The translations under genes were made by a program, and so were the position numbers. A DNA stretch of 64,000 nt from Calycina herbarum (taxonomy: Eukaryota > Ascomycota > Leotiomycetes > Helotiales > Pezizellaceae): NCBI GenBank assembly GCA_001414485.1, contig LLEY01000229.1:1-64000 (forward strand). Direction: 5' to 3'. Numbering within the stretch: the stretch's first letter is position 1; each line of letters starts with the position of its first letter. The notes beneath the pieces are model-generated. The model was given only the letters and a program-made list of their open reading frames with translations. It did no database searches and was not told the origin of the DNA. Of this stretch, positions 1 to 64,000 are shown piece after piece.

Positions 1-100
1 ATAGCTTATAAGAGCCGCTGGCTGGTTTATAAGAGCGTTCTAGGTTATAGAAGCTACTAGTGGATCTATAAGAGCGTTCTAGGTTATAAAAACTGCTGGT
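1..100. repeat. short direct repeats, left edge
   Basis: The word TATAAGAGC recurs at 7, 28 and 67; the last two copies sit in a longer shared block (TATAAGAGCG TTCTAGGTTATA) spaced 39 bp apart. AT-rich with many TpA steps, as in the rest of the RIP-mutated block. It continues beyond the window, so the parent element cannot be named. Confidence 0.5.
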
Positions 101-174
101 AGTGTTATAGGGATAGGAATATTAGCTATAACTACTATATTAGAAGAGTTCTAGTATCCTAGAAGAAGCTTAGG

Positions 175-595
175 AAATCGGTTAGAGTGTTCTTTAAGAT
201 ACTTATATCTCGTAGCTATCTCTTTAGATTAAGTCTCTAATTTATACACTTAATCTCTCAACTTCTATATTATCTATTTAGGCTTTATAAGCTCTTAAGC
301 CGTGTTATAAAGTGCCTTTAATATAATAGCCTTATGTCTATCTGTCTCTACCTACACGCCTCTATTACGTAGTAGCTTACATATCTTAATATAAGTAGTT
401 CGAGCTATATTTACGAATTTTAGTTCAGGCTATTCCTTAAAATCCATACGATATATCTCCTATAGATAGTCGTTATATATATCATCGACATCGTATTCCT
501 CTAACTTTGTATTTATATAAGCCGTGGCTTCCTTATCCTTAGCCAGCTATAGTAGTACTATAGTGTCGAGGGGGTTCTAGTATTATTAGGTAAAT
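175..595 (-). pseudogene. unidentified RIP-mutated coding relic
   Basis: Read on the minus strand, one frame stays coherent for about 140 codons if TAG/TAA are taken as mutated Trp/Gln codons. It contains a charged, helical-looking stretch with KDKEATAYI, RNRGV and ETDRHKAIIL. The character resembles a transposon gag or accessory protein, but I do not recognise the family. Stops lie at Trp- or Gln-like positions, as expected from RIP. It lies left of the gypsy C element and may belong to whatever element C landed beside. Confidence 0.35.
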
Positions 596-599
596 AGAC

Positions 600-935
600 G
601 TATATTGTTTTTAGTACTTATAAGTTACTAAAACTAGGTGAATTATCTTATTATTTTAGTGCTTTTATAAGTCACCAAAATCAGGTGAATTGTCTTTATA
701 GGTAGTATTACAAGTTAGAGAGGTTATAAGGTCGTAAGAGTATTATAATTCAAAGAGGTTATAAGGTTGTTATTATTATTACTATTATACTACAAGTCCT
801 AGAGTTTACAGTAGAAGTAGAGTGGTATTACAAGTCGAAGAGGTTATAAGGTTATAAGGTTATATTACAAGTCGAAGAGGTTATAAGGTTATTATAACTA
901 TACTACAAGTCTAAGAGTTTGCAGTAGTATTGTCG
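600..935. repeat. cluster of degenerate direct repeats
   Basis: Two kinds of repeat lie together. A unit of about 45 bp with TTTATAAGTCACCAAAATCA-like sequence occurs twice around 610-695. A unit of about 26 bp ending AGAGGTTATAAGG occurs at roughly 706, 741, 826 and 863, with a diverged fifth near 900. Spacing is irregular (35, 85 and 37 bp), so this is not a clean tandem array. No coding potential is seen. From 936 to 1228 there is only AT-rich sequence I cannot assign. Confidence 0.5.
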
Positions 936-1228
936 AGGGTATAACCAGTAGAAGGAGTCTCTGTTTAACGAGAGGAGTCTACTTTGTATAACTACTTAAC
1001 TATACGTAAGCTTACGATTCCGAGAACCGCGATACGTATAGTTAGTTTTTCTAATCTACGCGCGCGACACTGATTAGTATTAGTATAACTTAGTAGCTAA
1101 TAGTATAATATAAAAAAAGTATATTATCGTTCGTATATACAGAGCAAAGTTAGCTGCTCTAACTACTTAAATAGACCTTAAGCGAGAAGGTTACGTAGAG
1201 TGCTATTTACTCTGATTATACCGATAAT

Positions 1229-1912
1229 ATTAAACCTATTTAATAGTTACTCTATATAAGATCTTAGTAATCTATTATTTACCTTTTATAAGTTAGTAAA
1301 ATTCCTAGATTAATATAGCTTAGAGGTTTACTTAAATAACTCTAAATAACTACTAATCTCTTAATTCTTTAAATAATATAGTAATTCCTTTTTTAACCTT
1401 TAATATCTAATATTTCTTATTAATTACTAAACTATAATCTTAACTAGATAGATAGATAATAATATCTAACTTCGGATATCTATTATATTTATCGAATCCT
1501 TCTAGATAAGACTATTACTATTTAGTAGTATTATCTTTTAAGCTAGTAACTATTTATATATCTCCTTCTTCTAGATAATTATTAAATACTATCTATTTTA
1601 GTCCTAGTTCTTTAAACTCGATACTTTCTCTTCTAGTAATAGAGCTAACTATAGTTATTTAGTCCTAGTCGTTCTATACTATCGTATAGGTAGCTAAGAT
1701 AGTAGAGTTAATTCCTTAAGTAGAATATAAGCTCTAAAAGTCAGGTTTCTAGCTTTCTATATATATCTATCTATTCTCTCTTTCGGAGGTTCTAATAAAT
1801 ACCTAGGTCTTACCTTAGTTAGGCTTATATATTCTAGGATCTATCTCTAATAAGTTAGATACTAATTCTAATAATTCTAATAAGCTTATTAATAGTAGTA
1901 ACTTATATTCGA
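1229..1912 (-). mobile_element. fragment of gypsy family A-like element
   Basis: This stretch is colinear with 40760-41447 inside element A3: both start at TTAAACCTATTTAATAGTT and run through the same series of landmarks to TTAATAGTAG. It corresponds to the part of an A-type Ty3/gypsy element between RT and gag on the minus strand. No LTR or target duplication is visible, so it is a truncated remnant. RIP-type TpA enrichment has removed any reading frame. Confidence 0.65.
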
Positions 1913-2290
1913 TCCATAGCGTTTATTCTTAGGTTAAATATATATCGTTATATATCTAGAGAAGTAGATTACTATTGTCGTCTATATCCTATACCTCTTT
2001 TATTTAAGTCTTAAGTTTCTTATTCTACTTAATCTATATACTATATCCTCTAGCCTCGAGCTAGGCTCGAGATCGATTTAGAGTAGATTCGTAGAGATAA
2101 GTTAGAGTTCGCTTATTATTCTTTCTAACTATATAAACCGATCGTTATCTTAAAGTTTTTCTTCTAAGCCTTATACTATACCTCGTATCTCGTCTATATT
2201 AGAAAAGTCTCGGTTGCCTTTAAGGTTTTAAGTAGATTACTTTCCTTTCTAGAACCTTTTGTTTTTAGATATACGAGTATAGTTTATAGA
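1913..2290. other. unassigned AT-rich sequence
   Basis: No reading frame, terminal repeat or similarity to another part of the window was found. It directly abuts the left LTR of element C. If C had inserted into copia element D, upstream D sequence should lie here, but no copia motif could be read. Confidence 0.4.
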
Positions 2291-2532
2291 TATAACGGTT
2301 TATATCTGAAGAGTACTCGGTCTACCGACCTTCGTACGAAACGTGACCTTACGTAACCTCGATATAAGAGGTTCTAATATCGTTCTAATAACCGGTAATT
2401 ATATATAGCCTCTACGTATAAAACCTCTTTCCTCGTACGTAGAATAAACTTCTTCTCTTTTCTTTCTTAGTTAATTCTTCTTATAATAAAGATAACCTTA
2501 TCTATTAACCTCTTTATATTCGGTCTATAATA
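2291..2532 (+). repeat. 5' LTR of element C
   Basis: This 242-bp sequence begins TATAACGGTT and ends CTATAATA (TG...CA ends mutated to TA...TA). Both ends and several internal blocks, including GAGTACTCGGTCTAC and the last 70 bp, recur at 31752-32117. The middle of the two copies differs by indels. Confidence 0.8.
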
Positions 2533-2667
2533 TTAGAATTAACTTATCCTTTCTTATATTCGTTTATTAAATACGTTAAATAAACTATATATAGTAGATT
2601 CTATAAACCCTTCTTATATATATAGTATAAGTACGAAAATCCTTTATAGTTGAAATATACGGTTTTA

Positions 2668-2795
2668 TATAAATATAATAGTCTAAAGTATATAATAGAC
2701 AACTATAAATATAATAGTTCGAAATATATAGTAGACAACTATAAATATAATAGTCTAAAATATATAGTAGACGACTATAAATATAATAGAGGATA
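2668..2795 (+). repeat. 36-bp tandem repeat in element C leader
   Basis: TATAAATATAATAG recurs at 2668, 2704, 2740 and 2776, an exact 36-bp period with three full copies and a partial fourth. Since 36 is 12 codons, the repeat stays in frame and gives the only ORF over 60 codons in the first 25 kb (2650-2859), with a 12-residue unit of the type YKYNSLKYIVDN. It lies between the LTR and gag of element C. Whether it was ever translated is unknown. Confidence 0.8.
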
Positions 2796-2989
2796 TAAAC
2801 TTAGCAGACGTATAAGGATCTATATAAGAACCTCCGTAGTAGTTAATAGACATATTTAACTAGTAGTAGCGAGAGATATAGCTTCTTACTAAAAGTTAAA
2901 ACTAGTTAATAGCGAATCTTTCTAGCTAATAAGACGAAGCTCTTATAAGACTCGAAGTAAGACTTTCTCTCTCTAAAGAGAACGAAACC

Positions 2990-4080
2990 ACCTCTTTATA
3001 ACCTACGTCTACTTCTATACTAGCCTTAGTTACGAATACTAATCGTAAGCTAAAACACTACCTTCTATACCTTAAAAGATATAACAGAAGTATACCTAAT
3101 CTCTTTTCTTAATTCAAAAGCCTTTTATAAGCAAAGCTAGAAATAGATAGTCCGTTAATTAGAGAAGAGAAAGAGAGAGTTTAGTATACCTTTAGACGAC
3201 TCTTAGAAGACGTAGCTATAAGGAATTTTTCATAGATAGAATACGCTCGCTTATAAAGTAAGTTTACAGTTTTAGAATTTATAAAACAGCTTTATATAGT
3301 GTTTTATAACCCTCGACTGTAGTAAAAAGCACTTAGCTAGATTAACTAAACAAAGTAAGGCTAATAGCCTTTTAGTAAATCTTTTAACGAATTTAATTAG
3401 CTAATCTTAGAAGCTTCTAGCTAGAGATAGAACAACGTAATTAAGAAGAGCTACTTAAAAGCTACTCTTAGTATAAAGCTAATTACTACAACTGTTAGTA
3501 TTTAAGAAGATAGTACCTACGATAGGTATTATAGATAATTACGAATAATTACTAATTAGCTAAACGAAGTCGCTGAACTTATAGCTTAGTAAACGAAGAA
3601 GCTACGAACGACTTTACTTAAAGCTGAAGCTACGTAGAATTAAGCTACGTATAAATTAAAAGACAGTTCCTTATATAATATAATAGACTAGGAACTAACT
3701 ATAGCGGTCGCCTCTGCTTAACTAAAGGAACTACGTTAGAACTTAGACGAAGTCCTTACTAAAAGAAGAAGCTTAGGCCTCTGTCTAAGATATAGACTTA
3801 AGAGACACCGAGTCTAGGATTATAAGACGAAGATAAAGTAGGTAATAAAGAAAGCGTTACTTAAACAAATAAAGAAAGTCTAGGCAGCTACTATCTAGAA
3901 GAAAGACGAAGACGTTAAAAGAAGAGACGTAAAAGAAAAAGAAAGGATTATAAAGGTCTCTAACTCTAACTCTAACAATTTAGGAAAAGAATAGCTTCTA
4001 GTAAAAGACGCTATTAGAAGTAGAAGAAGGTTTTAAAGGAAGTAGTAGAAGAATAGATTAAGTTCTAAGAGAAGTTAATA
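2990..4080 (+). pseudogene. gag of element C (RIP-destroyed)
   Basis: A highly charged Lys/Glu/Arg-rich gag-type protein can be followed in one frame through many stops. A nucleocapsid zinc knuckle C-X2-C-X4-H-X4-C lies at 3782-3823: first Cys TGT at 3782 and His CAC at 3806 are intact, while the second and fourth Cys codons at 3791 and 3821 read TAT (Tyr), each a single G-to-A change. Further Lys/Glu-rich coding sequence follows. The start codon cannot be fixed. Confidence 0.7.
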
Positions 4081-5638
4081 GACAGTTCTCTGTTTTTAAT
4101 TTCTACGTTAGTTAATAAAGAATGTTTTATAAAGACTCTTCTTAACTCTAGATATTTATTATATAGACTTATTAGCTCCTTCTTCACTACCTAGAATAAC
4201 TTTTAACGTATTTCTATCTCCTCTTAAGAGCTCTCTAGCTTTGATACTCTCTTAGACGATATAGTAATAGAAGTCGTCGCTGTCTCTTTAGATATTAATA
4301 GATACTACGAAGCTAGGTTATTTCTCTACGTTGTTCCTCGCTTAGGGTTATATAATATAATTCTAGAACTCCTTTAGATTATTAAATAAGACGCTTGAAT
4401 TAATAGTCCTACTTCTGAATATCTTATCTTCTTAATAAATACACTTATATAAAATTAAGCTAAAATTCTAGAAGTAAGCAGCTCGAATTCTATCGATTAC
4501 TAGTCTATCTCTATTAAAGCTTTTTAGATAATAATAAATAAGTCTTATTAAAATATATAAGTATTCTTAGCTAGCTTACGAGATATTACTAAGGCTCTTA
4601 AAAAGACGAAGAAGATAAAAACAGATTCTTAAACAAAGCTACTACTATAATTCTAGGATTACCTTAGCGTCTTTAGCCTAAAAGACTTAGATAAAGTACT
4701 TCTTTTATAAGACGATAGAATAGACTACTAGATTAAACTTACGAAAGAAGATAGAAAGGAAGCTATAGTCTCTTAAGAGCTACTCTATAATATATCTTAT
4801 AATAAACTTCTTATTCTCTAAAAAACGCTTATAGAGTATATAGACAAAGGCTAGATTCGAGTTAGTAACTCTTCTGCCGCTGTCTCTATACTCTTTATAT
4901 AAAAGCTAAGAGAAGGTTTATAGTTCTATATCGATTACTATACTTTAAATAAAGTTATATAAAAGGACTAGTATCTACTTCTCTTAATCTATAAAACCTT
5001 ATAACAAGTAGAGAAGGTAAAATAGTATACGAAACTTAATATAAGCTAAGCTTTTTACTAAATCCGGATTATAAAAAGAGATAAATAGAAGACAGCCTTT
5101 TATATAAGATATAGATTATAGGAATAGATAGTTACCTCTTTTAGACTTGTAAATATACTAAGTACGTTCTAAAGATATATTAATTAGATACTATAGAAAT
5201 ACCTAGATAACTTCTACTCTACTTACGTAGATAATATTCTAATCTTTATAGATAGAACTCTTAAAGAATATAAAGAATAAGTTAAGCTTATTTTAAAGAA
5301 GCTTAAAGATATAGAGCTCTTTCTTAATATTAATAAATATAAATTCTTAGTTATATAGACGAAGTATCTAGGGTTTATTCTTAATATTAACTTAGAAGTA
5401 GAAATAGATCTAGAAAAGATAAAAGCGATTCTTAACTAGGAAGTACCTATAATAGTTAAGGCTATATAAAGCTTTCTTAGCTTTATAAACTTCTACTAAA
5501 ACTTTATTAAGAACTATTCTAATATTATAAGACCTCTTATAGAACTTACTTATAAGGAATACGTGTTTATATAGACGAACGAATATTAAGACGTCTTTAT
5601 ATAACTAAAGTATATATTTACTATAGCTCTAGCTCTTA
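4081..5638 (+). pseudogene. protease and RT part of element C pol
   Basis: After gag comes a retropepsin-like stretch (KTLLNSRYLLY, where DSG would be expected at NSR) and then a readable Ty3/gypsy reverse transcriptase. The catalytic YxDD box is at 5224-5235 as Tyr-Val-Asp-Asn: the second Asp codon GAT has become AAT. Connection-domain text such as KYLGF and FINFY follows. The frame is cut at the TA dinucleotide 5637-5638 by pogo P1 and resumes at 14639 in RNase H. Confidence 0.75.
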
Positions 5639-6832
5639 ACGTAGTTTATCAGCACCTCGCTAATATTAGTACCTCGCTACTTTTCCTCTTATAATTTACT
5701 TTACTATATAATAAATCAACTATAACCTATAAAATTTATTAAAACTAATCGGATTCTAATTAACTAGACATATCTATATCTTCTTAGCAGGTTCGTATAT
5801 TATAACTAGCTTTTCTATAAGTACTATAGTACTGCCTAGACAGTTGCCTCTTCTTCTAATTACCTCTCTTCGTACGTAAGTCGCGTTGTACCTGCTTATC
5901 TATATCCTTCTAAGCTAAAATATCCTATATATCCTCTACTATAAGTGTACTCTCTTAATAGACACGAGTCTTTTTAGCTCTATAGCGTTTACTTAGGGCT
6001 TTATTTACTACTTAAAGAGTACGTACCTTAGTAGATAGAATAGTTATCTCGTAGACTATTCGCTCTATACTCTTTACTAATATAGTAACTGTCTTAAAGA
6101 GTAGGGTTAGCGAGCTTCTCTAATAACAGGTAATTTGATTTTAAACAAGAGTTAATTATAAAAGAGCTTCGGTTAGGTTAGAAGAGGTCTAAGACACCTA
6201 AGAGAGAGAGTTAACACTTGACGGCCGAGGGGGAGTTAGAGTCTATAACCTTACGTTAAGCTTTAAAAGGACTGCTTATAGGTTAAAAGACACTAGGCTA
6301 GCTCTACGGAATCTAGCTTTAGCGTTTTAGATTATTATTAACTCTAAATACACTGCTGTAAAAGCTAGAAAGAACTCGACCTTAGTAATATAGTTAATAT
6401 AAGCCTTAATAAAAGTCTTAATTTAACGACTATACGTCTGTTTTAATATACTAAAACATCTAATATCGAGTAGCTAGGTTAAATAAGAAGAGTAAGGAGA
6501 CAGTCCGAGAGTTATAATATTATATACCTTATAGTACTCTTAGAATTCGGCGGATTCGTAACTCTTATATCTATTAAGGACTAGTATATAGTATAGACTC
6601 TTTACTCGACTAGTAGTAAATTTATCGAAGTGTTATAGCTATTCTAGACCTGTCTCGTTAATAGTCTATCTATTACTTATAGGTTTAATTACCTAATCGT
6701 TTAGAAGGTCGCTCTTAGTATACTAATTCGCGAGATAATTCTTCTCTTAAACTACTAAAAATAGAGATATACTCTAACCTTCGCTATTAATATAAGTAAT
6801 TGCTATAGCCTATTCCCGATTACCTAGCTAAA

Positions 6833-7293
6833 TATAACGAAACTCAAACGAACTAAACGAAGATAACTAAGTCTCGAAGGTTGGTATATAGGTAAGAAGT
6901 ATAGATACGCCGGGTTATTTACTTAGAAGTAAACTCGTTACTTATATTAAAGATATTAAATAAGATAATAAGATTAATAACTAAAGTTAAGTACGAAGCT
7001 CCTATCTAATAGCAGACGTGCTAGTCTTATATAGAACCTTTGTTTATATTAGAGTCCTACTTAGTAGAAGTCTCGAAAATAGAGTCCGACTCTATTTCTA
7101 GAGCTTCTTAAAACTAGACTCTATTACCTGACCGTTCTAACTAAGTTATATAATATAACTATAATAAGATTCTTAGAATTATATATTCTTCTATATTCAA
7201 TCCTTCCTACCTGTTAGAGTTATAATAGTGCTTGTCCTATTAGAGCGTCGCCTAGACTTCACTTATTTATATACTAGTATATAATTTATAACA
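6833..7293 (-). repeat. 3' LTR of A1
   Basis: 461 bp. On the + strand it starts TATAACGAAACTCAAACG and ends TTTATAACA; the minus-strand LTR begins TGTTA and its 3' end has decayed to TATA. Copies: 13506-13966, 16325-16785 and 23023-23483; shorter relatives at 32680, 33114 and 43819. Confidence 0.88.
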
Positions 7294-7789
7294 CTATCCC
7301 CTTCTTACCCTAGCGTGTCTCTACGCTAGAATATAACCTTAAAATATATCGTTAGAAAGGTATCGACCTTCTCTTATATATAAACATATCCTTCTCTTAT
7401 ATTAAATAGAAAGAGCGTCTAGCTCTTACTATACGAATCAAATCTATATAACGTCTAGCGACGACCTATTCTTTTTGTTATAAACAGTCTCGTCGATGCT
7501 TTCTAGAGCTCTCTAAATCCTCTTATTATTCTAAGTATATTTAGTCGAAAAGGTCTTATAATAGCCCTAGCTATCTCGTCGTTCCTTTCTCTAGGCCTTG
7601 AAAACCTATGTATTGTTTTTTCTTTAGCCTTATACGTAAACGATTCTTTATTACTCTTCCGAGTCCTTCTCTCTTAAGTCCTCCTCTTAAGTCTTCCTCT
7701 AACTAGTTTCCTATCTTCGAGATAGCTTCTTTCGTTAAGTAGGTACTCTCTAATAATATGTCCTTATCTAATCCTACTCCTAAGTTCTA

Positions 7790-10700
7790 GGTAGTTCTAG
7801 GTTTTATTAGTAGAACTTCTGAAGTTCTCTTAAGTAATAGTTAAGATTGTTTTTTAGTTCCTAAGTGTTTTCTAAGTATAGATAATTTAACTATTTAATT
7901 AAATACTTAACCTATCTTCTAATAAGTTTATAGTTAAGAATCCTCTTAACTTTATATTTAGCGTTTAAGTTTACTAGTTGAATTTCTATAAATAGAGCTA
8001 GTAGAGCCCTTAGTAGTACTATTTTAAGTAAGGATATATAGAATACTAGGTAGATGTTTATTATCTTTAGTAGCGCTAGTTTATAATTTAAAGGTCTCTT
8101 AACTTGTTTGATTTTAAATAGTCTAAGTTTTTTATAATCTAGTTTATTACTTAGTCTTTTTATATCGATGTTTTTTTATACTAAGTAGACTTTATCTCCC
8201 TCTTTTAGCGTTAGCTCCTAACTACGTTATTTATTATAGTAGTACGTGTTTCTTTCTACTACGAATTATAGGTCCTCTATAAGTTTCTTATATAAACTCT
8301 TAATTCTTAAGACGTGAATACGAGTAAGTTAGTTATTAATAGTTATAGATAACGGCTCTCGATACGTCGATAATTTATATCTATAATTAGTATAGAATAG
8401 CGTAATAAGTGTTATTTCTATTACTGAACTGTTATAAGTAAACTATGCTAAGAGTAGCAGTTCTACCTAGTTATCTTACTAGTAGTTTATATAATAACGA
8501 AGGTATGTTTTAACTACTTAATTTATCTGTTTATTTCTTCTATTTATTTAAGAGTAGAAAGCTATAGAGAGCTTCCTTTTTACACTTAATCGTTCTATAA
8601 GAGCGATCTAAAATTTTAAGATAAAGAGTTTATCTCTATCTAAGAGTATTTCTTTAGATAGTCTATATCTTAAGACTACTTCTCTAAGGAATACAAATAC
8701 TAATTCCTTAGCTATACTTAACTTTATATATATTATTAGAATTATATACTTTATAAGTCGTTCTATAATAACTAGGATTATGTTATACTTAACTCTTATT
8801 ATCGGATCTTTAGATTTTAGTAATTTAATAATAAAATCTATAGATATTAATTTCTAAGGTATCTATAGTATTAGAGTAGTGTTTATCTATCTATAAGAAG
8901 TATAGTAGGAAGCCTTATTCCTAGTATAGGTATTATATTCTACTATCACCTTCTTAACTACCGTAGATAACCGATTAATATAGTAGTGTTATCTTATTCT
9001 TTCAAGAGTTCTACGAATTCCTTAGTAGCTATAAGCGGGCGTAGTATAGTATTCTTATACGAACTCCTTTATATACAAGCTAAGAATCTATAGTTTCCTT
9101 TTTATATACTAGTTATAACCTTTATAGATGTTCTAGATCTTATCTATCTAGATGTCGTTTATTACTACTATCTTATATATAGTAGGTACTAAGTTGCTAT
9201 TTTCGTTATATTTTAATATTACTATATTAACGTATTTTTTGTTTTCCTTATAGCCTGGTTTCTAGCTTAAAGCATTAGCTCGAGTATTACTTATTCTGCT
9301 AATATGTCGAATAATTATCTTAAATCCTACTAAGGTTTTAGACTACCTAGCTAGGCGTCTAATAATAAGTTCCTTAGTCGTAGTAAATGTTTTTAGATTT
9401 AGATAATTAGTAAGCACTGTTACCGGGTACGACGTACCTTAGAAGTAAATCCTCTATTCTTTAAGAGCTAGAATAATAGCTATAAGTTCTTTGTTATAAA
9501 TACTATAATTCTATTATACTATATTAAAGGTTTTTAAGAAATATACTATAGATATAAGTTTTCCTATCTTATTTGGTTATAGATATATAGTACCTACTAC
9601 TACATCTAAGGCGTCTGTTTCTATTATACTTGGTTTCTTATAATTAAAATTATATAGAATAGGTTTTACTATAAACTATTCTTTGATTTCCTAGAAGGCC
9701 TTTTTAGCCTTCTTATCTTAGATAAAAGTTATAGCTTTCCTAGTTAGTATTAACATAGGTTTTATAATCTTTATATAGTCCTTAATAAATAGTTAATAGA
9801 AATTAGTAAATCCTAAGAAGGATTATATATCTTTAACGTTTTTTAATAATTCCTATTTAATAACTACTCGGATCTTTTCTAGATCTATTTCTATTTTTTC
9901 TAGGCGAAATACCTGTTTAAGAAAGAGAGTTTTTTCTATCTTAAACTTATATTTCAAGAGTTTTAAACGAGAGTCTACTTTGGCGAGTCTTCTTAAGACT
10001 TCCTTTATATAGCTCTTATATTCTTCTAGGTTTTTTAAGAAAATTAATATATTATCTAGGTAATATATAACAGTTATACTTAGAAGATCTTCTAGAATAC
10101 TATTATTCTATCTCTAATAAGTATCTAGTATATTAGTTAAACTAAAAGATATTACTATATACTTATAGAGTACTAATAGTAAGACAAACGTAGTCTTTAA
10201 TTTATAGCCTATCTTAATCCTAATTAATTTATAAGCGTTCTATTAATCTAGTTTTATAAATTTCTTTACTTAGTCTAACTTGTCTTATAAGTACTAGCTA
10301 GTTAGTATTAGATAAGCGTCCTTAATCGTTATATTATTTAATTCCCTATAATTAATATATACTCGTCTATTCGGGTTATTCTTCTTCTTAACGATAAGTA
10401 TATTCGAGGAAATAGACGATTTAGATTTTTAAATATATCTCTTCTTTATTCCTTATTAGATATAACTTTCTAATAAAGCTAAGTTATTCCGATTATATAG
10501 TCGAAGCTTCTACTTTCTAAGGTTATAGCTCTCTATTAGTTTAATCTTATAATTATATAGCTAATGTTTAAGAAGAGTATATATATCTTTTAAGTCTTTA
10601 AACAACTTTGTAAATTCTCTATACTACATAGGTATTTCGTTATCAGCTTTCTTACTAATCTATAGAGGACCCTAGACAAGGTGTCTTAGCATATTAGAAG

Positions 10701-12400
10701 AGGTAGCGCTAACCTCGTTCTAGCTTTAAAGTTATAAATACGAACCTATGTATTTATATCGACTAAAGGTTATCTTTCTAGTCTTTTAATTAATGTCTAG
10801 ATTATGTTTCTAAATCTATAGTATACTAAGTATTACTTTCTTACTCTCTATTTTAACGATATCGAATTATATATCTAAATAGTATTCTTTAATATTAACT
10901 TTCGCTAGAATAGTTTACTAATTAATAATCCTATTTTAGTATATAACATCTGTTCCGTCGACTACTCCTAGGCGATATAGTCTTATTCCTTTAATTACAA
11001 CGTTTAGCTTCTCTCGAGCTACTAGGGAAATAAATTTACTTATTACTCCTAAGTCTATTATAACTTATAACTTTTTCTCTTATATTTCTATAGTTATTAC
11101 TAACTGTCTTTCTCTTAAAGTATCGTTTAACTTTGCTTTAATATATTAGACTTCGAAAGATTAATATTCTTAATTATAATTCTTTCTCTTCTCGTTCTTA
11201 TACTATAGAAAGAATTTTACTCTTTCTTTGTTAGTATATACTACCTTATATACTAATTTGTATTCTACGATTCTTATAGTCTTAGGAATTCCTCTTATAA
11301 ATCATTTTAGTAATTGTCTATAATTATATTAGATCTATTTATAACTAGTTTCTGAAATAGCTTCTATAGACTATAGTTCTCTTATATATAGATAATCTAA
11401 AGTAGCTTTAAGTATACTTATCTCCGGCTTTATATATTAAACCCTGAATATATAGTCTCTTGAATTCTTCTCTCTAACTGCTCGAATTCAAGACTAAGGA
11501 AAGAATACTACTCTTACTTTATCTAATAATACTACTTCGTATATCTAATAATATTCTACTATTCTAGTAGATTCTAGTAATATTCCTTTAAACCGTTTTT
11601 ATAATAACTAATCTAAGGTTAGACTTAGTTTGTATTATATCTATTATACTATTGTTTCTTAAACTGTTTCTATAAACTATAGTTCTCTTATTAATAGATA
11701 GTAAGTTTCTTCCGGTTCCGTTTTAGCCTATCTAGTTATATCGAGCTCTCTTTACTCCTAGAATAGTATACTAAACAGCTGTTATAAGCTATATTTTCTA
11801 AATACTAGCCTATTATTTCTAATTAATATAACTATAATATATTATTTAAATTCTTCTAATATAATATCTTTAGATAGTGTCTTAAGAAAAGGGGTTTTAA
11901 TTCGCCCCTCGAATCCTATTAGAACTTACTATATCTATATACTAATTTTATCTAAAATATTATATATCCTCTATATATCCTCTACTTTAGAGTAGCTAGG
12001 TTTTTTAATTAGTTATCGTTTACGTTCTAGTTCTTTCCTCTTAATAGTTTTCTATCTAGTAATTAGGCTAACTAGAGTTATTATTTTAGAGTTATTAAAG
12101 TAGTTAGGTTAACTCCTTATATTATATAAGGACTTTAGAAGTCTAGCTTCTAGTTGTTAATATATATCTATCGATTTCCTTATTCGAATATTCTAAGGAA
12201 GGCCTAAGTTTCTCTAACTTCAGGGTTCTTATTTCTAACCTCTTCTTCTAAACTAGAAGATAAGTCTAATGTTTCTAACGAACTAGTCGATAGTAGTAAT
12301 TCGTATTCTATTCAAGGATATTACTTAGATAACTCTACTAATTATATATTATAAATTTCTTTAAGAAGTAGGTCTCTATTATTATTAGTATCTTATATAC
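7790..12400 (-). pseudogene. pol of A1 (RIP-destroyed)
   Basis: RT box at 10039-10062 reads YLDNILIF, with the second catalytic Asp changed to Asn (GAT to AAT). Downstream on the minus strand the integrase C-terminus has the GDKVYL-type motif, followed at about 7800-7960 by a chromodomain with KYKVKRILNYK and KYLIK, in which aromatic-cage Trp codons now read as stops. This places the element among chromodomain-bearing gypsy elements. No frame is open over 60 codons. Confidence 0.75.
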
Positions 12401-12479
12401 TACTAAATTCTTCGTTGTTTTTAATCTAGGTTCTATATTCTCGTGCTTCGAGTTCCTTATCTATAAGTTTAATACGATT

Positions 12480-13490
12480 AGTTTAAGCTACTTATTATTA
12501 AATAGTAGTATTAATTTATTTCTTTCTCTTAGAGTCTTTCTTCTTACTATACTTATTTACTCTATAGCTAGAGAGACCGTAGTTATAATATAAGTTCTAC
12601 TCGCGTCGACGATTTCGCTTCTCTTAGGAAAGTCCTTTCTTTTTCAGAAAGGTTTTCTTTTATATAGCGTTTACCTCTTTACTATGTTTAGCGTAAGAGT
12701 GTTTCCACTTTCCTAATCTCTTACTCTTTTCTCTCTACTTAGAGTTATTCTTCCTAAATTCGTATAGGCGGTTATTTAACTAAACAACTTCCTTAATTAT
12801 ACCTATAATAGTTAAGAACTATATATTCTATTTAGCTATTTCCTTATAGATATATACACTTTTAATCCTCTATAAAAGAGTTCTATAAAAGCGATAGTAT
12901 TCTATTCTAACTTTGTTCTATATCGTTAAAATTTATTAGTATAATCTATTACTAATCTAGTCTAGTATAATTCTAAAAGCTTATATATAGCTGTTCGGAT
13001 CGTATCGAAGTCTCTAAAGACTTTCCTAATAGTTACCTTAAATCCTCTCTAAGATTTAAATATAATCTTAGTTAATTCTATCTTTCCGTCTTTATTCTTA
13101 TTCTTAAAGAAATCCTCTAAATATAGCTAAGCCTATTCTAACGCTTATCTCCTAAGGTAGGAGATAGCGAAGATAGTTTATAAATTATAATTACCTTTAA
13201 ACTTGTTAGAGTTAAAGTTAAAGTAGATGTCTATTTAGAGAAGGAATAAATCGAGTTCCTTTCACTTCCTATAATATGTATCTAGTATCTTAACTTTAAT
13301 AGACTTAAGTACTTCGATCTTATAAAGCTTAGAGGCGTCTAGTATACTAATATTATCGTTGTTCCTAGTTAACTATATACCGGCAGGTGTTCTTCTAGTA
13401 GTACTTTTAGATGTTCCTATAATATTAACTCGACTAGTATTTAGACTAGCTGCTACGGAGGTTACTAAGGCTATAGCGACTGAACTTCTA
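12480..13490 (-). pseudogene. gag of A1 (RIP-destroyed)
   Basis: Gag follows the 5' LTR directly. The nucleocapsid knuckle at about 12550-12592 reads Y-YN-Y-GLSS-Y-RVNK-Y: all three Cys and the His of CX2CX4HX4C have been converted to Tyr by single C:G-to-T:A steps. The same block occurs in A2 (about 22060-22102) and A3 (about 42865-42906). Upstream gag sequence is colinear with A2 and A3. Confidence 0.72.
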
Positions 13491-13505
13491 AGTAAGTGCT
13501 TAAAG

Positions 13506-13966
13506 TATAACGAAACTTAAACGAACTAAACGAAGATAACTAAGTCTCGAAGGTTAGTATATAAGTAAGAAGTATAGATATACTAGGTTATTTACTTAGA
13601 AGTAAACTCGTTACTTATATTAAAGATATTAAATAAGATAATAAGATTAATAACTAAAGTTAAGTACGAAGCTTCTATCTAATAGCAGACGTGCTAGTCT
13701 TATATAGAACCTTCGTTTATATTAGAGTCCTACTTAGTAGAAGTCTCGAAAATAGAGTCCGACTCTATTTCTAGGGCTTCTTAAAACTAGACTCTATTAC
13801 CTAACCGTTCTAACCGAGTTACGTGATATAACTGTAATAAGATCCTTAGTATTATATATCCTTCTATATTTAATCCTTCCTATCTATTAGAGTTATAATA
13901 GTACTTGTTCTATTAGAGCGTTGCCTAGACTTCACTTATTCACGTACTAGTATATAATTCGTAATA
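13506..13966 (-). repeat. 5' LTR of A1
   Basis: 461-bp partner of 6833-7293. It ends GTAATA on the + strand where the other copy has ATAACA. The duplication CTAAA follows at 13967-13971. Confidence 0.88.
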
Positions 13967-14636
13967 CTAAACTGTCTTACCTCTACTACGCTAATTAGCA
14001 CGTGTAACTACTATTATAAAGTAGATAACACCTATTATAAAGCCTGTCTCGTCGAAGATATAGAAGTTATAATCTAAAAAGCTATATTTTACTCTTATAT
14101 TCTCTACTAGTCGAAACCACGTGCTAATTAGCTTAGAATCTTCGTATAAGGCTCTTTAGAAGTTATAAACGCGATTAAAACACGTCTTTAAGACTGGTTA
14201 TTATTATACGAATTAATACGTCTAGAGCTTTCTAACGCGTTTCCTTCTCCGCGATTTAAGAATATAATTTACTATATCTTCTACGCTAGCTAACCGAGGC
14301 GTAAACCCTCTAGAATCTAGGTCGAGTATATATTAAAGAAGTACTAACTCTTCTAATTCGGTTAATTTCTAATTAGAAGGTCGGCGTTCGCTAAGAGTAG
14401 TTCGTTCGTTTATTCTATCGCGAAGTATAGAACGTAGTACGTTATAGAGTTTCGTAGCAGTTGTAGAGTTAAGTCTTTTAGTAGTTTAGATAGCCTCGAT
14501 AGCTAGAATAATTCGTGCTTCTTAGGTTTAAATAGATATTATAGTTATTAAGAAATCGCGTATTAAAGTTAGAGAGTAAATAATAAGAGGAAAAGTAGCG
14601 AGGTACTAATATTAGCGAGGTGCTAATAAACCAAGT

Positions 14637-15754
14637 TATATAATTTAAGTATAAAAGATAAATAATTATAGAAATAGACTCTTCTAGTTAGTATATTAGT
14701 AGTATACTTATATAATATAACGATAAAAGACTCTTATAACCTTATATCTTCTTTTTAAAGAAGAATTTATCTACTAAATATAACTATAAGATGTACGATA
14801 AAGAGATACTAGCTATTATATAGTACCTAGAAGCTTAGAACTCTAAGTTATAAAGCGTAGATAGCTTTAAGATTTAATAAACTATAAGAACCTCGAGTAC
14901 TTTATAATAGTTTAAAAGCTAATAGAATAATAAATATAATAGTCTCTAGCTCTCTTAAAGTATAACTTTATAATTATATATATTAAAGAGAAGGATAATA
15001 TTCCGGTAGACGCTCTTTTATAAAGAGAATAAGATATACTAAACAACGCTATAAACGAACGAATTAATTATTATATAAAGTAACTTCTTAAGTTTATAAA
15101 TAAAGAAGAATAGACTCTAGAGATTATAAAAGCAAACCTAGTATAGACGTAAGAAGCTATATAGATATAAGAAGCTATATAGATATAAGAGATAGTCTTA
15201 GATAACGAAAGAACTCTCTAAGAACTCTAGATAATAACTAAAGAAACAGACGCTAACCTTCGAGTAATAAAAGACGCTATATAATAAAGGAAAAAAACGT
15301 TCTCTACTAGCTTAAAGCTTAAGATGTTAATATCTAAATATACGCTTATAAACATAGGAAAGCTAAAGTTTAAAGACCGGTTATAGGTTCTAAATAATAA
15401 AGAACTATATACGAAGATAATCTAGTCTATATATAATTCAAAGCTCTATAGTTACTCTAGACGAGAAAGTATAGCTTAGATTCTCTTATAATAATACTTC
15501 TAGCCTTAGATATTATAAGATATTTAAAGAGTTATATAAAACTACGACGTTTATAGAAGGAATAAAGCTTAGAGAGATATATAACAAGGATTTCTAAAGC
15601 TTTTACTAGTCCTAAACTAAATCTAGAGCGAAATTTTAACAGACTTTATAGTTAAGTTACTAGAAAGTAATAGATATATAAATATAGTTATAATTATAAA
15701 TAGGCTAAGAAAAGAAATAATCTATAATAGTCTTAAGAATATTACGTCTAAAAC
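14637..15754 (+). pseudogene. RNase H and integrase start of element C
   Basis: Continuation of the C pol frame after P1. RNase H text is legible: KRYTIKRY-like and LAII followed by a tract ending in the ALSRRE-type linker (here TLFYKE). The integrase begins at about 15200 and is cut at 15754 by element B inside the catalytic core; the frame resumes at 28961. The 5-bp sequence AAAAC at 15750-15754 is one copy of the B duplication. Confidence 0.7.
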
Positions 15755-15986
15755 TGTCACGATCTATAACTGAAGGCAAAGGTATAAGAGTATATATATA
15801 TATATTCGAGAATTTAAAGCTACAGTTCTAAGAACGAGGGAATACGGAATATATACTCTACGAAAAAGAGGTATTCCTGCTAACTATAAAGAGCCTTTAA
15901 TCTCGTTATAAATCCGTCCAAGCGTTGCGGCTCTGACGGTCACGTGTAGGACCGAGAATCACGTGTTACGGACCAGCGCTGTAACA
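15755..15986 (-). repeat. 3' LTR of B
   Basis: 232 bp, canonical ends on the + strand: TGTCACGATC ... GCTGTAACA. Its sister at 28724-28955 differs mainly by C/T and G/A changes, and its first bases are mutated to TATTACG. Confidence 0.9.
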
Positions 15987-16089
15987 TTACCCCCCCTTTT
16001 GGAAAAAGCTTGTCTATAAGCTTTATATTACGACTGAATCGTCTGTTAGATAATCGTAATTATCTATTCTGTCTTTCTACGCTCGTATC

Positions 16090-16310
16090 TAGCTTTGTAA
16101 AGCCCTTGGCGGACTAGCGCGGGCTGGATTAGCGAGGTGAAAATCGTGTAATTTATGTAGATAATACTTAAAATTCGAGGCCGGATACCACTGTAGATCA
16201 GAGTTATAGCCTAACTATTAAACCCTGTATTAGAGCTTTCTACGAACTGCTTTTATAGCTAAGACTTCTTCTACTTCCTACTCTTCCTAATCTGTAACCT
16301 ATATTAGTAG
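16090..16310 (-). pseudogene. chromodomain of element B
   Basis: The minus strand reads a chromodomain: EVEEVLA at the start, KLQYRV in the core strand, WYPAS in the C-terminal part, then a basic/proline tail before the purine tract and 3' LTR. A few stops replace Trp/Gln codons. A2 landed just upstream (at 16324) and separated this domain from the rest of pol at 23489 onwards. Chromodomains on integrases are known to direct insertion to methylated histone H3 chromatin in fungal chromoviruses; that function is inferred here. Confidence 0.72.
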
Positions 16311-16324
16311 AGGTAGTTCGTTTA

Positions 16325-16785
16325 TATAACGAAACTCAAACGAACTAAACAAAGATAACTAAGTCTCGAAGGTTAGTATACAGATAAGAAGTACAGATAC
16401 GCCGGTTTGTTTACTTAGAAGTAAACTTTTTACTTATATCAAAGATGTTAAATAAGATAATAAGATTAATAACTAAAGTTAAGTATGAAGCTCCTATCTA
16501 ATAGCAGACGTGCTAGTCTTATATAGAACCCTTGTTTATATTAGAGTCCTCCTTAGTAGGAGTCTCGAAGATAGAGTCTAACTCTATTTCTAGGGCTTCT
16601 TAAAACTAGACTTTATTACCTAACTATTCCTAACCGAGTTACGTAATATAACTGTAATAAGATCCTAGGGTTATATGTCTTACTATATCTAATCCTTTCT
16701 TCCTTTTAGGGTTATAATAGTGCTCGTCCTATTAGAACGTCGCCTAGACTTTACTTCGTTATATACTAGCACGTAATTCGTAACA
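16325..16785 (-). repeat. 3' LTR of A2
   Basis: 461 bp, + strand ends TATAACGAAACTC ... TTCGTAACA. Followed at 16786 by CTATCCCCTTCTT, the complement of the purine tract. Confidence 0.9.
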
Positions 16786-17289
16786 CTATCCCCTTCTTAG
16801 CCTAGCGTGTCCCTATACTAGAATACGAACCTGAAATATATTTTAGAAAGGTATTAATCTTCTCTTATATATAAACATATCCTCTTTATATACTAAACGA
16901 AAAGAGTGTTTAGCTCTTATTATACGAATCGAAACCGCGTAACGTCTAGCTAAGACTTGTTCTTTTTGTTGTAAACAGTCTTGTCGATGTCTCCTATAGC
17001 TTTCTAAGTCCTCTCGCTGTTCTAAGTATATTCGGTCGAAAAGGTCCTATAATAGCCCTAGCTATCTTGTCGTTCCTGTCCCTAGGCCTTGAAAACCTGT
17101 ATATCGATTCTTCTTTGGTTCTATATATAAACGATTTCCTATTACCTCTCCGAGTCCTCCTCCTTCGAGTCCTCCTCTTGAATCTTCTTCTGCCTGGTTT
17201 CCTACCTTTGAAATAGCTCTTTTTATTAAGTAGGTACTTTCCGATAATATATCCCTGTCTAACCCTGGTCTTGAATTCTAGGCAGCCCT

Positions 17290-20200
17290 AGGTTTTGTTA
17301 GTAGAACTTCTGAAGTTTCCTTAGGCAATAGTTAAGGTTGCTTTTTAGTTCTTATATATTTTCTAAGTATAGGTAATCTAACTATTTAATTAAATACTTA
17401 ATCTTGCTTTTAATAATCTTATAGTTAAGAATCCTTTTAACTTTATATTTAGCGTTTAGATTAACTAGTTGAATTTCTATAAGTAGAGCTAGTAGTGCTC
17501 TTAGTAGTACTAGTTTAAGTAAGGATATATAGAATACTAGGTAGATGTTTATTATTTTTAATAGTACTAATTTATAATTTAAAGGTCTCTTAACTTATTT
17601 AATTTTAAATAGTCTAAGTTTTTTATAATCTAATTTATTACTTAGTCTTTTTATGTCGATATTCTTTTATACTAAGTAGACTTTATCCTTCTCTTTTAAC
17701 GTTAGCTCCTAACTACGTCGTTTATTATAATAGTATATATTTCTTTCTACTATAAATTATAGGTCCTTTATAAGTTCCTTATATAAACTTATGATTTTTA
17801 AGACATAAACATAAGTAAGTTAGTTATTAATAGTTATAGATAGTAGTTCTTAATATACTATTAATTTATACTTAAAATTAGTATAGAATAGTATAATAAG
17901 TATTGTTTCTATTACTAAACTATTATAGATAAACTATGCTAAAGGCAGTAGTTCTACCTAGTTATCTTACTAGTAGTTTATATAATAACAAAGGTATGTT
18001 TTAACTACTTAATTTATCCTTTTGTTTCTTCTATTTATTTAAGAGTAGAAAGCTATAGAAAGCTTTCTTTTTACACTTAATTATTCTATAAGAGTAATCT
18101 AAAATTTTAAGGTAAAGAGCTTATCTCTGTCTAAGAGTATTTCTTTAGATAGTTTATATCTTAAGACTACTTTTCTAAGGAATATAAATACTAATTCCTT
18201 AGCTATACTTAACTCTATATATATTATTAGAATTATATATTTTATAAGTTATTCTATAATAACTAGGATTATATTATATTTAACTTCTATTATTAAATCT
18301 TTAGATTTTAGTAATTTAATAATAAAATCTATAGATATTAATTTCTAAGGTATCTATAGTATTAGAGTAGTGTTTATCTATTTATAAGGAGTATAGTAAG
18401 AAGCCTTATTCCTAGTATAGGTATTATATTCTACTATCACTTCTTTAACTATTATAGATAACTAATTAATATAGTAATATTATCTTATCTTCTAGAGGGT
18501 TCTATAAATTCCTTAGTATCTATAAGTAGGCGTAGTATAGTATTCTTATATAAATTCCTTTATATACGAGCTAGGAACCTATGATTTCCCTTTTATATAT
18601 TAGTTATAACTTTTATATATATTCTAAATTTTATCTATCTAGATGTTATTTATTACTACTATCTCGTATACTATAGGTACTAAGTTTCTATTCTTAAGGA
18701 TTTTTAAGATTATAATCTTCTTATACTTCTTATTTCCCTCGTATTTAAGTTTCTAGCTAAGAGTATTAGCTTAAGTATTCGACGTTCCTTTTATATATTA
18801 AATAATAATATTAAATCCTTCTAATATCTCTAACTATCTAGCTAATCGTCTTATTATAAGTTCCTTAGTAGTTATAAATATCCTAAGGTTCTTATAGTTA
18901 GATAAAACTATAACTAGGTATTTTACTAACTATAAATAAATCCTCTAGTATTCTAAAGCTAATATTATAATAAGCAGTTCCTTATCAAAGATACTATAGT
19001 TTTATTATACTAAGTTAAATGTTTTAGAATAATATATAATAGGTATAAGTTTTCCTTTATTATTTAGTTATAGATAAACTACACCTACTACTATATCTAA
19101 GACGTCTATTTTAATTATACTAGGTTTATCTATATTAAAATCATATAAAATAGGTTTTTCTATAAACTTTACTTTGATTTTCTAAAAAGTATTCTCTATC
19201 TATTTATTCTATATAAACCTAATAGCTTTTTTAACTAGTACTAATATTAGTTTAGTAATCTTTATATAGTCTTATATAAATAGACGACAAAAGTTTATAA
19301 ATCTAAGGAAGGACTATATATCTTTTATATTCTCTAGTAACTTCTAGTTTAAGATGTTTTAGATCTTTATTAGATCTATTTCCATTTTCTCTAAGCTAAA
19401 TACCTATCCTAGGAAAAGTGTCTAAGTTACTCTAAACTTGTATTTTAAGAGTTTTAACTAAGAATTTACTTTTATAAGTTATTATAAAACTTCTTTAATA
19501 TATCTCTTATATTCTTCTTCTTTTTCTAAGAAGATTAAAATATTATCTAAGTAATAAATTACTATTACTCTTAAAAGATCTTTTAAAATATTATTATTTT
19601 ATCTCTAATATATAGCTAGTATATTATAGAGTTTAAATAACATAACTATATATTTGTAAAGGTCTAATAATAAGGCAAATACTATCTTTTATTTATCTCT
19701 AACTTTTATTTATATAAGTCTATAAGTGTTTTGTTAATCTAATTTCATAAATCGTACTATCTTATCTAACTTGTCTTATAAGTATTAGCTAAGTAGCAGT
19801 AGATAAGCGTCCTTAACTATAGTATAATTTACTTCTTAGTAATTAATATATACTCTTTTATCTAGATCGTCTTTCTTCTTAATAATAAGTATATTTAAGG
19901 TAATTAACAACTTAGATCTTCTAATATATCCCTTCTTAATACCTTCCTTTATATAACTTTCTATTCTCTATAAGCTTTTCTAGTTATATAACCGAAGCTT
20001 CTACTTTAAGAGGTAATAACCCTCTTTTAATTTAATCTTATAATCCTATAAACAATGTTTTAGTAAAGCTTATAAGTCTTCTAGGTTTTTAAACAAAGCT
20101 TTAAATTCTCTATACTATATAGGTATTTTATTATTAGCTTTCTTACTAACCTATAGAGGACCCTAGGTAAGGTGTTCTAGTACTTTAAAAGAGGTGACGC

Positions 20201-21850
20201 TAACCTTGTTCTAGCTTTAAAGTTATAAATATAAACCCTTATATTTATATTAACTAAAAGTTATTATTCTATCCTTTTAATCGATTTCTAGATTATGTTC
20301 CTAAATCTATAGTATACTAAATATTACTTCCTTACTTCTTATTTTAATAATATTAAATTATATATCTAAATAGTATCCTTTAATATTAACTTTTATTAAG
20401 ATAGTTTATTAATTAATAATCCTATTTTAATATATAATATCTATTCTATCGACTACCTCTAATTAGTATAGTCTTATTCCTTTAATTAAAACGTTTAGCT
20501 TCTCTTAAGCTATTAGGGAAATAAAGTTATCTATTACCTCTAAGTCTATTATAACTTATAACTTTTTCTCTTATATTTCTATAGTTACTATTAACTATCT
20601 TTCTCCTAAAGTAGTATTTAACTTTGCTTTAATATATTAAACTTTAAAAGATTAATTTTCTTAGTTATAATTCTTTCTCTCCTTATCTTTATACTATAGA
20701 AAGAATCTTACTCTTTTCTTATTAGTATATACTATCTTATATACTAGTCTATATTCTATAATTCCTATAGTTTTAGAGATTTCTCTTATAAATCCTTTTA
20801 GTATTTATTTATAATTATATTAGATCTATTTATAATTAGTTTCTAAAATAGCTTCTATAGACTATAGTTCTCTTATATATAGATAATCTAAAGTAGCCTC
20901 TAGTATACTTATCTCTGGTTTTATATAGTAAACCTTAAATATATAGTCTCTTAAATTCTTTTCTCTAATAGCTTAAATCTAGGACTAAGGAAAGAATACT
21001 ACTCCTTCTTTATCTAATAATACTACTTCGTATATCTAATAATATTCTACTATTCTAGTAGGCTCTAGTAATATTCCTTTAAATCGCTTCTATAATAACT
21101 AGTCTAAAGTTAGACTTAGTTTATATTATATCTATTATATTATTATTTCCTAAACTGTTTCTATAAACTATAGTTCTTCTACTAATAAATAGTATAATTC
21201 TTCTAGTTCTATCTTAGCCTATCTAGTTATATCAAGTTCTCTTTACTCCTAGAATAATATACTAAACAGTTATTATAAGTCGTATTTTCTAAATACTAAC
21301 CTATCCTTTCTAATTAACATAACTATAATATATTACTTAAATTCCTTTAATATAACATCTTTAAATAGTATCCTAAGAAAAGAGGTTTTAATTTATTCTA
21401 TAAATCCTATTAGAACTTACTATATCTACGTACTAGTCTTATCTAAAATATCGTATATTCTCTATATATCCCCTACTTTAAGGTAGCTAGTTTTTTTAAC
21501 TAGTTAACATTTTTATTTTAGTTCCTTTTTCTTAATAGTTTTCTGTCTAGTAATTAGAATAACTAGAGTTATTATTTCAAGGTTATTACTTAGAACTATA
21601 TACGTTATTAAAATAGTTAGGTTAACCTCTTATATTATATAAGGACTCTAGAAGTCTAGTTTCTAGTTATTAATATATATCTATCGATTTCCTTATTTAA
21701 AGGTTCTAAGAAAAGCCTAAGTTTCTCTAACTTCGAGGTCTTTATTCTTTATTTCTCCTTCTAAACTAGAAGATAAATCCAATGTCTTCAAAGAACTAGT
21801 TAATAGTAGTAATTCGTATTCTACTTAAAAAGATTACTTAGATTCTATTA
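17290..21850 (-). pseudogene. pol of A2 (RIP-destroyed)
   Basis: Colinear with A1 pol. The RT box at about 19529-19555 reads YLDNILIF, again Asp-to-Asn at the second catalytic Asp. Integrase and chromodomain sequence runs towards 17300. No open frame of useful length survives. Confidence 0.72.
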
Positions 21851-22049
21851 CTAATTATATATTATAATATTCTTTAAGAAGTAGGTCTCTATTATTATTA
21901 GTATTTTATATACTACTAATTTCTTTATTATTTTTAATCTAGGTTCTATATCCTTATATTTTAAGCTTCTTATTTATAAGTTTAATATAATTAGTTAAAG
22001 CTACCTATTACTAAACAGTAGTATTAATTTATTTCTTCCTCTTAGAGTC

Positions 22050-23010
22050 TTTCTTCTTACTATACTTATTTACTCTATAACCTAGAAGGCTATAGTTATA
22101 ATATAAGTTCTACTTATATTAATAATTTCGCTCCTCCTAGGAAAGTCCTCCTTTCTTTAGAAAGGTTTTCTTCTATATAGCGTTTGCCTCCTTACTATGT
22201 TTATTAGTATAAGAGTACTTCCACTTTCCTAACCTTTTACTCTTTTCTCTATACCTAGGGTTACTCTTTCTAAATTCGTATAAGCAGTTATCTAGCTAGA
22301 CGACCTTCTTAATTATACTTATAATAGTTAAGAATTACATGTTCTATTTAGCTATTTCCTTATAAATATATATCTTTAATCCTCTATAGAAGAGTTCTAT
22401 AAGAGTAATAGTATCCTATTCTAACTTTATCCTATAACGTTAGAATTTATTAGTATAATCTATTACTAATCTAGTCTAGTATAATTCCAAAAGCTTATAT
22501 ATAGCTGTTCGAATTATATCGAAGTCTCTAAAGACTTTCCTAATAGTTACCTTAAATCCTCTCTAAGATTTAAATATAATCTTAGTTAATTCTATCTTTC
22601 TGTCTTTATCCTTATTCTTAAAGAAGTTCTCTAAGTATAGCTAAGCCTATTCTAATATAGATCCCCTAAGATAAGAGATAGCAAAGATAGTTCATAAGTT
22701 ATAATTACCTTTAAACTTATCAAAGTTAAAGTTAAAGTAGATATCTATCTAAAGAAGGAATAAGTCGAGTTCCTTTCACTTTCTATAATACGTATTAGAC
22801 ATCTTAACTTTAATAGACTTAAGTACTTCGACCTTATAGAGCTCAGGTACGTCTAGTATACTAACATTGTCGTCGTTCCTAGTTAACTATATACTAGCAA
22901 GTGTTCTTCTAGTCGTACTTCTAGATGTTCCTACAACGTTGACTCGACTAGCATTCGAGCTAGCTACTACGGCAGGGGTTACTAGAGCCATAGCAACTGA
23001 ACTTCTAAGC
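22050..23010 (-). pseudogene. gag of A2 (RIP-destroyed)
   Basis: The beginning of gag, next to the 5' LTR, is comparatively well preserved on the minus strand: a short Ala/Val-rich start, then a Ser/Thr/Arg stretch, matching the same place in A3. The zinc knuckle at about 22060-22102 has lost its Cys residues to Tyr. Confidence 0.68.
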
Positions 23011-23022
23011 AAGTGCTTAAAG

Positions 23023-23483
23023 TATAACGAAACTTAAACAAACTAAACAAAGATAACTAAGTCTCGAAGGTTAGTATATAGATAAGAAGTATAGATACGC
23101 TGGTTTATTTACTTAGAAGTAAACTCGTTACTTATATCAAAGATATTAAATAAGATAATAAGATTAATAACTAAAGTTAAGTATAAAGCTTCTATCTAAT
23201 AGTAGACGTACTAGTCTTATATAGAACCCTTGTTTATATTAGAGTCCTCCTTAGCAGGAGTCTCGAAGATAGAGTCCGACTCTATTTCTAGGGCTTCTTA
23301 AAACTGGACTCTATTACCTGACTATTCCTAACCGAGTCACGTGATATAACTGTAATAAGATCCTAGGGTTGTATATCTTACTATATCTAATCCTTTCTTC
23401 CTTTCAGAGTTATAATAGTGCTCGTTCTATTAGAACGTCGCCTGGACTTCACTTCGTTATATACTGGCACGTGATTCGTAACA
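23023..23483 (-). repeat. 5' LTR of A2
   Basis: 461-bp partner of 16325-16785, ending CGTGATTCGTAACA on the + strand, followed by the duplication GTTTA. Confidence 0.9.
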
Positions 23484-23488
23484 GTTTA

Positions 23489-26400
23489 CCTATCTAGGTA
23501 ACGGATCTATAGCGGCCTTACAGAGCAGTGACAGGTGGAATACGGGGTGTATACGGAAGTTGTCTAGTAGTTCGAGCTGGAAAGAGTGTCCTTCGCGGGC
23601 TGTAATCCGGAACGGACCCTTGTTTTATCTATCTAGCTTATAGCTTAGCTAGTCTGTCTTCTAATTACGAGTCGATACTTAAACAAAGTCGTCTACGTTA
23701 AAGTCTACTACTCTTCGAATCCGGTTCGCGGACCTTATATAGCGGTCTTATACTTTACTAACTAATTCCTTTGCTACGGTCTAAGTGTCGTATATTCTTT
23801 ATACAAGTGCCTCTATATTAGTCTAGTTAAGCTGTTCGTAGACCGTTACGGATTTATCTAGACGGTTCTAATCGAAGGACGTAGTAGCTACGTATCTGTT
23901 AATTACTTTAAAGAGCGAGAGTCTACCTAGACTCTCGTATAGAAGCATAAGCTAAGCGTAGTCTAGAATAGGGACAAGTTCGCTCTAGTTGTCCTAATAG
24001 TAACTAATAAAAGGCTATAGGCGTTAATTAATCTATTAGTTTATGATTTCGGTTTATTTATTAGTTTATAGATAGAAAGTAGTAGATAGCTTAAGCTTTA
24101 TACTAAGGATTCTATAGAATTTAGACTAGAAAGAAGAAACAAACTGTAGTCTACGGTCTAAAACAATACTTTACAGATAGCCGTAGGTTCGATAGATCTA
24201 TATAACGTATATTCGAGCTATATCTCGGGCTATAACTGTCTTTAGATAGAGGATCGAGACCGATTACTTAGTTAGGCGATCTATAACTACTTATAAGATA
24301 TCGTAACCTTGTTTATTAGTAGGGAAAGACTTATAGTCTATAGCAATATGCTACTAGGGACGTTCTAGAACTAGTAACAGGTATAAAAACCTAGGTTTAC
24401 AGTCGTAAGAAACCGTAGCACGTCGACAGTCTCCGTAGTTACTAATATAGGTTTCTACGAACGTCTGTAAACCTTTCTACTAGTATCTACAGGCGAGGAT
24501 AGCTACCGTCTTTATCTGTCTAGAGTAAGCCATAGATACTTATACGTGAGCCTCACAGACTAGGTCCGTCTATAAGGTGTCTTAATTAAGAACCACGAGT
24601 CTCTTTTACTAAAGAAGTAAGCTATTCTCTATTATCTAGTTTTAGTACCCGTAGGTAGCTTTCGTTTAGTCGTCTTCTAAGTCCGAAGAGTTATAGTTAG
24701 TAGTAAGTAACTAGTTAACAAGGTTAAGCGAGGGTTCTGAAGTAACTAAGGCTAATGTTATAGGAGGTTCTAATCGAGTAGTAATATATAGATCTAACTA
24801 ATCAGACGTAAGCAAGGTTTATTATCTTATAGACGCTTTTAGGTCGTTCTACGGATAAACGTCTTAGTCTCGGCGTATTAGCGTATCCGTTTTCTCGTTC
24901 TACTTACTAGATTAAAACATAATTATAAAATAGAACTCTAATAGAAACTCTGCCTATCTCACTTACCGCTGGTTTAAGGTTTTAGAGGTTATAAAGTACT
25001 CTAAAGCCTTATAATCAGTAAAGACCTTAATCCAGAAGCTAGTCTAAGTAAGATCCGCTCGCTATTATCTAAAAGAGCGTATAATAGCTAGTATCTCCTT
25101 ATTATAGATTTAGTAGTTTAGCTTAGCAAGGTTCATCGTCTTTAAGAAGTAGCCTATAGGTCTCTATAGTTCGGTTTCGGATATACGTTATAATATTATA
25201 GCCGTAACTACTCTGTTAGAAGCGTCAGTCTTAACTATAGTTTCTAAATCAGCTGTAAAGTGGTATAAGAGAGGGGCAGTAACTAAGGCTTCTTTTAATA
25301 TATTAAAAGCCTTCTTATATTCTAAGTCGAACTTAAACAGTACTTCCTTACTCGTAAGATAGTTTAGCAGACGAGTAATCCGTCTATAATCCCGAATAAA
25401 ACGTTAGTAGAAGTTATAAAAACCTAGGAAGGACTAGATACCTTTAATAGTACTAGGATATTTCTAGGAAACGATTACTAAGATCTTCTCTAGGTCGACT
25501 TCGATTCTATCTATAGAGATAATAAAACCAAGGTACTTTGTATAAGTAATATAGAACTCTATCTTCTTAATATCTACTTATAGCCTAGCTTTACAGAGCT
25601 GTTCTAAGACCTTATAGACGTGTTCAACGTGTTCGAGCTTATTATTAGAGTATATAAGAATGTTATTAAAGTAAGCTATATAAAAGTTATTAAGATATTC
25701 TATAAGAACGCTATTTATATACCTCTGGTATATAGTAGGACTGTTGGTTAAGCTAAAAGGTAACACCTTATATTTAAATATACTATAACAGGTCTAAAAG
25801 GTTATAAGTTCTTCCAACTCTAGTTCTATATATATATAGTTAAAAGCTTAACGAATGTCGAGCTTTATAAGGATTTTAGTACTAGTAATTCGTGTAAGAG
25901 TTTCGTCGATTAACGGAAGAGAGTGCTAGTCCTTATAAGTAAGGTTATTAAGTTTCCAGTAGTCGACATAGAGCTATAAGCTTCTGTTAGACTTCTTTAC
26001 GAATAGTACTAGAGAGGCGAAAGAGGCGTAGCTAGGAATAATAAACCCTTTATCAAGGTTATTAAGGATATACTACTTTATAGCTAGAAGTTCCTTAGTC
26101 GTTATCCTATATAACGGGCTATACGATAGAGTATTCGGACCTGTAAGTTCGATCTAGTAGTCGACTTAGTTTTATAGTAGAGAAAGCTCGTCTAAAGCTC
26201 TCTTTAAAAAGACATCCTTAAAGTCTATATATTCCTAGCGAACGTTCTATTCTACTAGTTGTTCGTCTAAAGCGTAATCTACTAAAGAGAGCTCTATACG
26301 TAACCTGTCTATAAGAGTATAGTCGATCTCTTATAAGCTAGTAGAGAAGGCTTCGTTATTACGCTTTTAAAGGTTAAGTTTAAAAGCAGCAGCTCTAATA

Positions 26401-27360
26401 TAATAGATATTAATAGCGAAGTCTTCCGTAGGTTTACAGATGTTCGTAAGCGAGCTTATAGCCGCTTTATAGTCTATAACTAAACGTTTTCCTAAGGAGG
26501 ATCGACAACGTTGTTAACGGTTAGGAATAAGGACCTATATTCTATTCTAGGCAGAGATAAGGTCTTACTAAAAGCTTTTGTCTAGAATTTCCTTAAGAGT
26601 GACTAGTAGCAGGGTTTGGCGCTAGCTTCGAGGCAGTATCGAATAGATTAATATAGGTTCCTCTATAGTATTCTAGCAGAGGTCGCGGTTCTCTATATCC
26701 TTCTAAGCCTAGAGGTCTAGTAGGGAGATAGTTATCGATTCCCTAGTAATAGGTACTAAGTAATCGAATCAACGAACTAGGGGAAGGGATTCTAGCTACT
26801 TAATCTTATAGCTACAGACTGCTAACTTTACGTTTACGTCTATAAGCTATTAACGGCTGATAATAATATCGTATCTACTAATATTAGTAATTAAGAAGGG
26901 CGTATTAGTAAACTATTATCTATTAATACTTAGCGTTAAGCGAATAACACGAGTAATCGCTAGTCCTTTATATCTATTAAACCCTATAATTAATATTACG
27001 TATAATAGCTTTTCTATAGCCTATTTATAATATTAACTTAACTAGTTAGCTAAAGCCGTATTAATAAATAGCTATCTATTCGCTCTAGTATTAATAAGTC
27101 TAGTAGTATTAAAAGTATATCTATTCTTAATTAAAGTATATATAGTTATAAAAGCCTTTCTGTCTATTATATAACTTAGATTAAGAGGTTAAGATCTAAG
27201 TTTATTTTACTCTAAAAAGGAGACTTACTTTAGAGCTATTCTTTTCCTAAGTCCTTATAAACGAGTTCCTCGTTAGCTGATTCTTCTCTAGACGCTTGTA
27301 GTCCGTAGGAGTCTATAAGCGAGTTTTCAGCGTCTTCTAATAGCTTAATAGCTATAGAGG
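23489..27360 (-). pseudogene. pol of element B
   Basis: The best surviving retroelement frame in the window lies here: 25578-25766 is open for 62 codons and reads the RT palm region (MLPFSLTNSPTIYQRYIN, then YFNNILIYSN). In the YxDD box both Asp have become Asn, a double G-to-A hit. RNase H and integrase lie between this and A2 at 23483. Upstream towards 27360 the frame runs through the protease region into gag. Confidence 0.78.
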
Positions 27361-27369
27361 GTTTTTAAG

Positions 27370-28700
27370 GAAGAGGGCATTTACTAGTATAGTACCTAGG
27401 TTCATCGTAATTATAATAGATAACGTCTGCTATATCCTAGACAGGAGTCGTACTCTTATAAGTAGGCAAAGGAGTCTTACGGTCCGTAACTGGAGAGTAA
27501 CGGACCGGGCTTTGGGTTAGCGGATAACTAATAGTAGCACGTGGAGCCGGAAGTTAGTAAGTTGATCCGTAGCTGGTAGAGAAACCTCTTATAAGTAGGC
27601 GGCGGTTGTAGCAAGCTATAAGGCGTTCCTTGATAGTTACTCTATCTTAATAGACAGAGTAACAGCAGTTATATAACTAGTTAAAGGTTGCTAGGGTGAT
27701 TTAGACTAGTAAGATACTTACTTAGAGAGCTAGTATAAGCTTCTAGTATAAATCTTCGGACCACTTACTTAATAGGATATAAGCCTTAGTTATAAGGCTT
27801 AAGAAGGTTGTTTTAAACATAGTAAAAGTCTCGTTCTCTTATATTAAGAGTTTATAGAAGACCTTATAGGCCTCTATAGCTTCGTTACTGTCTACGAACA
27901 AGGTATCTAGATATATAAGCATATCTATAACGTCTATAAATAAGGTAGAGGAACCGAAATCTATCTATAGTTCTAGGTACTCTTATACTACGCTAGAAGT
28001 AGCTATAAAGACGAAGGTAAGTTTATCTTATTCGTTCTTAAAGAGGTTCTTTCTTATTTTACTAGTTAGGATAATCCGCTAGGTCTTATATAATAGAGAG
28101 ATGCCGTTCTTAAGTTTCTCGCTATCTTAGAACTTATAAGTAGAATTGTTAGAACTAAATCGGGAACAGGAGGAGTTAGTAGTAGCCTCTCGAAGGGCTT
28201 ACGTATACTCGCAGCTTAGGAGAGGGTTGTTAGAGTGGTTTATAAGCAACGGGGTTTAGTAGAGTTACGTACGTAAAGAGAGGATTTTAGCCCGTAAACG
28301 AACGTTTTCGTCCGTAGAAGGCTCGCTTATCGTAGAGGAGGCAGGCGAGAGAGGGGCGACTCTAGGGGTGTTATCCGGTTATTAAGGCTCGGTTCGAGAT
28401 AAGCTAGTAGGTGTCTTCCCTTTTCTACTACGACTACTTCGAGTGTCGACTATTGTATTATCGGAAAGAAAGGAGGAGAAGGTAGGAAGAGGTTGTAAAA
28501 AGGTTATATAAGCTATTATAAGCGTGTCTTTCGAGGAGATAAGTCGTTATAGACGTAGAGATACTCGAGGGATCCGTTTATAGGAAGAGGGGCTGTTATA
28601 GGCGGAGGAGGAGGGTTGTAATTATACTATTACAAGTGTAAGATCTTCTAGCTATTATAAGCGTAGAATCCGGTCGATATTATAGTCCTTCGTAGGGAGT
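27370..28700 (-). pseudogene. gag of element B
   Basis: A zinc knuckle at 27377-27418 reads Y-YN-Y-DEPR-Y-YTSK-C: only the last Cys survives, the other Cys and the His became Tyr. Upstream on the minus strand the sequence is less AT-rich than its surroundings and includes Ser/Arg-rich stretches, but no full frame. The gag start lies near 28700 beside the 5' LTR. Confidence 0.6.
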
Positions 28701-28723
28701 TAGGTTATTTAAGCTTTAAATAA

Positions 28724-28955
28724 TATTACGATCTATAACTGAAGGTAAAGGTATAAGAGTATATATATATATATTTAAGAATTTAAAGCTATAGTTCTAA
28801 GAATAAGAGAATATAGAATATATACTCTACGAAAAAGAGGTATTCCTACTAACTGTAAAGAGCTTTTAATCTCGTTATAAATCCGTTCAAGCGTTGCGGC
28901 TCTGACGGTCACGTGTAGGACCGAGAATCACGTGTTACGGACTAGCGCCGTAACA
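28724..28955 (-). repeat. 5' LTR of B
   Basis: 232-bp partner of 15755-15986; first bases TATTACG where the other copy keeps TGTCACG; ends GCCGTAACA, followed by AAAAC. Confidence 0.9.
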
Positions 28956-28960
28956 AAAAC

Positions 28961-29573
28961 AGTCGCTAGATAGTTTATTTAAACCTTCTATTAAAAGCAC
29001 TATCTACTAAAAGTAATAGTATTAGATTAAGAAACGTAGTTTATAAGCTATCTTTAGATAAGAGTATATTCTCTCTTAGAAACTATATAAAGACTTTCTA
29101 CTACTTTTTATCTAGAAATAGACAGATCTATAGAATAAATAAACTAGACAATAGAAACCTATCTATAAATGTTCGTAGATTATACTTAAGATAACTAGGA
29201 AGAACTATTACTTTTTATAGAATTAGTAATTAATAACCGAATAGTATTAGCTATAAAAGTAAGCTCTTTCTTCTTTAAATATAGATATTACACCGAGTCT
29301 CTAGATATCTAGTATAAACTCTTAAATAAAGCTATACTATAATTACTTATTTAGAAAGCTAATATAATTATATAAAAGCTTAAAGAAGTATAGAAATAGA
29401 TATAGTCGGTAATAGCTACTATATAGTAAATAATAGAAGACGTTATAAACAAAAGAAGATAATAAGTATTAAGCTTTAAAGTTAGAGATAAAGTTTAGCT
29501 AAACTTATAAAACGTTCGTATAATAAGGAAGTTAAAGAAGCTTAATACAAAGTAGGCTAAATATATAGTACTA
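28961..29573 (+). pseudogene. integrase middle part of element C
   Basis: Direct continuation of the frame cut at 15754. The core is readable around the DxG-TQF motif (VLD*ETQFIS), followed by an RLSTTFYLE stretch and a VDYT-NWEELL-type block (Trp lost), all standard in gypsy integrases. It is interrupted at TA 29572-29573 by pogo P2 and resumes at 31436. Confidence 0.75.
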
Positions 29574-31433
29574 ACGTGTATATATAGCGAACCGGCTAAA
29601 CAAGCGAACCGGCTAAAACCCCGCGCCTCTACTATACCTCTACTAAATATTAAATTTCTCTATAATAAACGATACCTTAGAAAAATAACGAAAGCCGGTT
29701 AGTCTTAGCTATCTAGGCTATGTAAAAAGACTTAAATTTACGTACTCGAGCTGCTGCGAGGACCTATTCTATAGATTACTAGAAGCTAGGTCGACGTTTA
29801 CTTAGTATACCTTTATAGCGCGATATTCTAGCTAATTTACAGAAAATAACCGAGCTAGAGGAATTAGTGCTTATTTAACATATCCTCGACCTAGCTATAA
29901 AAGGATTTCCTCTACAGATATCTATAGTTAAGAATATAGTAAATCGACTTCTTAAAGCACGCGACGCGCTATACGTTAGAACGCGTTAGGCTTCTAACTT
30001 TATTAAGCGCTGCCTAGAACTCTAGACACGCTTCCAACGAAAATACAACTACTAGAGAGCTAAGTACGAAGACCTAGAAGTTATTCGTAGCTAGTTTAAG
30101 CTTATATAAAGCACAGTAGCGAAGTACGGAATCTACGATATAGATATCTATAACTTTAATAAGACCGGGTTTATAATAGACGTTATCTTAACTACGATAG
30201 TTATTACAAGCTTAAAAGGACGTGTAAGAGTAAAAAGAGTATAGCCTAGTAATCGGGAATAGGTTATAATAATCTAGGGAGTTAATACCTAAGGCTAGAG
30301 TGTTCTACTATTTATAATTATTACTATAAAAAATCATCTCGCTTCTTAGTACTAAAACAGTAGATTTCTACCTAACTAGGTAATTACTATTACTAAAAAT
30401 AGTTAGATAATAAATAAGAAAGGCATAGATTAGATTCGACATTTTAAGAAGTATACTAAGTCCTAATCTATTAATAGTTATCGCCTATTAGTCTTCGACA
30501 GCTATAAAAGCTACTACTCTAACGAGTTTAAGAAATATTACAAGGAAAATAACATTATTACTCTTTATATACCTGCTTATTCTTCTTATATACTCTAGCC
30601 ACTCAACGTTAGCTGTTTTAGCCTTTTAAAAAAGATATATAGTTAGTAAATTAAAGATATAATACAGGCTTAGATTATCTATATTACTAAGAATGATTTC
30701 TTTTCTACCTTCTACGCTGTATTTAATATTATAATAATAAAAAGCAATATCCGAGGAGGGTTCCGAGAGGCTAGGCTTCTTCTATTTAACCTAGAAAGTG
30801 TGATTTCTATACTTAATCTTAAGCTAAAGACGCTAACGTCTTCAAACTCCCCCCCGTGTTCTACTTAGCCTTAGGTTTCCTAGACACTAAATAACCCTAC
30901 TAAAGCCTTATTATAGACTATATTTATTAAAGATCGAATTTCCTACTACCAAAGTAGCTCTCTAACCCCTATTTACGAGGCTATTAACTAGTTTATAAAG
31001 GGTATATTAAAAGTAATACACTAGATAGTACTATTAAAAGCTAAGAACTAGAGACTTCGACAAGTAAATAAAGCACTAAGTAAGCGCTATAGAGCTAAAA
31101 AAACACGCCTATAGTAAGGAGGATCACTTAGCTAATAGGAAGCGCAGGACCTATAAGATAATAGAGACGTTAGTAAGCAGGTAATATAGGAAATAAAGAG
31201 AAGTAGTAGTTAGAAGCCGAGGGAAGAATCACGTATACAGCGCTATAGCAACTACGGAGAGACTGGTTATAATACGCGTACTTATAATATTATAAAAGAA
31301 GTATCTAAGAAAGAGATTTCTAAGTAGTTTTAATTAATTAGAAGCGTTGTAGTAGAGTTACTACAATTTTAATCGCAAGCGTGGAAAATTTTAGCCGGTT
31401 CGCTTATTTAGCCGGTTCGCTATATATACACGT
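29574..31433 (+). mobile_element. pogo/Fot1-like DNA transposon P2, full length
   Basis: 1860 bp with TA on both sides (29572-29573, 31434-31435). Terminal inverted repeats start ACGTGTATATATAGCGAACC and contain the unit GCGAACCGGCTAA twice, 16 bp apart, at both ends. The transposase lies on the + strand. The MITE at 38344-38776 has the same ends. P2 inserted into the integrase of element C. It has fewer TpA changes than C, so it may be younger or partly escaped RIP. Confidence 0.92.
29690..31330 (+). pseudogene. P2 pogo-type transposase
   Basis: The first catalytic Asp region is at about 30148-30186, NFNKTGFIIDV where related proteins have FDETGF; Asp has become Asn. A second block, VFDSYKSYY, carries the second Asp, followed by a YSSYILQPLNVSCF segment that includes the conserved SSxxLQPL feature. 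The N-terminal part contains the HTH DNA-binding region. Stops are scattered and mostly TAG/TAA at Gln/Trp positions. The gene is dead but its layout is complete. Confidence 0.78.
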
Positions 31434-31435
31434 TA

Positions 31436-31751
31436 GAAGTAATTAGAATATATAGTTACTGCTTAGATACTTCTCCTAGAATCTATAACGTATTCTACTC
31501 CTAGCTTCTATAACCAGCTTCGAATAACCTACTACTAAGTTAAGTTTAAGATAATAATTAACCTAGACTAGAGATCCTCGAAGATAACTAGGAATATATA
31601 GTAGAAGCGATTCTTAACAAACGTAGAAGATAAGGACGTACTAGTAAGCTACTAGTAAAATAGAAAGGATATACTAAGCTAACCTAGAAGTCTTAAGACG
31701 CTCTAGAAGATACGAGAGCTTATAACCTCTAGAGAATAAGAGAGAGAGTAA
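31436..31751 (+). pseudogene. integrase end and chromodomain of element C
   Basis: A chromodomain at about 31592-31735 reads EYIVEAILNKRRR, then SKLLVK, KGYT and LEDTRAYNL; Trp codons at the cage positions are now stops. A purine tract with GAGAGAGAGTAA follows and leads into the 3' LTR at 31752. This fixes the element's direction and its chromovirus assignment. Confidence 0.78.
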
Positions 31752-32117
31752 TATAACAGTTTATATCTAAAGAGTACTCGGTCTACTAACCTTTGTATAA
31801 ATACGAAATCTTACGTAACCTAATATAACAACCTTAGTAATTACCTTACTTATAATTACCTTACTTAGTAATCACCTTACTAATCTATAACAAGAGCGTA
31901 AGGTTTACTACCTTAGTAATCACCTTAGTAACAGAAGCTATAATAAAAAGCTATAACGATATCTCAGTCTCTTATAGCTTATACTTACTAAGGAACCTCG
32001 AAGTAAGAGATATAAGACCTCTTCTCTTCTACGTAGAATAGACTTCTCTTCTTAGTTAATTCTTCTTATAATAAAGACAACCTTATCTATTAACCTCTTT
32101 ATATTCGGCCTATAATA
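31752..32117 (+). repeat. 3' LTR of element C with insert
   Basis: 366 bp against 242 bp in the 5' copy. The ends match, but 31832-31993 has no counterpart. That segment is bounded by CCTTAGTAA and its complement TTACTAAGG and holds several copies of TTAGTAATCACCTTA-like sequence. About 45 bp of the 5' copy is missing on this side. Confidence 0.7.
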
Positions 32118-32679
32118 GAGATCTAGAGAGATTAAGCGAATTAGTCGATTACTATATTATAAGAAGCTTACGTATAGTAATTACTTATAAGACTTTCTAT
32201 AGATAAGTATAATCTCGTTTCTACGTCTTATATACCTAGAATAGTACTTAAACTACGACTTAAACGCGAGGAAGTTATATATAGAGAGTTAAAGCTATAC
32301 TAGTAAATCGTTAGAAGTGTAATATATCTCTTAAATAGTATAAAATTCGATATTATATATATAGTAGAACAACTTATAAGGTATATAGCCAGCTCTATAA
32401 AAGAACACCTTTAATATATAAAACACCTTATATAGTATCTTAAAGAATCGATTAATAATAGTATTATATATAGAGAATAAAAAGGACAAATAACAACTTA
32501 AGACTTTGACGTATATACTCGAGGAGTTTATAGTTTAAGTAACTTTGTACTTTATAGTAATACTACCTAGGCTACTAAAGACGATCGTAAGTCGTTTAGT
32601 AGCTAGGTAGTAACTCGATATAGAGGAACAGTCTCTTAGACTACTTAAAGGCAAAAGTATATAGCTTTAAGTACTATAG
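32118..32679 (+). pseudogene. copia element D, RT end and RNase H
   Basis: The + strand reads the copia block between RT and RNase H: QLIRYIAS, KEHL, YLKESINN, then DDRKSFSS (in copia typically DRKSTSG) and KYIALST. The frame is cut by gypsy A3 with duplication TATAG and resumes at 44270 with SEISAVSEGAREAAWL. Stops are RIP-type. The upstream part of D is not visible in the window. Confidence 0.78.
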
Positions 32680-33113
32680 TATAACGAAACTCAAACGAAC
32701 TAAACAAAGATAACTAAGTCTTAAAGGTTAGTATATAGGTAAGAAGTATAGATATACTAGGTTGTTTACTTAGAAGTGAACTTATTACTTATATTAAAGA
32801 TATTAAATAAGATAATAAGATTAATAACTAAAGTTAAGTATAAAGCTCCTATCTAATAGCAGACGTGCTAGTCTTATATAGAACCTTCGTTCTCTAAGTA
32901 TATCGCTTTTATCGCTTATATCGCTCGCGTCGCTCGCGATTACAGCGATTAGAGCGATATAAGCGATCACGTTATATAACTATATATAACTTCTAACAGT
33001 CTTATAATAGTAAGATTCTAAAACCCTTAAATACCTTCTATATTACTAATTTCCTTCTATATTACCTTCCTTTCCTAGATGTCGTATCTTATCTTATTAG
33101 AGAGCTGTCTAGA

Positions 33114-33560
33114 TATAACGAAACTCAAACGAACTAAACAAAGATAACTAAGTCTCGAAGGTTAGTATATAGGTAAGAAGTACAGATACGCCGGGTTGTT
33201 TACTTAGAAGTGAACTCGTTACTTATATCAAAGATGTCAAATAATATAATAAGATTAATAACTAAAGTTAAGTACGAAGCTCCTATCTAATAGCAGACGT
33301 GCTAGTTTTATATAGAACCTTTCGTACTACCCGGATCCTTATACAAGCCTGGATCCCTGGATCCCTCTAGATCCCCTAAGGGATCCGAGAGGATCCATTA
33401 CGTGACTACTAATGATTATCCAACAGTGAGATCCGGAAATACCTAAATGCCTTTGTATTACTGATTTCCTCCTATACTACCTTCCGTTTCCTAGATATCG
33501 TGCCTTGTTCTATTAGAGCGCCGTCTGAACTACTTACCACGTATAACGTGATTCGTAACA
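33114..33560 (-). repeat. solo LTR of an A-related subfamily
   Basis: 447 bp with the family ends (TATAACGAAACTC ... GATTCGTAACA) and a 5-bp duplication CTAGA (33109-33113, 33561-33565). No internal region follows, so the element was lost by LTR-LTR recombination. Its right half has normal composition with few TpA changes. In the middle third it carries a GGATCC cluster instead of the GCGAT words. Confidence 0.88.
33333..33402. repeat. GGATCC palindrome cluster inside solo LTR
   Basis: The hexamer palindrome GGATCC occurs five times in about 70 bp, plus one variant TAGATCC. Such spaced palindromes can fold into hairpins; a protein-binding or structural role is possible but not shown. Confidence 0.7.
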
Positions 33561-35576
33561 CTAGACTACTTACTACGTAGCTGTAATTCGTAACACTATC
33601 CCCTTCTTAGACTAGCGTGTCTCTACGCTTAAGTACACTCTATGAAAATATCGTTAAGAGACTAACAGCCTCTCTCGCTTCTATTATATCGTTAACACCT
33701 CTCTTAAAAGATAGACTTAAATAATATAGAACTCTTAACACTCTTTATATTAAACGTATAAGACGTGAAATAACTTCTTATAATTATTATATTAATATAA
33801 AAACCAGCTATCGATGTATTAGTATTACTAGAGGTTCTAAGTATTCTAAATATACTAGGAAAGGTAAATCCTATAATATTAAGAAGTAAAATTAAATACT
33901 CTTACTTTTTAAGTAAGAATCTCTTAATACTTAGAAGCGATAGTTATAGTAAGAAGAGGAGATAGCTTATAAGGTTTAAGAAGAAGCTATATAGAAGATC
34001 CTTCGACTATAGAAACAATAACGCTTTCTTACTAAGCAGGAGTAAGAAATGCTCTATTATAGTCTTACTAATCTATAAGAGCTTAATAAAGCTAAAGAGA
34101 GAGAAAGAGAAGAGAAAGAGAAGAGAGAGGTAGAGGTCGCCTAGCTAGCAGCCTCTTCTACCTCTAGTAGCTCTACTTTTATTAAGCTATCTCTTAATTT
34201 AGCCTTTCTCGAGGCTTTTCCTTCTAATTACGAGATGTAGGTAACTCTAGGTTTTAGTAGTAGAACTTCTAAAGTTCTACTAAGTAATAGTTAAGATTAC
34301 CTCTTAGTTTTTAAGTGTTTTCTAAATATAGATAATTTAACTATTTAATTAAATACTTAACTTATCTTCTAATAGGTTTATAGTTAAGAATCTTTTTAAC
34401 TTTATATTCAGTGTTTAGGTTTACTAGTTGAATTTCTATAAGTAGAGCTAGTAGTACTCCTAGTAGTACTAGTTTAAGTAGAGATATATAGAATACTAGA
34501 TAGATATTTATTATCTATAGTAGTACTAATTTATAATTTAAAGGTCTCTTAACTCGTTTAATTTTAAATAGTCTAAGTTTTTTATATAATCTAGTTTATT
34601 ACTTAGTCTTTTTATATTAATGTTTTTCTATACTAAGTAGACTTTATCTCTCTCTTTTAGCGTTAGCTTCTAACTACGTCGTTTATTATAATAGTATACG
34701 TTTCTCTTAGTAATAAACTATAAGTCTTCTATAAGTTCTTTATATAACCTCTTAATTTTTAAGACCTAAATATAAGTAAGTTGATTATTAATAGTTATAG
34801 ATAGTAGTTCTTAATATACTATTAATTCGTATCTAAAGTTAGCGTAGAATAGTATATTAAGTATTATTTCTATTACTAAACTATTATAAGCAAACTATAT
34901 TAGAGGCAGTAGTTCTACCTAGTTATTTTACTAGTAGTTTATATAATAACGAAGGTATATCTTAACTACTTAATTTATCTATTTATTTCCTCTGTTTATT
35001 TAAGAGTGAAAAGCTATAGAAAGCTTCTTTTTCGTACCTAATTATTCTATAATAGCGATCTAAAATTTAGAGGTAAAGACTTTATCTTTATCTAAGAGTA
35101 TTTCTTCTAGTAGTTTATATCTTAAGATTACTTCTTTAAGAAATATAAATACTAGTTCCTTAGCTATACTTAACTCTATATATAGTACTAAAATTATATA
35201 TTTCGTAAGTCGTTCTATAATAACTAAGATTGAGTTATACTTAACTTCTATTATTAGATCTTTAGATTTTAATAGTTTAATAATAAAATCTTAAGATATT
35301 AATTTCTAAGGTATCTATAGTATTAGAGTAGTATTTATCTATCTATAAGAAGTATAATAGAAAGCCTTATTCCTAGTATAGATATTATATTCTACTATTA
35401 CTTCCTTAACTATTATAGATAATCGATTAATATAGTAGTATTATTTTATTCTCTAGAGAGTTCGACGAACTCTCTAGTATCTATAAGCTAGTACCGAATA
35501 ATATTCTTTAATAAATTCTCTTATATATAAATTCAGAACCTATAACTTTCTATTTTTATATCTTTCTTTATTATTA

Positions 35577-37723
35577 ACGTGGTTTATTAGTACTCTACGT
35601 ATATTAGTACTCTACGTACTTTTCCTCTATCTTATTACTTTAGAATATAATTAAATAACTATAATATATTAAATTAACTAAAACTACTTAGAATCTAATA
35701 AACTAGATATATCTATAGCCTCTTAATAAGTTCGTATATTATAACTAGTCTTTCTATAAGTGCTATATCGTTACCTAGAGAGTTATCTCTTATTTTATCT
35801 CCTCTTCTTAGAACGTCTATCGCGTCGAGCCTATTCCTCTGCCTCTCTTTAAGCTAATACGTCCTACGTATCCTCTATAGTAAGTATACCTCCTTAATAG
35901 ACCCGAGTCTTTTTAGCCCTGTAACGCTTACTAAGGGCTTTATTTACTACTTAAAGAGTACGGACCTCTGCTAATAAAAGAGTTACTTTATATACTAACC
36001 GCTCTCTACCCTTTGCTAATATAGCAACTGTTTGAAAAATAGACGTTAATAAGCTTTCTTAATAACGTGTAATATAATTCTTAACTAAAGTTGTTTATAA
36101 AAGAGCATTAGTTAGGTTATAAGAGGTCTATAAGACCTAAGGGTCAGCGTTCGCAGAAGAGAGGTTATAACGGCACGAAACGGATACTACTACAAAAGAG
36201 GTATATGGGAGTGCGTTCGGTAGAATGACATATCCGAATACTAGGCTCTGATACGAAGGAAAAGACCAAATTGGTCTTTCCTTAAGAGAGAGTAAGGGCA
36301 TCTATATACAAGAGGGCCGGATAATAACAAAAGTCCGTACCGATCCGGCTCTGACAATTCCGAAACCATCTGTGCCGTACTATACTCGGCACGTATTCTT
36401 GGCTATTCCGATGGCTCGGCAATTCCATAAATAGCTGGCCATCACAGAGGTTAGTAGGTTTAAGAGTTCGTAATCGGATATTAAGCTTTAATATTATAGC
36501 TTAGAGATTAAAAGATACTAAGCCAGCTCTGCGGAATCCAGCTTAGGCGTTTTAGACTATTATTAATTCTAAATATACTACTTTAAAGGCGAGAAAGAAC
36601 TCGACCTTAGTAATATAGTTAATATAAGCTTTAATAAAAGTCTTAATTTAGCAACTATATACTTGTTTTAATATACTTAAATATCTAACGTCGAGTAGCT
36701 AGATAAGATAAGAAGAGTAAGAAGGTAAGCAAAGAGTTATAATATTATAAGCTTTATAATACTCTTAGAATTCGGCGGATTCGTAACTCTTATATCTATC
36801 TAATACTAGTATTCGATATAGACCTCTTATATAAGCAGTAGTATACTTATCAAAGTGCTAAAGCTATTCTAGACCTGTCTTATTATTTATCTATCTATTG
36901 TTTATAGGTTTAATAACCTAGTTATATAGGAGGCCGCCCTTAGTATACTAATTCTCGAGATAATTCTTCTCTTAAACTACTAAAAATAGAGACATGTTCT
37001 AACTCTCGCTATTTATATAAGTAATTACTATAGTCTATTCTCGATTACCTAGCTAAACTGCCTTACCTCTGCTACGTCGATTAGCGCGTATAACAACTAT
37101 AGCTAGGCTTATAGTATCTATTATAAAGCCTGTCTTATCGAAGTTATAGAAGTTATAATCTAAAACACTGTATTTTACTCTTATATTCTCTATAAGTTGA
37201 AACTACGCGCTAATAAGCGCTAGATCTTCGTATAAGGCTCTTTAAAAGTCGTAAATACGATTAAAACGTGTCTTTAATTCTAGTCGACGTTATACGAATT
37301 AAGATATCTAGAGCTTACTAACGCGTCTTCTCTTCCGCGATTCGAAGATATAATTCGCTATATCTTCTATACTAGCTAGCTAGAGCGTAAATCCTCTTAT
37401 ATCTAAATTAAGTATATATCGAATAACTACCTCCTTCTCTAAGTTGTTTAATTTAAGGTTTAATAGTAGACGTTTATAAAGAGTAGTATAACCGTTTATT
37501 CGAAGTTAAAGCGTAGATTTAGAAATATTATAGATTTTCGTAGTAGACCGACGACTTAGCTTTTTAGCTATATAGATAGCCTTAATAGCTAAGATAATTC
37601 GTGCTTCTTACGTTTGAATTTCTATTTAGAGCGGTTGATAAAACGCGTGTTAAAGTTAGAGTATAGTTAATAGAGGAAAAGTACGTAGAGTACTAATATA
37701 CGTAGAGTACTAATAAACCACGT
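35577..37723 (-). mobile_element. pogo/Fot1-like DNA transposon P3
   Basis: 2147 bp, TA on both sides (35575-35576, 37724-37725). Terminal repeats start ACGTGGTTTATTAGTACTCT and contain TTAGTACTCTACGTA twice in tandem. The transposase on the minus strand is colinear with P1 but clearly a different family. Its extra 290 bp relative to P1 and P2 is explained by an insert at about 36165-36465. Without it the length is about 1.86 kb, as in P1 and P2. Confidence 0.9.
36165..36465. mobile_element. insert of normal base composition in P3
   Basis: About 300 bp absent from the homologous place in P1 (near 6165-6240). Unlike everything around it, it keeps many CpA/TpG steps and reads as ordinary sequence. 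A possible TG...CA unit runs from TGACATATCC (about 36228) to CATCACA (about 36446), which would fit a small solo LTR, but no matching 5-bp duplication is seen. No coding capacity recognised. Confidence 0.55.
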
Positions 37724-38343
37724 TATACTTATTTATAGTATAGTAAATATTAGTGAAATCCCTTCTCTAAACTAGGTTAGATAGTATATCCTCCTATTTA
37801 GCTAACTCTAGCTAATCCTTCTTCTATACCTACTATATCTTTTCTTACTATAGATTGTTATTTCTTATAATAGCGATTTTATAAACTATAGAGGCTAAGT
37901 CTCTATTCTTAAGAGTTTTTAAGATTATAATCTTCTTATACTTTTTATTTCCCTTATACCTAGGTTTCTAGTTAAGAGTATTAGCTTAAGCGTTTAATAT
38001 TGTCTTTATATATCGAATAATAATATTAAACCCTTCTAATATCTCTAACTATCTAGCTAACTATCTAGTTATAAGTTCCTTAGTTATTATAAACGTCTTA
38101 AGATTCTTATAGTTAGATAAAACTATAACTTAGTATTTTACTAGCTATAAGTAGATTCTCTAGTATTCTAAAGCTAATACTATAATAAGTAATTCTTTAT
38201 CAAAGATACTATAGTTTTATTATACTAGGTTAAATATTTTAGAATAGTATATAATAGGTATAAGTTTTCCTTTATTATTTAGTTATAAGTAAATTATACT
38301 TATTACTATATCTAAGACGTCTATCTTAATTATACTAGGTTTA

Positions 38344-38776
38344 ACGTATATGTATAGCGAACCGGCTAAACAAGCGAACCGGCTAACTAAAAACACATCT
38401 AAAATCGCGATTTTGACATTTTAATATCTCTACGAACTATTAATCAAAAGTTTTAAAATTAAAACTTTAATTTCATTACTATATATATATTTAGAATTCT
38501 AAGTTTCAGACGCTATATGATTTTACTTAGCGATTCGCTTAAAAATACCTTTATAATCTTATCTTTTTTCTTCTTCTTTTAATAACTTTTTAATATAAAT
38601 TAGCCTTAGTCTTACATTTTATAACTTTTATATTTATATAGTAATAAAATCAAAGTTTTAATTTTGAAATTTTTAATCAACAATTCGTAAAGATATTAAA
38701 ATATTAAAATCGCGATTTTAGGTATATTTTCAGTTAGCCGGTTCGCTTGTTTAGCCGGTTCGCTATATATACACGT
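38344..38776. mobile_element. MITE with P2-type ends
   Basis: 433 bp, TA on both sides (38342-38343, 38777-38778). The ends start ACGTATATGTATAGCGAACC and carry GCGAACCGGCTAA twice, matching P2. Behind them the inverted repeat continues, imperfectly, for about 130 bp more (for example AAATCGCGATTTT on both arms). There is no transposase. The uninterrupted target is preserved in A2 at 19127-19128, confirming clean insertion into TA. It was probably mobilised by a P2-type transposase. Confidence 0.92.
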
Positions 38777-41477
38777 TATCTATATTAAAATCGTATAAAA
38801 TAGGTTTTTCTATAAACCTTACTTTAATTCTCTAAAAAGCGTTCTTAGTCTATTTATTCTAAATAATTTTAATAGCCTTTTTTACTAATACTAATATTAG
38901 CTTAGTAATCTTTATATAGTCTTAGATAAACAGACAGCAGAAGTTTATAAATCTAAAGAAGAACTATATATCTTTTATATTCTCTAGTAATTTCTAGTTT
39001 AAGATATCTTAGATCTTTACTAGATCTATTTCTATTTTCTCTAAGCTAAATACTTATCCTAGAAAAAGTATCTAAGTTACTCTAAACTTGTATTTTAAGA
39101 GTTTTAATTAAGAGTTTACTTTTATAAGCTATTATAAAACTTCTTTAATATATCTCTTATATTCTTCTTCTTTTTCTAAGAAGATTAAGATATTATCTAA
39201 GTAATAAATTACTATTACTTCTAAAAGATCTTCTAAAATATTATTATTTTATCTCTAATATATAGCTAGTACGTTATATAGTCTAAATAGTATATCTATA
39301 TATTTGTAAAGACTTAATAGTAAGGCGAATACTATCTTTTATTTATCTTTAACTTTTATTTATATAAGTCTATAAGTATTTTATTAATCTAGTTTCGTAA
39401 ATCGTACTACTTTACTTAACTTATCTTATAAGTATTAGCTAGGTAGCAGGCGATAAGCGTTCTTAACTATAGTATAATTTACTTCTTAGTAATTAATATA
39501 TACTCTTCTCTCTAGGTTGTCTTTCTTTTTACTAATAAGTATATTTAAGGTAATTAATAACTTAGATTTCTTAATATATCTCTTCTTAATATCTTCTCTT
39601 ATATAACTTTCTATCTTTTATAAGCTTTTCTAGTTATATAACTAAAGCTTCTACTTTAAAAGATAATAACTCTCTTTTAATTTAATCTTATAATCCTATA
39701 AGTAATATTCTAGCAAGGCTTATAAATCTTCTAGGTTTTTAAACAAAGCTCTAAATTCTCTATACTATATAGGTATTTTGTTATTAGCTGGTTTACTAAC
39801 CTATAGAGGACCTTAGATAAGGTGTTCTAGTGTCTTAGAAGAGGTAGTACTAACCTTGTTCTAGCCTTATAGTTATAATTATAAACCTATATAATTATAT
39901 TAACTAAAGGTTATTTTCTAAGCCTTCTAGTTACTATTTAGATTATATTCTTAAATCTATAGTATACTAAGTATTACTTCTTTACTTCCTATCTCGATAA
40001 TATCAAATTATATATTTAAATAGTATTCTTTAATATTAACTTTTATTAGAATAGTCTACTAATTAATAACTCTATTTTAGTATATAATATCCGTTCTATT
40101 AACTACTCCTAGATAGTATAGCTTTATACCTTTGATTAAGATATTTAGCTTCTTTAAAGCTATTAGAGAAATAAAGTTACTCGTTGCTTCTAAGTCTATT
40201 ATAACTTATAACTTCTTTCCTTATATTTTCATAGTTACTACTAACTGTCTTTCTTCTAAAGTAGCGTCTAATTTTACCTTAATATATTAGACTTCAAAGG
40301 ATTGATTTTCTTAGTTATATTTTCGTTCTTTCTTACTTTTATACTATAGAAAGAATTTCACTCTTTCCTAGTCTATATATACTATCTCGTATACTAATTA
40401 GTATTTTATAATTCCTATAGTCTTAGAAGTCCTTCTTATAAATCGTTTTAGTAAGTTTCTATATCTATATTAGACCTACTTATAACTAGTCTTCTTAATA
40501 GTTTTTATAGACTATAGTTCTTTTATATATAGATAATCTAAAGTAGCTTCTAGTATACTTATCTCTAGTTTAATATAATAAACCTTAAAACTTCTTCTAC
40601 TATTATCTTTCTTTAAAGAGCTTAAGAAGAATATCACCTTTTTATTATTAGAAAAGACTACCTTATATATTAGACTATCTTCTATAGTTCTCTTAAGTTT
40701 TAGAAGAGTTCTAATAAAACATCTCTCTATTAACTAGTCTAATATAGTATATAGTTTATATTAAACCTATTTAATAGTTGTTTTTTATAAGGTTTTAGTA
40801 ATCTATCGTTTACCTTCTTTTAGTTAGTAAAATTCCTAGATTAGAGTAGCTTAGAGGTTTACTTAAATAACTCTAAATATCTGCTAATCTTCTAATTCTT
40901 TAAATAATATTACTATTTCTTTCTTTACTCTTAATATCTAATATTTCTTATTAATTTCTAACTTATAGTCTTAACTAGGTAAGTAGGTAGTAATATCTAA
41001 TTTTAGATATCTATTATATTTATTAAAACCTTCTAGATAATACTACTACTATTTAATAATATTATTCTTTAAGCTAGTAACTATCTATAAGTCTCTCTTC
41101 TCTAGGTAGTTGTTTAATACTATCTATTCTAGTCTAGGTTCTTTAAATTTAGTAGTTCCTCTTCTAGTAATATAGCTAACTATTATTACTTAGTCTTATT
41201 TATTCTAAACGATTATATAAGTAGTTAAAACTATAGAGTTAATTCCCTAAGTAGAATATAGATTCTAAAAATTAGGTTTTTAATTTTCTATATATACTTA
41301 TCTATTCCCTCTCTTAAAAGTTCTAATAAATACTTATGTCTTACTCTATTTAGGCTTATATATTCTTAGATCTACCTCTAATAAATTAGATACTAATTCT
41401 AACGATTCTAATAAACTTATTAATAGTAGCGATTCGTATTCTACTTAAAGAGGTAATTTATAATCTATTTCCGACTA

Positions 41478-42603
41478 ACGTGTTTTATAAGCGAGCTGGC
41501 TATATAAGCGAGCTGGCTATATAAGCGAGCTAGTTACTTTTCCGAATAACTTATTTTTAAATATAAATTACTTAATACTAGAATAAGCTATTATATTATA
41601 TAAGATACTATAAGATTATTCAGAGTCGTTACTATCTTTAGCATCTACTATTTCTACTTAATAAGTACGAGAATTATATCTAATTTTACTATAACGTCTA
41701 TAGTACCTCTCTACTCGAACCTTCTTTTTTATCTCTCTACTACTCTTCTAATCGCTATTTTCTATAGAAGTAATTAAACTAATTACCTCCTCTACTATTA
41801 ATATCTCTTAACTCTGGATATATTTCCTTTTCTAACTTTTATACTTAGTTATCTTACGAAGATCTGTGATTTCTTTCTATATTAATACTATTACCTAATC
41901 TATTATATTAACTTCTTAAATAACTATAACCTATTCGCGATTACCTAGCTAAACTTTTTTATATCTCTCGTATATCTCTAAACTTATAATAATAAGCTAA
42001 GATAATATAACATCTATTATAAAACTAGTCTTATTAAAATTATATATATTCTTATCTATAATACTATGTTTATCCTTAAATAACTATATAAGTATAAACT
42101 ATAGGCTAATAATCCGCGGATCTTTAGTTAAAGCTTACTAATAATTATAAGAACAACTCTACCGAGTTTTTAGCTTAGATATACGCCGAATAAAGTTGTC
42201 TAGCTAGTTCCTGTCTATAGGCTGTCTATCGCGCTTCTTTAGTAAGTTATTAGCTATATCTCGTACTATATCCTTTATAGGTAAAAACTCTCTCGAATCC
42301 TACTTTAATATATACTTAATTATCGCCTCCTTCTCTAGCTTCGTAAGTTTCTTCGAATTAGGCTTGTAATCGCGTCTTAGTTAGATTCTAGCGCGTCGGC
42401 TTGAAATAGTAGATCGAGGGGTATTATAAGCCTTTGTAACGCTTCGTTAGGTAATTAACGTATTATTTTTAAGTGCTTAGATAGCTAAGTTAATCTTGTT
42501 TTCGTTAGAAGACATTTAAGCGTTGTTTAGTAGAGATAATATAACTAGAAGTTAATAATTATTATAAAGTTTGAAAAGTAGCCAGCTTGCTTATAAAACA
42601 CGT
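41478..42603 (-). mobile_element. deleted pogo/Fot1-like element P4
   Basis: 1126 bp, TA on both sides (41476-41477, 42604-42605). The ends start ACGTGTTTTATAAGCGAGCT. The left end carries the unit TATAAGCGAGCTGGC three times, the right end only once. A transposase remnant on the minus strand retains the NFNKTSFII block (first-Asp region, Asp to Asn) and N-terminal sequence, while the C-terminal half is missing. An undisturbed site is visible in A2 near 21856. Confidence 0.88.
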
Positions 42604-42605
42604 TA

Positions 42606-43800
42606 TATATTATAATATTCTTTAAGTAGTAGATTTCTATTATTATTAGTATTCTAAACTCTACTAGCTTATAACTCGATCCCTTCGTTTAGCTATAGGT
42701 ATATAGCGTCTACTATTATATTTATAGCGTCTGTTTTAATCTACGTACTATATTCTCTAGTCTTAAGTTCTTCGTCTATAAGTTTAATTTTATTAAGTAA
42801 AGCTACTTCTTTTTTAACTATAGTATTAATATAACCTTTTCTTTTAGAGTCTTTCTTCTTACTATACTTATTTACTCTATAACTAGAGAGGCTATAGTTA
42901 TAATATAAGTTCTACTTATATCGACGATTTTACTCTTCTTAAGAAAGTCCTTCTTTTTTTAGAAAGGTTTTCTTCTATATAGTGTTTGTCTCCTTACTAT
43001 GTTTAGTATAAGAGTATTTCTACTTTCTTAATCTTTTACTCTTTTCCTTATATCTAGGGTTACTTTTCTTAAATTCGTATAGGCGGTTATCTAGCTAGAT
43101 AACCTTCTTAATTATATTTATAATAGTTAAGAACTATATATTCTATTTAGCTATTTTCTTATAGATATATACTTTTAATCCTTTATAGAAGAGTTTTATA
43201 AGAGCGATAGTATCTTATTCTAATTTTATTTTATAATATTAGAATTTATTAATATAATCTATTACTAATCTAGTTTAGTATAGATCTAAAAGCTTATATA
43301 TAGTAGTTTAGATAATATTAAAATCTTTAAAGACTTTTCTAATAGTTATCTTAAATCCTTTCTAAGATTTAAATATAATCTTAGTTAATTCTATCTTTCT
43401 ATCTTTATTCTTATTCTTAAAGAAATTCTTAAAGTATAGCTAAGCCTATTCTAATACTAATCCTCTTAAGTAGGAGATAGTAAAGATAGTTTATAAATTA
43501 TAATTACCTTTGAATTTATTAGAATTAAAGTTAAAGTAGATGTCTATTTAGAGAATGAATAAGTTGAGTTTCTTATACTTTCTATAATATATATCTAGTA
43601 TCTTAATTTTAATAGACTTAAGTACTTCGACCTTATAGGGCTTGAGAGCGTCTAGTATACTGATATTATCGTCGTTCCTAGGTAACTGTATACTAGTAGG
43701 TGTTCTTCTAGTAGTACTTCTAGATGTTTCTATAACGTTGACTCGACTAGTATTTAGGCTAGCTGCGGCAGGTGTTGCTAGGGCTATAGCGACTAAACTT
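42606..43800 (-). pseudogene. gag of A3
   Basis: Among the better readable gags: on the minus strand the first 60 or so codons are free of stops, from an Ala/Thr-rich start through SRVNVIETSRSTTRRTP to an acidic LDALKPYK segment. RIP stops increase downstream. The zinc knuckle at about 42865-42906 is converted to Tyr at its Cys positions as in A1 and A2. The gradient matches the RIP boundary close by. Confidence 0.72.
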
Positions 43801-43818
43801 CTAAGCAGGTGCTTAAAG

Positions 43819-44264
43819 TATAATAAAACTTAAACGAACTAAATAAAGATAACTAAGTCTTGAAGGTTAGTATATAGGTAAGAAGTATAGATACGCTGGG
43901 TTGTTTACTTAGAAGTGAACTCGTTACTTATATCAAAGATATTAAATAAGATAATAAGATTAATAACTAAAGTTGAGTACGAAGCTCCTATCTAATGGTA
44001 GACGTGCTAGTCTTATATAGAACCTTCGTTCTCTAAGTACATCGCTTTCATCGCTCGCGATTACGGCGATCAGGGCGATATAAGCGATCACGTTACATGA
44101 CCATACGTGACTTCCAACAGTCTTACAATAGTGAGATCCTGAAACCCTCAAATGCCTTCTGCATTACTGATTTCCTCCTATGTTACCTTCCTTTCCTAGA
44201 TGTCGTGCCTTGTCCTGTCAGAGCGCCGTCTGGACTACTTACCACGCAGCCGTGATTCGTGACA
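43819..44264 (-). repeat. 5' LTR of A3, half RIP-free
   Basis: 446 bp. The part left of about 44040 is TpA-rich; the part right of it is nearly unmutated (ends CGTGATTCGTGACA). The middle holds GCGAT/ATCGC words in alternating orientation (about 44041-44090), able to form a hairpin. The duplication TATAG follows. Confidence 0.9.
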
Positions 44265-44269
44265 TATAG

Positions 44270-44812
44270 ATTCAGAGATATCAGCTGTAAGTGAAGGAGC
44301 AAGAGAAGCGGCGTGGCTTAAGAAGCTATAGAAGGATATAGGGGAGACATTTACGATACCCTCACTTTACTACGATAACGAGGCAGCTGTACAACTTTGT
44401 AAAGATACTAAGTTCTATTAAAGATCTAAGTATATTGAAACTAAACACTTATACGTACGAAACGACATAGTTCAAAGGAATCGCCTTAAAGTGCTCAAAA
44501 TACTAGGAAAGAACTAACCTGCTGATATCCTTACTAAACAACTTATAAAGGATACGTTTAATACACATTGTCGAACGCTTGGGATGAAAAAGAAGGATTG
44601 AGTACTCTTATACCGTGGTACAAGTGTAAGGCACTTCGTGGAGCTGCCGAACTTCCAAAGAGGAGACGTAGGCACTACAACTGTAGGTTGTTACAGGAGT
44701 TAAGGAGGCTCAAGGGATTAACTTTGCAAACTTGGCCAATTTGAGGAGGCTTGGCAAGTGGGAATAGCTTCACTTTGACAAGTGGATCAAGAGCTTATTA
44801 CGTATGGGGGAG
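44270..44812 (+). pseudogene. copia element D, RNase H C-terminus
   Basis: The + strand continues the frame cut at 32679: SEISAVSEGAREAAWLKKL, then YYDNEAAVQL, KYIETKHLYVR and ADILTKQL, the standard end of Ty1/copia RNase H. A few stops remain (after KKL, in TKFY*RSK and KN*PAD) at Gln/Trp-like positions. The sequence is otherwise of normal composition. A purine run (GTATGGGGGAG) leads into the LTR. No full D element exists in the window because the 5' part is missing. Confidence 0.88.
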
Positions 44813-44969
44813 TGTCAGAAATCAGGTGATTTGGGGGCCAAATCTTGTTGCTTAATAAGCCCTTGGAACATATTTAGACTGTTTGTCCGTATAGACAACT
44901 TAGACTCGTAATCATCGAATCCATCAATACACAGATCAAAACCATCACTTCCATCCCCCATTCTTGACA
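44813..44969 (+). repeat. 3' LTR of copia element D
   Basis: 157 bp from TGTCAGAAATCAGG to CATTCTTGACA, with the canonical inverted ends TGTCA...TGACA and the purine tract directly before it. It joins the aldo-keto reductase relic without a gap; the next five bases ATGAT should be one copy of the target duplication. No 5' LTR was found in the window. Confidence 0.85.
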
Positions 44970-45950
44970 ATGATCCTCTGGTTAGGAATTTCTACACCGT
45001 CTCAGCGGCCCAGGAATGTCTCGACTTACTTCGCGGCTTTGGATTCTCTCGCCTTGATACAGCTAGGCTTTACTCTCCCAATGTTCCCGGGACCTGTGAA
45101 CCGTTGCTTGGAAAGACAAACGCCAAAGATTGGGCCGCTATTGATAGCAAGGTCTATGCCAATCCGACACTCCACAGTGGTAGAATCCTTGAGGAAATCG
45201 ATACCTCGCTCAACCTACTCGGTATTGCTTGCCTTAACATCTATTACCTCCATGGCCCAGACAGGCAGACTCCCCTTGAAGAGCAGTGCTGTGCTATGAA
45301 CCATGCTTACCAGAGGGGGAAATTTCGGAGATTTGGCATTAGCAACGTGAGTCCATCAGAGGTGGATGAAATTGCAAACATCTGCAAACAGAACAATTGG
45401 ATTGCACCTTCTGTTTATCAGGGCCACTACAACGCAATATCTCGTCTCGCCGAAGACGAACTACTTCCTATACTTCGGAAAAATAAAATGAGCTTTTATG
45501 CATATTCTCCAGCTGCTGGGGGCATCTTCTCTGGTACCAAAACGGGGGTGCCCTCTCAGAGATTACAAGGCTCTCGATGGACAGAAGAGGTAAAGTTTCA
45601 TACTCGGCCCGTTTGTACAATCCATGCTTACATTTCTTAAGGGCCCCACCAGTGACATACACAGAGAATGGTATCATCGAGACGCTGTGATTCAAGCAGC
45701 GTTCAGTTTATCTCAAACCGCGGAAGCGATGGGCCTCTCCGGTCATACTGTATCGCTACGCTGGGCTCTGTATCATTCTGCATTGAGTGGCAAATATGGG
45801 GACTCCATCGTGTTGGGGTGAAGCTCTTTGGAACAAGTAGAAGCAAATTTAATAGCTTGTACTGCTGGACCACTTTCTGATCAACTTGTTAGTCTGGTAG
45901 ACGGTGTGTGGGAAATAACAAAAGATAATCCGCCCCCTGGGTGGATATAA
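44970..45950 (+). pseudogene. aldo-keto reductase, 5'-truncated by copia
   Basis: The reading begins exactly at the LTR edge and lacks the first strand of the barrel. It resembles the aflatoxin-aldehyde-reductase branch (AKR7-like) of NAD(P)H aldo-keto reductases: DTARLY (catalytic Asp and Tyr), then DSKVY, LNIYYLHGPD, GKFRRFGISN, YQGHYN and FYAYSPAAGG in order. A frameshift near 45598 moves the C-terminal third into the next frame (KGPTSD, AFSLSQTAEAMG, LRWALYHSAL). A TGA at 45819-45821 interrupts it before SSLEQVEANL; the old stop is at 45948. Thus one truncation, one frameshift and one nonsense change. Upstream codons must lie on the far side of the copia element. Confidence 0.85.
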
Positions 45951-46205
45951 ATACTCTATCTATTGTTCATGTTTATTTAGGTTCTATCTATTCGTTTCCA
46001 AGGGGTGCATAAAAACTACATTAATCTTGCCTCGCTTATTTTTACTTTGGTGGAAAATAACCCGTTTACCATAAACCAGACTAAGTGTAGCACTATAGTA
46101 GTGTACTGTTCCCTACAATTAGCAAGGAAGATGTTGAGAGAAGGATTCAAGCAGAATGGGATTATCATTACTCCTGTGCAACTAGGTCACAAGCGAGCCA
46201 AGTTC

Positions 46206-46855
46206 CTAGATTGGGGTTACGACGATAGCATCCAAGTTCTGCGATACAACCTCATAATACCCAGTAGTATTCCACCCAGTAGCACGATCAGTAAACCAAG
46301 TCTTCGGGGTCTCGTTTCCCCTCAGTAGCCATTCTACCGAATGCTGGCCCGCGATTCCAGCACCAGCACCATTCAGCATGTCGAATGTACCCTCATGCCC
46401 GTTATTATCATTAGCTTTAAAAGCTGGGGTTAGCGAATTTAAATTTGTATAATCCCGCTCTCCCTGTTGTTTGCATTAGCACTCTCCATCCCTCGAAAAT
46501 ATATATTTGCTCACATTTCATAAGCGACATCAGTCACTCCCCCATTAATTAAAAACACCGGCTCAATTATACTAGGCATCCCCTCCGCACTGTTCCAAAT
46601 GCCCAAATGCCCAACCCGGCCATCGTGCGCACCAACAGCATATGCTTCAAGCACAACGCAACTTAGACCCCAAGCGGCAATTCTGGTCTTGTCTTTCCCA
46701 GCGTTCGTGATACCCAGTCGATTGCTTCAGTCAATGCACCAGGGTTATTACCCGTCTCCACTTACTCTTCTGGGTCAACGCAGACGTACCTAGACTATCA
46801 CGGGAAGCTTTAGGGTGGATGTGGAGAATGCTGATTGCAGTGGTTGGTATAAAGT
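46206..46855 (-). pseudogene. alpha/beta hydrolase-like, decayed
   Basis: On the minus strand the pieces read in order: KLPVIV near 46810, EAIDWVS, then in another frame TRIAAWGLSCVVLEAYAV, LGIWNSAEGM and VFLINGGVTDVAYE, and after a break GHEGTFDMLNGAG and VEWLLRGNE, to a stop at 46206-46208. The order fits small fungal alpha/beta hydrolases of the dienelactone-hydrolase/PHB-depolymerase type. The nucleophile elbow reads G-L-S-C-V instead of G-x-S-x-G. At least one frameshift, several stops and about 110 nt of unreadable sequence between AYE and GHEG show it is dead. Function beyond a hydrolase is not inferred. Confidence 0.65.
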
Positions 46856-49414
46856 ATGATTTAAGAGACTCTCCTCTTCGAAGAAGTACTGTGGGCGTGA
46901 TTTATTACTCAAAATGATCGCTTAGTCTTGGAAATTGGTGAATTACTGAAGGGTATGGACCAGTGCTTCTGTACTGTGGTTGTGGGAGAAGAATTAGTGT
47001 GTGGTCTGAATTCAGGTAAGTTTTGATAAACATATTGTTGATCCTTTGGCACTCGCAAACGAATGATTAACCTAGATAGTTAGAACAATCAACTTCGATT
47101 AATCTACAAAGTTAGAAAAATGAGTTGGGGAGGCAGGTGCAAACCCCTCTTTACTGCCACTTTTTCTGTCCACCGGAAGCTCATCTACCAGGGAGCACCC
47201 ACTTTTGAAAAAGACCCCCGAGGGTAGTGATAGCGGCAATAAATACTAGGTTTGAACTATTTTCTCTAGCTCGGTTCTCTTGTTACTTGGGGTATATGAA
47301 ATCAATCAAACAACTTTCAGTGTGGAAAGGTATTTAAGGAAATACTGACTTCTAAGAGAAAATTAAAATATGGAGTTCTTATCTATTACCCATCTCATCA
47401 AATAGCCCACAACTTACTGATTTCCTTCGCAGTGAGTACTTTTCTGAATCTTCTACCAGAAGATTGGAAAGGCTCTTCTCTACTTCAAAATTCATCTTTC
47501 TTTTCACAGCCGCCCAATTTGACTCTCACTTCTTTGACAATGATTATCGGTACTCTGCAGAGTTGCTTTGAGTATATGAAGAGTGCGGAAGGTGTGGCTC
47601 TTGAAGAAGTCTTGGTGCCGTATATACTTCATATTCCTTTTACTAGATAACGAAACTTGCTCCTTGGTTTCTGAAACTTGACTGAAAAACTGGAATTGAC
47701 TCTCAATATCAGTTCTTACCATCAATGTGTAGTTCTATTCCATATTTGAAGGTCGATATTCTCCTCCGTGGAGGTTGCAAAAAGTTAACTTATCGAACTC
47801 ACAAGCACATGAAATAAAGTATGGGGGAAAATCAACACTCAGTGAGGAACATATGAATCGTGAAGTTCGAAGAACGCCATTGAGATCCAGATATGCGGCG
47901 AAAGGGCTGTCCTTATCTCTACAACACTATAGAAAACTATTAATCCAGTCTATCGCAAGTGACGCCCTAGCATATTCCCCCGGGTTCTCAGCTTCTCCGC
48001 ATCCATATTCCCAAGAAACAGTTCCAATTAAATTGTTAGTAACAGCATCAATCAAAAGTCACTATCATACTAACAAGAATCTTTGCCCGTTTCTGCCGCA
48101 CATATCATACTTTCACGGAACAATTTCCCCAGTAAACTAATACATGTCGCGCGCATAACTACAGGCACGGAAACATATCGGAGTAAAGCTTCTCATACAA
48201 TGACATCTTCATCGACAACTCCCCTTCAATAGGCCTTTTAATTAAAATAAATGAAACAACAACTGAGTTTCAATTTCATTTTATATAATGTCTAGATATT
48301 CTATTTCATATATAATAGAAGATTATATTTCATGAATACTTCATGAAATTCATATATTTTCCCCTCGGGGGGATTAATAATAATCCGGGCCACGTGAGGT
48401 CCAAAACTAGTAGTTCTCATTTGCCCCCTAAGCATCAACCACCTTACAGCCCAACTGTCACCACCCTAGAAAGGAGACACTTTCTGAGATAAGTGGTAAT
48501 AGCTTCATTTTGCCCCCATTTCCACCCCTATTTCCAAATGCCAGAAACTAAGAAATAATAGCTCCCTTCAAGGTTTGAATCCCTACCAGAAAAAGAGCCT
48601 CCTACCACCTAAAATACATGAATTTCATGAAACTCGCCCAGTTTTCTATTTCAATTCAACTGTTTCATGAAAATAAATACAGCCTCAATTTCAATTCAAA
48701 TAGCTTGAATTTCATGAATTTCATTATTTCAAGTTCATTTAAAAGCTCTACCCTTCAACATAGTATTAGTAAATTATTTTTCCAAATCCAAGTCCAAGTG
48801 AGGGGTACATACCATCCAGCTGCTGTAGCGATAGAGCCCGTGAATAGTTCAGGATTTATTTCTAGTAGCATCAAGTATTTAATAGTTTCGCTCACAAGAA
48901 CGGGTTCAGCAAGCTTCCATATTTGCATATCAAAGTCAAGCGTAAAGCGATTCCAGTTGGGATGAAAGGTGACGGACTAACAGCGCTGATTTCCCGCTGA
49001 CTTAGTAAAGAAGTCGAGGTAGGAAGCAAATAAGCCGAGCAGGTAGAGAAGGAGCAGAGTAGGAAAAAAGCGAAAATAGTACGGGAGGTTTAGTATATAA
49101 CAAGGAATCCTCTAAAGGGATTCATGTTTTCGACAGGCTAGATTTATTTGCAGACAGTTATATAAAACTGATTTTTGTAAAACGGAATTTGATAAGCTAT
49201 ATACGGGAGCGTATTATACACCTAGGTACGGCGGACGATTAAATCACTTGAGACTATGCTATTTTCAAATAGAGCATCCTAAGAACCGTTTACTCTTTTC
49301 TTAAGAAAGACAATTTCAAAAAAAGGAAATTCAAAAGATAAGGCACCAAGTGTAATGATCACTACGAGGGTCTAGAAGAAGTTAGAATTGAAATTCTTGT
49401 GTTGTCGTTGAGGG
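46856..49414. other. gene-poor interval with TTCATGAA repeats
   Basis: No convincing gene. Short frames at 47432-47650 and 47775-48140 have no recognisable domain, intron signals or codon character. Two AT-rich patches, 48255-48360 and 48615-48745, are full of the palindrome TTCATGAA and its variants and may be arms of an unknown repeat enclosing about 250 bp of normal DNA. Base composition is otherwise ordinary. Confidence 0.5.
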
Positions 49415-49490
49415 ATACGGGGATTACATACCGAACTCGCGACCTTGGCGTTATTAGCACCACGCTCTAACCAACTGAGCTAAGCGATCT
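49415..49490 (-). pseudogene. tRNA-Ile(AAT) relic
   Basis: The minus strand from 49490 reads a eukaryotic tRNA: box A (TAGCTCAGTTGG), D-arm GCTC/GAGC, and anticodon stem TGGTG/CGCCA closing the loop CTAATAA with anticodon AAT (isoleucine). From the T-arm on it diverges: after GCGAGTTCG comes GTATGTAATCCCC, so neither the T-stem nor the acceptor stem can close. It looks like a tRNA broken at its 3' quarter, or the head of a tRNA-derived SINE. Confidence 0.65.
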
Positions 49491-49886
49491 TGTGCTGTTG
49501 TTTGGATAGAAGCCAGGTGGTTATTTGGACACAAGAGAGGTGGAAATTTGGTGCTATGAAAGCTTTTGCTTTAAGCGAGGGTGGGTCTGTGGGGATGGTG
49601 GAGTCATACCCGGGAAACCGGGCCCCAGGACTTGAGAGGGAAGGTACGACCCTGGATGAACCACGAATAAATAGGAAGGGGATGAGAGGGAAGAGATAGT
49701 AAGCAAGAGAACAAAATGACCTGAAAGACGATACGAATTCATCACTTACAAGACATAAAAATCCCCCCAACCTACCGCACCCACCTCAAAATGGTTCGTA
49801 ATATTTGCCCTCTATTCCGTACATCTACAAAGCTCAAATAACCCCCCCCCATCCAAAGTATACAAACCATCACACATCATCATAAA
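49491..49886. other. 3' flank of the LCCL gene
   Basis: No gene seen. It holds a C/G-rich palindromic patch (about 49610-49630) and a run of nine C at about 49842-49850. Overlapping short frames on both strands are chance. Confidence 0.4.
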
Positions 49887-51872
49887 TCATTTCCTCAACC
49901 TCTCATCATGAAAATCCCTCTTCACCAATCCCATCCCCTCCTCAACAGTCCTCTTAACTTTACTAGGCCCAGCCTCCATAGGAATCCACCTCCCATCCGT
50001 AGCCCAAATCCCCGCACGAGTATAATCCCAAGCCGTACTCCCTTGCATATACGCAAATCGGAAGTACTGCGGTTCCTCAGTCTTCAAGCCCTTGCTCCAG
50101 ACGAATTTACTATCACTGGCAAATCCTTCATCTGTGTACCCTCTGAAGCGTTCTACATCGTTGACCAGTACGGAAATTCCATCATATGGCTCCGGTGGTG
50201 TAAGCCAGTGGAATGAGATGGTTGAGTTTGGACCTGATGAGATATTTGGCTTGGAAATTATGGGAAGGCGGGAATTGTGTGGCGCATCGCCTTGGAGTGC
50301 GCCAGGTGTTTGTAGGACAGGATCGAATCCCCATCTCGCGATTCCGTTGATGAAGAGGCCGATGAGAAGTCCTTGGTAGAGGAGTGCTGGCCGTGTCTGC
50401 ATACTCGTCCCTGGAAGGAATAGAAGAGCCAGTATGTAATGATGTATCCTCAAACTCAATCCAGGAAGAAGTAGTGATACCAAGATGGCACCTAAGAAGA
50501 TCCCATATATGCTGAGGTAGCGAATTAATCTACCTTCTCGCTGAAAGAAGAATACTTGCTTTACAACGACTAGAACTATAAACAAAACTATGAAGATTAA
50601 TGCTAGTTTTGCTCCTGGTTGTTGTTTGATGTCGTGGGCGTTTAATCGTTGGATGGGGATCCATTCAAAGGTGTAATTCGAGAGAGCACCAACCCAGCAA
50701 GCCCCAAGCCATAAAACGGTCTTCTCGATTTGGGCAGTGAGGCCCCTGAGAGCCCGATGAACACCCATGTATTTGTACATGACAAAAGCACAAAATGCGG
50801 CCGGGAGAAACTTTCCTAAAAGATTCGAGAGAAGACCCGGAATTGAGTTGTGCCCAGGAGGGTCTGAAGCAAGTCCAACATGGGCAAAAAGACCCGTGAA
50901 AATGCTGAAAAAGAACAGCCCTGGGGATGTTGTGAATAATGATAGCAGAATGGTATATGTTAGTGAAACGAAAAGAAGCGACCAGCGTGGATCTTTTGCT
51001 TCACAGGTAGTACCGGAGTGGAATGTAAAAGAAGAAGGGAATGTTGCATCGAATGCAATACTCTCTATCCCATTTCGATCCGAGCTCACATAGTTGCTGT
51101 GCTCACCAACTAGAGAAACTACGCCGCACCCGCCCTTGGCGTTATCAACAATTCCAGCATGTATAGCAGCACCGCAGATGAAGGAATCACTTCTGTAATA
51201 TGGAGTATCATCCTCTTTCGAGGGGCCACCAATGACTAGAGGTTGATAGATGATCTCTTGTGCTCCCACTGCCCGAATGTTCAAAACTTGGGTACTGGCG
51301 CAATTGGCGGGGCATCTAAATGCAAAACCACTCCCATTGAACGGTCGACAATCATTCCCGTTCAGTCCGCAGCTGCTTCCGGGAACCCAATATGTATTTC
51401 CGCATCCTATGTTTCCTGGGGCTCCCCACCCTTCTATCTCGGTCGCAAAAGTACTTTCGCGCATAACTAAAACGAATGTGAGGACCCAGGAAAAGTAGAA
51501 GGCACCCAACAGCGATATCCTATGTCGTTTCTTGGGGATGTACAAGTCTAGAAGTCGTATTGGAAACTCTTGTATTGCCGGAAAGAGCGGGGTTATCGTA
51601 TGAATTCCAGGAGGATCCGGTCCCTTTGCCCAATTCCCCAACGCTCTGCAGACCCGTCTGACTGACACCGGTACCCATTTCATGTATTTGTAGGAACTCA
51701 GGTCTTGTAGAAATCGCGGAGTGGGGGGAGATTCATCGTCGGAGAGTTCGTCTAGGTGTAATGGGCGGGTTTGCGTCGATTCGTCAATTGGATCGTCCGG
51801 ATCTTCTAGATCCTCGTTTCTTTGAAGAAGGCTAAACCGCTCTTCTTGGGGGTGGTTGTCTCCATATGCCAT
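49887..51872 (-). CDS. LCCL domain-containing multi-pass membrane protein
   Basis: Uninterrupted 661-codon gene without introns. The cytosolic N-terminus is acidic (NEDLEDPDDPIDES). TM1 is LLGAFYFSWVLTFVLVM. The LCCL domain follows: paired Cys (GCGNTYWVPGSSC, NDCRPF, CPANC), then the hallmark YRSDSFICGAAIHAG and GCGVVSL. After it come about eight hydrophobic segments, including LLFVSLTYTILLSL and LALIFIVLFIVLVVV. The C-terminal tail has a beta-rich FHWLTPPEPYDG region reminiscent of a fibronectin-III fold. Domain order matches a fungus-specific LCCL membrane-protein family of unknown function. The frame opens at 52040, but I start at Met 51872 (MAYGDN), since the extra 56 residues look like translated 5' leader. 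Base composition is normal, with no sign of RIP. Confidence 0.88.
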   Translation of the reverse strand: MAYGDNHPQEERFSLLQRNEDLEDPDDPIDESTQTRPLHLDELSDDESPPTPRFLQDLSSYKYMKWVPVSVRRVCRALGNWAKGPDPPGIHTITPLFPAIQEFPIRLLDLYIPKKRHRISLLGAFYFSWVLTFVLVMRESTFATEIEGWGAPGNIGCGNTYWVPGSSCGLNGNDCRPFNGSGFAFRCPANCASTQVLNIRAVGAQEIIYQPLVIGGPSKEDDTPYYRSDSFICGAAIHAGIVDNAKGGCGVVSLVGEHSNYVSSDRNGIESIAFDATFPSSFTFHSGTTCEAKDPRWSLLFVSLTYTILLSLFTTSPGLFFFSIFTGLFAHVGLASDPPGHNSIPGLLSNLLGKFLPAAFCAFVMYKYMGVHRALRGLTAQIEKTVLWLGACWVGALSNYTFEWIPIQRLNAHDIKQQPGAKLALIFIVLFIVLVVVKQVFFFQREGRLIRYLSIYGIFLGAILVSLLLPGLSLRIHHYILALLFLPGTSMQTRPALLYQGLLIGLFINGIARWGFDPVLQTPGALQGDAPHNSRLPIISKPNISSGPNSTISFHWLTPPEPYDGISVLVNDVERFRGYTDEGFASDSKFVWSKGLKTEEPQYFRFAYMQGSTAWDYTRAGIWATDGRWIPMEAGPSKVKRTVEEGMGLVKRDFHDERLRK

Positions 51873-52542
51873 GTTGCAAAAGGTACTATATGCCATTAGC
51901 AGATAATCCGTGAGGCCGGCGCATCCGCTACTTGCCTGGTTCACCTCAACCGTACAAATACTCCAGGCGAACAGTTTACCTAAAAATGCCGTTTCCCATG
52001 CCAGATGGATTTCTTTGCAATAATAGAGCCCCAGATACAAGAAAGCAACTTAGCAGACCAAGAATTGGTGTTGTGTTGTTGTTGGCTTACCGTTAGTCCA
52101 GAAGGCAATAGAAGTTGCCCGCGGCCAAGGCAGTCTAAAACCCGATTACGTGGTCAGGCCACGTGACTATTTATGCGTTTCCATTTATAAAGTGTCCGGG
52201 TTCCCTTCTTCTCAACAACAACACCTCAACAGAGGCAGCAACTTCAAGTGGAGGGCCTGCTTCTCTTCTTTGGCATCGCTGACAAAGATTGTTGTCCGGA
52301 AGTGTTAATTCTGCTCGTCTTCTTGAGTTTACCTATACTGATGGAGTTTTCCTCAATGCTGCCTCCACTTTGGTACCACTGCCTCATGTAGGAAGGCGTC
52401 AGCATTGGGGGCGGAATTCTAGTTGTACTTCCAATTGAGAATGAAGAGAGATATTCACTACAAACTATATGCTTGGCCCTTCATACTATCAACGATCTAG
52501 TCTTCTATTAACGAACCACAATTCCTCTTGTCCCTGTTCTAT
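51873..52542. promoter_or_regulatory. divergent promoter interval
   Basis: 670 bp between the head-to-head LCCL gene and STAND pseudogene. A GTGGTCAGGCCACGTGAC block at about 52151-52168 contains the E-box palindrome CACGTG within a partly palindromic context (GGTCAGGCCACGTGACT), followed by ATTTATAAAG (52183-52192), which could serve as a TATA-like element for the + strand gene. CAACA repeats (about 52215-52230) may be leader sequence. Functions are inferred. Confidence 0.4.
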
Positions 52543-55500
52543 ATGGCTGAAGCGCTTGGTGTTGCTGGGAGCACAGTCGGGATTGTGTCCTTGAGAATTC
52601 AAGTGTGTCAAGGACTGAGGAAATGCTATGGCTCTTGGAAGGACGCACCGAAAGATGTTGTCCGAATGTGTAAATTGGGGGAGAGTCTTGGAGAAAGCTT
52701 GAATGTGCTGGAGCTTGCCATCAAAGAAAAAGGGGAGCGACTCAGGCCGAGGCTGGGGTACAGACTAGTATCAATTCATGTACTGTAGTAATACATGAGC
52801 TACAAGAGGAGTTGGTGAAAGTTGACCAAGTTAGAGGCTCGAGCATCTGGTCCAAGGTTCACGGACAAGGTCGCCGCCTTCTTTATCCCTTTCGAGAGAG
52901 TACGCTGTTGAAAGTGATGGGTATTGTCGCTGATATTCGGGAGAATTTGAGTTTTGCAGTAGATTTGCTTCACCTGTAAGTTTATCCAAAGTGGCGATCA
53001 GATTTTGTGATTCCAATACTTACAAGTCTCAGCCATCTCACAACAGATCACGGCGAACAGTTGGAGCATCTTTCGAGTCAAGTAGAGGACTTGGCAATAT
53101 CCATTAAGACTCGTCACAACGGTAAGAGGGACGGTCTTCCCTCTAGGTACACCTGCCTTTTGTAAGTAATGTGGGAAAATGTTTGGGGCATTTACATTTA
53201 TCCTCCAAGAACATTTAGAGCAATTTAGGACTTTAGTCGAAATTCTTTCAGACCCTTTTCGGGAAATGAATGTAATTGACCTGGAATTTTTAAGATGATA
53301 GGGAGAGGGTTATACGCAGGGCAAAGCTCGGAATTCTCAATTTTCCTCCGAGTTGTCAATACTGACAATATCGAGACTAGAAAAGTTAATATATCATCCA
53401 CTGGCTGTCAAACTTGAACTCCTCGACAACTTAGAATGATATTTGTCGGATGCGCCAAGATGGAATGGGGAATGGGTTTTCAAGACCACGGAGTACGAGG
53501 CATGGCTGAGTGAGAATGAACGGATATTGTGGTGGTGCCCAGGATCACGTAAGTATATATATTCGCCATCAATTCGAAGCTAACAATATTACAGCTGGCG
53601 CCGGACAAACAATCCTTGCGTATGTTTGCCAGCCAGTCTGCCCTATTTCTTTTCGTTTTTGCTAACCGCCGCATAGATCTGCCATCGTCAACAGTTTTCA
53701 TACACAGGCAAGCAACCAAAACACCGCGCTAGCTTTTGTATACTGCAATTACAGAGAACGTGATAGCCAGACGTTCCTAAATCTCATTTCAGGGCTTGCA
53801 CCACAGCAACTTGTTCAATGTCTTGAAACCATTTCCAGCGAGGTTCATACGCTCTATAATCAATGCAATGCACGGAACACTCGGCCTAGCGAAACAGAAT
53901 TCTCTGCTTTATTCAAGTCACTTGTTGCCAAATTTTCTCACGCCTACATTATAGTTGACGCGCTAGATGAGTGCCACGGGGATGAGAGATCGAGTTGGTT
54001 GGGACATTACAAGAAGCCCCTCAAAATATTCGTTTTCTTTGCACATCCCGGCATCTCGGTGATATTCAAGAATTGTTTGCAGAGGCCTCTCGGCTTGATA
54101 TTAGAGCAAACGATGGAGACATTACGGATTACTTGAATGTGCACATTCAGCAGGTGCCTAAACTTGTCCGATTCTGCTGTATATCGCCAGGTCTTCAGAC
54201 GGCTATTGTTAAGAAATTGGTTGAGAAAGCAAATGGAATGTCAGTGTTGCTTCTTCCTTCTGGAATGATTCCTTTGCTTACTTGATCAGGTTCCTTCTTG
54301 CTGAATTGCATTTGCAATCACTCAAACAAAAAACCGACATCAAAAGTCTGCAAAGAGCTCTGGATGTGTTGCCAGCGTCACGCGATAAAGTCTACGAAGA
54401 AGCAACGCAAAGAATCCGAAAACAGCCCGAGGACGAAGCAAGACTGGCAATGACGGTTCTCTCATGGATCACACATGCCGTTCGACCTCTGGACGTCGGG
54501 GAGAGCCAGTATGCAGTTGCTGTCACCAATTTTGAGCCTGAAGATACAACAATCGATGAAGAAGGTCTCACAGATGAGTCTGAAATTACTACTGTGTGTG
54601 GAGGAATCGTTGTCGTTGACCAAGATAGCTGAGTTGTTCGTCTCGTTCATTATACTACCTAGGAATATTTCGAAAAACACCGTAGTAAGATATTTTCTAC
54701 AGCTTAATCCGTTATCACCGGTACTTCAATTCGCTACTTATCGATGGATCCATTCAAGGACGGTGCCTGTGAAACGCGGGTCGAGTTCGAAGAACGGCGT
54801 ACCAATTTTGCGCTGATGGGATACGCCTCGTCTCACTGAGGTACTCACGCACAGAATGGCCTAGATCCGACTGCGGAAGAACGTGCTTTAGACCTCTTGA
54901 CAGATACTTCTCTAACATCCGCAATGGCTCAAACTATATATCACATTAGGGACCTTGAGCATGAATTTTATCGCCCTGATCAAATCACTAGGGCCTCTAG
55001 CATTCATTGTGCTCGCCGCAAGGTTTGGGTTGAATCGACTTGTTAATGGACTATTGATATTGAGGTGTAGATTGAAGAAATGGCCATCAATAAAAAGACA
55101 ACGCTTTACGCTGCAGCAGAAGCTGGGCGCACCAGTACGGTAGAGCAACTACTGGACAGCGGTGCAGATATATATGCAATGGATGGAGACCGAGGATAGA
55201 GACCACTGCATTGTGCTGCTACCGCTGGTCACGGACAAACAGTTCAGCTATTACTAGAAAAGGGCGCAGATATTGCAGTGACCACCACATACGAAGATAC
55301 AGCGCTACATCGGGCAGCGTCAGCAGGGCATAGCACGGTAGTGCAACTGCTTTTGGACCACAGGGCCAACATCGAAGCAAAGAACCGTGTAGAGTGGACA
55401 GCATTACATTACGCTGTTACTCAAGGGCATCTAGCCGTGGTACGATTGTTGCTTGCAAGAGGGGCTGACATCAATGCAATGACTAGCAGGGGAAAAACTC

Positions 55501-55963
55501 CCCTACACCATTCTTGTATAGAGTCGGATTACTCAACTGTTCAGCTACTGTTACAGGAGGGGGCTGATATCAATCAGACTACCGAGGAAGGATTTACATC
55601 CTTACACTTCGCGGCGGGGGCGACAAAGCTGTCAGAGTAGCGAGACTTCTACTTGATGAGGGAGCTGATATCTACGTCACAAATGCCGAGAGGAGAACAG
55701 CTTTGCACCTGACCGAAGACAAAAACGTTGTGCTATTGCTGCTGATGTATGGGGCCCACATCAATCCAAGTGATAAGAATGGGGAGACACCTCTGCACGC
55801 TGCTGCGAAGAGAAGGTATAGGAGCTTTGAAGTAATCGAAACTTTACTAAACGAGGGAGCCAATATTCACACTAGAAACAGGTGGGATAAAACGGCGTTG
55901 TCCTATGCTGATGACGACGCGGTTGTGAGGCTGATGGCAAGGCATGGGGCTTACCTCGAGTAA
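52543..55963 (+). pseudogene. NACHT-ankyrin STAND (NLR-like) protein, decayed
   Basis: STAND proteins act in fungal non-self recognition. Order: N-terminal domain from MAEALGVAGSTVGIVSL, NACHT, winged-helix-like region, then at least seven ankyrin repeats (e.g. TALHYAVTQGHLAVVRLLLARGAD). Likely introns: 52976-53032, 53549-53594, 53620-53676, 54240-54289; the last joins ANGM to FLLAEL. The Walker A motif reads GSPGAGQT, Gln in place of the essential Lys; Walker B-like VDALDEC is kept. Frameshifts near 52758, 53988 and 55618, and stops at 54630 (CGA to TGA) and 54659 and 54703 (CAG, CAA to TAG, TAA), plus others near 55050-55200, disable it. Positions 53110-53400 are unreadable. Some stops fit RIP context (CA to TA). 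Shares a divergent promoter with the LCCL gene. Confidence 0.85.
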
Positions 55964-56960
55964 TTCAAGGCTGGGCTTTCATTTAAATGTGGTTCTTGTG
56001 TTAGTCGTCATTTTCAAACATTTTGAAATTGATTTTTTTTCCATCTATACATTTTTTCCAGGACTCGAGCTTTGTTGGGGGTTTGTGGTACGGATCTCGC
56101 TTATTGTTTTGTGCGACTTCTTCATGCTCGTTACTAAGTTGCACGAACTCAGCCTGAAGGTAAGAGGTCTGGTCTTTACTCTGCTTACACCTGCCTGTTT
56201 TAGTTCGATGGTGTGAAACTGCCTGGGGCAATGGGGGAATCGAGAAACCGTTCTTCTCAAATTCCTCAAACAATACTTTTAATTATTATCCTAGACTATT
56301 TCGCATATTTAAGTAGGTGTATGCGAAGTAAGGACCGCCACTCTTACAGTAAATTACGAGCAGCTAAGTCCCGGAATTTTCTGAGGATAGGATGTTGTTT
56401 GAATTGGCTACCAAGTGATCATTTCCCGAGGTTTTCTGATAGAAGAGGTACTGTAAACTAGAATCTCAAAAGCCTGTCCAATGCACGCTCACCCAAAAGG
56501 CGTCGCTTAGTGGGTGAGAGCATGGTGGAGTGATTATTGCAAAGACAAGGTGTGTTTTGGAGGTTGCCCATCCCATTATGGGGTAGTGTAATCAATCTAC
56601 ACACTTCACATGCGCTGCCGTTTCGTTGGCAACCCACACGCCTTTTGCGGAGTACACTACCAAATCAATAGCGTGATTGATTCCGGGTAGTGAGATGGGA
56701 CAACACCTCCAACAAAGGCCTGTGGTGCAACAAATAGACCAAACCATCACCACAGAAGCATTTCCGGCGCGCAAGATGCAACAATACAACAGCCTACCTG
56801 TCACCACAGCATCCACATCACTTGCCCTACTATGTATTTATAGCAAGTATTGTGCCTTGATGCTGGTCGCTGGACCTGACCGCCGGAATGCCAAAAGCCA
56901 AACCGCCGCTAAAGCGAGGAGAACGTCAACAAAACATACGTAGCGCACACAATATAACAA
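55964..56960. other. interval with an imperfect inverted repeat
   Basis: No gene recognised; frames on both strands around 55944-56461 show no domain. 56555-56597 and 56675-56714 form an imperfect inverted repeat of about 40 bp (TTGGAGG...AATCAATC against GATTGATT...CCTCCAA) with a GTAGTGTA/TACACTAC pair between. It could be the ends of a small inverted-repeat element or a cruciform. Confidence 0.4.
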
Positions 56961-58247
56961 ATGGACGACGGAAACGAAAACCATCACTCGATGAAGGTCA
57001 TGAAAAGAAGATTAATCTACACTTGCGAGCTCCAAGGGCCAATTAAAGCAGCTACGATATCACCAGGCACCGAAAAGAGACAGCACAAGAGGACTATCCC
57101 CTTTGTAAGAAGTACAAAGCATCACCTCGAAGTTTATTTTCAGGAGCGAATTTGGGAGAGTTTCACGGCGAAGTATCGCGACAGGATGTGCAACCGATTC
57201 GACTCCAACCTTCCCGCGCAGCTAAAAAAGGCAGACCGTGCAGTGGCTAATTTTACTATTGGACAATTTGTGGGTGACTGTATGACAGATATTACCTCAA
57301 AGTTACCATCAGGGGCATATAAGCGTTCGAATGGTATGGTTGAACACATCTGCTAATAAGAATGCTCCAGGAAATGATCATTCATTTGTCATCGTAGATG
57401 AGTATGATAAAGATAACAACAAGCGTTTACCACGCATGAAACCACGGGCCACAGCTCCTGCACCTTCCACGAAAGGCATAATCAGCCAACCTGTTCGACG
57501 AAGGAATAGGAAACAAGGCCATGAGATCCATAAAGGAGAAGAGCTGAGACTTGATAGGACACAATACAGTGAAGGCACACTTGTGCCGGATTCAGAAAGA
57601 GACAATACACATCAGGACTCGGATGAAAGTAAGTATGATTTCACCGAGCACCCACGCCCAGAAGAAATCGATCGCTGCCATCAGAAAGCTGCTTCCATAT
57701 GGGGCCCCAAAGAACCCCTAAAAGTTCAATTTTCAGTCATGGTCCACTTCGATAATTGCGCGGACTCCAACTTCATCTCCAGTACGACTGTGGCAAGCTA
57801 TAAATTCAAAAAAAAGGCCTTTGAGATCCGAGGATATTGTCGCGTTTGGGGCTATCGATGGGACGGAGTGTAGACCTAGAACTTATGTTAGCTTAGGGGT
57901 AGGCTTTGGTTCATTGGAGGCATTGAAGGAAAATATGTTCCAGGAGAGCGACCAAGCTTTCAAGGAGAGCTTTCGGATAGTCGATAGTGAGGCGTTCGAG
58001 CTCATCCTTGGAGCCTCAGCCATGGCCAGGAGAAAAATCCCACTTCAAGAAGCTTGCAAGAAAGCCTGGCCTTCATTCCTCACGAAGAAGCCCCCTTAAA
58101 GGGTTGCCATCAAGGTTCACCCGTGGTATGTTTGCGATATTTATTGACATACCTATCACGACAGAGCAGATCGAAGCTCAGGAAGCAATTAGAGAAGCTG
58201 ATCGTCGGAAAGCAACGACCTTGATGCAGAATATTGACGCCTATTAA
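56961..58247 (+). pseudogene. retropepsin-like fungal protein, homopolymer frameshifts
   Basis: The reading falls in three frames. A first exon (56961-57333) probably joins 57371 through a very short 37-nt intron (GTATGG...CTAAT...CCAG), giving KRSNG-NDHSFVIVDEYD in frame. The frame then shifts at an A8 run (57808-57815) and again at a C5 run near 58091, and ends at 58247. The C-terminal half has the layout of a retropepsin-like domain: FDNCADSNFIS where the catalytic D-[ST]-G-A would sit, then VAFGAIDG and a hydrophobic strand with FELILGA. Here the DTG Thr and Gly are replaced by Asn-Cys, so catalysis is doubtful. I do not know a named family. Both shifts lie in homopolymers, so pseudogene and assembly error are both possible. 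Confidence 0.55.
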
Positions 58248-59173
58248 AATGCTTTTAGCCAGCAAGTCACCCAAGGGGCGAAGGGGCTACAGACTGAATC
58301 TCTACACCTCAAATACTGGTTTACTTGAAGACCAAATGAGAGAGATGATTGATGAGCGGGCGTTGAAAGAAAGTTTTTAGCTTAGGTGTGGAGGACGCGG
58401 TCAAAAGTATGGAGAGTGCGAGGCAATCTGGCGCGAGCGCTTCTCAGTGGACCTCCCTGTGTAAACTAGCCTGATTCTGTTCTATAGGTTCGCTTACCCC
58501 AGGGTACCGACACCTTTCTACAGGGAGGGCCCAACGGCAGTAAACAGGCGGACCTAGGTAGGACTCCCTGCAATGCGTACAACTCAACGCAGACTGAAAG
58601 AAAAATCTACATACTTGACGACGTAGTTAATTAAACCCCTCCGCATCTATGTGGTTTTTACGTGTATTTTTGCGATTTTTCTACGTTGGGTTATTCCAGG
58701 TTGCGGGTGTCGTAGGGTCGCTAATTACTGGCAGGGACGGAACGGGAAATTTCGAGATCCCATGTCAGTTAATCAGGTCTATATTAATATTATTGGACAA
58801 AAAGGAAGTAGTATAGAGACGAAATTTGCAAGTAGTACCCATCCCTGGGTATATTTAGATACATCATTGTTCACTATATCAAAGCTCCTGGAGTAATTGC
58901 CCGTGATCTCTTTGTAGAACTTAGAAGTGCACTTTATATTTGTTTAATCGAAATGGCATCTTATAATGGTACATCACTATGTATTTAATTTCCTAATCTA
59001 TCGAATGATATCACGATTTCTCTTGCCATAAAGCGCGATGTTCGGAACTCCATGAAGCATGACCTCAAGGTAAATCATCAATCATAATCCCAATCATTTA
59101 ATCAAGCTCCTTTCTACTTAAACATCTTAGTACTGTACAGTACACTCATCCACCTTCAGACTCTCATCGAAAA
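58248..59173. other. interval without recognised gene
   Basis: A frame at 58651-58896 (81 codons) has a hydrophobic start but no recognisable domain and is probably chance. Around 58480-58580 a G/C-rich patch stands out (GGTACCGACACC, GGAGGGCCC). Nothing else was found. Confidence 0.4.
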
Positions 59174-60005
59174 CTATGCAGCCCTAGCCTCTGCCTGTAT
59201 TGGAACAATGGGCAAAACAGGTGCATCATTCTTCTTCACACTCTCCGCGCTGTCCACGCTTGCCTTCCCCAACATACTAAGTTCCTCAGCATCTTTTTTG
59301 GGTCCGGTTAGAAGACCTTTATGTTGCATTGCAACAACCGCAAAGATCATCAAAACAAAATATCCAAGTGCACAAAGAACTCCAAAAGCAATTCTGCTCC
59401 AGACCACAGGACCGTTCTCCTCAGTATCAAGCATCGGCCAAGCAGAGCAGACTGCAAACTTTCCGTCTCGGACAAATCGTGTATCGCAGTTTACCCAGAT
59501 GGCTAATTGTATTCCCCATGCTATCAGAAAACCAGTGGAAAACAATAGTGAAACCAAAGGTGGACTTTTGCGGATTCGGTGGAGGAATATCGCGATGATG
59601 GTGTAAAATATTGAGACTATTGGTGTGGTAAATTCGTAGAATACAATCTCACTGTTTGGATACTGTGATTAGTGGAATTTCATGGCATTGCTTGAGGATT
59701 TCTTACTTGTCTTTTGGTATATTGAATTCAACATTCGATGCCTCATCCTTGATAGCAATATTGATGTCACGCACTTTTCTTTCCCTCTTAATGAGAACAC
59801 CCGAGAGAGCAAGATTGACAAAAAGAAGGACCAGCTGAGCAAGATGTGTATGTGGCGCGTAACTTGTAAATCCCGTCCATCTGGGATCTGCTTTTATTGG
59901 ATTTCCAGGGTTGGATTGTTGGAGATTCGATTTAGGTTTGGTTTTTGGCGTTGTCGCAGGTGCATTTTGTTCGTATTGTTTATATTTCGGATTGAAAAGC
60001 GGCAT
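59174..60005 (-). CDS. four-TM membrane protein (MARVEL-like)
   Basis: Two exons, 60005-59707 and 59651-59174, with a 55-nt intron (59652-59706, GTAAGA...ACAG); the join restores the frame exactly and gives KDN-EIVFYEF. The protein has 258 residues. It has a short polar N-terminus with RWTG, then TM1 LAQLVLLFVNLALSGVLI, TM2 ending SIFYTIIAIFL, TM3 LLFSTGFLIAWGIQLAIWV, a loop with two Cys (NCDTRF, AVCSAW), TM4 FGVLCALGYFVLMIFAVVAM and a soluble acidic tail. This topology resembles MARVEL-type four-helix proteins of fungal membranes, an inference from topology only. It is divergent from the related gene at 61008. Confidence 0.75.
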
Positions 60006-61007
60006 CTTGAGTATTGATGTAGAGGTGTTCGTAGGTTCAGATAGTTCCTTGTTTGAAATTTATAAGATCCGATCAAACGAAATAACGGGATACAACAAGA
60101 ATATATACTCTTATCTCAGGTTCGCTTCAGTTGATCCAAAGAGGCGTTTCCCAGAAACCGTGGCTGTGTTACACCCCTGAGTACGATTTAGATTTGCCTG
60201 AAGCACAGAGGCACGCAAATTCTGGAGTGGTAAATAGAGCTGAAGAAAGGTGGGTCTTCGCCTAACAAATGGCCCTCCCTGAAAGTTGAAACCCCCAATA
60301 CATGGGTAGCGAGCGCTTGGTAGGAGTCTCAGCCTTGTACCAAGGAAACCGTCGAGGCGGAGTATAAGTCAAGATCCCTCCAATATTACCATAGCCTCCC
60401 TTCGTCACAATACCATTGCGCTTCGCCTTCTGTTTTAAGCCTCAAATTCAAATCACTTAACGTTCTCTCTTGTCGCAACTGGAGAACCTTTTCGTCTTTT
60501 GCCTTCCATGATACCGCATGCATAGAGTTCTCTTAATTTCAGGAAATTCAGTTCAGGTCAGAATTGAGTAGTTGTGCTTGTGAAGGATTCCTAAATCTCA
60601 TTTTTGACGTACATTTTGTTTCACGTAACTTACACAATCTCGCGCGTGATTGAAACCCTCAGGCAAGCACTTTGATATAGGGCCTGGGCGACTCGGTGCG
60701 AGGCATTTGCTCGTTGAGTACGGTTTTCAGTAGCGTTACGAAATCGGTTGTGACACATCAGATAGATAGATGTTCGCACATTGAAAGCAATGCTGATCCC
60801 TGATTCGCCCACACGTACCCCAAGATCGTCCCGCTCCCGCAGGAGGGTTCTATTCGGAGCCTCAATGTGGGTCTTGAATCCCATCAGGCTTCGATTTATA
60901 TATGACTCATCGATGAATCAATAAATATCGTTCTCACCCGTTCTGGAAATCCACACTTGATATTTTTCAATTCTGAAAATATATTTTTCAATTTGCATAC
61001 GTTTATC
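60006..61007. promoter_or_regulatory. divergent upstream interval of the 4-TM pair
   Basis: About 1 kb between the starts of two divergent four-helix genes. No gene is recognised; frames such as 60630-60884 (minus) have no domain. An AT-rich stretch lies before the + strand gene (60961-61000) and an AATATATACTC patch near 60099. It probably contains both promoters. Confidence 0.4.
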
Positions 61008-61611
61008 ATGTTTCTTTTAACGTGTCTACATTCCCTCCCCAAACCTCTTGTCGACAAAAGGTGGACTGGGGACCCGCTTCAGAAGACACCTTATCTTATA
61101 TTCTCAATACTGTGGTTCTCAACAGCTAATTTCATAATAATATGCATAAACAACCCCTCCTGTCCAACCAGTCTCCAATTCCCCAAACCAATAAACAATC
61201 CAAATGACCCCTCGCAAGATCGAAGGTAAACTCCCCTCTATCCCTCAATTCCTAAGACTTCAACTGATATCCCTCAGTACCGATAACATGTTCATCTTCT
61301 GTATTCCTCTCTTAAGCATCCTCTTCTCGATGCTATCACTCATACTTCATCACAATTCTCGGATGCCGCCGATTCGATCGCTCGTTCTATCGTTGTTCTT
61401 TACATTCTTCTGGGGATTCTGGATATTGCCGATGGTGAAAGCGCTTCTGAACCTGGAGAAAGAATGGAATGGGTTGGGGTTGTTGGTAGGGTTGATTTGT
61501 GGTGTTGAGTGGGGGATGGTGGTGATATTTTCTTTCGCTGCGATGGTGAGGGAGAGGAAAGACATTGCTCGGGATAACTTGGAGGAGGGTATTTCTATGT
61601 TGAATACTTGA
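61008..61611 (+). CDS. four-TM membrane protein, paralogue-like
   Basis: Exons 61008-61225 and 61278-61611 with a 52-nt intron (61226-61277, GTAAAC...CCTCAG); the join gives SQDR-STDN in frame and a 183-residue protein. ATG 61008 is the first in-frame Met. The N-terminus carries KRWTG like the gene at 59174. TM1 LIFSILWFSTANFIIICI, TM2 FCIPLLSILFSMLSLIL, TM3 SLFFTFFWGFWILPMV, TM4 LVGLICGVEWGMVVIFSF, then a short charged tail. Same topology and intron after TM1 as its neighbour; the two may be a diverged tandem-inverted pair. Role unknown; probably plasma or secretory membrane. Confidence 0.68.
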
Positions 61612-61918
61612 GCCTATGTTATGGGGAGGTAAGGAGGGGTATGATTTATAAGTTTGCCATTACCTATAGTTGAAAAGAATACTGAATATAAGAACGAGTT
61701 GCTTATTGAAGCCTTCGATGTACTGATTGTATGGTGGGCCATCTTAAATAAAAGTTTTGGAGGACAGTTCGATATTGGTTTTCGCAAGCTATAGCTCGTA
61801 AACTTCGTATTTTTCCATTGCTAATCTAAACTCCCTAATTTCGAAAGCTCACAGATAATTGCAACCCAATATTATTCTACAAATAAGATCCCAGACCCCA
61901 GAAATCTATCATTATTGC
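61612..61918. other. convergent 3' interval
   Basis: 307 bp between the ends of the + strand four-helix gene and the minus strand RTA1-like gene. No gene seen; AT-rich, probably the 3' untranslated ends of both. Confidence 0.45.
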
Positions 61919-63322
61919 TTAAACTCCACCCTTGCCATATCCATAAGGTTCAAGTTCAGCATAACTCCCCCTCGCACCCGTCTCGGTAATTAAAGTAACT
62001 TTCATCTCATCTTTGCGTGCCTTCGATTTCCTTCCAGGAAGCTTATTCTTCAATCCACCTAGCATGCTTGGCATCTTTTTTTGCACAACAGGTCCCGGAT
62101 GAACAATCACAAAAACGAGAATGGAGCAGACCATTGGTGCAGCTTCGAGAATGTAAAGCCACATCTCCTTGCTGATGAGGATACTTGACGTCGCTGTTCT
62201 ACCGCTAGAGAATTGGATAAGGCGGAATATGATACGGACCTATGTCTCGAATTAGGCAATTTGATATTGAATTGGGGCTGGGGGCTAGGCTTACGGTGAT
62301 GAATGTCAAAGAAATGTAAATGGCATAAACCAATTTCTTCCAGTGCCCTTTATGCTGGTTTGGATCTACCTTGTTCATCTCCAAGTGGAATTTGATCGCC
62401 AATGCCACGAACACAAAGATGAAAAACTGCTGGAGCCCAATTCCTCCCATGTAAATATGAATCCCTTTCAATTGCTCGTCTGGTGGTGCAGTCGGCCCTG
62501 CCCATGATCCACCAACTAGTTGGATAACAAACGATACAATATCGAGTGTGACGAATAGAAGGGAGAAATGGTGTGCTTTGATGCCTACTAGTGATTTTCT
62601 TGGGTGGTAGGTTTCGATTAAGCGAGCGAGAGTGATGTAGGAGTGTGCATTAATTACTGTGAGCTGTTAGATTTCAACTTTGGATATTAATTAATGGAAA
62701 ACGGAGAACGGGGTGACCAACATAGAGGTGCGAGAAGTATGAAAATACTAGATGTAAGTACGATTCCACTTACTTCCTGGTGTTTGGTGGAAATCGAACG
62801 GATAAGGAAAGCCATCATGTCCCAGAGTGTGCCCATAATGAGGACCCAACAATAACCCTGAATATGTAATTAGAATATTTCAGTTTCCTGGTGCGACGCA
62901 TCCAAACTTACTGCTTTGTGTTTTGCAGCCAAAAATATATGAACGACGGCCAATATCCCAAAAATAACCGTTGTCACTACCGCAGCGCAAAAACTGGGGT
63001 AGTATGCAAATAAGGCACCACATGTTCCAGGAGGACGGTAGCCATTGGAATCAGGAGCGACAGTATGGTGGCAAGTCGGAAGCTTAAGAGTAATGGTTTT
63101 CTCTGCAATGGTGACTGCTTTGTTGGTTACACCCGGTATAACGACCAACTTTGTTGTGACATAAACTTCAGAGTCTCCTGTTGGAGCGGGCGTCGATACT
63201 GGTGCTGATGATGTAGATTCATCGCGGGGTATGATGGTGGGCGAGGGTGTCCGGGATGGTAGTGGGGGGAAAGCTATCGCTGTGGCGCTGCTTGCCAGGA
63301 GGAGGATATGGAGAAGACGCAT
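61919..63322 (-). CDS. RTA1-like seven-TM protein with signal peptide
   Basis: Four exons: 63322-62912, 62857-62722, 62656-62295, 62239-61919, with introns of 54, 65 and 55 nt, all GT...AG, and exact frame joins; 409 residues. A signal peptide (MRLLHILLLASSATAIA) is followed by a Ser/Thr/Pro-rich lumenal stalk and two Cys (PTCHHT, GTCGAL). TM1 starts near FCAAVVTTVIFGI; later segments include VLIMGTLWDMMAFLIR, SSIFILLAPL, FVTLDIVSFVIQLVGG, GGIGLQQFFIFVFVALAI and YILEAAPMVCSILVFVIVHPG. GGxGLQQFFI and APMxxxxxxFVIVHPG are hallmarks of the RTA1 (lipid-translocating-exporter-like) family, linked in yeasts to lipid movement and toxicant resistance; substrate unknown here. The signal peptide and stalk are an N-terminal extension compared with short RTA1 proteins. 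Confidence 0.88.
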
Positions 63323-64000
63323 AGTTGTGAGGTTCGATGTTACAATTGATTAGGGAAGCCAGTCAGGTTTGAGCTGCTGAACGGGAGAGTGTTGTAAGTT
63401 GAATTTCTAGAGCGAAGATGGGGAGTCGCGATGCACTATCAAACTTTGAGGCAGAAGAAGAAAAGACTAGTGAATCCAAGAAGAAATGGCAAGTAACTCC
63501 AAGAAGAAAAGACAAGATGAACGCCTCAAGAAAATAAAACGAAGGAGACTGTATGTGGAGTATCGAAGTAGGAATGGGAAGAAATATATATGTTATAACG
63601 ATACTTTCTCCCTTTTCCATGTTCTAATATAGAAAGTCCCCATATCCACAGCCCGTTAAAAAGTTCACCAAACTTTAACGAAGACAAGGATCTTAGAGGC
63701 CCAATTGATCAATCAAAGACATGACTAAGTGTTGAGCTAGTCTCGCAGCCTATGCAAATGGGCTGTGTGCCTCAAAGGCACAGATGGTAGGATTTGAGTC
63801 CTCTCCACCCATGAAAAAAATAAACGAAGCAACCAATCGATGGCTTGGAAAACACAATCTCCTTGTTTTGTCATCAAAATCAGCACTAAAACAGTAAAAA
63901 GGCCCCCGAACTTGCGCCTCTTCTTACGGGTACTGAAACGCGATTCGTGAAGGGGAGAATAACCTTAAAATATTTTCGGGACAGAATATCGTGGTTACCC
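63323..64000. promoter_or_regulatory. upstream region of the RTA1-like gene
   Basis: 678 bp to the window end. A frame at 63363-63620 (minus) is open but probably leader or chance. ATATATATG near 63585-63593 could be TATA-like for the minus strand gene. A stem-loop (GTGCC...GGCAC) near 63756-63770 is part of a tRNA-like stretch that I did not accept as a gene. Confidence 0.35.

What the first reader, a model, noticed from the sequence alone, without database searches (positions are those of the whole stretch)
2291..44969. Readable nest of transposons with intact target duplications
Seen: five LTR insertions keep perfect 5-bp duplications (A1 CTAAA, A2 GTTTA, B AAAAC, A3 TATAG, solo LTR CTAGA) and five pogo-type insertions keep TA on both sides. 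Host reading frames resume across the junctions (C integrase across B, C pol across P1, copia RNase H across A3). This gives relative ages: C before P1, B and P2; P1 before A1; B before A2; D before A3; A3 before its four inserts. A nest this legible under heavy RIP is uncommon and allows insertion dating.
Basis: seen in the sequence. Interest (0 to 1): 0.75.

Follow-up and report, generated by a model that had tools for sequence, protein, structure and literature searches.

The report
Nested fungal transposons with hidden recombination
A stretch of fungal DNA holds transposons inserted inside other transposons with their insertion scars still readable, an ordinary kind of structure, but the supposed oldest layer is probably two different insertions fused by recombination.

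Summary
All five 5-bp duplications and all five TA pairs are exact, and the flanks of every named insert, kept apart, lie side by side in other copies. The local insertion orders are right. Three things change the interpretation. (1) C (2291-32117) is probably not one insertion. It has no target duplication (ATAGA against GAGAT); its left flank is a fragment of another repeat, F, its right flank the copia element D, and their continuations are missing. Its LTRs are of two types (242 and 366 bp), while three complete C copies elsewhere have matched LTRs and perfect duplications; one of ten other C loci typed at both ends is also mixed. Most likely C is a recombinant between a C in F and a C in D; an assembly mis-join is not excluded. 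(2) A sixth readable LTR insertion was missed, a solo LTR in P3 with GAGGT duplications. (3) The nest is neither rare nor dateable as claimed: 7 of 9 B copies keep perfect duplications, 78 nested clusters are published for another fungus, and the LTR pairs hold 3 transversions in 1,595 sites. Ordinary nested, RIP-mutated transposons with an instructive scar.

The parts
1..2062 (+). E: degenerate repeat related to the A family (1227-1898 is 83% identical to A3 40758-41429)
2063..2290 (.). F fragment; homologues continue past the C site (GTTCGTAGA|CCTTTCG), the window does not
2291..32117 (+). C: Ty3/gypsy-type element in four pieces (2291-5638, 14637-15754, 28956-29573, 31434-32117); left LTR 2291-2532 short type, right LTR 31752-32117 long type; no target duplication
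5639..14636 (-). P1: pogo-type element (TA 5637-5638 and 14637-14638), split by A1
6833..13966 (-). A1: gypsy-like LTR element, duplication CTAAA (6828-6832, 13967-13971)
15755..28955 (-). B: gypsy-type LTR element split by A2; duplication AAAAC (15750-15754, 28956-28960)
16325..23483 (-). A2: LTR element, duplication GTTTA (16320-16324, 23484-23488)
29574..31433 (+). P2: pogo-type element with DDE_1 match; TA 29572-29573 and 31434-31435
32118..32679 (+). D left piece; abuts the right LTR of C to the base; the upstream part of five D copies tested is absent from the window
32680..44264 (-). A3: LTR element in D, duplication TATAG (32675-32679, 44265-44269), carrying solo LTR, P3, M, P4
33114..33560 (.). 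solo LTR of an A-related subfamily in the left LTR of A3, duplication CTAGA
35577..37723 (-). P3: pogo-type element in A3, TA both sides
38344..38776 (.). M: 433-bp palindromic MITE-like element with P2-like ends, TA both sides
41478..42603 (-). P4: P3-related element, no DDE_1 match in the three minus-strand frames, TA both sides
44265..44969 (+). D right piece ending in its right LTR (about 44813-44969)
44970..45637 (+). aldo/keto reductase reading frame that starts at about residue 22 of its homologue, right after D

Best explanation
A RIP-mutated transposon nest in a fungus related to Hymenoscyphus. Shown: A3 inserted into D (copia); a solo LTR, P3, M and P4 inserted into A3; a further solo LTR inserted into P3; B, P1 and P2 inserted into C sequence, A2 into B, A1 into P1. 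Inferred: D entered an aldo/keto reductase gene; and C is a recombinant. One C of the short-LTR type had inserted into F at GTAGA (now ATAGA, as RIP would give), another C of the long-LTR type into D at GAGAT. A crossover between them, probably right of about 5.4 kb and at or before the right LTR, left F|C|D without the continuation of F and the left part of D. The solo LTRs are taken as products of LTR-LTR recombination (established for such elements, recalled).
For: Exact duplications and adjacent flanks. For C: ATAGA/GAGAT; F runs on past the site in 4 of 4 homologues looked at (a fifth, L016, was not looked at there); D homology starts at the base after the C LTR, 5 D copies shown run on to the left, and the upstream part of 5 D copies is not in the window except through LTRs and unrelated inserts; LTR-to-LTR 17 transversions in 233 sites, against 1/248, 1/260 and 4/369 in three complete C copies, which have perfect duplications CTTAG, CTTTT, CTAAG; ends of like type in 9 of 10 other loci typed at both ends; sites agreeing with short-type against long-type copies 182 to 71 left of P1 but 66 to 68 right of it (Fisher p 1.3e-5).
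Against: Right of P1 the affinity is only neutral, not clearly long-type. Three reference copies were used, and retrotransposon copies can be mosaics. No reciprocal junction was found above the level of reversed-pattern controls. The contig begins at window base 1, so what lies further left is unknown. No long reads.
Confidence: 0.78

Rival explanations
1. The F|C|D arrangement is an assembly mis-join between two C copies; the insertions themselves are real.
For: C is repeated (39 other loci match one piece, with only 40 of 254 candidates scored); the contig begins at window base 1; unlike ends and flanks are what a mis-join inside C would give.
Against: The other copies are 80-91% identical to the window in that piece, which accurate long reads separate; the other junctions tested are clean.
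Confidence: 0.13
2. C is one insertion; its duplication decayed, one LTR was altered by gene conversion, and the flanks were rearranged later.
For: Copies with LTRs of two subfamilies, ascribed to gene conversion, are reported for crapaud in Podospora (PMC10787394, section 8 read); one other C locus here also has mixed ends.
Against: Gene conversion of an LTR does not exchange flanks; F and D abut the two LTR ends to the base; ATAGA and GAGAT do not differ by RIP changes only.
Confidence: 0.07
3. The junctions are chance matches in AT-rich sequence.
For: AT-rich sequence raises chance matches (0.0038 per 5-mer, 0.032 per TA pair).
Against: Flanks are adjacent in independent copies or in sister copies for each named insertion.
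Confidence: 0.01

Closest known systems
Nested transposon clusters of Mycosphaerella graminicola (PMC4522978; abstract passages and section 8 read)
   Same: LTR elements within LTR elements, 7.5-63 kb, verified duplications mostly of 5 bp, low GC, RIP-like mutation; one cluster of 47 kb
   Different: Here each named layer was checked against empty sites, and the base element looks like a recombinant
crapaud LTR elements of Podospora anserina with terminal repeats of different subfamilies (PMC10787394; abstract and section 8 read)
   Same: Full copies whose two LTRs belong to different subfamilies, under RIP
   Different: There ascribed to gene conversion; here the outer flanks differ too, which points to a crossover
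RIP-mutated gypsy and copia elements of Hymenoscyphus fraxineus (PMC8254937; passages read)
   Same: A flank protein of the window is 85% identical to one of H. fraxineus; gypsy and copia elements with RIP signals; an AT-rich 64 Mb genome
   Different: The word 'nested' does not occur in that paper's main text

Membership tests
Ty3/gypsy LTR retrotransposon (C, B) | RT and RNase H domains of the gypsy type between LTRs | tested here: met
   RVT_1 and RT_RNaseH_2 in C and in B; LTRs
Ty3/gypsy LTR retrotransposon (C of the window as one insertion) | LTRs alike at insertion and a 5-bp target duplication | tested here: not met
   ATAGA/GAGAT; LTRs of two types
Ty3/gypsy LTR retrotransposon (A1, A2, A3) | gypsy-type pol domains | tested here: inconclusive
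   2 of 6 open fragments, both of A1, match RVT_1 and SH3_Tf2-1 below the curated cut-off; the other 4 (one of A1, one of A2, two of A3) gave none
Ty1/copia (D) | RVT_2 reverse transcriptase | tested here: met
   RVT_2 in the D copy L043; the window pieces themselves gave no match
pogo/Fot1-type DNA transposon | DDE_1 transposase and TA duplication | tested here: met
   DDE_1 above the cut-off in P2 and P3, below it in P1, none in P4; M not tested. TA in 5 of 5. So met for P2 and P3, weak for P1, by ends only for P4 and M
RIP | C-to-T transitions in repeats, chiefly at CpA, with few transversions | tested here: met
   CpA+TpG observed/expected 0.14-0.28 in most nest pieces, 0.45 in M, 0.53 in the solo LTR, 0.94 in the right piece of D, 1.08 in the flank; ten B copies differ by 7-10% with 0-2.1 transversions per kb; C read as T: CpA 0.42, CpG 0.23, CpC 0.055, CpT 0.026

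The most novel reading that the evidence does not exclude
The nest marks the breakpoint of a larger rearrangement: a crossover between C elements in two separate nests fused two chromosome regions, so that the left part of D and the first codons of the aldo/keto reductase gene now lie elsewhere, and RIP-mutated nests act as recombination hot spots in this fungus.
Probability: 0.3. Interest if true: 0.4.

Novelty: new member of a known kind. Interest (0 to 1): 0.25.

Why it matters
It shows that perfect duplications around inner inserts do not make the base of a nest one event, so relative dating from nests needs the base element's own duplication and LTR types checked. The B family is a useful case for dating under RIP: ten copies differ by 7-10%, almost only by transitions, and 17 of the 18 transversion sites seen are private to one copy, so transversions over the whole body may date where LTRs are too short.

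Tried and rejected
Searched for the reciprocal junctions (D-left|C and C|F-right) with two degenerate patterns: 13 and 10 hits against 28 and 12 for the reversed controls, none convincing. Tried to rank ages by LTR transversions: too few events. A1 and A2 as empty sites for P3 in A3 left about 90 bp unaligned; closer A3-type copies settled it. Considered that the left flank of C was D: the upstream part of one D copy, L031, does match window 2063-2290, but within an F-type insert that other D copies lack there, so rejected. The integrase and the copia RNase H could not be shown by Pfam in the window pieces.

Rows dropped: for the typing of C ends I copied 39 of 41 rows, 63 of 78 and 32 of 56; left out were the window's own rows, short extra pieces, wrong-strand pieces and LTR-only matches without a nearby pol match. 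Those tables are themselves capped (40 candidates scored of 254, 196 and 200). 21 of the 39 loci could be typed at one end or both, 10 at both.

Full report
Setting. The window is the first 64,000 bases of contig 145 (80,224 bp) of an unnamed 68.8 Mb genome. A flank protein (49887-52046, minus) is 85% identical over 92% of its length to one of Hymenoscyphus fraxineus, the best hit after the window's own; that species is a helotialean ascomycete. From 1 to about 44,000 the sequence is AT-rich and RIP-like: CpA+TpG observed/expected is 0.14-0.28 in most pieces, 0.45 in M and 0.53 in the solo LTR, against 0.94 in the right piece of D and 1.08 in the flank. The RIP signal falls off between about 43.4 and 44.2 kb, largely within the right end of A3.

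Duplications. All those named are exact. Two random 5-mers of the nest are equal with frequency 0.0038, and TA falls at both of two random places with frequency 0.032.

Empty sites. I aligned the flank pieces separately to relatives and asked whether they lie side by side. A2-in-B: 9 of 9 B copies (one search lists 28 matches besides the window, at 27 or 28 places). B-in-C: 11 of 11 distinct C copies (L005 and L047 are one element). P1-in-C: 10 of 11; L002 lacks the site. P2-in-C: 9 of the 9 copies that reach it, of 11. A3-in-D: 12 of the 12 that reach it, of 13 distinct D copies. P3-in-A3: 2 of the 2 that reach it, of 3. M: adjacent in A2 and in 3 of 3 relatives, within about 6 bp in A1. P4: adjacent in A2, within about 5 bp in A1. 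A1-in-P1: P3 runs across with a 5-bp overlap. Solo LTR: the right LTR of A3 runs across. The relatives are those fetched, not all copies in the genome.

A further insertion. P3 holds a 281-bp LTR (36166-36446) between GAGGT duplications. The stretch of P3 that holds it is 339 bp; without 281+5 bp it would be 53 bp, exactly the length of the matching stretch of P1 (coordinates). I assign it to F because it is 95% identical to one end of an F-type copy in L031, and in L031 and L039 such repeats bound the stretch that matches window 2063-2290; that assignment is inferred. The nest is thus four deep here: D, A3, P3, solo LTR.

C is probably not one insertion. It has ATAGA on the left and GAGAT on the right. 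Left of it lies a piece of F. Five loci match that piece; the four looked at (L003, L031, L032, L039) continue past the site as GTTCGTAGA|CCTTT, so C entered F at GTAGA, now ATAGA as RIP would give. Right of it D begins at the base after the LTR, and the five D copies shown run on to the left where the window has C. The upstream parts of five D copies match the window only through LTRs and unrelated inserts. The left LTR is 242 bp, the right 366 bp, with 17 transversions in 233 aligned sites; three complete C copies have 1/248, 1/260 and 4/369 and perfect duplications CTTAG, CTTTT, CTAAG. From the hit tables, 10 of 39 loci could be typed at both ends: 6 long/long, 3 short/short, 1 short/long. 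Sites where the window agrees with two short-type copies against a long-type copy outnumber the reverse 182 to 71 left of P1, but stand 66 to 68 right of it (Fisher p 1.3e-5). I infer a crossover between two C elements; a mis-join remains possible. Patterns for the reciprocal products gave 13 and 10 hits against 28 and 12 for controls.

Dating. The LTR pairs A1, A2, A3 and B differ by 31, 29, 51 and 17 transitions but only 1, 1, 1 and 0 transversions, pooled 3 in 1,595 sites, 0.0019 per site, interval 0.0004-0.0055. They cannot be ranked. Ten B copies differ pairwise by 7-10%, with 0 to 2.1 transversions per kb. Private transversions over about 5.2 kb are 6 in the window copy and 0-4 in the nine others, with one shared: the window B may be the oldest of the ten, but six events is a small number. 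A paper on plants reports that about a quarter of nested elements have more diverged LTRs than their hosts (PMC7251063, abstract read), a further caution.

RIP context. Among the ten B copies a C seen in one copy is T in another in 42% of CpA, 23% of CpG, 5.5% of CpC and 2.6% of CpT cases.

Rarity. 7 of 9 B copies keep perfect duplications. Nested clusters with verified duplications are published (PMC4522978, section 8 read).

Gene. D ends at 44969; the open frame after it matches an aldo/keto reductase from residue 22 on, so D appears to sit in that gene, whose first codons are not next to it in the window.

Noticed in passing
44970-45637: An aldo/keto reductase reading frame begins at about residue 22 of its homologue, right where the LTR of D ends; D seems to have cut the gene.
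   Followed up: partly
L012-L020 and window 23489-28727: B copies differ by 7-10%, nearly all transitions; the divergence of this family is almost wholly RIP-like.
   Followed up: yes
L018, L015 (B copies): Two of nine B copies lack matching 5-bp flanks (ACTAC/GTACT; GATTT/GCTTT); the first may be another recombinant.
   Followed up: no
43400-44264: RIP fades within the right end of A3, and the D piece after it is hardly mutated; in 12 of 12 other D copies compared the right piece is also less mutated than the left, so this may be usual for D.
   Followed up: partly
window 1-2062: A degenerate element related to the A family ends at 2062 against F; whether it is inserted in F was not tested, since the contig begins at base 1.
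   Followed up: no
L012-L020 and window 23489-28727: CpG is the second most mutated context after CpA, ahead of CpC and CpT.
   Followed up: partly
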